The translations under genes were made by a program, and so were the position numbers. The notes beneath the pieces were generated by a model. The model was not told where the DNA came from, made no database searches, and worked only from the letters and a program-made list of their open reading frames with translations. Below are positions 1-34,318 of a stretch of 34,318 bases of DNA, piece by piece (the stretch's first letter is position 1; each line of letters begins with the position of its first letter). Location: NCBI GenBank assembly GCA_003818505.1, contig RPRI01000043.1, positions 1 to 34,318 on the forward strand, read 5' to 3'. Source of the stretch: Desulfobacteraceae bacterium (lineage in GTDB: Bacteria; Desulfobacterota; Desulfobacteria; Desulfobacterales; RPRI01).

Positions 1-872
1 CGAAATTTTCCCTTTTTCACATGTTCGCTGAGACTTTGATTGGTGGCGCAGATAAACCTTATATCAACGGGTATCTCTGCGTTTCCTCCCACCCGCTGGA
101 TCTTTTTCTCCTGAAGGGCTCTTAAAAGCCTGGCCTGGGCCTCAAGGGAAAGATCGCCGAGCTCGTCCAGGAAAAGAGTCCCTTTATCCGCATATTCAAA
201 CTTGCCCAGGCTTTTCTGGACCGCCCCTGTAAACGAACCTTTCTCATGGCCGAACAGTTCGGATTCCACAAGGTTGGGGGATATTGCAGCGCAGTTCAAC
301 GTAACAAACCGCTCTTTGCGGCGCGGGCTCAAATTGTGTATATGTCTGGACAGAAGCTCTTTCCCCGTCCCGGATTCACCGGTTATCATAACTGCGGCAT
401 CGGTTCCGGCAACCATTGCGGCAAGATCCATGACCTTTATCATCTTTTCGGCGGCGTACACGATATCTTTTTGGATTTCCCTCTTAAGATTCATGTTTTC
501 GGCCATAATGCGCGACAGGCCGAGCGTCCGTTCCACGGTCAGCAGGATACGAGCCTCTTCGAAAGGCTTGATAATATAGTCAACAGCCCCCTGTTGCATG
601 GCTTCCACGGCCGACTCCACTGTGGCAAACGCTGTGATGAATATCACGGGGTAGGGAATTTCCATCTCCATGATCTTTTTCAGAAGTTCTACCCCGTCCA
701 TCCGGGGCATCTTTATATCCGTTATGATCATATCGAATGGCGCGGCTTTGATCATCTCCAGGGCTTCCACGCCATCTCCCGCCTGGTCTACATGGTACCC
801 CCTTCTGCTCAGCATGATTGAAAGCAGGTGCCTCATTCTCTTTTCATCGTCAACTATCAGTATATTCGCCAT
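1..872 (-). CDS. NtrC-family sigma-54-dependent response regulator (3' end beyond window)
   Basis: Only the first 290 residues are in the window; the gene continues past the left edge. Reading from ATG at 872, the receiver domain (about 1-115) has the acidic pair D8/D9, phospho-acceptor D52, T80 and K102. An AAA+ sigma-54 interaction domain follows, with Walker A GESGTGKE (165-172), the sigma-54 contact loop as GSFTGA (212-217; Ser where most members have Ala) and Walker B GTLFLDELGD (231-240). The C-terminal DNA-binding domain is not visible. It should activate RpoN promoters on phosphorylation, most likely by the kinase at 2101-3480, which lies upstream on the same strand. About 1.2 kb of repeats and a GIY-YIG gene intervene, so co-transcription is uncertain. 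Its N-terminus resembles AtoC/ZraR-type regulators more than PrsR of PEP-CTERM systems. Function is firm; target genes are unknown. Confidence 0.95.
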   Translation of the reverse strand, partial: MANILIVDDEKRMRHLLSIMLSRRGYHVDQAGDGVEALEMIKAAPFDMIITDIKMPRMDGVELLKKIMEMEIPYPVIFITAFATVESAVEAMQQGAVDYIIKPFEEARILLTVERTLGLSRIMAENMNLKREIQKDIVYAAEKMIKVMDLAAMVAGTDAAVMITGESGTGKELLSRHIHNLSPRRKERFVTLNCAAISPNLVESELFGHEKGSFTGAVQKSLGKFEYADKGTLFLDELGDLSLEAQARLLRALQEKKIQRVGGNAEIPVDIRFICATNQSLSEHVKKGKF

Positions 873-893
873 AGCGTCCCTCACTCCCGTCAC

Positions 894-933
894 GAGAGCT
901 TTGAATATCTTCCATTCGGGTTTGGCAGGGGTG
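894..933. repeat. Short dispersed repeat, copy A (partner at 13537-13574)
   Basis: A stretch of about 40 bp beginning GAGAGCTTTGAATATC and containing CCATTCGGGT closely matches 13537-13574, which lies in the gspH leader region. Here it falls between the start of the response regulator gene and the REP-like cluster. Function is unknown. Confidence 0.4.
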
Positions 934-1509
934 ACGCGTCTTACTGGATACCGGCCTTCGCCGGTATGACAATCATTGGTGACGCACCGGTATGACAATC
1001 ATCGGTGATGCGCCGCATGCGCCTTCACTTCCCCTGCCCCGTCATCCCGGCTTTCCCCTGCCTCGTCACCCCGGCGGATGCCGGGGTCCAGTGTTTTACT
1101 GGTTCCCGGCATCCGCCGGGACGACGTCTGGATACTGTCCCGGTTTTCACCGGGGGCCAGCGTCTTACTGGATACCGGCCTTCGCCGGTATGACAATCAT
1201 TAGTGATGCGCCGGTATGACAATCATAATCGTCGCCCCGCATGCGCCTTCACTTCCCCTGCCCCGTCACCCCGGCGGATGCCGGGGTCCAGTGTTTTACT
1301 GGTTCCCGGCATCCGCCGGGACGACGTCTGGATACCGCCCCGGTTTTCACCGGGGGCCAGCGCCTTACTGGATACCGGCCTTCGCCGGTATGACAATCAT
1401 TGGTGATGCGCTGATATGACAATCATTGGTGACGCGCCGGTATGACAATCATCGGTGATGCGCCGGTATGACAATCATTGGTAACGCACCGGCATGACAA
1501 TCATAATCG
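931..1509. repeat. REP-like palindromic and 26-bp tandem repeat cluster, part 1
   Basis: The unit TACTGGATACCGGC-CTTC-GCCGGTATGACAATCAT recurs; its core ATACCGGC/GCCGGTAT is a perfect inverted repeat around a CTTC loop. Between the palindromes runs a 26-bp tandem unit, GGTGATGCGCCGGTATGACA plus ATCATT, with small variations; about four copies occupy 1403-1509. A larger unit of about 180 bp is directly duplicated: copy one is roughly 1014-1219 (with a short internal insertion) and copy two roughly 1238-1420. The region has no convincing gene, and the short open frames here are translated repeats. The cluster continues at 1806-2098 after the GIY-YIG gene. Confidence 0.85.
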
Positions 1510-1800
1510 TTAAATAATCACAGGATAAAGGTCCTGCCAGTTCGGGTTAGTAGTCTCAATCAATCTCAGTTTCCACTGTCGCTTCCATTCTTTCAGTTGC
1601 TTCTCTCGATTGATAGCGGAATCCATGTTTTCGTACAGCTCATACCAAACCAGTTGGTGAACACTATAACGTTTCGTGAACCCTTCTACCACATTATTCT
1701 TGTGCTCCCATACCCTCTTCACAAGGTCGGAGGTAACACCAATGTAAAGAGTTCCATTTCTTTTGCTCGCCAGAATGTATACCGCCGGTCGTTTATTCAC
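1510..1800 (-). CDS. Small GIY-YIG domain nuclease (COG2827/YhbQ-like)
   Basis: This 96-residue protein is a single GIY-YIG domain. The signature is present as VYILASKRNGTLYIGVTSDL (residues 7-26), with the conserved Arg in LVKRVWEHK and the Glu in NREKQLKEWKR as expected for the metal-dependent nuclease fold. The start is a GTG at 1800; the ORF fills the gap between two blocks of REP-like repeats almost exactly. Stand-alone members of this family are predicted endonucleases of unknown cellular role. Because the gene is embedded in palindromic repeats, a relationship with the spread or processing of those repeats is conceivable, but this is inference from position only. No operon partner is evident, and the spacing to the kinase and response-regulator genes looks like a later insertion. 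Confidence 0.88.
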   Translation of the reverse strand: MNKRPAVYILASKRNGTLYIGVTSDLVKRVWEHKNNVVEGFTKRYSVHQLVWYELYENMDSAINREKQLKEWKRQWKLRLIETTNPNWQDLYPVII

Positions 1801-1805
1801 TCGTT

Positions 1806-2098
1806 TTTACCTGGATACCGCCCCGGTTTTCACCGGGGCCTATCGTCTTACTGGATACCGGCCTTCGCCGGTATGACAATCATTGTTGATGCGTCTTACT
1901 GGATACCGGCCTTCGCCGGTATGACAATCATTAGTGATGCGCCGGTATGACAATCATTAGTGATGCGCCGGTATGACAATCATTGGTGACGCGCCGGTAT
2001 GACAATCAGGGGTGATGCGCCGGTATGACAATCATTGGTGACGCACCGGTATAACAATCATAATCGTCACCCCGCATGCCCCGGCATGACGAAGCGGG
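1806..2098. repeat. REP-like palindromic and 26-bp tandem repeat cluster, part 2
   Basis: This continues the 931-1509 cluster on the other side of the GIY-YIG gene. Two further copies of the ATACCGGC-CTTC-GCCGGTAT palindrome occur near 1852-1876 and 1901-1923, followed by five or so 26-bp units containing GCCGGTATGACAATCATT. It ends only a few bases before the histidine kinase stop codon at 2101. Confidence 0.85.
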
Positions 2099-2100
2099 GG

Positions 2101-3480
2101 CTATGTCACCGGTATTTCCACCCTGAACAGCGCGCCCCCTTCCATCCTGTTCTCCGCGCTGATGACGCCGCCATGCGCCATAATCGCCTGGGAGGCATAG
2201 GCAAGCCCCAGGCCGGCGCCTTTTGCGCGCATTGTAAAAAAAGGATTGAATATCTTATCAATATTTTCAGGGGCAATCCCTTCTCCATCATCAGCTATCT
2301 CTATTGTCCAGGCATCGGCCAGTCTGGCCGCCTTAACCTGCACCACGCATTTGTCTTCGTTTGACTCAAAGGCATTTTTTATGACATTGCCGATTGCCCG
2401 GATAAGCAGATCGGGGTCCACGCGCGCATAACAGGGGTCGGATGGGATATGAGACCTTATTTCACACGGCGTTCCGTTTTTCTGAAGTTCAAATCTCGTT
2501 ACAATCTCTCTCAGCAGGTCGTTCAAATCCGTTCTACGAAAAGAGGGCGCGACGGGACGGGCAAATGTCAGGAAGTCTCCGATCAGGCGGTTCAAACGCA
2601 TGATCTCATCCTCGATATAAAAGATCATGGTGTTGTCGGAGGAGAGGGCGAAATCCTTTTTCAGGACATCAACCGAACTCTTTATTATGCTCAGGGGATT
2701 TTTAAACTCGTGCGCGATTATCATCGAGAATTTCCCCATCTCGGCCAATGTCTTCTGCCGCCTCATCTGCTCATTGGCTTCTTCAAGGGACTTCCTGTTC
2801 CTCTCTAAAGAATCCAGCATGACATTGAAAACCATTGCAAGCTCTCTTGTCTCGGGCAGACTTCCCGGCAGCGCCCGCAAATTGAGATCTCCCTGAGTCA
2901 CCCTCCTGGCCGCCTGGGCCAATTCTTTTACCGGCGCCACCAGGGAACGGGAGATGAAGTAGAAGATCAGAACCGCCAGGCAGGTTAGGCCGCCTGCGAG
3001 CCAGATAAAGTAGGTCGCCATCGTCGCCCAGAGCTGGTCTATGCCCTCCGTGCTGTAGATAATTCGCACCTTTCCTATCAGGCTGCCTTCTGATTCCTCA
3101 TTATATTCAAAGGCCTTGCTTTCTTCCCATGACTCCGTCAGAAGAACCGGGGTTTCCATGATATGAAACGGACCGGAAACCGCCTCAGGTATCTTTATGA
3201 GTTCCTGGTCATGGCGGTCCAGTATTGCAACCCCGACCACATCCTTTTCAGACATGAGATTAACGGCCAGTCTGTGTAACATGGCCCTGTCGTCGATAAG
3301 TATACCCAGTTCCGCGGTAAGCGCAAGATACTTTGCCAGAAATGAAATGTGCTCTACAAACCGCTTCTGTGCGAACTGGTGCGCAATATTCGCCCCTATA
3401 TATCCCAGGGAAAATGTGGTTGCGCTGATCAGCAGAAAGGCGGCCAGCAAAATTCTTACATGGATGCCCGGATTTCTCAT
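2101..3480 (-). CDS. Membrane sensor histidine kinase with HAMP domain
   Basis: The protein has 459 residues. A transmembrane helix (about 9-30) and a second (about 157-178) bracket a periplasmic sensor region of about 125 residues. A HAMP linker follows (about 180-232), then a HisKA domain whose phospho-accepting His257 lies in IIAHEFKNPLSII, and a HATPase_c domain with an N-box (NVIKNAFES) and glycine-rich boxes (DDGEGIAPENI, GAGLGLAYA). It should autophosphorylate and pass phosphate to a response regulator, most plausibly the NtrC-type protein downstream at 1-872. The start ATG overlaps the stop of the upstream binding-protein gene as ATGA (3477-3480), so the two are translationally coupled and likely act together. 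The periplasmic domain is not one I recognise by family. Confidence 0.95.
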   Translation of the reverse strand: MRNPGIHVRILLAAFLLISATTFSLGYIGANIAHQFAQKRFVEHISFLAKYLALTAELGILIDDRAMLHRLAVNLMSEKDVVGVAILDRHDQELIKIPEAVSGPFHIMETPVLLTESWEESKAFEYNEESEGSLIGKVRIIYSTEGIDQLWATMATYFIWLAGGLTCLAVLIFYFISRSLVAPVKELAQAARRVTQGDLNLRALPGSLPETRELAMVFNVMLDSLERNRKSLEEANEQMRRQKTLAEMGKFSMIIAHEFKNPLSIIKSSVDVLKKDFALSSDNTMIFYIEDEIMRLNRLIGDFLTFARPVAPSFRRTDLNDLLREIVTRFELQKNGTPCEIRSHIPSDPCYARVDPDLLIRAIGNVIKNAFESNEDKCVVQVKAARLADAWTIEIADDGEGIAPENIDKIFNPFFTMRAKGAGLGLAYASQAIMAHGGVISAENRMEGGALFRVEIPVT

Positions 3481-4607
3481 GGCCCCGCCTCCATGGATGG
3501 AGATTTCTTTTCAGGAACGGTAATCCCCAGTTTATCGAAGACCCGAAGGTTCATCCATACGTGAAAGAGAGGGGTCTCTTTTTCACAGGCTTTTCCCATC
3601 AGCACGCCGGCCGCCATCCGGCCGGTCTGCCTTCCGACTTCTTCATAATCGAATATAAAAGCCAGAGCGGCGCCGCTTTCATAAAAAAAACGATTATAGC
3701 CTATTACGGGGATTTTCTTGAATAAGGCGTCTTTAATAATATACTGTACGATACTTTCCGATATGACCGTTTGATCGGGGATAAGCCACAGGGCATCGAT
3801 ATTTTCCCAATTTTGTTTCAGAACAGCGGGAATATCTTTTTTGGATGACACCTTAAGCGGAACAATTTTCAAGTCACGGGAAGGGGCCTCAGCAGAGGCT
3901 TTCATGAAAAACTCAGAATTGTACCGAGGGTCGTAGAGGAGACCGAGACGTTTGCCGGCCGTGAGACCCTGGGCAATCATCTCAAGCTGTCTTTTCGCGG
4001 GGATATCCAGGGGAACTCCACATGCGGTCTCGGCCTGGCCGGATACGGCGGGAGGATTTAAGATCATGGAATACAGCCAGGCGGTTTTTTCCAGTGCAGG
4101 CTCTTCCCGGGTCAATCTGACGGCTTCCGGACCGAAGGCAACGAAGAGATCGAACTTTTCTCCGGTAAGAGTCTGAATGAGAACATCCCGGCTTTTACCC
4201 TTGAACTTTTCGAGCGAGAATACCTGGACTTTGGCGCTCGAGATTTCCGAGAGAACCGCGCTCATTCCTTCCACGGCTTCAACATACGGCCTGATGTCCC
4301 GTGAGACCAAAATCGCCACATTCGGCGCGCGGAACTCATCGCCCTGCAAAGCCTGCAAGGCGTCAGCCCACAGGAAAACCGAACAAAGCGCCGCTAAAAG
4401 CAACCGTCCAAAAAAGGTGAGACCTTTGCATAACTCCCCCTTTTGCCCGATTACTGCGTCAGGCTCAAATTTAAATCCTCGAAATACTCCATGTATTCCT
4501 GTGGTTGAAATTATCGCCTTCCTTGTACTTGGCCAAATTTGGATGTTCTTCAAAGGTCTCAAGGCATATGGCATTCCATGCGTGCGGAAAATAGCAGATT
4601 TCCTCAT
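3477..4607 (-). CDS. ABC-type periplasmic substrate-binding protein (ABC_sub_bind/TrpX-like), 5' end overwritten by a MITE
   Basis: The last 300 or so residues match the PF04392-type solute-binding fold: a first lobe from RAPNVAILVSRDIRPYVEAV, a GLLYDPRYNSEFF segment, and a second lobe with NIDALWLIPDQTVIS and IPVIGYNRFFYESG. A hydrophobic signal-like stretch (GRLLLAALCSVFLWADALQA) lies at residues 65-84 of the open frame, not at its start. The preceding 48 or so codons are encoded entirely by the MITE at 4418-4561, so the original start has probably been displaced. Candidate starts are the ATG at 4607, or a TTG at 4403 just inside the native sequence; neither has a good ribosome site. No permease or ATPase gene is adjacent. 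The ATGA overlap with the kinase suggests a ligand-sensing partner. Family assignment is firm; the start is not. Confidence 0.82.
   Translation of the reverse strand: MRKSAIFRTHGMPYALRPLKNIQIWPSTRKAIISTTGIHGVFRGFKFEPDAVIGQKGELCKGLTFFGRLLLAALCSVFLWADALQALQGDEFRAPNVAILVSRDIRPYVEAVEGMSAVLSEISSAKVQVFSLEKFKGKSRDVLIQTLTGEKFDLFVAFGPEAVRLTREEPALEKTAWLYSMILNPPAVSGQAETACGVPLDIPAKRQLEMIAQGLTAGKRLGLLYDPRYNSEFFMKASAEAPSRDLKIVPLKVSSKKDIPAVLKQNWENIDALWLIPDQTVISESIVQYIIKDALFKKIPVIGYNRFFYESGAALAFIFDYEEVGRQTGRMAAGVLMGKACEKETPLFHVWMNLRVFDKLGITVPEKKSPSMEAGP
4418..4561. mobile_element. MITE-like element, family 1, copy a (144 bp)
   Basis: The ends are TGAGACCTTTG and CAAAGGTCTCA, a perfect 11-bp inverted repeat that extends imperfectly inward. 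A 3-bp direct repeat, AGG, flanks it (4415-4417 and 4562-4564). The interior is nearly identical to the copies at 8318-8536 and 16831-16974. It has no coding capacity. It lies inside the reading frame of the binding-protein gene upstream of the signal-like segment, so it supplies its N-terminal codons or removed the original start. Confidence 0.88.
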
Positions 4608-4645
4608 ATCAGGCAGTTTGAACTTAACGTGCCGTGACTATTCAG

Positions 4646-4739
4646 GCACAAAGAGACAAAGGCACATAGGCACAAAGAGACAAAGGCACATAGGCAGAGA
4701 AAGACAAAGGCACATAGGCGCAGAGAGACAAAGGCATAG
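4646..4739. repeat. 24-bp tandem repeat (about four copies)
   Basis: The unit GGCACAAAGAGACAAAGGCA plus CATA occurs at 4646-4669 and 4670-4693 exactly, then at 4694-4717 and 4718-4739 with changes. A related sequence in the opposite orientation, rich in TTTGTGCCT, appears near 4927-4963. The 4608-5108 interval between gspD and the binding-protein gene holds only these repeats, a right-end fragment of MITE family 1 (about 4909-4924, CTTCAAAGGTCTC) and a TTGAACCC-rich stretch at about 5060-5095. I see no gene in it. Confidence 0.75.
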
Positions 4740-5108
4740 GCGCAAAGTCGTAGGGATACGATTTGGAATGCAGGACACAACCTGTCCGGCTTCCCGGCCG
4801 GCAGGCAACATCCTGTCTAAAAATCTTGGTTAATCAATGCGTTGTCCAGGACACTCGCAGTAACTGTTTACCCACATAAAACAGCGAAGAGCCAACTTAA
4901 ACAACTCATGCTCTTCAAAGGTCTCTCGACTTTGTGCCTTTGGTACTCTGTGCCTTTGTGCCTACCTGATTAGTTACAACTTGCTTAATCTTTTCGGAGT
5001 TTTCATCGGGGAGGTTAAGATGATGCTAAAAGCTCTGATAAAATCATTAGAAAACAAACAGTTGAACCCTCGAATCCTTGAACCCTTGAACCCTTTCTTC
5101 CGGTTACT

Positions 5109-7565
5109 TTACCTCAAATTGGTTACAACACTTCCTATCTTCTTCCTGAACTCTTCGCTGACTGCATCCACATCATCCAGACTGGTAATCACGCGCGGGG
5201 TAATCATGACGATCAGTTCTGACTTGGATACGCTTTTTGTCTCCGTTCCAAACAACCACCGGAGGAATGGGATCTGGACCAGCAAGGGCACACCGGTCGC
5301 CGCGTCGCTATCTTTGCTGCTGATCAGCCCTCCAATGACGATCGACTGATTGTGTTTTACAGTTAAAGAGGTCGCTATTTTCCTTTTGTTGAAGGAATAA
5401 TAATCCTTGTCGGCTACCTTGAGAAGTTCGCCTACATTGCTTACCTCCTGGGTGATATCCATGGTTACCAGGCCGTATTCACTTATATGAGGCGTGACGT
5501 CAAGGATCACACCGGTATTCCGGTACTCGACCTTGGTTTCCAGCACGTTCTGTCCGGTAGTCTGTATCGTGTAGCTCGTGCTGGGTATCGGCACCTCCGT
5601 GGTCACGTCAATCTTGGCCTGTTTATTATCGGAGGCAAGAACACTCGGGGAGGATAGGATATTTAGTTTGCTGTCCTGCGCAAGGGCATGCAGAGCGACC
5701 TGCCATTTTTCCGACAGACCCAGGACGTATTGAAGACCGGAGGCGCCTATAGTGGCGCTGAGAGAATCGATATCGGTCCAGTTTTCTTTTTTAAAGTTCC
5801 ATTCTACGCCCAATTCTGTTCCCTTGCCCAGGGATATCTCAGCAATGACCACCTCGATCAGCACCTGCCGCGGGAGGACATCAAGACGTTCAAGAATCTT
5901 TTCAACGATCTGATAATCTCCGGCGGAAGCCTCAATAATCAACGCGTTTCGTATAGGATCCGCCGTAATCCTTATGTCTCCCCGCAAGGTAACCGAGGGT
6001 CCCGTCTCCGTTGTAGACGATGCCGTTGATGCGGCCGGTGATGCTGATGCGGCCGGCGTCTTTTTCTCCGTGCCGCCCTTGGCGAACGGATTCGTGGGCA
6101 CACTTTCCTTTCCGGCGCTCTTTGTGATTTCTCCGCCTTTGCCGAAAATTGATTTCAATATGTCGCCAAGTTCGGTGGCCATCCCGTTTTTAACCGAGTA
6201 GATATGGATCTGCGGCTGGGCGCCTTCGCTCGGGACATCCAGTTTACGGATGAATTCATCCACCCGGCCAAATATGTCAGGCCCCGAACTGACTATAAGC
6301 AGGGAATTCATGCGGTTGATGGGAATAAACTTAACATCGTCTTTACTGCCTGCGGACAAAGATAATACTTCCCTGAGTAATTTTACGGCGTCTTCGGCGC
6401 TTATGTTTACAAGTGTGTAAAATCGATAGTTTATCTTCTCGAACACACTTACATCGAACACCTCAAGCAGCTTCAATACCTTAAAGATATTGATTCCCTT
6501 ATCAACAACCATCAGGGTATTCGAACCTCCTTCCGAGATAATCGTTCCGTCAGCGGAGACGAAAGGGGTTATCACCTTGGTCACTTCCTGGGCTGATATG
6601 AATTTAAGGGGTATGATCTGTACAACAATTCTTTCCTCGGGGGGAATATCTTTCACCTCCCTGCCGATCCTGAAGGAAATCGGCATTCGCGAAGCGTCTT
6701 TGAGCTTTGATATCCGGTAAAGATTTCCCTCCTTGACGGCTGCCAGGCCGTTCACCTCCAGAGTCTGATAAAAGATGGGGAAAATGTCTTCCGTCCTCAG
6801 AAGACCGGCCGTGTGGATCGTCACTTTCCCGCTCACAGTCTGGTCAATAATGTAGTTGATTTTTAATAGATCGGCCATAGTCCTGATCACCGAATAGAGG
6901 TCGGCATCGTCAAAATCGAAGCTGATCTGGCCGGTATTCGCAGGAGCCTTGTTCAATTGCCCAGCAGGCGCGGGAGCGGGCCCGGCCGGTTCGTTCCTGA
7001 GCGCAGGCGGAGCATCCGGAGCTTTGACTACCGGTATTAAAGGCACAACAGGCTCTGCCTGCCCGGTGACGGGCGCGCCCGATTCTTTCTCCTCCCCCTT
7101 TATTGCCCTCTTCACATAACCAAATGGCGTGGAAGTGATTTCAAACTGCCCTTTCTTATCCACATAGGTCTTTTCCGCCGGCTTTTCAGCCGCCCCGGAA
7201 GCTTTTACGCCGCCATCCGCCCCTGCCGTCTTGAGCGCGGGCGGAGCATCCGGAGCTTTTACCGCCGGGACCGGCGCAACTACAGGCTCTACCTGAGCGG
7301 GGGCGGGCGCGCTCGACTCTGTATCCGCTTTCTTTACTGCCCGCTTCATAGAACCGAATGGCGTGGTCTTGATTTCAAACCGCCCGTTCTTATCCGCCGG
7401 GGTCTTCTCTGCCGGTTTTTCAGCCGTTCCGGCAGCTTTTACGCCGCCATCCGCTTCCGCCTTGACGCCGTCATCCTTGATCCGGGTTGCCTGTCCCGCG
7501 CAACCCGTAACAAAAGAGACGGCAAAAAGCAGCGCAAAAAAAATGATTACTATAGCTCGTTTCAT
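5109..7565 (-). CDS. gspD: GspD, type II secretion outer-membrane secretin
   Basis: At 818 residues this is long for GspD. The signal peptide ends in a lipobox (SFVTGC, Cys22), predicting a lipoprotein secretin. Residues about 38-190 form a Pro/Ala-rich linker made of two copies of a 78-residue unit. Each copy contains F-E-I-x2-TPFG-x2-KRA (at 63-76 and 141-154), the same motif that ends GspC. The N0 domain starts near 213 (ISFDFDDADLYSVIRTMADLL) and is followed by N1-N3 domains, with a Ser/Thr/Ala-rich insert in N3 (about residues 495-535). The C-terminal secretin domain includes VLASDNKQAKIDVTTEVPI, VEYRNTGVILDVTPHI and VPLLVQIPFLRWLFG. It forms the outer-membrane channel for folded proteins. 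It is the last gene of the operon; its ATG at 7565 lies five bases after the gspC stop. Confidence 0.97.
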   Translation of the reverse strand: MKRAIVIIFFALLFAVSFVTGCAGQATRIKDDGVKAEADGGVKAAGTAEKPAEKTPADKNGRFEIKTTPFGSMKRAVKKADTESSAPAPAQVEPVVAPVPAVKAPDAPPALKTAGADGGVKASGAAEKPAEKTYVDKKGQFEITSTPFGYVKRAIKGEEKESGAPVTGQAEPVVPLIPVVKAPDAPPALRNEPAGPAPAPAGQLNKAPANTGQISFDFDDADLYSVIRTMADLLKINYIIDQTVSGKVTIHTAGLLRTEDIFPIFYQTLEVNGLAAVKEGNLYRISKLKDASRMPISFRIGREVKDIPPEERIVVQIIPLKFISAQEVTKVITPFVSADGTIISEGGSNTLMVVDKGINIFKVLKLLEVFDVSVFEKINYRFYTLVNISAEDAVKLLREVLSLSAGSKDDVKFIPINRMNSLLIVSSGPDIFGRVDEFIRKLDVPSEGAQPQIHIYSVKNGMATELGDILKSIFGKGGEITKSAGKESVPTNPFAKGGTEKKTPAASASPAASTASSTTETGPSVTLRGDIRITADPIRNALIIEASAGDYQIVEKILERLDVLPRQVLIEVVIAEISLGKGTELGVEWNFKKENWTDIDSLSATIGASGLQYVLGLSEKWQVALHALAQDSKLNILSSPSVLASDNKQAKIDVTTEVPIPSTSYTIQTTGQNVLETKVEYRNTGVILDVTPHISEYGLVTMDITQEVSNVGELLKVADKDYYSFNKRKIATSLTVKHNQSIVIGGLISSKDSDAATGVPLLVQIPFLRWLFGTETKSVSKSELIVMITPRVITSLDDVDAVSEEFRKKIGSVVTNLR

Positions 7566-7570
7566 ACTGT

Positions 7571-8302
7571 TTATTCTATCCTTCGCTTGATTGTTCCAAA
7601 AGGCGTTTTGATGATTTTAAATTCACCCGACGGCGCGCTTTTTCCTTCCACAGTTTTAGATGCAGGCGGTTCCGCGCCCGGTTTCGCTGCGGGTGGTTCC
7701 GCGCCCGGTTTCGGGGTGTCCGCCGCCGGTCCTGTTGCAACCACCGCTGGCGATGCCGCCTTTTCCGCAACAATTATTTGTCTTGCCGGTTTGTTCTTGT
7801 CATATAAAAGAATTTCGTGCTTATTAGCGCCGTCAGTAAGGATAATCCTGTCTTTCCGGATCTCAGCCACACTTAGATTCCCCATTGTGTCGCCTACCTT
7901 TACCCATTTCTCTTTGGCTCGAGACTGCCCGGCCGCCGGTCCGGATTCGGGATTAGTGATCAGGGCCTGTTTGCGTTCACCCGTTAAAACGACTCCGTAC
8001 AGAAAAATCATCTTCTCTGAAATATTGAGCGGCCCCGGTTTCAATTCTGCCGGAAGAGACTCGGATCTGCTCGAAGAAAAGAGGTTCTTACCCGCCACTA
8101 TTTCATAGGTGGGTTCGGGAGTCATCGCCCTCTCTATAATCTTTTTCCCGGACTGGGACTTCTCGGGACTTTTGCCGGCCTGTATCTCCGGAATCATTTC
8201 GTCGCCTTTGAACCAGACATTAAAACTCATTATTCCAAAGAAGACGACGAAAACCGCTATTGTAATATTAATCAGCCATGTTTTTGAAAATGTTTGGAAC
8301 AT
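7571..8302 (-). CDS. gspC: GspC-type inner-membrane protein of the type II secretion system
   Basis: The protein has 243 residues. A single N-terminal transmembrane helix (about 10-30) leads into a periplasmic homology region (about 68-172: KNLFSSSRSE ... LYGVVLTGERKQALI ... WVKVGDTMGNLSVAEI), the part of GspC that contacts the secretin N0 domain. No PDZ domain follows. Instead there is a Pro/Ala tail with the near-repeat KPGAEPPA, then a terminal motif EFKIIKTPFGTIKRRIE (227-243) that also occurs twice in the GspD linker. The chosen ATG at 8302 follows GAGGAAGG by seven bases; an ATG nine bases upstream overlaps the ribosome site. A MITE of family 1 fills the gap back to gspM. The role in linking the inner-membrane platform to GspD is family knowledge. 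Confidence 0.88.
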   Translation of the reverse strand: MFQTFSKTWLINITIAVFVVFFGIMSFNVWFKGDEMIPEIQAGKSPEKSQSGKKIIERAMTPEPTYEIVAGKNLFSSSRSESLPAELKPGPLNISEKMIFLYGVVLTGERKQALITNPESGPAAGQSRAKEKWVKVGDTMGNLSVAEIRKDRIILTDGANKHEILLYDKNKPARQIIVAEKAASPAVVATGPAADTPKPGAEPPAAKPGAEPPASKTVEGKSAPSGEFKIIKTPFGTIKRRIE

Positions 8303-8317
8303 TCAACATCCTTCCTC

Positions 8318-8536
8318 TGAGCCCTTTGCATAACGCCCCCTTTTGCCCGATTACTTCGTCAGGCTCAAATTCCAGTCCTCGAAATACTCCATGAGACCTT
8401 TGCATAGCACCCCCTTTTGCCCGATTACTGTGTCAGGCTCAAATTTCAATCCTCGAAATACTCCAATGTATTCCTGCGGTTAAAATTTTCGCCTTCCTTG
8501 TACTTGGCCAAAATTGGACGTTCTTCAACGGTCTCA
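8318..8536. mobile_element. MITE-like element, family 1, copy b (with internal partial duplication)
   Basis: A full 144-bp element (8392-8535/8536) is preceded by the first 74 or so bases of another copy (8318-8391, left end TGAGCCCTTTG). The outermost ends are flanked by CTC (8315-8317 and 8537-8539), so one insertion followed by internal duplication explains it. It fills the gspM-gspC spacer: its right-end TCA reads as the TGA stop of gspM on the minus strand, and its left end stops just before the gspC ribosome-binding site. Confidence 0.88.
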
Positions 8537-9139
8537 CTCTTTGACATTTTTCATGATGCCCGAAACGGTGATATCAGCCCGCATTTGCCCTGGGCCTCCC
8601 GCTCCGGCAACGCTAATTCCAACCCTTTCCACTGTCAAGAAGAATTTTGGAGACGCCTCGATCTTGTAAAGTATATCCTTAAGCTGTCTTATTGTCACGC
8701 TGACGGTAAACTGGACGGGGACGCTGATGTATTGTTCAGAATCCTGTTTCTGAGATGCCGGTATCTGCATGCTCTTTATCTCGACACCGCTTCCGAGCGC
8801 TATTTCGTTTAAGGTATTCTGGATATCCACTGCGGCAAGAGCTGACGTGTTTCCGGTCAAAAGCATTGCTTCCGCCCGTCCGAGAGACTGGTTAAGAGAA
8901 ACAAGCCTTGCGTCAAGCTCACCCCGCTCCTTAACAATCAGCCGGTACTTCGCAATTCTCTTTTTTGTGGCGGCAATCTCCGCCCTGCCGGCCTCAATTC
9001 CTTCATATAAATGGAACAACAGGAAAGCAAAACCGAAGAGAAGCGGAACTGTCACGGCTATCAACAGGTATCTTCTCCTTTTGTCAGTGATGAGCTTCAA
9101 ATACTCACCTTTTAACTCTTCCCATGAGAGGATTTTCAT
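8534..9139 (-). CDS. gspM: GspM-like type II secretion assembly protein
   Basis: The protein has 201 residues from the ATG at 9139, which is preceded by AAGTAAGG at good spacing; a TTG 27 bases upstream (9166) is a weaker option. It has a short cytoplasmic N-terminus, one transmembrane helix (about 25-45, YLLIAVTVPLLFGFAFLLFHLY), a coiled-coil segment (about 48-85) and a ferredoxin-like periplasmic domain (PilO/GspM fold). It pairs with GspL in the inner-membrane assembly platform. Its TGA stop is formed by the terminal bases of the adjacent MITE, so the native C-terminus may have differed. Identification rests mainly on topology, size and operon position after gspL. Confidence 0.82.
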   Translation of the reverse strand: MKILSWEELKGEYLKLITDKRRRYLLIAVTVPLLFGFAFLLFHLYEGIEAGRAEIAATKKRIAKYRLIVKERGELDARLVSLNQSLGRAEAMLLTGNTSALAAVDIQNTLNEIALGSGVEIKSMQIPASQKQDSEQYISVPVQFTVSVTIRQLKDILYKIEASPKFFLTVERVGISVAGAGGPGQMRADITVSGIMKNVKE

Positions 9140-9170
9140 AATAATCCTTACTTTTTCAAACGCCAAGGTG

Positions 9171-10544
9171 TTACCTTACCTTAAACCCTATCCTAAATTT
9201 TTCCTTGCCGTCCTTGCTCTTTGTAATTGGAGACAAAAAGGCCACATCCTTTAACAGAGGAGATGCCGCAAGAAGAGGAATCAATGCCGAGGCGGAATCT
9301 GCATGACCCTCTATGTCCCCCCCTTTATCTGTAATTGTGATTCTGTCAAGCCATGCGCCTTCGGGGATGTCTTTACTCAGATCCCGCAGAACACTCAAGG
9401 CAGGCACATGGCGCCGGTAAAGCGTATTTATGGCGTCAATCTTATTCTCCAATTCTTTTATTCTTGCCTGAGTCCGATTAATTTCTTCAACCTCAGCGCC
9501 AAGCTGTTTGATCTCGCTGTCAAGCTTGTCGGAAACACGTTTCTGGCGCAGGAGATTGCCTCCTCCCCAAGCAAGGATCGACAGGATCAAGAGACCGGCC
9601 AGAACAAACATAGCGTAATAACCGACTTTGCTGACCTTTTTTCGAAGACCGGCCGGGAGAAGATTTATACCCATCGGCGCCTTCTGTATCCCCTTCAAGG
9701 CGAGGCCGTACGCCGGCGCCAGGATATCCGACGGGATCCCCGTTCCGGAAAGCTCAAAAGGGCGAATACCGATATCTTCCCTTTCTTTGAGCAGTTCGAC
9801 CACGTTATCGGCGCCGGGCCCGCACAATACAACCTCCAGCCGGACTTGTTCAGGTCCGAGTGTTTTCCTGAGCAGTTCTATTTCTTCCAGAACAAGGCTT
9901 TGCAGACTGCCTGTATTTTTATCGATTTTCACATGCCTTGAGTAATTCAGAACCTTTTTTTTGACGAGACCCATCTCAAGATGTTCTTTCCCCAGACACA
10001 CAATGGCGTAAGTGTCCCCATTCGGTGCGCCTGTTTTGCAGGAAAAGTAATTGACCAATGCAGTGGAATTAATCTCTATTCCCGAGATTCCTGTGACTAT
10101 CCGGTTTTCGTTATCCAGGTACTGATCGATAAATTCCTTCTTAACGCCGATAAGAAGAACCTTTAATTTGTTGGCTTCCTTGTCTTCAGCAAGTATCTGG
10201 CAATCAAAGTAGATGTCGCCGACGGGAAGGGGTATATATTTCTCCATCTCATATTGTAAAGTTGTCCTGAGATTTTCTTTGACGGCAAGTGGCAGTTCAA
10301 TATATCTGAGCATTGTCAAATCCCGACGTATTCCCAGAAAAATATCAGCCGATGAAATCCCCTGTTTTTTCAGAAATTCATTTATAGACTTTTTGGTTTC
10401 TGCTGTTTTTTCAACAGGATCATCCTTCTCAAGGGGATATATGGCGTGGGCTGCAAGACAAAGCCCTTTGAACGATCTTTTCAGATGCACCAGGGAAACA
10501 CGGCTGCTCTCAATGTTTATGCCGACACTTGACTGAAAATACAA
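9171..10544 (-). CDS. gspL: GspL-type assembly platform protein (PilM-like plus PilN-like)
   Basis: The start taken is the TTG at 10544, six bases after GGAGG, giving a 457-residue protein beginning MYFQSSVGINIESS; the open frame extends to another TTG at 10571. The cytoplasmic half is actin-like, as in PilM/GspL: VGINIES and RVSLVHLKRSFKG, then LRYIELPLAVKENLRTTLQYE and EMEKYIPLPVGDIYFDCQIL. A transmembrane helix sits near residues 315-335 (VGYYAMFVLAGLLILSILAW), followed by a coiled coil and a PilN-like ferredoxin fold (ALSVLRDLSKDIPEGAWLDR). It recruits the GspE ATPase to the membrane and partners GspM. The 31-base gap to gspM fits the same operon; a short repeat lies between it and gspK. 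Confidence 0.9.
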   Translation of the reverse strand: MYFQSSVGINIESSRVSLVHLKRSFKGLCLAAHAIYPLEKDDPVEKTAETKKSINEFLKKQGISSADIFLGIRRDLTMLRYIELPLAVKENLRTTLQYEMEKYIPLPVGDIYFDCQILAEDKEANKLKVLLIGVKKEFIDQYLDNENRIVTGISGIEINSTALVNYFSCKTGAPNGDTYAIVCLGKEHLEMGLVKKKVLNYSRHVKIDKNTGSLQSLVLEEIELLRKTLGPEQVRLEVVLCGPGADNVVELLKEREDIGIRPFELSGTGIPSDILAPAYGLALKGIQKAPMGINLLPAGLRKKVSKVGYYAMFVLAGLLILSILAWGGGNLLRQKRVSDKLDSEIKQLGAEVEEINRTQARIKELENKIDAINTLYRRHVPALSVLRDLSKDIPEGAWLDRITITDKGGDIEGHADSASALIPLLAASPLLKDVAFLSPITKSKDGKEKFRIGFKVR

Positions 10545-10589
10545 AGCCAACCTCCATCCACTAATTTGCAAAATCTTTGCATAAAATCT

Positions 10590-10637
10590 GAATGAACTAC
10601 CCCGAAGCAGTGCTTCGAGGAATTCTTTTGATTAAAC
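10590..10637. repeat. Dispersed repeat family 3, short copy
   Basis: ATGAACTACCCCGAAGCAG followed by TGCTTCGAGGAATTCTTTTG repeats the sequence at 29213-29256 and the ends of the longer copy at 28471-28626. It lies between the gspK stop and the gspL start next to a TTTGCATAA fragment resembling the left end of MITE family 1 (10572-10583). Confidence 0.65.
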
Positions 10638-10654
10638 TTTGCCGGACACCACAG

Positions 10655-11671
10655 TTACGACCTGTATTCAAGACCATCGATCCACTGAATGATCTTGTAC
10701 CCTTTCCGGAGAGTTCTATCGATTTTAACCACGGCCTGCACACCCTGCCGGGTCCGGCTTTCATTAAGCATTCCCACCGACTTGATCGTATAATAAGGAA
10801 ACAGGCTCAACGTGATGTACGGCGAGATTGCCGCGTATACCTCGGCTCCGACAATGGAATACAGATCGGAGAGCGAACGGAAATCTTTTTTTTCCCTGTA
10901 TTTCATAATTGCCTGAACCGCATCTTCCGTCATACCCGGAAGAGCTCGCAACATTTGCGGCGAGGCGGCATTGATGTTTATCCTGTTAAAATCATACACC
11001 GTTCTTCTCTGGGTATCGCGTTCCGATCCCGTCTCATCATCCTGATAAACGGAGAGCATATCCTTAAGCCCGCCATAGAATATCACGGGAGTTACACCTC
11101 TGACTAGAAGCAGTTCCTCGGTCGATGTAAAATCGTCGTTCTTACATTTGTAAGGTTCGGGAAGAGAGAGATAATATTCATCTTCAGCGCCGTTTACACG
11201 GTGAAAGGTGTCTTTGTCGCGCCAATCCATAATGGAATCCACTATGATATTTTTTTCGGTATCTTCAATTTCAAAAGGTGTCAGCATCATCTTCAGCAGG
11301 GTCTCTCCGGCCCTGTTCAGGTTAACCTTTCCGCTTTCATTCTCTCTTTCCACCTTGAATTGACCATCTCCGAAAGGGGTCGCGGGAATATCGGTATTGA
11401 TTCTCCACCGGATATCCTCCTGTTCCTCCTCGCCGTCAGGAGCTTGCGACTTCCGGGGAATAAACTCATTTACTACCAGCTCTCCGACGGCCCGAAACAG
11501 CCCTGACACCGCAATATAATATGTCTGAGTCTCCTCCTTGAAGTTGCGGGTGATGTTTACTTCCGTTCTCATGGCATGGCAAAACTCGCCTGCAATGACC
11601 GCGAGGAGAGCCATGACCCACAGCACAAGGAATAGCGCAATGCCGCGCTCACTTTTAAGAATGCTTTTCAT
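10655..11671 (-). CDS. gspK: GspK, minor pseudopilin
   Basis: The protein has 338 residues. A type IV prepilin-like leader, MKSILKSERG, precedes the hydrophobic helix IALFLVLWVMALLAVIAGEF. As usual for GspK, the residue at mature position 5 is not Glu (Phe here). The large periplasmic domain contains a helix-hairpin-helix-like region (NINAASPQMLRALPGMTEDAVQAIMKYR) typical of the family (T2SSK domain). GspK caps the pseudopilus tip with GspI and GspJ and helps start pseudopilus assembly. The ATG at 11671 lies 14 bases beyond the gspJ stop. Confidence 0.93.
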   Translation of the reverse strand: MKSILKSERGIALFLVLWVMALLAVIAGEFCHAMRTEVNITRNFKEETQTYYIAVSGLFRAVGELVVNEFIPRKSQAPDGEEEQEDIRWRINTDIPATPFGDGQFKVERENESGKVNLNRAGETLLKMMLTPFEIEDTEKNIIVDSIMDWRDKDTFHRVNGAEDEYYLSLPEPYKCKNDDFTSTEELLLVRGVTPVIFYGGLKDMLSVYQDDETGSERDTQRRTVYDFNRININAASPQMLRALPGMTEDAVQAIMKYREKKDFRSLSDLYSIVGAEVYAAISPYITLSLFPYYTIKSVGMLNESRTRQGVQAVVKIDRTLRKGYKIIQWIDGLEYRS

Positions 11672-11685
11672 AAGTGCGCTACCCT

Positions 11686-12309
11686 TTATCCTCCTGCGCC
11701 TGCAATCACATAAATGGGGGGCTTCTTGTCATTCTCCTCGAGCGTAATCCTGACAGCCCGTGGAACCAATTCATCAACTGCCGGGTCCCAGCTTTTTTGC
11801 CATTTGGATGATTCTTCACCGGGCCGGTCTTTCAAGTATTCAAACACAATGCTTTTAACCGCTGGTATTAATTCGGTAAAATTGCTCTCGTCCGGGTAGC
11901 CCACGCCTGTCTTGTTGTCGGACAATGCAATATTCTTCTCGTAAAAGATAAGATGCTCTTTGTCTCCCTCCGTTTCCTGCTTAACGGCATATTTAACATG
12001 AACCAGGCCGAACCGGTTGCCGGGCGCCATGGGGATATGGGATACAAACTCTATGGACTTATCATCGCCCTTCAGAGAAGCCAGTTGTTGATCTCTACCC
12101 CGCACCTCCCTCACACAAGTTGATGCCAGCTGGCGCTTGATAAGATCCAGCACAACACGCTGCCGCTGGCGAATATCCACATCCTTTTCCCCTTTCTCCC
12201 ATGCCCGTATACCGATTCTTAAAGCGCCAAATATGATAACCACGATCAATGCCGTTATCGTAAGCGCTATCATTAACTCTAACAGGGTAAATCCCCGAGA
12301 CCTTTGCAT
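11686..12309 (-). CDS. gspJ: GspJ, minor pseudopilin
   Basis: With ATG at 12309 the product has 207 residues and a compact prepilin leader, MQRSRG, cleaved before FTLLELMIALTITALIVVIIFGAL with Glu at mature position 5. The frame stays open upstream to 12558, but those extra 83 residues come from repeat DNA (MITE family 2 at 12314-12492) and would bury the leader, so I reject them. The start codon itself lies in TTATGCAAAGGTCTC, the terminal sequence of MITE family 1, and its ribosome site is weak. The rest has the GspJ pattern (RQRQRVVLDLIKRQLAS ... ELIPAVKSIVFEYL). It is a tip component of the pseudopilus with GspI and GspK. Confidence 0.88.
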   Translation of the reverse strand: MQRSRGFTLLELMIALTITALIVVIIFGALRIGIRAWEKGEKDVDIRQRQRVVLDLIKRQLASTCVREVRGRDQQLASLKGDDKSIEFVSHIPMAPGNRFGLVHVKYAVKQETEGDKEHLIFYEKNIALSDNKTGVGYPDESNFTELIPAVKSIVFEYLKDRPGEESSKWQKSWDPAVDELVPRAVRITLEENDKKPPIYVIAGAGG

Positions 12310-12313
12310 AACC

Positions 12314-12492
12314 AGTTTCCATCCGGAAATGGCCCTTTTTGGCGATCTCTGTGTCAATCTGCGGGATTTCTTGTGCGACATACATTGCGTATGTCTCCGC
12401 GCAATCCCTTGATTTCCTTGAGCTTGCCTAAAATTGCCGATTTCCGAATTGGAAACGAAATAGTGTCTATTATTACTTTCCGGATGTACACT
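12314..12492. mobile_element. MITE-like element, family 2 (179 bp), between gspI and gspJ
   Basis: The ends are AGTTTCCATCCGGAAA and TTTCCGGATGTACACT, which match as inverted repeats at 14 of 16 positions. The interior (for example TTGTGCGACATACATTGCGT in this orientation) matches, in reverse complement, the sequence from 34172 to the window end. A remnant of one end occurs at 28660-28699. I found no clean target duplication. It has no plausible gene. The rest of the 12310-12582 spacer holds a second left-end fragment of MITE family 1 (about 12563-12582) immediately after the gspI stop. Confidence 0.75.
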
Positions 12493-12582
12493 AACTACTA
12501 TTTTAGGCTGAAGTGAGTATGCGCTTATGTTTTCCGACGGACAATTTTTCCGAAACATATCGAGACCTTTGCATAACGCCCA

Positions 12583-12978
12583 TCAGGGGTTATCCTTGCC
12601 CGGCTTGACCAGCTTTGTTGCGCTTATCGTAAAATGTTTTTCTCGTCCATCCGCATCCCACATGACATTCACGTCAATATTGAAAGCGCGAAAGGGTAAT
12701 CTGACATCTTTTGCTTCTTCAATATCAAGATGCCGGGCTTCCGCACTCCATCTGAAACCATCGTCAAATTTACCATCAATAACCCCCTCGTTGAGTTCTG
12801 CGGCAAGGAGTATTTCGTCCATCTTTTCTCTTGCATGGAATATGCCACGGGTATATTCGTCCGATAATTTACTCGATTTCAGGCCGCCTGAGAAGAGTTG
12901 CAATAAAACAACAATAGAGATGGCAAGTACGGATATGGCAATAAGCGTTTCTATGAGCGTGAACCCCCTGTTCCCCAC
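12583..12978 (-). CDS. gspI: GspI, minor pseudopilin
   Basis: The protein has 131 residues. Its very short leader MGNRG is followed by FTLIETLIAISVLAISIVVLLQLF, with Glu at mature position 5 as in other prepilins. The start is a GTG at 12978 that overlaps the gspH stop as TAGTG, indicating translational coupling. GspI nucleates the tip complex with GspJ and GspK. The body (LSDEYTRGIFHAREKMDEILLAAEL) fits the T2SSI family. The stop is followed directly by a fragment of MITE family 1. Confidence 0.92.
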   Translation of the reverse strand: MGNRGFTLIETLIAISVLAISIVVLLQLFSGGLKSSKLSDEYTRGIFHAREKMDEILLAAELNEGVIDGKFDDGFRWSAEARHLDIEEAKDVRLPFRAFNIDVNVMWDADGREKHFTISATKLVKPGKDNP

Positions 12979-13571
12979 TATCCCATTACCTCTGAAAGCA
13001 TCACGGTCCCGGTGATAAAGTCAACGTTGATTTTGTACTGTCTGCCTCGCTCATTGGCCACAGTTATCTCACCCCCGCTGCTGCCTCCGCCGGGGAAAAA
13101 AAAGATCCGAAAAAAACCCGAATTAAAATCACCCTCCCTGGATACCCCTTTTGCAAGTTTAACGCCTTCGGGCAGATTATAGGTCTTTAATACGCCTGGC
13201 CCGTCTTTCTCATCGTCCGGCGGTTTTATCAGCGTTTTGTCAGACGCTTCACGCTGGTTTATATGAGAATCCCCCTCCGCCAAAGGGGGGGTGGCGGAAT
13301 CGATAATGACCAGTCTGTTTTTATCAAAGTCAAACAGCGCTGCATAGGTTGTCTTTTCCGAAGCGGCGCGGCTCCTCACGTATCTCAGGGATGACGAGAT
13401 CTTTTTGGAGGCGGTTTTCAAATCCAGATTGCTCATGGGCCCCAACACTCTCGGGACCACAAGGGCGGACATGAGGCTGATGATTACCAATACTACCAGA
13501 AGTTCAAGAAGAGTAAAACCTCGAGACCTTTTCCCGGAGAGCTTTAAATATCCACCATTCGGGTCCGGCAT
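12978..13571 (-). CDS. gspH: GspH, minor pseudopilin
   Basis: From the ATG at 13571 (GGAG ten bases upstream) the product has 197 residues, with a leader ending SGKRSRG before FTLLELLVVLVIISLMSALVVPRVLG. The frame is open to 13805 but overlaps gspG and adds residues untypical of a prepilin; ATG at 13598 is a second candidate. The body has the GspH pattern (TASKKISSSLRYVRSRAASEKTTYAALFDF ... GGEITVANERGRQYKINVDFITGTV). The leader DNA contains AAAAGGTCTCGAGG, like the gspJ start region, and just upstream is a short repeat shared with 894-933. GspH sits near the tip of the pseudopilus. Confidence 0.88.
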   Translation of the reverse strand: MPDPNGGYLKLSGKRSRGFTLLELLVVLVIISLMSALVVPRVLGPMSNLDLKTASKKISSSLRYVRSRAASEKTTYAALFDFDKNRLVIIDSATPPLAEGDSHINQREASDKTLIKPPDDEKDGPGVLKTYNLPEGVKLAKGVSREGDFNSGFFRIFFFPGGGSSGGEITVANERGRQYKINVDFITGTVMLSEVMG

Positions 13572-13574
13572 GGG
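13537..13574. repeat. Short dispersed repeat, copy B (in gspH leader)
   Basis: GAGAGCTTTAAATATC and CCATTCGGGT repeat the sequence at 894-933. The copy overlaps the proposed gspH start, so its arrival may have altered the gspH leader. Confidence 0.4.
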
Positions 13575-13617
13575 TAATGGGCTCCGCCGACGGCGCATGA
13601 AAAACAGCACATAGGGG

Positions 13618-14049
13618 TTATTGACCGATATTTGTCCAGCTCGCAATATCTGTGTCCTCGCCTTCCCCCCCGGGCATTCCGTCTGCTCCCAGCGCAATAA
13701 TGTCACAGTCTCCGTGTTCGCCCGGCGATTTATATACATATGGTTTTCCCCATGGATCCGGAGGCACATCCTTCGGAAGATAGGGGCCATCCCATTTTTC
13801 CTCACCAGTCGGTTTCACCCTGAGCGCCTGTAGCCCCTGCTCCGTTGTCGGATATTTGCCTATGTCGAGCCTGTATGTATCAAGGCTCGTTTCAAACAGT
13901 GATATCTGGGCCTTTGCGGCTTTTTGCCTGGACGTTCCAACCTTCCCGAACATCCGGGGGCCTACCAGAGCAACCAGAAGGCCTAGAATAACCATGACAA
14001 TCAAAAGTTCAATGAGGGTGAATCCCTCTTCTTTTCTTATAGCTTTCAT
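13618..14049 (-). CDS. gspG: GspG, major pseudopilin
   Basis: The protein has 143 residues, the normal size. The leader MKAIRKEEG precedes FTLIELLIVMVILGLLVALVGPRMFG, with Glu5 of the mature protein present. The C-terminal part has the family signature (LDIGKYPTTEQGLQALRV ... GPYLPKDVPPDPWGKPYVY) and an acidic Ca-binding-type end (GADGMPGGEGEDTDIASW). The ATG at 14049 is preceded by GGGAGTG and begins 16 bases after the gspF stop; the open frame reaches 14082 but would overlap gspF. It polymerises into the periplasmic pseudopilus. Confidence 0.96.
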   Translation of the reverse strand: MKAIRKEEGFTLIELLIVMVILGLLVALVGPRMFGKVGTSRQKAAKAQISLFETSLDTYRLDIGKYPTTEQGLQALRVKPTGEEKWDGPYLPKDVPPDPWGKPYVYKSPGEHGDCDIIALGADGMPGGEGEDTDIASWTNIGQ

Positions 14050-14065
14050 GAACAACACACTCCCT

Positions 14066-15295
14066 TTAAAACGGCATTTCATTTATGCTGAATATAGCCA
14101 TCATCATGGATATAACGATAAACCCCACCACAACACCCATACAAAGAATCATGGCCGGTTCAAGAAAACTGACAAGTCTTCTTACCGTGTCCCTTGCCGC
14201 CTTCTCGTAATTTTCCGCAACTCTCAATAGCATTTCACCAAGTTTTCCGGTTTCCTCTCCCACAGTGATCATCTGGATCGCCAGAGAGGGAAAAATATCT
14301 ATCTCGCCCAGGGGCCTTGAGAGCTTTTCCCCTTCTTTGACCCTGCTGTAGACATTTCCAAGAGTGCCGGCAATCACCTGGTTGCCGATAATGTCCTTAA
14401 CCAGACTTAGGGCCTGCAAAATGGGAACCCCGCTTTCCGCCAGCGTTCCAAGCGTTCTAGCGAACCGGGCCACTTCTATCTTCTTGACCAGTTCTCCGAC
14501 GACGGGAAAATGAAGCTTGTAGTGATCCATCTTTAAACTGCCCGCGGGTGTTTTTATGTACCGTATCATTAAATAATAGATAACCCCTAATCCAACCAGA
14601 ATTACCGGCCAGTAAGTTTTCAGCGCCGCGCTGAATCCCAGTAAAATCCTGGTGGATAACGGTATGGCTTGACGCATGTCGGAAAAAATAACTGAAAATT
14701 TGGGCATTACGAAGGTTAAAAGAACGATAATTGAAATACCGCCGACCAGCACCAGGAATATCGGGTAAACCATGGCTGACTTTACATAGTCTTTGAAATC
14801 CTGGGAACTTTCCAAAAAAACGCCAAGCCTCTTCAGAACATCATCCAGAACACCTCCCGCTTCTCCTGCCTTTATCATGCTCACATAAAAAGAAGAAAAC
14901 ACCCTGGGATATTTTGCCAGCGCGTTGGAGAGATAACTCCCTCCCTGGATATTTTTCAAAACATCTCTGATGACATCCTTGAATATATCCTTTTCCGCAA
15001 CATCGATCAATATGGACAGCGCCCGATCCACCGGAACTCCGGCTTCCAGCAAAGTGGAAAGATCCTGTGTAAAGGCTACGACATCCTTGGTCGAAACTCT
15101 CCTGAAAAAAGAAGCGACGCTCTTTGCCAGATCCATATCCGGCCCGATGCGATTTCTTTTCGCCAGGCTGATCCTTATGGGGATATATCTCATGCGCTGA
15201 AGGGCGGCTACCGCTTCTTTCTCTTCTGCGGCTTCCAGGGTTCCTGTAACAAGTTTACCCGCGGGATCTGTTGCTTTGTATGAATACGTGGCCAT
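14066..15295 (-). CDS. gspF: GspF, inner-membrane platform protein
   Basis: The protein has 409 residues. The N-terminus MATYSYKATDPAGKLVTGTLEA is typical of GspF. Two T2SSF domains (about 70-195 and 275-395) each begin with a soluble helical bundle containing F-x2-L-x-L-E-x-G-V-P (VAFTQDLSTLLEAGVPVDRAL) or its partner (FARTLGTLAESGVPILQAL). Three transmembrane stretches are visible (about 170-190, 215-240 and 375-400). It couples the GspE ATPase to pseudopilus growth. Its ATG follows the gspE stop by a single base. Confidence 0.96.
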   Translation of the reverse strand: MATYSYKATDPAGKLVTGTLEAAEEKEAVAALQRMRYIPIRISLAKRNRIGPDMDLAKSVASFFRRVSTKDVVAFTQDLSTLLEAGVPVDRALSILIDVAEKDIFKDVIRDVLKNIQGGSYLSNALAKYPRVFSSFYVSMIKAGEAGGVLDDVLKRLGVFLESSQDFKDYVKSAMVYPIFLVLVGGISIIVLLTFVMPKFSVIFSDMRQAIPLSTRILLGFSAALKTYWPVILVGLGVIYYLMIRYIKTPAGSLKMDHYKLHFPVVGELVKKIEVARFARTLGTLAESGVPILQALSLVKDIIGNQVIAGTLGNVYSRVKEGEKLSRPLGEIDIFPSLAIQMITVGEETGKLGEMLLRVAENYEKAARDTVRRLVSFLEPAMILCMGVVVGFIVISMMMAIFSINEMPF

Positions 15296-15296
15296 A

Positions 15297-16814
15297 TTAT
15301 TTCTCGAGAGTTACCCTCAAAACCTCTGAAATGGTGGTGATTCCCTTTTTGACCTTGTTCCAGCCATCCTGCCGCAATGTCAGTATCCCTTTATTCATCG
15401 CCAAATCTTTGATCTTTTCGGTGCTGGACTTCGCAATAATTTCTTTCCTGATGTCGTCATCCACGGGCAGATACTCGAAAATTCCTATTCTTCCTTTGAA
15501 TCCGGTATGCTTGCATTCTTCACATCCCTCTCCCTCGAAAAACTCGATTCCGCTGACTTTGTCAGGGCTTAAATTCATTGTCTTCAAGAGCTTTTCCTCA
15601 GGCTCGACCCGTTTCCTGCAATGAGGACAGATAACCCTGACAAGCCTTTGGGCCAGGATTCCCAGCAGCGTGGAACTAAGGAGAAAGTTCTCCACACCGA
15701 TATCAAGCAATCGGGTTATGGCGCCTGCTGCGTCGTTAGTGTGCAGGGTGCTGAAAAGCAGGTGACCCGTGAGAGCGGATTGAATAGCTGTCTCTGCGGT
15801 CTCTCTATCCCTGATTTCTCCGACAAGTATAATGTCGGGATCCTGGCGCACAATGGAGCGAAGGCCATTCGCGAAGGTCATGCCGATTTTTGTATTAACC
15901 TGGATTTGATTGATGCCTCTCAGCAGATATTCCACCGGTTCTTCAAGCGTAATAATTTTAGTCTTAGGTGAGTTTATCTTTGCAAGGGTGGTGTACAGCG
16001 TAGTCGTTTTGCCGCTTCCTGTTGGTCCGGTAACCAGTATCATCCCATAAGGCTTTGATATCAGATCTACATATTGCGGAAGCAGATCTTCAGGAAGACC
16101 GATCTTTTCGAGATCAAGAATTAAAGCATCTCTATCCAGTATCCTCATCACAAGGCTCTCTCCGAAGATGGTGGGCAAAGTTGAAACCCGGAAATCAATC
16201 TCTTTATCCAATACCTTGAGTTTGATTCTCCCGTCCCTGGGAAGACGTCTTTCAGCGATATCCATTTTTGCCATGATCTTTACCCTGGAAATTATGGCGT
16301 CCTGAAGGCGGCTGGGGGGAGATTCCACATCGTGCAGGATACCGTCTATGCGATATCTGACTTTAAACTCATTTTCGAAAGGCTCAAAATGAATATCGCT
16401 GGCTCTCATCTCCACCGCATTTAAAATAAGCCGGTTGACCAGCCTGATGATCGGGGCCTCAGAAGCAAGATCCCTCAGGTGGTCGGCGTCCACCAGCCCA
16501 TCAGAGGATATATCATCGGTATCTTTGCCTGCCGCCTGTATGATCATTTCCAGAGACTGACTTCCAGTGCCGTATAATCTCTCGATAGCCTCAAGGATGT
16601 CCTCCTCCCTGCCCTTGCATACCTCTATATTCAAGTTGCAGGCGAGCTTGAGGGTCTCTATGGTGTAAAAGTCTCCTGGATCAGCCATGGCAATTCTCAG
16701 AGTATCGCCATCCATCTGCAAGGGAACAAATCTGGACTGCTTCATGAACAGAACGGAAATATTGCCGATGACCACCGGTTTCGTGGAGTATTCCTGAAAA
16801 GATATGTCTGTCAT
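15297..16814 (-). CDS. gspE: GspE, type II secretion ATPase
   Basis: From ATG at 16814 (AGAAGG five bases upstream) the product has 505 residues. The N-terminal GspE_N region is followed by the AAA-type motor: Walker A GPTGSGKT (263-270), Asp box (IITLEEPVEYLL), Walker B (DPDIILVGEIRDRETA) and His box (GHLLFSTLHTNDA). A zinc-binding tetracysteine pair, CPHC (396-399) and CEEC (431-434), is intact, as in true GspE. It powers pseudopilus assembly from the cytoplasm through GspL. It is the first gene of the operon; MITE family 1 copy c begins 17 bases upstream of the start. No clear promoter could be picked in the upstream repeats. Confidence 0.97.
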   Translation of the reverse strand: MTDISFQEYSTKPVVIGNISVLFMKQSRFVPLQMDGDTLRIAMADPGDFYTIETLKLACNLNIEVCKGREEDILEAIERLYGTGSQSLEMIIQAAGKDTDDISSDGLVDADHLRDLASEAPIIRLVNRLILNAVEMRASDIHFEPFENEFKVRYRIDGILHDVESPPSRLQDAIISRVKIMAKMDIAERRLPRDGRIKLKVLDKEIDFRVSTLPTIFGESLVMRILDRDALILDLEKIGLPEDLLPQYVDLISKPYGMILVTGPTGSGKTTTLYTTLAKINSPKTKIITLEEPVEYLLRGINQIQVNTKIGMTFANGLRSIVRQDPDIILVGEIRDRETAETAIQSALTGHLLFSTLHTNDAAGAITRLLDIGVENFLLSSTLLGILAQRLVRVICPHCRKRVEPEEKLLKTMNLSPDKVSGIEFFEGEGCEECKHTGFKGRIGIFEYLPVDDDIRKEIIAKSSTEKIKDLAMNKGILTLRQDGWNKVKKGITTISEVLRVTLEK

Positions 16815-16830
16815 TTTAACCTTCTTACTT

Positions 16831-16974
16831 TGAGACCTTTGCATAACGCCCCCTTTTGCCCGATTACTGTGTCAGGCTCAAATTTTAATCCTCGAAATAC
16901 TAAATGTATTCCTGTGGTTAGAATTATCGCCTTCCTTGTACTTGGCCAAAATTGGACGTTCTTCAAAGGTCTCA
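16831..16974. mobile_element. MITE-like element, family 1, copy c (144 bp)
   Basis: Ends TGAGACCTTTG and CAAAGGTCTCA are flanked by CTT (16828-16830 and 16975-16977). It is in the same orientation as the other three copies and lies directly upstream of the gspE ribosome-binding site, between the operon and whatever promoter drives it. It would be transcribed in the 5' leader, where the inverted ends could fold. Confidence 0.88.
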
Positions 16975-17024
16975 CTTTAACACAAGAATTATTATTAAAG
17001 TTGGATAACAATATCTTAATTAAC

Positions 17025-17163
17025 TTCTCCGCATCAGAGCTGCGAGGTACTTGGTATACAGAATACAGTAGTCAGAAGTCAGATTTTTTTTGAAGATATT
17101 TTATTCCACCTTCTGGATTCTGGATTCTGAATTCTGGATTCTTGCCCCGCAGCAAAGCTGCGG
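17025..17163. repeat. Dispersed repeat family 3, long copy
   Basis: The sequence from CAGAGCTGCGAGGTA through GAATACAGTAGTCAGAAGTC and TTCTGGATTCTG to CCCCGCAGCAAAGCTGCGG matches 28471-28626 over about 130 bp, with a partial inverted match at 19524-19575. It is non-coding and its function is unknown. Confidence 0.7.
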
Positions 17164-17172
17164 ACTTGTTAA

Positions 17173-17290
17173 TTGAAGCTCCCCGCAGCAAGCTGCCGGG
17201 AATCTTCACCGTAGGGAATAGTGTCTATTTTTAATTCGCTCGCTAACCCCGCAGCAGAGCTGCAAGGAATGCGCTCGCTATTTCGGTTCG
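17173..17290. repeat. Dispersed repeat family 4, copy 1
   Basis: It begins TTGAAGCTCCCCGCAGCAAG, contains AATCTTCACCGTA and GCTCGCTAACCCCGCAGC, and ends GAATGCGCTCGCTATTTCGG. It matches 17387-17507 and 23434-23555. GC-rich inverted segments (CCCGCAGCA/AGCTGCGGG-like) suggest a structured repeat. A TTATGCAAAGG fragment of MITE family 1 follows at about 17295. Confidence 0.75.
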
Positions 17291-17386
17291 GATGTTATGC
17301 AAAGGCCCAGCTGATATAGCTCCGCTCTCTGAATTACATTTAAATGCTTGTATCCAGTAGCAATAGACGTAACTGTTAGAAGCTAT

Positions 17387-17507
17387 TTGAAGCTCCCCGC
17401 CGCAGAGCGGTCGGGGAATCTTCACCGTAAGGAATATCATCTGTTTTTAATTTGCTCGCTAACCCCGCCGCAGAGCGGTCGGGGAATGCGCTCGCGCTTC
17501 GGTTCAA
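17387..17507. repeat. Dispersed repeat family 4, copy 2
   Basis: About 120 bp that repeats 17173-17290 and 23434-23555, from TTGAAGCTCCCCGCCGCAGA to CGCTTCGGTTCAA. The remainder of the gene-free interval, 17508-17690, holds no gene or site that I can support. Confidence 0.75.
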
Positions 17508-17690
17508 AACCCCGTCTGAGGCCTGACAGCTGTGTTGCAAGCCTCTTCAAAATGCTCACATACTACCGTGTATGCTGCGCTTTTTCATCGGCTTGCGCCT
17601 TGCTCTCAAACCTGATCCGAGGTTTTGAAACGGCTTCTAGTGATAAAAAAACAAGTCAAGGACATAAAAGCAATAAGCGTGCCATCATTA

Positions 17691-18089
17691 TCATAAAACA
17701 CACCCATCTTGCGAGTTTTCTTCCTTGCGTGTATCAAACTGAGATTCGGCTTCAATCACCTCTCTTCTCAGTTCCTGGATCTCCAGTTGCAATTTTTCAA
17801 ATTCATCAATTTTTCTTTTAATAAACAGCCTCGTTGCCTTCATTTTTGCCTCGATCCCTTGAGGCGTTAAAGCATACAAGTAAGCTTTCTTGTTTTTGCT
17901 GTTTTTAAAATAATCGACTTTAACAAAACCCTGATCAATGAGTGCTTTCAGTAAAAAATTAATTTTCCCCAGGCTGATATTCAGCTTCGAAGATAATCCC
18001 CGCTGCGTCAATTCAGGATTCGTCTGGATCTCCTGCAGAATCTTAAAAGATTCTTCACACTCAAGATTATTCATGGATTGCTGCGTCAT
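17691..18089 (-). CDS. MarR-family EPS-associated transcriptional regulator
   Basis: The protein has 132 residues. A winged helix-turn-helix occupies about 12-85: ESFKILQEIQTNPELTQRGLSSKLNISLGKINFLLKALIDQGFVKV, followed by the wing KNSKNKKAYLYALTPQGIEAKMKATRLF. A C-terminal helix rich in Glu/Lys/Arg (about 88-120) is probably a dimerisation coiled coil. This arrangement matches the EPS-associated MarR-like family (TIGR04176 type) found with exopolysaccharide/PEP-CTERM loci. It stands alone here between repeat clusters; a good sigma-70 promoter and a palindrome lie upstream. Start at ATG 18089; a second ATG at 18074 is possible because neither has a strong ribosome site. Confidence 0.85.
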   Translation of the reverse strand: MTQQSMNNLECEESFKILQEIQTNPELTQRGLSSKLNISLGKINFLLKALIDQGFVKVDYFKNSKNKKAYLYALTPQGIEAKMKATRLFIKRKIDEFEKLQLEIQELRREVIEAESQFDTRKEENSQDGCVL

Positions 18090-18128
18090 TTAAATATCCA
18101 GTTTGTTCATGGCATGAACACCGAATGC

Positions 18129-18157
18129 AACCTAATTAAATGACGAAGGAATGTCAA
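18129..18157 (-). promoter_or_regulatory. Sigma-70-type promoter of the MarR-like gene
   Basis: On the minus strand, TTGACA (18157-18152) is separated by 17 bases from TAGGTT (18134-18129). The predicted start is about 30 bases upstream of the gene. The -35 box is perfect and the -10 box is weak. Confidence 0.5.
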
Positions 18158-18160
18158 GAC

Positions 18161-18181
18161 GTATTTACTTCGTAAACATAC
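18161..18181. promoter_or_regulatory. Imperfect palindrome upstream of the MarR-like gene
   Basis: GTATTTAC-TTC-GTAAACATAC is an imperfect inverted repeat lying just upstream of the -35 box. It is the size and position expected of a MarR-type operator and could mediate autoregulation, but this is inferred from position alone. Confidence 0.35.
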
Positions 18182-18283
18182 TTATCCCTTATATTATAAG
18201 GTACCTGCGCTTGAAAATTAAGCTGTGTCATAAATTTGTTTCCAGAAGGATGCAACTTGATATATAATGTTATACGGCTTTGA

Positions 18284-18467
18284 TGTACTTGTAAAAAAGT
18301 CAAAATTCAGACGGCAAAGTAAAAGACTCATTATGAAAGGCGCGCAAATCTTGAGGAATGAAGTGCACCTTAAGCAGAATAACTTCCAACGAACTCATCG
18401 ATTATAATGAACGAGTTCGTCGAATATAGATTGCCGAAAACGACATAAAATTGCTTTTTACGAAGCC
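18284..18467. repeat. Dispersed repeat family 5, copy 1 (MITE-like)
   Basis: It runs from CTTGTAAAAAAGTCAAAATT through CAGACGGCAAAGTAAAAG to GCTTTTTACGAAGC; its ends are imperfect inverted repeats of the (CTTCG)TAAAAAGTC type. The second copy follows at 18480-18648. Together they fill most of the 18090-18681 gap. Confidence 0.65.
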
Positions 18468-18479
18468 GCCAACTTTAAT

Positions 18480-18648
18480 GCTTTCGTAAAAAGTCAAAAT
18501 TCAGACGGCAAAGTAAAAAGTTCAAGTTCAAGGCGTCGCGAATCCCGTGTGATGAGGCGTACTTACCGTACGCCGCAATCGCAACGGGATGAAGCGCAAC
18601 GAAGACACGATAGTGAAGCTTCAGCGCTAATCGGACTTTTTACGAAGC
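18480..18648. repeat. Dispersed repeat family 5, copy 2 (MITE-like)
   Basis: The left end CTTTCGTAAAAAGTC and right end GACTTTTTACGAAG are inverted repeats, and CAAAATTCAGACGGCAAAGT is shared with copy 1. It ends about 20 bases before the ribosome site of the crotonase-family gene, so it lies in that gene's leader. Confidence 0.7.
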
Positions 18649-18681
18649 CGTCAACTTTAATATCAAAAAAGGAGTCATACA

Positions 18682-19461
18682 ATGAGTTATGAGAACATTA
18701 TCGTTGAAATCGGGGATGATTTTGTTGCTGAAATAACACTTAATCGTCCGGGCAGCCTTAACACGTTCAATATTCCTCTTGCAAAAGAACTCAATCAGGC
18801 TCTTTGGGAACTAGACTCAGAAAACAAGGCGCGAGTAATTATCCTGAAAGGATCGGGCAAGGCATTTTGCGCCGGTATTGATATAAGCGATTTCTCAAAT
18901 AAAAGTGTTACGGAGTATCGGAACTGGATAGAGTGCATGGAAAACCCGCTGGTTACAATGAGCCGTTTGAGCAAGCCTGTTATTGCTCAGGTACATGGAG
19001 TTGCTGCGGCAAACGGAGCCGGTCTGGTGGCAGCCGCCGATCTCGCAATCGCCGGTGAAAAAGCACGTCTGGGCCTGACCGCCATCAACGTTGGGCTTAA
19101 CTGCATCGGGCCGGTAATCCCGGTCACCCGGTCCATGGGAAGAAAGAGAGCCCTTGAACTTTTATTTTATGGGGATTTGATTACGGCAAAAGAAGCATTA
19201 AGCATGGGGCTTATCAACCGAGTCGTGCCTGAAGCTGATTTAGACAAGGAAGCCCGTAACTGGGCCGCGATTCTGGCGCAAAAGAGTCCTCTGGCGCTGC
19301 AGATCGCCAAAAAGGCATTCTATGCGGCAGCGGACCTGGATTATTACAAATCTTTCGAATATATGAATGAAGCTTTTGCCCGTCTTTGCTCTACGGAAGA
19401 TGCCAAGGAAGGGATAAGCGCTTTTTTGGGAAAACGAAGTCCTGTATGGAAGCAGAAATAG
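18682..19461 (+). CDS. Enoyl-CoA hydratase/isomerase (crotonase) family protein lacking catalytic glutamates
   Basis: The protein has 259 residues, the usual crotonase length, with AGGAG seven bases before the ATG. CoA-binding and oxyanion-hole signatures are present (AFCAGIDISDF at 61-71; HGVAAANGAGLVAAADLAIAG at 105-125). At the positions of rat crotonase Glu144 and Glu164, however, the sequence reads Gly114 (ANGAG) and Ala134 (GLTAINVG). It cannot therefore do the standard Glu-assisted hydration. The local pattern INVGLNCIGPVIPVTRSMGRKRALEL resembles ECHDC3-like members with no settled activity. Other crotonase reactions (isomerase, hydrolase, decarboxylase) remain possible. It is isolated, with no fatty-acid or aromatic degradation genes beside it. 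Confidence 0.88.
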   Translation: MSYENIIVEIGDDFVAEITLNRPGSLNTFNIPLAKELNQALWELDSENKARVIILKGSGKAFCAGIDISDFSNKSVTEYRNWIECMENPLVTMSRLSKPVIAQVHGVAAANGAGLVAAADLAIAGEKARLGLTAINVGLNCIGPVIPVTRSMGRKRALELLFYGDLITAKEALSMGLINRVVPEADLDKEARNWAAILAQKSPLALQIAKKAFYAAADLDYYKSFEYMNEAFARLCSTEDAKEGISAFLGKRSPVWKQK

Positions 19462-19473
19462 AAAGAGAAAGAT

Positions 19474-19522
19474 GAAAGCTCCTGACTCCTGACTCCTGGC
19501 TCCTGGCTCCTATCTCCCGGCT
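19474..19522. repeat. Short 7-bp minisatellite (inverted relative to 23775-23982)
   Basis: GCTCCTGACTCCTGACTCCT and following units (CTCCTGG, CTCCTAT) are the complement of the GGAGNCA array at 23775-23982. It lies just after the crotonase stop codon. Confidence 0.65.
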
Positions 19523-19523
19523 T

Positions 19524-19575
19524 CCTGTATTCTGTATTCCAGATACCTCGCCGCTCTGCTGCTGGGTAGTTCATT
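19524..19575. repeat. Dispersed repeat family 3, partial inverted copy
   Basis: TGTATTCTGTATTCCAGATA and CTGCTGGGTAGTTCATTCC are the reverse complement of the start of the 28471-28626 copy. Confidence 0.6.
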
Positions 19576-19601
19576 CCCGTCGGATAAGTTTTTCCACAAC
19601 C

Positions 19602-19619
19602 ATTGTACCAAGGTACAAT
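19602..19619. promoter_or_regulatory. 18-bp perfect inverted repeat upstream of the adhesin gene
   Basis: ATTGTACC-AA-GGTACAAT is a perfect palindrome about 85 bases upstream of the adhesin ATG. It is followed by TTGACT and an AT-rich ATATATAATAAG stretch that may hold the promoter, although their spacing (14 bases) is short. It could be a regulator-binding site. Confidence 0.45.
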
Positions 19620-19704
19620 TGACTGAAAGACATAAATATATAATAAGGAGCCAGACAAAAGACTGTAAATCCAATTCAACCACATAATATAAGGAGAATT
19701 AATC

Positions 19705-22110
19705 ATGGCAAAGTCAGCAGGAACGGAAAACCAGGTCGTCGGAAAGGTTTTCATCCTTTATGGAACGGTGAAAGCCGTAGCCCCCGATGGGACAGTCCGC
19801 GTTCTGGCCCCCAACAGTCCCATTTATGCCAATGAACAAATCATCACGGGAAGCGACGGGAGCGTTTCCATCCAGTTTAGCGGCCCCCCGGTAACACAGT
19901 TGGATCTCGGCAGAATGATGGAGATTATTATTGATGAAGACGTTTACGCAGGCGTTGCGCCCGAAGTGATTACCGAAGCGGCCGCAGAGGCTGAGAAGAT
20001 TCAGGAAGCACTTCTTGCAGGGGATGGCGAGATCAATCTCGAGGCAACTGCCGCCGGCGGTGAAGGCGGAGCAGGCGGCGGCCATCCTGTTGTCAGTTTT
20101 GATCTGACAGGCAACGAGGTCACACCCGGAAGCGGCGCAGGCACGACAGGCATCACAACAACCGGAGTTGGAACACTAACCGGAACCGCTCCATATGTCG
20201 GCGTTGTCACCCTGACGGCAACGGAGTCGATCACCGAGGCGGCCGGCCAGGTAATAACTTACACAGCTACTGTTGACAATGCCCCGCAGGGCAGCGACCT
20301 GGTTCTCACGTTGAGTAACGGCGGGATCATAACAATCCTTGTAGGAGAAACATCAGGCAGCGTTGACGGCACATCGTCAGGCGATGAAGATGTCTATATT
20401 GATCCTGAAAACCTCGATGTATCAATAGCCGGAGCAACAGGCGGCAACTATGATAGTCTTGATATCTCCGACACGGCCGGCACCGCTGTGACCGACACGA
20501 TCGACACGACCTACGTCACGCTGTCTGCAGGCGACGTGAATGAGGATGCCCAGGGCGTCACCTTCACCGCCGTGATGACCAACCCCGGCGAGACGGATGT
20601 CACTATCACCACAAATCTGGGAAACATCTTTATTGCGGCTGGCGAGACTACGGGAACGCTGTTTGTCAGCACCGCCGATCCTGATGTTTACATTGACTCG
20701 AGCGGCATTACCGCCACCATATCCGCCGTCACCGGCGGGAACTTTGAGGCGGTGGACTTTGAAAACGGAACTGCGGTGGTTCAGATCACCGACACGATCG
20801 ACACCACCACGGTGAGCCTGTCAGGACCCGAATCGGTAAACGAGGGAGAATCGGCAACATACACGGTATCTGTGGATCATGCGCCTGAAACTGATATGAC
20901 CGTTAATGTTTCTTACAGCTATATCAGCGCAGAAACCGAAGATATCGTCACCAATACTGCACAGGTCACAATCCAGGCCGGTCAAACATCCACGCCGTTC
21001 TCGGTTGATACGGTAAATGATTCGATATTCGAAGGCACGGAGACTTTCGCGGTCTCCATCAGTGATCCGCAAGGCGGCAACTTTGAAAACCTGGTGCTTG
21101 GAAATGCAAGTGTCGAAACGGATATTCTTGACAACGACAGACCCCCTGAAAACGACCCGCCTCTCGATGGAGATGAGGCGCACTTTATTACCGGCAGCAA
21201 TGATGGATATTTCTATCCCGATGAAAATGAAGTGACCGGCAATGCGCTCACTAATGCAAGTGATCCGGATGGCAATCCGCTGACTGTGAGTGCGGGAACC
21301 GGGATGATTCCCGGAACATACGGCGACCTGGTATTGGAGAGTAACGGCAGCTACGTCTATACGCTGCATCCGGGCATACCGGCATTGGAGGGATCGGCGA
21401 GCGACACCTTCCATTACACCGTGTCTGACGGTGAGGGCGGGACCAATGATTCGTCTATCACGATCAATCTAACCGCAAATGAATCTGAAAACGACTTTCC
21501 TGAGGGCGGCGTAACCGCTGCGTTTGTGGACGACGAGGGTCTGGCAGATGGTATTCCGGGCGGCCTAAGCGACTACACTGACACGAATGCCGACGGTGAC
21601 AACAACGAAGCTACATTCAGCGGCACTTTACAGCACACGATTGGTGATGACGGGTACGGATCGGTCACCTTTGCCGATATGGATGGTCTGACTGGTACGG
21701 TTGGCACCGAAACGGTGACCTACGGTTGGAGCGGCGACACCTTGACGGCGACAGTGACCGGAGGTGACCGGGATGGTACAGACCTGTTCACTGTAAAGGT
21801 AGATGCGGATTCGGGTGACTACACAGTGACGCAACTGGACAACGTTCTGCATGTCTTTAACGGTATGACCATGGAGAACAATGCGCGGGCGGCTCTCACC
21901 TACACGGTGACGGACGGCAACGGCGACGAGGCCACCGGCACCCTTAATATCACCTTCGACGACGACATGCCGGGGATGATTCCTGACAGCGAATATGCAT
22001 CCTTTGGTGCCGACGGCGGCTATGGTGTCGAATCGAATGAGGGATACACCCTCATAGATAACGACGGAGACAGGCTTGATATGCTTATCGATGAGCCGGA
22101 AGCTTCTTAA
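19705..22110 (+). CDS. LapA-like surface adhesin with N-terminal retention module (compact, no RTX repeats)
   Basis: The protein has 801 residues; AAGGAG lies eight bases before the ATG. Residues 1-110 form a retention module (VVGKVFILYGTVKAVAPDGT ... VLAPNSPIYANEQIIT ... VSIQFSGPPVTQLDLGR). A LapG-type cleavage motif TAAG follows at 115-118, then a Gly-rich linker. Next come three immunoglobulin/Calx-beta-like repeats (about 155-475, each with [DE]-D-V-Y-I-D or similar strands), a VCBS/cadherin-like domain (about 480-600), and one T1SS-143-type repeat (about 605-755, VDDEGLADGIPGG ... TYTVTDGNGDEATGTL). The acidic tail ends LDMLIDEPEAS. No GGxGxD nonapeptides are visible, and the protein is far smaller than LapA. 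A terminator 23 bases downstream argues that the stop is genuine. Export by the LapB/C/E genes here is inferred. Confidence 0.88.
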   Translation: MAKSAGTENQVVGKVFILYGTVKAVAPDGTVRVLAPNSPIYANEQIITGSDGSVSIQFSGPPVTQLDLGRMMEIIIDEDVYAGVAPEVITEAAAEAEKIQEALLAGDGEINLEATAAGGEGGAGGGHPVVSFDLTGNEVTPGSGAGTTGITTTGVGTLTGTAPYVGVVTLTATESITEAAGQVITYTATVDNAPQGSDLVLTLSNGGIITILVGETSGSVDGTSSGDEDVYIDPENLDVSIAGATGGNYDSLDISDTAGTAVTDTIDTTYVTLSAGDVNEDAQGVTFTAVMTNPGETDVTITTNLGNIFIAAGETTGTLFVSTADPDVYIDSSGITATISAVTGGNFEAVDFENGTAVVQITDTIDTTTVSLSGPESVNEGESATYTVSVDHAPETDMTVNVSYSYISAETEDIVTNTAQVTIQAGQTSTPFSVDTVNDSIFEGTETFAVSISDPQGGNFENLVLGNASVETDILDNDRPPENDPPLDGDEAHFITGSNDGYFYPDENEVTGNALTNASDPDGNPLTVSAGTGMIPGTYGDLVLESNGSYVYTLHPGIPALEGSASDTFHYTVSDGEGGTNDSSITINLTANESENDFPEGGVTAAFVDDEGLADGIPGGLSDYTDTNADGDNNEATFSGTLQHTIGDDGYGSVTFADMDGLTGTVGTETVTYGWSGDTLTATVTGGDRDGTDLFTVKVDADSGDYTVTQLDNVLHVFNGMTMENNARAALTYTVTDGNGDEATGTLNITFDDDMPGMIPDSEYASFGADGGYGVESNEGYTLIDNDGDRLDMLIDEPEAS

Positions 22111-22132
22111 TCAAAACGACAACGGTTGTATG

Positions 22133-22174
22133 AAAAAACGCTGTCCGCCTTCAAAGGCGGGCGGCGTTTTTTTT
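22133..22174 (+). terminator. Rho-independent terminator after the adhesin gene
   Basis: AAAAACGCTGTCCGCC, a TTCAAA loop and GGCGGGCGGCG form a long stem followed by eight T residues, 23 bases after the adhesin stop codon. Confidence 0.85.
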
Positions 22175-22194
22175 AACCCGACAACCAGCTCCTT

Positions 22195-22248
22195 TCGTTC
22201 AGATCGTTCAGATCGTTCAGATCGTTCAGATCGTTCAGATCGTTCAGA
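22195..22248. repeat. 9-bp tandem repeat, six perfect copies
   Basis: TCGTTCAGA is repeated six times without interruption. It lies downstream of the adhesin terminator and could vary in copy number by slippage. The remaining sequence to 22360 has no gene or signal that I can support. Confidence 0.9.
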
Positions 22249-22363
22249 GCGCGAAGGACGAAGGTGTCTTTAAAGATGTCTTTATTGGAAATGACCGTTA
22301 TGTGGGTTCTTTTCCCAATAAAAAAGCACAATATGCTGAAATAACGTATAAAACAGAAAAATC

Positions 22364-22378
22364 GTCGGATATCTTTAC
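22364..22378 (+). promoter_or_regulatory. Candidate enhancer site 1 for the PEP-CTERM gene
   Basis: GTCGGATATCTTTAC is the first of three near-identical 15-bp direct repeats upstream of the sigma-54 promoter at 22696-22712; it lies about 350 bases before the expected transcription start. Confidence 0.6.
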
Positions 22379-22465
22379 GAATTATGAAATGTACATATCA
22401 TACTATGATTACATATGGTTAAGTCAAATATGATGTTCATGCGACGCAATATACTACTAAATATT

Positions 22466-22480
22466 GTCGGATTTCTTTAC
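22466..22480 (+). promoter_or_regulatory. Candidate enhancer site 2 for the PEP-CTERM gene
   Basis: GTCGGATTTCTTTAC, identical to site 3 and differing from site 1 at one base; about 250 bases before the expected start. Confidence 0.6.
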
Positions 22481-22552
22481 ATAGCCGGGAATCAGTCAAA
22501 CCCTATAGTTCTCATGAAGCGCCTGGCAGAGCCTCTTGAGCAACCACTGAGT

Positions 22553-22567
22553 GTCGGATTTCTTTAC
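22553..22567 (+). promoter_or_regulatory. Candidate enhancer site 3 for the PEP-CTERM gene
   Basis: GTCGGATTTCTTTAC, about 160 bases before the expected start. The distance is typical for an upstream activator site used by a sigma-54 enhancer-binding protein. Confidence 0.6.
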
Positions 22568-22695
22568 GTTTTTAATATCGTCATACAATCAGCATCTTAA
22601 TTCCATAGGACCTCATGACAAAGGCTGGCGGTATAAATCAATATATTCAGTGTATTATAAAAGACAACGTTTTTACCGAACTTCAATTCATCGAT

Positions 22696-22712
22696 CGGCA
22701 TGAATTTTGCTT
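22696..22712 (+). promoter_or_regulatory. Sigma-54 (-24/-12) promoter of the PEP-CTERM gene
   Basis: CGGCATGAATTTTGCTT fits the TGGCACG-N4-TTGC[AT] consensus, with GG (22697-22698) and GC (22709-22710) at the required spacing. Transcription should start near 22722, about 65 bases upstream of the ATG. Confidence 0.7.
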
Positions 22713-22788
22713 GTACTATATATAACAATCGAAAATAAAAAAATTAAGTAAACGATGACAAAAATATTGCAGAAGGAGGATGTTACTT

Positions 22789-23358
22789 ATGGTTAAATAT
22801 TTTAGAATCTTAGTACTTTTCGCAATGCTGGCGCTGCCTTTTTCCGTTCAGGCAGACACGTTGCCTATCGACGGCGGTTGGCAGTATTTTTCCTGGAATG
22901 GTCCCACGGACCCTCTGGCCCAAACAGATCCTTCCTGGGAATTTACACTCTACACCCCCACCACACTGGATATTGTGATTACAGATGGATGGATAATCGG
23001 CGATCAGTTTCACCTTACCATCACGGGCAGTATCGTAGGAGAGCAACTCAGCATCGATACTTCCGGAATCGATTACCTGCTTGACGGAACACAGACATGG
23101 GCTAATACCGGCGATTTGGCGTTGGCTAATGACTACCTCAGCGAAGGCAGCTATAACATAACCCTCGCCCCGGACGTCTACACAATCGACATCGATGTCA
23201 TCAAGTATTACGCGGACTTACTTGGAGGTGGTGATAATAATACCGGCGGTGCATTCCTCAGAGCCGACACGGTTCCCGTCCCTGAGCCTGCAACGCTCCT
23301 TCTTCTGGGCTTCGGACTTATCGGTCTGGGAGGAATCAGGAAGAAGTTCCGCTCATAA
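22789..23358 (+). CDS. PEP-CTERM sorting domain protein
   Basis: The protein has 189 residues from ATG 22789; the AGGAGG at 22774-22779 touches an earlier ATG at 22780, so only the later start has workable spacing. A signal peptide (MVKYFRILVLFAMLALPFSVQA) is followed by a beta-rich body of about 145 residues (WEFTLYTPTTLDIVITDGW, then DQFHLTITGSIVG). The C-terminal sorting signal is VPEPATLLLLGFGLIGLGGI plus the basic tail RKKFRS. Such proteins are cut by an exosortase, which is not in this window, and delivered to the exopolysaccharide/outer surface. Control by sigma-54 and the triple upstream sites is argued separately. A terminator follows. The specific function is unknown; the gene sits between the adhesin and its presumed exporter. 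Confidence 0.95.
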   Translation: MVKYFRILVLFAMLALPFSVQADTLPIDGGWQYFSWNGPTDPLAQTDPSWEFTLYTPTTLDIVITDGWIIGDQFHLTITGSIVGEQLSIDTSGIDYLLDGTQTWANTGDLALANDYLSEGSYNITLAPDVYTIDIDVIKYYADLLGGGDNNTGGAFLRADTVPVPEPATLLLLGFGLIGLGGIRKKFRS

Positions 23359-23379
23359 ATTAAGTGGTTCATTCAAACG

Positions 23380-23421
23380 ATAACAAAGGCAGGGCCTAAG
23401 CGGCCCTGCCTTTGTTATTTT
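23380..23421 (+). terminator. Rho-independent terminator after the PEP-CTERM gene
   Basis: ATAACAAAGGCAGGGCC, a TAAG loop region and GGCCCTGCCTTTGTTAT form a near-perfect stem followed by a T-rich stretch, about 20 bases after the stop codon. Confidence 0.88.
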
Positions 23422-23433
23422 CAGTTCTTCTGA

Positions 23434-23555
23434 TTGAAGCTCCCCGCCGCAGGGCGGACGGGGAATCTTCGACCGTAAGGACTTTTTATCGATTTCAGAT
23501 TCACTCGCATTCCCCGCAGCAAGCAGCGGGGAATGCGCTCGCTGTTTCGGTTCAA
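23434..23555. repeat. Dispersed repeat family 4, copy 3
   Basis: It runs from TTGAAGCTCCCCGCCGCAGG to GCTGTTTCGGTTCAA and matches 17173-17290 and 17387-17507. The sequence from 23556 to 23774 shows no gene that I can support. Confidence 0.75.
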
Positions 23556-23774
23556 CCAATTTCATTAAGCAGTTCTAAAAATCAAAAAAGCTTCTCTTTT
23601 TAAAATATAGAAATATAGGGGACGTTCATCAATATATAAGTTGACAGCCGCATTGGACGATGATTGATGGGAAAATGCACCGCGAGAATCCGGTATAGCT
23701 GCCGCAGAGGCAATTTTTCAAGGTTTTTAGAAAGGATTAACATGCCCGAGCGGGCACAACTAAGAAAGAGAATA

Positions 23775-23982
23775 CAGGAGCCGGGAGTCAGGAGGACAGG
23801 AGATAGGAGTCAGGAGTCAGGAGACAGGAGGCCGGGAGCCAGGAAACAGGAGACAGGAGCCAGGAGTCAGGAGACAGGAGCCGGGAGACAGGAGTCAGGA
23901 GCCAGGAGTCAGGAGCCAGGAGTCAGGAGCCGGGAGTCAGGAGCCGGGAGACAGGAGTCAGGAGCCAGGAGTCAGGAGCCGG
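23775..23982. repeat. 7-bp G-rich minisatellite, about 29 degenerate units
   Basis: The unit is GGAGNCA (GGAGTCA, GGAGACA, GGAGCCA, GGAGCCG). All G-rich units are on the plus strand. The open frame across it (SQESGDRRPGARKQETG-like) is an artefact of the repeat. A short inverted counterpart is at 19474-19522, so the pair brackets the adhesin and PEP-CTERM genes. Confidence 0.9.
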
Positions 23983-24048
23983 AATAACCATGATATTGTT
24001 TTTCTTCTGTATTCTGACTCCTGACTTCTCATATAAAAGCGGTCAGAT

Positions 24049-24669
24049 TCACCCCCGGTTGATCAAAAGGGCGAGGCTCAGGCGGCTGCCGGTTTTCGTC
24101 TTTTCATAGATGGATGTGAGATGGGCTTTGACCGTTCTTTCGGTGATCTTGAGATTGAACGCAATTTCAAGGTTGGACTGGCCACGGGCAACCAGTTCTG
24201 CAACCTTATGCTCCGCTGGGGTCAAACCGGCCAATCTTTGCCCGGATCCCGGCACTGACTGTTCATTTGTTTTGGAATAGGATTCCAGAATCAACTGCTG
24301 TATGACCTTTTGCCCCAGCCAGACGGCGCCGCCTGAAATTACACGCATCGCCTCAAGGAGCCGTACCTGAGAGATATAGGTATTCCCATATCCTACAATC
24401 CCCAGTTTCAAGAAAGCGAGACCCTCTTCCTCGTTCGGCTGATCGGAGAGGAGAAAAATTTTGCTCAGGGGGGCCGCCCGGCGAAGCTCGGAAAACGCGG
24501 CCATGTCAACAAGGGAGCGATGCAGGAGGATCAGATCAAACGTCTTTTCAGCGCATCGGATCTTCAATTCTCTCAACAATGTCACTTGTTCCAGCGGATA
24601 TTGACCGCCAAGCAAACTTTCCCACCTCGTGATAACGGACTTGTTTGCGCTGCATAACAGCATTACCAT
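24049..24669 (-). CDS. LuxR-type (NarL-like) regulator with a degenerate receiver
   Basis: The protein has 206 residues. The C-terminal LuxR helix-turn-helix (about 147-203) is clear: LTPAEHKVAELVARGQSNLEIAFNL, then TERTVKAHLTSIYEKT. The N-terminal region has the receiver fold but lacks key residues: the acidic pair is replaced (LLCSANK), the phospho-acceptor position is His50 (FDLILLHRSLVD), and the conserved Lys near IVGYGNTYIS is absent. It is therefore probably not controlled by phosphorylation. ATG at 24669 is four bases after the LapC stop, so it is the third gene of a lapB-lapC-regulator operon and may regulate the adhesin or exporter genes. A second ATG at 24663 is possible. Confidence 0.9.
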   Translation of the reverse strand: MVMLLCSANKSVITRWESLLGGQYPLEQVTLLRELKIRCAEKTFDLILLHRSLVDMAAFSELRRAAPLSKIFLLSDQPNEEEGLAFLKLGIVGYGNTYISQVRLLEAMRVISGGAVWLGQKVIQQLILESYSKTNEQSVPGSGQRLAGLTPAEHKVAELVARGQSNLEIAFNLKITERTVKAHLTSIYEKTKTGSRLSLALLINRG

Positions 24670-24673
24670 GGGA

Positions 24674-26035
24674 TCATCTCTCTCTTAATGCCATATACTT
24701 GGCTCTCAGTACGGGTTTTAAAAGGTATGAGAGCACCGTTTTCTTGCCGGTCAGGATGTCGACGGATGCGATCATACCCGGAATAATGGGTAAAGGATTG
24801 GTTTGGGGGCCAAGATAATTTTTGTCGGTTCGTAGCCTGACGAGATAAAAGCTGTTGCCCTTTTCATCCGTAATGCTATCCGCGCTGATCTGTTCCAGTT
24901 TTGCCGTCAGACCGCCAAAGATCGTAAAATCATAAGCTGTGAATTTCACCATGGCGTCCTGGTTGGGCCTCAGGAAAGCGATGTCGGCAGGCTTGATCAT
25001 GGTCTCGATCAGCAGAGTACCTTCCAGGGGAACAATCTCGATAAGGTTCATACCGGGTTGGATAACGCCGCCGACCGTATTAATCAGGAGACGATTGACC
25101 GTCCCGTTTACGGGGGATTTTACAAGGGTTCGATCAAGCCTGTCTTGCAGGGCGATGGATGTGGCGGACTCCTCCCCGAGCTGCGCCAGAACCTCGTTCA
25201 ATTCCGACTTGGCCTTGTTGATGAAGGCAAGCCGCAACTCTTTCAGGGCCATCACGCTCTCTTCGATCTTGGACTGCGCCCTGGGAATCGCCTGTTTTGT
25301 CTGTTCTATCTCTCCCTGCATTTCACTTGCCTGACGTTCAAGACGGAGGACTTCCATCTCCGAAACTGCGCCCTTGGCCACAAGAGGCTTGGTCAGCTTC
25401 AGCTCTTCCTGAAAAAGGAGATAGGTCTTGTTCAGCTCCGCAAGTTTGGTGTTGAGCTCTCTTAATTCATGATTGCGTTGATTGTTTTGCTGCTGCTTGA
25501 TTTCCAGGCTGGATTGAAGCTCCCTTTTCCTGGATTCATAGAGCTCCTGTTCGCGGATGCCGATCTGCGGGTCTTGCGCCATCACCTCAGGGGGAACTCT
25601 GAAGGGCATGCCGCTCGTTTCAGCCTGCAGGCGCGCCGCCTTGGCCCTGTTGGAAAGATATTTAGCCTGATTCTGCTGAACCGATGAAGAAAACCGGGTC
25701 TGATCAATCTTCAGCAGCAATTGATCCTTTTTCACGGTATCGCCCACTTCTACCAGAATCTCCGAAAGAATCCCGCCCTCCAGATTCTGGATAACCTGTA
25801 TCTGGCTGGCCGGAATAACCTTGCCTTGTCCCCGTGTCACCTCTTCGACTTCCGAAACGGAAGCCCATAAAACGGCAATGACGGATAGAACCAGAACTGC
25901 CCAGAGAATCGCTCTGCCGCCTTTGGGAGACTGGGCCATGACGGACGAACGGATATCCGTGACAAGGTCGATATCCTCAGACGGCATGCGATAGAACAAT
26001 TCGTTTAATTTCGGTTTTTTCTCAAACTCAGACAA
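24674..26035 (-). CDS. lapC: HlyD-family periplasmic adaptor of the type I secretion system (LapC-like)
   Basis: The protein has 453 residues. It starts at TTG 26035, seven bases after AGGAG; no ATG is better placed. One transmembrane helix (about 42-62, AILWAVLVLSVIAVLWASVSE) is followed by a biotinyl-lipoyl-like half-motif (VIQNLEGGILSEILVEVGDTV), long coiled-coil hairpins (about 105-275), and the return half (VKSPVNGTVNRLLINTVGGVI). It ends TVLSYLLKPVLRAKYMALRER, typical of LapC/HlyD adaptors. It links the LapB transporter to the TolC-like LapE. It lies 14 bases after lapB and just before the LuxR-type gene. Confidence 0.95.
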   Translation of the reverse strand: MSEFEKKPKLNELFYRMPSEDIDLVTDIRSSVMAQSPKGGRAILWAVLVLSVIAVLWASVSEVEEVTRGQGKVIPASQIQVIQNLEGGILSEILVEVGDTVKKDQLLLKIDQTRFSSSVQQNQAKYLSNRAKAARLQAETSGMPFRVPPEVMAQDPQIGIREQELYESRKRELQSSLEIKQQQNNQRNHELRELNTKLAELNKTYLLFQEELKLTKPLVAKGAVSEMEVLRLERQASEMQGEIEQTKQAIPRAQSKIEESVMALKELRLAFINKAKSELNEVLAQLGEESATSIALQDRLDRTLVKSPVNGTVNRLLINTVGGVIQPGMNLIEIVPLEGTLLIETMIKPADIAFLRPNQDAMVKFTAYDFTIFGGLTAKLEQISADSITDEKGNSFYLVRLRTDKNYLGPQTNPLPIIPGMIASVDILTGKKTVLSYLLKPVLRAKYMALRER

Positions 26036-26049
26036 TGGTATTCTCCTGC

Positions 26050-28224
26050 CTACACGTTAATTCTACCTTTTTTCAGCGCCTCCATTACAGAAGCCTTGGG
26101 TCCGTCCGCAACGATTACACCGTTATCGATGACGATAAGACGATCCACCATTTCCAGCAGTGATGCCCGGTGCGTGATCAATATCAGGGTTTTCTCTTTG
26201 ATGATTTTGGACAAATTGTCTTTCAACCGGATTTCCGTTCGGTTATCCATGTTGCTCGTAGGTTCGTCTAAAACAACCACGGGCGGATCCAGGAGCAGGG
26301 CTCTTGCCAGAACGACGCATTGTCTTTGCCCCCCGGAGAGACCCCTGCCCAGTTCTCCGACTTCCATGTCAAAACCAAGGGAGTGCTTCTTTACAAATTC
26401 ATCGACGCCGGTCAGCTCCGCCGCGCGCATAATGGTGGTATCATCAATATCGTGGGTACCCATGGTGATATTGTCGCGTATGGTTCCGCGAAAGAGTATG
26501 AGATCCTGGGGGACATGGCCTATAAAGCTGCGCAATTCTGCAGGATCAATCTGCCTGATATCGGTTCCATCCATAGTGACCATTCCGCTGATCGGCTCAT
26601 ATAAACCCAGGAGCAGTTTACCCAGAGTGGTCTTCCCTGAACCGACAGGACCGATGATGCCGACTTTTTCACCGGCGGAGATTTCCAGGGTGATATTGTT
26701 AAGGACTTTTATGGTCTGCCCCGGATAGGAAAAAGTGAGATTCTTAACCCCGATGGCGCCCTGAAAGCGGGCTCTGTGTAAAAACGATTTTCCGAGAGGC
26801 CTCTCGACGGGAAGAGCCATGATATCATTAAGTGTTTTAAGCGCTTCCTTGGCGCGCTGGAAACGGGTGGCAAGACTGACGACCTGTCCCATGGGTGCGA
26901 TAACCTGCCGCGACAGGATGACCAGGGCAATCAGGCCGCCCTGCGTGAGAGTTCCTTCTGAAATCATATAGACGCCGGCGATTACGGCTGCAACCACCAC
27001 CGAACTTTGTACAAAAAAAGCAAAATGATTTACAGATGATGAGAGCAATCTAGATACGGAACTCCATTTTGCGATGTAGCCGACCGATTCTTCCCACGCA
27101 CGCTGGATCTGGCTTTCCGCGCCGAGCATTTTGATGGTCTCAAGACCCGATAATCCTTCGATCAAAATGGAATTTTTCTGAGAGGAGGCCTTGAATGTCT
27201 TTTCAACGGCTCTTTGCAGAGGAGCCTGGATCAGGACGGCATAGATCAGCATCAAAGCGATGGCGGTAACGAATATGTAGACTATGCTGCCTCCTATATA
27301 CCAGACAACAAACAGGCCCAAAACCATGAAGGGGAGATCGATAAGAGAGGTAATGGAAAATGAGGTGACAAAATCGCGGATACCTTCAAACTCCTGCAAG
27401 TTCTTGGAAAAAGAGCCTATGGATTGAGGACGAACCTCCAGCTTCAGTCCCAGAACTTTCTGGAGAAGCATCGCAGACATTTTCAGATCGGCCCTCTTTC
27501 CCGCCTCATCTACAAAATAACCGCGCAATGCGCGCATTACCACTGTAAACAAATAGATAACCATAATACCGATGGCAAGGACCCAGAGGGTCTCCACGGC
27601 ATTGTTGGGAATGACCCTGTCATAGACGATGAGCACAAAAAATGGACTGGTCAGACCAAAAACGTTGATCAGGAAGGAAGCGACAAGAACATCACGATAG
27701 ATGCGCCATGAGTTAAATAAGGTTCCCCAAAACCAGTGTTTTGTGGAACCGGGACTGAGATCGTCAAGAGATCCTTTTTCCATCCGGAATTTCGGATGTA
27801 CGAAAATAGCGTACCCTGAATAAAGTTTTTCCAATTCCTCCCTGGAGATAATTTTTTCTCCCATGCCTGTTTCAGGCATCAGTATCTTCAATTTTCCTTC
27901 TCCAGACATATTTTGAACGAGAACACATGCTTGGCGTTCATTAAGAAGTAATACTGCCGGAAGTTGCATGTAGGAAATTTTGGCAAGCGGTTTCTTCAAA
28001 ATTCGGGCTGCCAGATCGGCCCGGGCGGCAGCCCTTGAAAACAGCTCTACCGTCATGCGATTATGAACAAGCGGCAGACCGGAAGTTAAGCCGGTGCGGG
28101 AGGCCGGACGTCCATGCAGCTTCGTAAGCTGCATCAGACAATCCAGAAGCGGGTCATCGTGTCTGTCCGCGTCTTCACCAAGAATCCATTCTTCCGAACC
28201 GGCTTCTACATTAATTTCAGACAT
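26050..28224 (-). CDS. lapB: Type I secretion ABC transporter/permease (LapB-like)
   Basis: The protein has 724 residues. It has an N-terminal C39-peptidase-like domain (about 20-150) without a clear catalytic Cys-His pair, as in exporters of RTX-type and Lap adhesins that do not cleave a leader. A six-helix membrane domain spans about 165-450, starting near HWFWGTLFNSWRIYRDVLVA. The nucleotide-binding domain has Walker A GPVGSGKTT, signature LSGGQRQ, Walker B VVVLDEPTSNMD and an H-loop (LILITHRAS). It should export the adhesin at 19705-22110 across the inner membrane with LapC and LapE. The ATG at 28224 has only a weak ribosome site. Two tandem promoter-bearing repeats lie upstream. Confidence 0.95.
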   Translation of the reverse strand: MSEINVEAGSEEWILGEDADRHDDPLLDCLMQLTKLHGRPASRTGLTSGLPLVHNRMTVELFSRAAARADLAARILKKPLAKISYMQLPAVLLLNERQACVLVQNMSGEGKLKILMPETGMGEKIISREELEKLYSGYAIFVHPKFRMEKGSLDDLSPGSTKHWFWGTLFNSWRIYRDVLVASFLINVFGLTSPFFVLIVYDRVIPNNAVETLWVLAIGIMVIYLFTVVMRALRGYFVDEAGKRADLKMSAMLLQKVLGLKLEVRPQSIGSFSKNLQEFEGIRDFVTSFSITSLIDLPFMVLGLFVVWYIGGSIVYIFVTAIALMLIYAVLIQAPLQRAVEKTFKASSQKNSILIEGLSGLETIKMLGAESQIQRAWEESVGYIAKWSSVSRLLSSSVNHFAFFVQSSVVVAAVIAGVYMISEGTLTQGGLIALVILSRQVIAPMGQVVSLATRFQRAKEALKTLNDIMALPVERPLGKSFLHRARFQGAIGVKNLTFSYPGQTIKVLNNITLEISAGEKVGIIGPVGSGKTTLGKLLLGLYEPISGMVTMDGTDIRQIDPAELRSFIGHVPQDLILFRGTIRDNITMGTHDIDDTTIMRAAELTGVDEFVKKHSLGFDMEVGELGRGLSGGQRQCVVLARALLLDPPVVVLDEPTSNMDNRTEIRLKDNLSKIIKEKTLILITHRASLLEMVDRLIVIDNGVIVADGPKASVMEALKKGRINV

Positions 28225-28322
28225 AAATATTTTCTTTCGATTGTGAAAAAATAAACATTGGAAAACCGTTAAATCCCTTGACTCTGTTTCTAAACGTCGA
28301 TAGTTTTAACAGTGAACCATTT

Positions 28323-28350
28323 ATTATAATAAATCTATTATTTTTGTCGA
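28323..28350 (-). promoter_or_regulatory. lapB-facing sigma-70-type promoter, proximal copy
   Basis: On the minus strand TCGACA (28350-28345), a 16-base spacer and a perfect TATAAT (28328-28323). It lies about 100 bases upstream of the lapB ATG, within the first 81-bp repeat. Confidence 0.6.
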
Positions 28351-28403
28351 GGCTGATTTAGAAAATGCTTCTAAACGTCAATGGCCTCAATCGTACATCA
28401 TAT

Positions 28404-28431
28404 GTTATAATAAATCTATCCTTTTTGTCGA
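28404..28431 (-). promoter_or_regulatory. lapB-facing sigma-70-type promoter, distal copy
   Basis: On the minus strand TCGACA (28431-28426), a 16-base spacer and TATAAC (28409-28404), in the second 81-bp repeat. It has the same layout as the proximal promoter with one weaker base in the -10 box. Confidence 0.5.
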
Positions 28432-28470
28432 GGCTGATATAGAAAATGCCTCTAAACAGATCATATAAAA

Positions 28471-28626
28471 ATGAACTACCCCGCAGCAGAGCTTCGAGGT
28501 ATCTGGAATACGGAATACAGTAGTCAGAAGTCGGAATATTTTTTGAAGATATTTTAACACACCTTCTGGATTCTGAATTCTGGATTCTTACCACGAAGCA
28601 GAGCTTCGAGGAATTCTTTTGATTAA
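28471..28626. repeat. Dispersed repeat family 3, longest copy
   Basis: It begins ATGAACTACCCCGCAGCAGA, runs through GAATACAGTAGTCAGAAGTC and CCTTCTGGATTCTGAATTC, and ends CAGAGCTTCGAGGAATTC. It matches 17025-17163, with short relatives at 10590-10637, 19524-19575 (inverted) and 29213-29256. Confidence 0.75.
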
Positions 28627-28659
28627 TTGTAATATAATACAATAATTCTAACTTATTGA

Positions 28660-28699
28660 AAACGCAATAGTGTCTATAAGTTATTTCCGGATGAACACT
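28660..28699. repeat. Remnant of MITE family 2 (one end)
   Basis: GCAATAGTGTCTATAAG and TTTCCGGATGAACACT match the right end of the 12314-12492 element. It ends six bases before the TAGGAGC ribosome site region of the next gene. Confidence 0.6.
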
Positions 28700-28715
28700 A
28701 TTTAGGAGCAAAGCC

Positions 28716-29045
28716 ATGCTTTATGTTGAACGGGCCCGAGATGGAAAAATCATCGCATTGCATAACAGCCCTCGTCCAAATGCCGGTGAACAGAAATCCG
28801 TAATGGATGAAGAAATTCTCGATTTTCTTCATACAGCCGTCAGCGCGGATTCCCGGAAAATGTTGCTGGCGTTGTCGGATATGGGAATCATCCGCCTGCT
28901 GGAAGATCTGATCGATCTTCTCATCCAAAAAAACGTTATTATTTTTACGGAGCTTCCGGAACAGGCTCAGGAAAGAATCACAGAGCGGAAGCGGCTTCGG
29001 AAAACGGTCGCTGCTCAGGACCTGATGGTTGATGATATTTTATAA
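28716..29045 (+). CDS. Small conserved protein of unknown function
   Basis: The protein has 109 residues, with AGGAG eight bases before the ATG. The N-terminus MLYVERARDGKIIALHNSP is beta-hairpin-like. An all-helical body follows, including MGIIRLLEDLIDLLIQKNVI and FTELPEQAQERITERKRLRK. This pattern recalls short proteobacterial proteins that databases often mislabel as tryptophan synthase beta-like; they have none of that enzyme's residues. It has no signal peptide and is probably cytoplasmic. It is the only plus-strand gene among the minus-strand lap genes and sits between lapB and lapD, so a link to adhesion is possible but unproven. Confidence 0.75.
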   Translation: MLYVERARDGKIIALHNSPRPNAGEQKSVMDEEILDFLHTAVSADSRKMLLALSDMGIIRLLEDLIDLLIQKNVIIFTELPEQAQERITERKRLRKTVAAQDLMVDDIL

Positions 29046-29212
29046 ACCCATTCGGAAACATCGCCACACGTGATAATCCTCGGCTCTCTTGTGAAACATG
29101 TAAGATCTTTGCATAACATATGATCAAGAGCCATATCGGGGTATAGGAGCGCATGCAAACCGCATGAATCTGAACAAACCCTTCGTCAACGGCGGCGGCA
29201 TATCCGCACCCA

Positions 29213-29256
29213 ATGAACTACCCCGAAGCAGAGCTGCGAGGAATTCTTTTGATTAA
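29213..29256. repeat. Dispersed repeat family 3, short copy
   Basis: ATGAACTACCCCGAAGCAG and GCTGCGAGGAATTCTTTTG repeat the 10590-10637 copy. It is 17 bases from the lapD stop. A GATCTTTGCATAAC fragment of MITE family 1 lies nearby at about 29104-29117. Confidence 0.65.
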
Positions 29257-29272
29257 AAGGTCCCATGGGTTT

Positions 29273-31246
29273 TCAGGTTTTCATCATACCCTTGATCGGT
29301 TTCGGCTTGTCAACGATATATCCTTGAATTGCATCAAGATTCAGCTCTCTGAGGATCTGCCATTGTTGTTCGGTTTCCACCCCTTCCGCAATGACCTTTA
29401 TATCGATGCTATGGGCGACGCTGCACAGCGAGCCGATGAAGAACCGGCTGTCGCTTTCCTCGTCCTTGAGCTCCCCGGTATAGGCCCTGTCTATCTTGAC
29501 ATAGTCTGGACGCATCGATTTGAGATACCCCAAATTGGAGAAGCTCTGGCCGTAATGATCGAGTCCCATGGCATGCCCGTATTCACGCACGAATATGCTG
29601 AAATCCTTTATTAAATTCAGATTTTGAACTGCGCTGAATTCAGAAAATTCGAAGATGATCCTGGGCGCCGTCCGGGACAGAGCCTTCAGAGAGGATTGCA
29701 GCCATTGCCGAAACGCTTCATCCTGCAGCGAGGCGGAAGACACGTTCACTGCTATGTTTCCGACACTGAGCCTGCTGCTGTCAAGCTGCATCACCTCTTC
29801 GAGAACGATGCGGTCTATGGAAGAAACCAGATTCAGGCGCTCGGCAAGGGGCATAAACACGCCGGCGCTCAGGAATTTGCCGTCTTCCCGGATAATCCGG
29901 GAGAAAATCTCCAGATGCAGGAGGTGGTTCCTGTCGGTCGTCTTCACGACCGGCTGGGCATCAAGGCTGATTCTGCGCTCCCTGAGAGCTTTTTCAAGCA
30001 TCTCCTTCCACTGCTGCTGTCCCAGTGGCGCTTTGTCCGTCTCTTCGGTAATCGCACGGACAATCCACCCGTTGGGTCCCGCCTGCCTGGCAGCGGTAAG
30101 CGCCAGATCGGCTTCCGAGAGCAGACGGCTGAGCGTGGTGGTAACTTCATAGGTCGCGGCACCCACATAACCGATGTTGTCAGTAATCACGAGCTGCTCC
30201 GCGGCAATCTGGCTCAGCTTGTTGGCCACGCTGCCGGCAATCGTCTCCGCATCCCATGGCGGGGCGTCAGGAAGAAAGATTCCGAAGTCGCCCCCCGAAA
30301 TACGGGCAAGGGCGCAGCTCGCATACTGTTTGGTGGCTTCCGAGAGCAGTGTCGCCACCCTTTTTAGAAATTCGTCACCGGCCTGAAAACCCTTCAGTTG
30401 GTTAAGTTTGTCCAGATCATTAAGCTTGATCAGCAGCAGAATGCCCTTGGTGACGCTGTCGCGGCGATCGAGCCGCGCAGTGATTTGTGTATCGAAATAG
30501 CGACGGTTTCCCAAACCTGTCACCGGATCATGGTAGGAGCGTTCTCGGAGCCCTTCGGCATGGGTGACCTGTTCTTCGAACATCTCCTTCACTTTATGAG
30601 TCATGCGGTTCATGGCCTCAACCACGCGCCTGAGTTCCTTCGTCCACGGCATGCGTTCCTGAACCTCATACTCTTTTCTACAGATGGCGTCCGCCTGCCG
30701 TTCCACAAGTACGAGGGGCTTTAGCAGAAAGCGCAGACCGAAGCCTCCGGCAATCAGCACGAAAAGACCGCAGGCGATGAACCACCGGGTTGTGCTGACC
30801 ATATCTTCCCAAAGCGTTTTGTAGGCATATCCGGGGTGGCTTTTCACCACAATCGTGCCGGCCTGAATCCAGCCGGACATCACATTTGCACTTGCTTCTG
30901 GAGTTTCCAGGGGGATCCAGCGAATGAACCAGGGGGGAACGTTTTCAATTTTCACGCTGAGGACGCGATCGATCATAATCTTTTGTCTGGCATCGACCAG
31001 TTTGATCGTCTCGTAATACCCGCGATCAAATACGGCATTGATCATGCTTTCAACCGACGGCATGTCGTTTTTAATGACATGCTGGGAGACGGAAAGGCCA
31101 AGGGAGGTCGCCGTATCCTGGGCATGTGATTCAAGCTGATCTACCAGGAAAGAGCGGGTGCTGTCGAGCTTTGCATACCATGTCCCGGCAAAGAGAAGCA
31201 AAAACAGAATAAGAGTAAAAATGATGAGTTGGCGGTATAGTGTCAT
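29273..31246 (-). CDS. lapD: LapD-like c-di-GMP receptor with degenerate GGDEF and EAL domains
   Basis: The protein has 657 residues, close to Pseudomonas LapD. A transmembrane helix (about 5-25) and a second (about 155-175) bracket a periplasmic LapD/MoxY-type domain. That domain carries Trp126 in SGWIQAG, at the place where LapD uses a Trp to hold LapG. A HAMP linker follows (about 175-225), then a GGDEF domain (about 236-395) whose active-site loop reads SGGDF (317-321), and an EAL domain (about 412-655) in which the EAL motif is replaced (HLEIF, 444-448). Both enzymes look inactive, so it should bind rather than make or degrade c-di-GMP. When bound, it should sequester LapG and keep the adhesin on the surface. 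The MITE at 31266-31474 separates it from lapG. Confidence 0.93.
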   Translation of the reverse strand: MTLYRQLIIFTLILFLLLFAGTWYAKLDSTRSFLVDQLESHAQDTATSLGLSVSQHVIKNDMPSVESMINAVFDRGYYETIKLVDARQKIMIDRVLSVKIENVPPWFIRWIPLETPEASANVMSGWIQAGTIVVKSHPGYAYKTLWEDMVSTTRWFIACGLFVLIAGGFGLRFLLKPLVLVERQADAICRKEYEVQERMPWTKELRRVVEAMNRMTHKVKEMFEEQVTHAEGLRERSYHDPVTGLGNRRYFDTQITARLDRRDSVTKGILLLIKLNDLDKLNQLKGFQAGDEFLKRVATLLSEATKQYASCALARISGGDFGIFLPDAPPWDAETIAGSVANKLSQIAAEQLVITDNIGYVGAATYEVTTTLSRLLSEADLALTAARQAGPNGWIVRAITEETDKAPLGQQQWKEMLEKALRERRISLDAQPVVKTTDRNHLLHLEIFSRIIREDGKFLSAGVFMPLAERLNLVSSIDRIVLEEVMQLDSSRLSVGNIAVNVSSASLQDEAFRQWLQSSLKALSRTAPRIIFEFSEFSAVQNLNLIKDFSIFVREYGHAMGLDHYGQSFSNLGYLKSMRPDYVKIDRAYTGELKDEESDSRFFIGSLCSVAHSIDIKVIAEGVETEQQWQILRELNLDAIQGYIVDKPKPIKGMMKT

Positions 31247-31265
31247 TATATAAACCCTCTATTTA

Positions 31266-31474
31266 CGAAACCTTTGCATAACACCCCTTTTTGTCCGATA
31301 GCGCTATAGCTTCACAAAAGTGTCTGTGTCAGGTTCAAATTTCAACGATAGGTGACACGAAGTGAAGCTAAGCGCTAACTTTTAAATGCCATGACATCGT
31401 ACTTTGTTCTATGAAAATCTAATAGTTACCTGTCATTGTGCCTGGGCAAAATTGAACGTTCTTCAAAGGTCTCT
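31266..31474. mobile_element. MITE-like element, family 1, divergent copy d (209 bp)
   Basis: The ends CGAAACCTTTG and CAAAGGTCTCT are the family 1 ends with one or two substitutions. A longer, different centre lies between TTGTCCGAT and GGGCAAAATTGAACGTTC. A 3-bp duplication, TTA, flanks it (31263-31265 and 31475-31477); the right-hand TTA is the TAA stop codon of lapG on the minus strand. It fills the lapG-lapD spacer in the same orientation as the T2SS copies. Confidence 0.8.
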
Positions 31475-32209
31475 TTACAGTTTGTTCTCAGACATCTTCT
31501 GCAAGAGACCCTGCCAGGGTTTGAGCCGGTCGCTGCTGCTGCCGGCCAACTTGCCTTGTCCACGCTGTTTGGCCGTCCAGAGTCCGGAGCCGTTAAAACT
31601 GAATACCGGCATTAAATCGGTTCGTCTAGATGCGGGATCAATGGAGTCTATAAGGTTATCGAGAACCAGCGGTTCAGCTCCGGGTTCGCTGTAATACGTC
31701 AGCACCATGTGGGCTATATTAAGTTGTATTGCCTTAACATACGCAATGTTCAGTTTTTCTTCGGCTACACCCATCGCCTTAAGGGTAAAATATTTGGCAA
31801 TTGCAAAATCCTCACAGTCACCGGCCTTCTTACAGAGAAATTCAAGAGGCGCCGCCCAGTAATCCTGCACCCCCCAGAGGTCAATATCGCTCACAAATAG
31901 AATCCTGCTGTTAAAGAAATGGTTGACCTTTTGAAGTTTTTCCTGGTCTGATGAGCTTTTATCATTGTTGATCAGCTCTTCCCATGCAGTGAACCGAACC
32001 GGCGCCTCTTTACCGCACTTCTCTTCTGCTTTCTTCAGGAAATCCTTATCGAAGCGAAAGATTGTTCCCGTGATGACCGGTGCTGCGATTACCAGACACA
32101 CAAAAACAGCAAAAAGCGACAGGATTAATTTATTCTTTTTCAAATGCTTGACCACTGTCGTTGGAGTTGACCCATCCTGTTGATTATGTTGTTCGGAAGG
32201 GAGGAGCAC
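31475..32209 (-). CDS. lapG: LapG-like periplasmic cysteine protease (transglutaminase-like, BTLCP family)
   Basis: The protein has 244 residues from GTG 32209; in-frame GTG and TTG codons at about residues 19-23 are alternative starts. One hydrophobic helix (about 28-50) serves as signal or anchor. The catalytic triad is complete: Cys132 in AGDCEDFAIAKY, His167 in NIAHMVLTYY and Asp184 in LVLDNLID. Acidic residues around Cys132 (Asp131, Glu133) fit the Ca-binding site of LapG. It should cut the adhesin at the TAAG motif (residues 115-118) when released by LapD. Gene order is lapE, lapG, lapD on one strand. Confidence 0.94.
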   Translation of the reverse strand: MLLPSEQHNQQDGSTPTTVVKHLKKNKLILSLFAVFVCLVIAAPVITGTIFRFDKDFLKKAEEKCGKEAPVRFTAWEELINNDKSSSDQEKLQKVNHFFNSRILFVSDIDLWGVQDYWAAPLEFLCKKAGDCEDFAIAKYFTLKAMGVAEEKLNIAYVKAIQLNIAHMVLTYYSEPGAEPLVLDNLIDSIDPASRRTDLMPVFSFNGSGLWTAKQRGQGKLAGSSSDRLKPWQGLLQKMSENKL

Positions 32210-32313
32210 ATCTTACCGTATCCGGGCGCTGCAAAGAGAAACCCCGGCTACTACACCATACATATCAAGGAAATGCGCATGAAGCTTCAATCTCAGTGAG
32301 TAGTATCTGTTTT

Positions 32314-33684
32314 TTAATTCGCAGGATTTTCCCAATTCGGCGGCAAGGGGATCGGCTCCGTCAGCTTAGTCTCAACAAGGCTTTCGTCAGGCAAATGCAG
32401 ACCCAGGGTGGCTATCAACCTGCCCATACCGCTTAAAACTCTGTATTCAGAATACAATTTATCGTAGTTGGCGTTTACGAGGTCGGACTTGGCGGTGATA
32501 TATTCTGCCTGGGTATCAAGAACGTCGAACATGGTGCGTCTTCCAATATTCCACTGCGCAGCGAAGGCCTCTGCCGTTGCTCCGGTTGACTTTACATATT
32601 CCTCAAGGTGTGTAACTTTTTCCTTTGCCGCAGTATAAGCCTCCCAGGAAAGGCGAACGGACTGAACGACCTGACGCTGAGTGCTGTTGAGTATTTCCTT
32701 TGCTTCACTGATCAGATGCAGTGTTTCCGACATCCGCGCCTTGTTACGAAAACCATTAAAAATATTGAACCGTACCACAGCATTCGCCATCAGCTCCCGA
32801 TAGTGATCCGGATAGTCAACGTCCGTTTGCCACTTGTAGTCCACCGCAACGTCTAGACTCGGATAATTAACCCTCTTCGCCGTCTCATACTGCGCCCGCC
32901 TTGACTCAAGATCGGCTAGAGCGGACTTGAGGATCGGATGGTTTTTCAAGGCCACCTGTTCCGCTTCGTCCATCGCTACAGGAATGGCGGAATCCATGGG
33001 ATCAACCTTGACAAGGTCTTCCGGAAAACGGCCGATTACAGCCTGGTAATCTGTCTTTCCATCAGCAATATTTGCAGTGGTTACGACCACGTTGGACTGC
33101 GCCAACGCAAGGCGCCCCATAACCTGGTCGAGATCGGCTTTGCGGTCTACTCCCGAAGTGCTCCGCAATTTCATCTGGTCGGCAATCCGTTCATGATTGA
33201 GCAGGTTCTCTTTAGCAAGGTCATACAGTTCCATGTTACGAAGCAGATTCAGATAAACCTTGGACGCCTGCAGGGCTACATTTTCCGATGTTCCGTGCAA
33301 CAGATAAGCTTCAGACTGGACACGGGCTTCCTGCCTTCTTACCTCAGATTGGGTCGCTCCGAACTGGAACACATTCTGGCGGAGGCTCAAGACAGTGGAT
33401 TTGGGTTCGGTTGTTATCTGATCCGATGCTAACGGTGGTGACGCGTCTTTTATTATGTTTTTGCCATACGAAATAGAGGAGTCAAGGGTTGGGAAAAATC
33501 CTCCCTTAGCCTGAATCACCTCTTGGTCTCTGGCCAGTCGATTGTATGCTACCGCCTTAATTTCCGGATTGGTCTGCAGAACATGCCTGATCGCTTCCTC
33601 CAGAGTTTCTCCACTGGCGTTGCCCCCCCCCCAAAGCAAAATACTTACACCAACAATAACCACGCGTTTAAAAAAAGATTTCAT
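32314..33684 (-). CDS. lapE: TolC-family outer-membrane protein of the type I secretion system (LapE-like)
   Basis: The protein has 456 residues. A signal peptide (MKSFFKRVVIVGVSILLWGGGNASG) is followed by two OEP domains of alternating long helices: TLEEAIRHVLQTNPEIKAVAYN and AGGFFPTLD-type beta strands in the first half, and EQVALKNHPILKSALADLESR with YPSLDVAVDYKW in the second. It should form the outer-membrane exit duct for LapB/LapC and hold the adhesin's retention module. The ATG is well placed after AAGGAGAACCAAGAG. It is the first gene of the lapE-lapG-lapD group, with a likely promoter at 33805-33833. Confidence 0.94.
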   Translation of the reverse strand: MKSFFKRVVIVGVSILLWGGGNASGETLEEAIRHVLQTNPEIKAVAYNRLARDQEVIQAKGGFFPTLDSSISYGKNIIKDASPPLASDQITTEPKSTVLSLRQNVFQFGATQSEVRRQEARVQSEAYLLHGTSENVALQASKVYLNLLRNMELYDLAKENLLNHERIADQMKLRSTSGVDRKADLDQVMGRLALAQSNVVVTTANIADGKTDYQAVIGRFPEDLVKVDPMDSAIPVAMDEAEQVALKNHPILKSALADLESRRAQYETAKRVNYPSLDVAVDYKWQTDVDYPDHYRELMANAVVRFNIFNGFRNKARMSETLHLISEAKEILNSTQRQVVQSVRLSWEAYTAAKEKVTHLEEYVKSTGATAEAFAAQWNIGRRTMFDVLDTQAEYITAKSDLVNANYDKLYSEYRVLSGMGRLIATLGLHLPDESLVETKLTEPIPLPPNWENPAN

Positions 33685-33804
33685 CTCTTGGTTCTCCTTG
33701 TTAGCTGCCTATTTCTATGAAATAGTTAAATCCTGCTGCATTATCGATCGATAATTTTCACCCGCGAAAGAGTTATCAATTATTATAGTCACTCATATTT
33801 ATTT

Positions 33805-33833
33805 AAAATATCAAGATTATACCATCTTGTCAA
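33805..33833 (-). promoter_or_regulatory. Sigma-70-type promoter upstream of lapE
   Basis: On the minus strand TTGACA (33833-33828), a 17-base spacer and TATTTT (33810-33805). The predicted leader is about 115 bases. Confidence 0.5.
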
Positions 33834-33872
33834 GAGAGTTTTTTAAGACATTACCAGCTATTGCACTTGAAG

Positions 33873-33888
33873 CTGTCCAAAAGGACAG
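33873..33888. other. Short hairpin in a gene-free interval
   Basis: CTGTCC-AAAA-GGACAG is a perfect 6-bp stem. The 33685-34318 interval has no gene that I can support. Besides this and the lapE promoter it holds MITE family 2 from 34172. Confidence 0.35.
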
Positions 33889-34171
33889 GCATTTCACGAC
33901 CTCCAGACTGCAAATCAGTTAGTCTTCGGATGGACACCCCTTAAACGGAGAAAAAAACATTTAGGCGGTTTTACTCTAATATTACAAAAACGGATTTGCG
34001 GGACTTCCCGTTTATAGTCTGGCTGATATGGCCATGGCCGGTTGTATCCTAGGCAAGCAGTATCGCTTCTGGATTGACGATTCGCATAGTCCCATGTCCC
34101 ACTTGAATCTCTACGCCGGCATCCAGCATGATGATATACTGTTTACATGGAGCATTGTGCCAATCGTAGTT

Positions 34172-34318
34172 AGTTTCCATCCGGAAACTAATGATATAGA
34201 CACTATCGCGTTTCCAATTCGGAAATCGGCAATTTTGGGCAAGCTCAAGGAAATCAAGGGATTGCGCGGAGACATACGCAATGTATGTCGCACAAGAAAT
34301 CCCGTAGATTGACATAGA
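34172..34318. mobile_element. MITE-like element, family 2 (runs off window)
   Basis: It starts AGTTTCCATCCGGAAACTAA and matches the reverse complement of 12314-12492 almost throughout (for example GGAGACATACGCAATGTATG). The right end is outside the window. The short ORFs here on both strands are translated repeat. Confidence 0.75.

Follow-up and report, generated by a model that had tools for sequence, protein, structure and literature searches.

The window, i.e., the whole stretch of 34,318 nucleotides that was analyzed, contains gsp genes, the gene pair lapG-lapD, and, at four sites, copies of an IS5-type MITE with a unit of 142 bp, GAGACCTTTGCATAAC...GTTCTTCAAAGGTCTC. All four sites have the same orientation, and each lies 5' of a minus-strand gene. 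Three of the copies are close to start codons, with distances from element edge to start of 16 nt (gspC, a gene named by its position only and without a Pfam match), 17 nt (gspE), and 20 nt (lapD), and the opposite element ends touch the stop codons of gspM and lapG. These features had already been recognized in the first-pass annotation. In contrast, the repeat at 8318-8536, which it had taken for one copy, was found to consist of a fragment of an older copy and a second insertion at position 8393. The latter, copy b, created the stop codon of gspM from a flanking T and the GA of the element. Copy a is located in frame within the ORF of an ABC-type substrate-binding protein (3477-4607). Further ends with the tip of the MITE are present at positions 4914, 12297, and 12562. 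The features are summarized in Table 1.

Table 1. Copies and remnants of the MITE in the window.
Feature	Position	Strand	Remarks
MITE copy a, 142 bp	4419..4560	-	flanks AAGGT / AAGGC, 4/5 match
Left-hand fragment of an older MITE copy, about 70 bp up to the break	8319..8388	-	interrupted by copy b
MITE copy b (143 bp), inserted into the older copy	8393..8535	-	outer flanks CCTCT / ACTCT, 4/5 match
MITE copy c, 142 bp	16832..16973	-	17 nt 5' of gspE start; exact ACTTT duplication on both sides
MITE copy d (207 bp), divergent and with additions inside	31267..31473	-	between lapG and lapD; exact TTTAC duplication on both sides
Right-end remnant of a further copy, CTCTTCAAAGGTCTC on the + strand	4911..4925	-	tip match
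End remnant of another element, GAGACCTTTGCATAAC on the + strand	12297..12312	-	tip match
Second end remnant, GAGACCTTTGCATAAC on the + strand	12562..12577	-	directly downstream of gspI stop

The reverse strand of the first of the two end remnants likely supplies the start codon of gspJ (12309), and gspE is open in frame from the left end of copy c. Both observations would fit a left end that acts as a portable translation start (AAAGGGGG plus ATG) and fuses MQRS... to downstream genes. With a threshold of at least 60 open codons, the ATG frame was not enriched, neither in the own genome (7, 5, and 5 of 40 ends by frame) nor elsewhere (19, 27, and 27 of 156 ends). The portable start was thus rejected, and we regard it as highly improbable.

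The ends of the MITE are GAGACC and GGTCTC, and the outer T and A are bases of the flanks. The assignment to a transposed MITE family was confirmed, but the unit has 142 bp instead of the 144 bp given before. The flanking 3-bp repeats of the first-pass annotation turned out to be at chance level, with 2 copies versus 2.9 expected among 117, and the 3-bp model was rejected. The actual target duplication has 5 bp and a varied sequence; exact duplications were found for 30 of the 117 copies, versus 0.47 expected from shuffles, and 5-bp duplications also flank 38 of 57 copies of other genera. Matches to the tip with at most one mismatch occurred 119 times in the own genome, and the reversed-pattern control yielded five, showing that the recurrence of the tip is not due to chance.

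The own genome contains 43 MITE matches, and matches were found in 76 of 146 genomes of the order and in 55 of 103 genera. The site between lapG and lapD is empty in both relatives that have this junction, and thus the element is mobile. For gspM-gspC and gspE the relatives have no close homologous site (identities of 24-27% for gspC and 54-56% for gspE), so that no empty site is demonstrable there. The gspE homologues of four relatives carry no MITE copy at the detection limit used, and in one relative (L300) a copy lies about 0.8 kb upstream of a gspC-like gene. An ancestral spacer that never moved, one of the conditions under which the former interpretation was to be given up, is excluded for lapG-lapD by the two empty sites. 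In general, the chances of such a spacer are practically nil, as it is contradicted by the 5-bp duplications, the empty sites, the nested copies, and the distribution over more than half of the genera, and nothing was found in its favor.

The MITE is short and has no transposase gene of its own. The search for a transposase with the same ends, which had been proposed before, was successful in other genomes: full-length insertion sequences of 1217 bp (L122) and 1447 bp (L130) have the same tips, and the transposases that they encode score above the NCBIfam cut-off for the IS5 family. L130 also shares the difference between the left and right ends of the MITE (GCATAAC versus TTCAAAGG). A further genome of the order (L399) has an open frame of 324 aa, 66% like the relic described below over residues 32-159, together with an end, TTTTCAAAGGTCTC, that matches the right end of the MITE. 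In contrast, no full-length transposase with MITE ends was detected in ten genomes of the genus, in which many contigs end at repeats. The own genome has only a 164-aa N-terminal transposase relic of the IS5 type, and this N-terminal half is present in five of the ten genomes, with dN/dS values of 0.08-0.21. From the ends, the duplications, and the empty sites we infer that the MITE was moved by an IS5-family transposase. This enzyme would recognize the GAGACCTTTG ends, move the non-autonomous element, and duplicate 5 bp of the target. The MITE shows the matching terminal inverted repeats, the small size without a transposase, and the dispersed copies with duplications and empty sites that characterize an IS5-family-derived MITE. 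It is a relative of known insertion-sequence derivatives, and not a proven gene switch.

The oriented placement close to starts was found genome-wide and exceeded random expectation: co-directional placement prevailed with 47 versus 13 cases in this genus and with 28 versus 9 cases in other genera. Among 103 copies the left end was near a gene 5' end (RBS, tRNA, or tmRNA) 45 times and the right end nine times; for 57 copies of other genera the numbers were 25 and 4. Many copies contact the RBS or the 5' end of a tRNA directly, in one orientation. At a distance of 10-20 nt from the start the bias reached its maximum, a hot zone with 21 versus 2 cases, and it was lower at 20-110 nt (16 versus 8); in other genera the hot zone was weaker (6 versus 2 at 10-20 nt). 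Four tRNAs start 5 nt from a left end (nt 6), three in the 103-copy set and one in the other genera. Neither the presence of a GATAAT box that resembles a promoter (26 to 3 with the box, 19 to 6 without it) nor the integrity of SD and ATG at the left end (30 to 5 versus 15 to 4) was distinguishing for the bias. Literature searches narrowed to tRNA-directed cases, or to cases specific for Desulfo- or the RBS, gave no match; the pattern may still have been published.

One explanation for the bias is that insertion is random and that copies with the opposite orientation, or at other places in the 5' region, are lost later because they harm expression. We regard this as possible, though unlikely. 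The peak of the bias near the start speaks for it, as does the sequence, i.e., the reverse strand has the anti-Shine-Dalgarno-like CCCCCUUUU and the kept orientation AAAGGGGG. Flipping the element in silico decreased the computed openness of the RBS (n = 29) from 0.465 to 0.439, with lower values for 18 of the 29 copies (p = 0.01), a slight difference that selection could see. However, openness decreased also when seven copies with the right end facing the start were flipped (0.425 to 0.406). Copies with at least two mismatches in the duplication had a slightly stronger bias (23 versus 2) than copies with exact duplications (10 versus 2), again in agreement with loss, but the latter value and that for copies with at least 90% identity (25 versus 5) show that the bias exists already in recent copies. 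In addition, loss accounts poorly for tRNAs that begin exactly 5 nt from a left end. Lastly, a sister family, B, has a similar interior, other ends, and 4-bp duplications, and it showed no such bias (9 versus 17), with the restriction that it occurs in other genomes (G002, G006, and G007) and host differences are possible. As family B is unbiased despite its similar interior, the ends, and thus the transposase, probably set the bias of the MITE.

The explanation that we favor, with a probability of roughly 0.56, is that the ends of the MITE direct it to the 5' ends of genes, that it travels as a self-contained RNA hairpin, and that settled copies are mostly passengers. The ends would prefer targets in which the duplicated bases are bordered by a purine- or G-rich stretch, and the left end would tend toward the G-rich side. 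The MITE would thus come to lie directly before a Shine-Dalgarno sequence or the 5' end of a tRNA, with one direction preferred and with the RBS or tRNA intact. This distribution was observed, and the ends are its probable cause. Same-tip elements in many phyla indeed prefer G-rich flanks, with G over C 5-15 nt outside the element (0.32-0.33 versus 0.14-0.17, 175 ends). The G-rich flanks occur on both sides and are uninformative about orientation. Only two ends of 60 paired same-tip elements elsewhere were 10-20 nt from a called start. A strict search for SD plus start beside same-tip ends elsewhere yielded 7 of 161 within 40 nt, versus 0-4 in farther windows; for A-like ends there were none among 22. 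An intrinsic Shine-Dalgarno motif derived from a position profile looked convincing and was then found to be confounded. When a target profile was trained on sites distant from starts, it predicted the hot zone, but a profile trained only on sites at which the left end faces a gene 3' end predicted the opposite orientation. The start-site profile failed to transfer to these sites (16 of 32), which have no G-rich left flank. The conflicting predictions show that the test is confounded by the composition of flanking genes and does not prove that orientation is chosen intrinsically; only the weaker statement about the flanks was kept.

The predicted hairpin in the transcript is indeed formed in computed folds, yet its extent had to be revised from about the outer 28 bases to a single long hairpin over the full 142 nt. 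The gene-sense RNA was more stable than the opposite strand in 103 of 103 and in 57 of 57 copies, with covariation. This strand asymmetry was also seen outside the family (e.g., L148 and L111) and was slight in 2 of 11 A-like copies of a wider set (L139 and L153). Rfam covariance models gave no match at E values up to 1 for copies from the window, L051, L041, and L030. According to the model, read-through from upstream would produce one 142-nt hairpin and leave the RBS about as accessible as at the empty site; the computed openness was 0.465 for the actual and 0.469 for the empty site. Pairing was kept in 14 of 16 shared variants, and of 15 pairs that had changed between the sister families, 13 are still paired. 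Tentatively, the MITE may be a DDE-type element selected for its RNA structure. Such an element would need for its spread a full-length hairpin on one strand and insertion directly 5' of a RBS or tRNA gene, and it would be a stealth leader with which the host gene stays readable. A domesticated N-terminal transposase half would possibly keep it in check.

The first-pass annotation had suggested that the copies were co-opted in both operons as regulatory or RNA-processing units, which would affect the downstream gene in cis. The sense-strand hairpin with its covariation and the side adjoining RBS, tRNA, and tmRNA are in line with this proposal, as are eight MITE insertions common to two genomes of the genus. 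Private alleles kept the pairing in 27 of 80 cases versus 18.5 expected, far less often than the shared variants. The excess over expectation is mild, was not specific for the sense strand (30 of 80 in the antisense strand), and was gone when copies were counted (34 of 108 versus 31). In nine flank-matched pairs the element had an identity of 0.85-0.96, compared with 0.89 for random copies, and was not consistently more alike than its own flanks, so that no clear constraint was visible. Furthermore, the lapG-lapD copy is lineage-specific, and a copy at gspE was likewise not seen in four relatives at the detection limit used. The oriented placement is found also at tRNAs and is missing in family B, which points to the mode of insertion rather than to a host function. 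Co-option is, therefore, improbable. Instead, the hairpin would be under selection in lineages that are still spreading, and settled copies would decay with little visible constraint. Retention of the fold mainly in spreading lineages argues against general host co-option, and the decay indicates that settled copies are mostly tolerated passengers.

Small repeats adjacent to genes are often suspected to be regulators. Here, two controls help to tell the mode of insertion from function: family B with its different ends, and the comparison of private with shared mutations. The results suggest that the ends of an element, i.e., the target choice of the transposase, can determine where and in which direction it lies at the 5' ends of genes, and that an RNA structure can be selected for the spread of the element itself. 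The MITE also offers a clear-cut case on which insertion at ribosome-binding sites and at the 5' ends of tRNAs can be tested.

Several known systems resemble the MITE. Full elements of the IS5 family (NCBIfam NF033581 type) in other genomes carry its ends; they differ in having a transposase, and no shared sequence was noticed beyond the ends. ERIC and NEMIS/Correia elements are also small and form hairpins, are transcribed, and provide precedents for an action of MITE RNA on mRNA, with a decisive role of orientation for ERIC (PMC2229807). They likewise represent a point in favor of co-option, but for the MITE there is no evidence of RNA processing. The same review states a TA end motif for most such small repeats (PMC2229807), whereas the MITE lacks TA at its ends or target, in contrast to the ERIC/Correia/RUP type. 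Copy a resembles Rickettsia palindromic elements (RPE) as an in-frame insertion that keeps an ORF open; it is the one such case noted here, and a 5-bp duplication keeps the frame only for 142-bp copies. The tips of the MITE also resemble those of the ISNme1/ISPg1 type. The IS5-family element ISNme1 has the tip GAGACCTTTGCA, and that of ISPg1 differs by one base, with the ends TTCAAAGGTCTC (PMC4596501). The MITEs ATR of Neisseria meningitidis and BrickBuilt of Porphyromonas gingivalis share or nearly share this tip (GAGACCTTTGCA / CAAAGGTCTC), have no transposase, and are present in about 19 copies per genome (PMC4596501). BrickBuilt has a tandem-repeat core and duplications of varying length (2 bp and more), and is located 49-591 nt from coding sequences (PMC4596501). 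In contrast, the MITE described here mostly has 142 bp and 5-bp duplications, and many of its copies touch a RBS or tRNA 5' end in one orientation.

The window corresponds to contig C97 of a draft assembly (4.43 Mb, 352 contigs). The four same-orientation copies described in the first-pass annotation are all present, yet their edges had to be corrected and one of them, reported as 8318-8536, is a copy nested in an older one. Names of the adjacent genes (T2SS gspM, gspD, gspE and others, and a LapD/LapG pair) come from Pfam matches, with the exception of gspC, which has no Pfam match and is named by position. Insertion truncated gspM by a few codons, and the new stop codon consists of flank and element bases. 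The gspM stop probably abutted the gspC start before the insertion; the spacing is now 217 bp. At the lapG-lapD junction lapG keeps its native stop, inside the target duplication, and the gspE copy occupies the leader of the apparent first gene in its cluster.

Several further observations were made in the window. Copy a with its duplication leaves 49 codons open in frame, and would extend a substrate-binding protein by a translated stretch ahead of its N-terminus. The likely gspJ start lies inside an element-end remnant and is the closest in-frame ATG upstream of the GspJ prepilin motif (leader MQRSRG, then FTLLE); the open reading frame upstream of this ATG passes through repeat sequence. 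The additional repeat beginning AGTTTCCATCCGGAAATGGCC is also found in the flank of locus L251, and it carries an inserted MITE copy.

Element copies and other features of the window
Feature	Position	Remark
MITE copy a	4419-4560	corrected edges
MITE copy b	8393-8535	nested within older copy starting at 8319
MITE copy c	16832-16973	corrected edges
MITE copy d	31267-31473	corrected edges
ORF containing copy a	3477-4607	
Tandem-like gacaaaggcacataggc runs	4650-4760	between substrate-binding gene and gspD
Element-end remnant	12297-12312	
Likely gspJ start	12309	minus strand
Additional repeat	~12311-12500	begins AGTTTCCATCCGGAAATGGCC
Weak IMES-3 RNA match	22113-22243	plus strand; 29.3 bits vs gathering score 55, E 0.066; directly after LapA-like gene

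The element (family A, 142 bp) has 43 matches in its own genome; a first look there had yielded 75 candidates, and 40 of these were scored. All 10 sampled genomes of the genus have matches, as do 76 of 146 genomes and 55 of 103 genera of the order (E <= 0.001; the weaker matches may represent related families). Target duplications were analyzed in 117 copies from own-genome and genus loci; copies with flanks shorter than 15 bp were excluded, copy d was left out as too diverged for the pattern, and the nested copy 8319/8393 was counted twice, before duplicate removal. An exact 5-bp duplication was present in 30 copies (0.47 in shuffles), and 35 more had one mismatch in five (about 3 expected). 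The 3-bp flanking repeats claimed earlier were no more frequent than chance in this set, and the duplication length is thus 5 bp. In other genera 38 of 57 copies had the exact 5-bp duplication. lapG occurs in 3 of the 10 genomes, the own genome included; the lapG-lapD junction was found in two relatives (lapG 88% identical), and the site was empty in both. These empty sites and the 5-bp duplications bear out the proposal of a transposed MITE: family A is mobile. For gspE, with the detection limit unchanged, the stretches retrieved with the homologues of four relatives (L304-L307, 54-56% identity) contained no copy. One relative (L300 491-677, G005:C293) does carry a 187-bp copy, flanked by an exact duplication of ATTAC, some 0.8 kb upstream of a gspC-like gene.

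Placement was analyzed after removal of similar-flank copies, which reduced the 117 copies to 103 (one four-copy cluster was joined partly via one flank only). Genes were called with a purpose-written, simple codon-score caller; single assignments may err, and errors are expected to be symmetric across the two ends. Among 88 copies with both neighbours called, those between co-directional genes had the left end facing a start and the right end facing a stop in 47 cases versus 13 (p = 1.2e-5). With SD+ORF and tRNA calls, a gene 5' end was near the left end in 45 copies, near the right end in 9 (one copy had both) and near neither in 50. Starts were 10-20 nt from the left end in 21 cases and from the right end in 2; at 20-110 nt the numbers were 16 and 8. 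tRNA/tmRNA 5' ends within 60 nt were found at the left end only (6 versus 0), and three tRNAs start at nucleotide 6, one of them at L290, where the duplication is unrecognisable. At L427 and L290 copies lie between tandem tRNA genes, a few nucleotides past the upstream and 5 nt before the downstream one. Within the order, the bias was replicated in other genera with 57 copies (60 regions chosen from the best matches listed, off contig edges, flanks unclustered): 5' ends were near the left end in 25 cases versus 4, co-directional placement was 28 to 9, and one further tRNA starts at nucleotide 6. Orientation and start-codon position are therefore non-random, as had been suspected.

A sister family, B (142 bp, ends GAGCCASTTTCAAAACG, loci L336-L395 in genomes G002, G006 and G007), has exact 4-bp duplications in 34 of 49 copies, counted without clustering by flank. 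First-look candidates numbered 260 in G002 and 325 in G006, many at contig edges. Its interior resembles that of family A; the orientation bias was absent (9 versus 17; 37 copies with both neighbours called), and starts within 10-20 nt numbered one per end. Because family B combines a similar interior with other ends and lacks the bias, the ends, and hence the transposase, seem to decide orientation; the host genomes of the two families also differ. A scan of GTDB genomes found the family A tip, GAGACCTTTGCATAAC, in at least 116 stretches; among the matches listed, 72 could be paired with a second end no more than 420 bp away, and 60 of these have different interiors. Flanks of same-tip elements of other kinds, from many phyla, are G-rich 5-15 nt outside (175 ends among the matches listed), and two ends of the 60 paired elements among these matches lie 10-20 nt from a start called by the caller trained on this genus. 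Three nested insertions occurred at AAAGGGGG or AAAGAGG (L124 and L032) and at ATGGAGTATT (copy b). A position profile initially predicted the 10-20 nt hot zone; it failed to do so once the training set consisted of sites that face gene 3' ends, and the cause of orientation is thus one that we infer. Computed RBS openness for 29 copies was 0.465 as found, 0.469 for the empty site and 0.439 with the element flipped; for 7 copies with the right end facing the start the values were 0.425, 0.407 and 0.406. Counter-selection of flipped elements may contribute to the bias.

The consensus is predicted to fold over its entire length (-57.6 kcal/mol in gene sense, -39.5 on the other strand), and the sense strand was more stable in all copies of family A (103/103), family B (48/48) and the replication set (57/57), in agreement with the proposed transcript hairpin. 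In other same-tip elements the strand difference was mostly smaller, with a few equally large, and 2 of 11 A-like copies of the wider set had little difference. In an alignment of 78 copies (141-144 nt) 96.4% of cells were paired, versus only 27-57% for structures shifted by 1-3 columns, a comparison that favours the unslid version as it was derived from the consensus of the same sequences. Double-sided changes affected 18 pairs (6.3 in shuffles) and 102 cells (20.9). Variants of 165 and 188 nt contain added stem-loop-like stretches. Between families A and B pairing was kept in 13 of 15 changed pairs, 7 via double changes. Shared alleles kept pairing in 14 of 16 cases (4.9 expected), intermediate-frequency alleles in 17 of 28 (12.4) and private alleles in 27 of 80 (18.5); private alleles were paired as often on the antisense strand (30/80), and private changes counted by copies were paired in 34 of 108 cases (31 in the shuffle). 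With family B taken by itself, the sample is too small to resolve the contrast (p = 0.48). As shared alleles keep pairing and private ones far less, it is mainly in spreading lineages that the fold is preserved; settled copies may still be under mild constraint.

Taken together, the element is an IS5-type MITE that is oriented at gene 5' ends and has an RNA-like mode of evolution. The best explanation, with a probability of roughly 0.56, is an end-directed MITE that travels as a hairpin. The first-pass annotation had proposed that the copies were co-opted as host regulators or RNA-processing units. The orientation and RNA structure behind this idea are real and replicate, and the mild pairing excess among private alleles speaks for it; as a general inference it found no support, and co-option in gspM-gspC, gspE or lapG-lapD is improbable. 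The private-allele excess, together with a 10-20 nt zone that is weaker outside the genus (6 left, 2 right), slightly lowered our estimate for the end-directed hairpin and slightly raised that for co-option.

In the own genome the IS5-family transposase type associated with this tip is represented only by an N-terminal half of 164 residues. Such IS5-family halves of 164-174 aa were found at L320 (G000:C271:4923-5402), L318, L319, L321 and L322, the last cut off at a contig edge. The frame is open in 5 of the 10 genus genomes with dN/dS of 0.08-0.21, and the half looks domesticated. Its neighbours in three flanks (L224, L226, L229) are presumably hldE- and DUF167-like genes. Two of the same-tip stretches, L122 and L130, contain complete insertion sequences whose transposases score above the curated cut-off for the IS5 family, and L130 shares the left/right difference of the MITE. 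The part of the literature consulted describes an identical or near-identical tip in the IS5-family elements ISNme1 and ISPg1 and in MITEs of N. meningitidis and P. gingivalis (PMC4596501).
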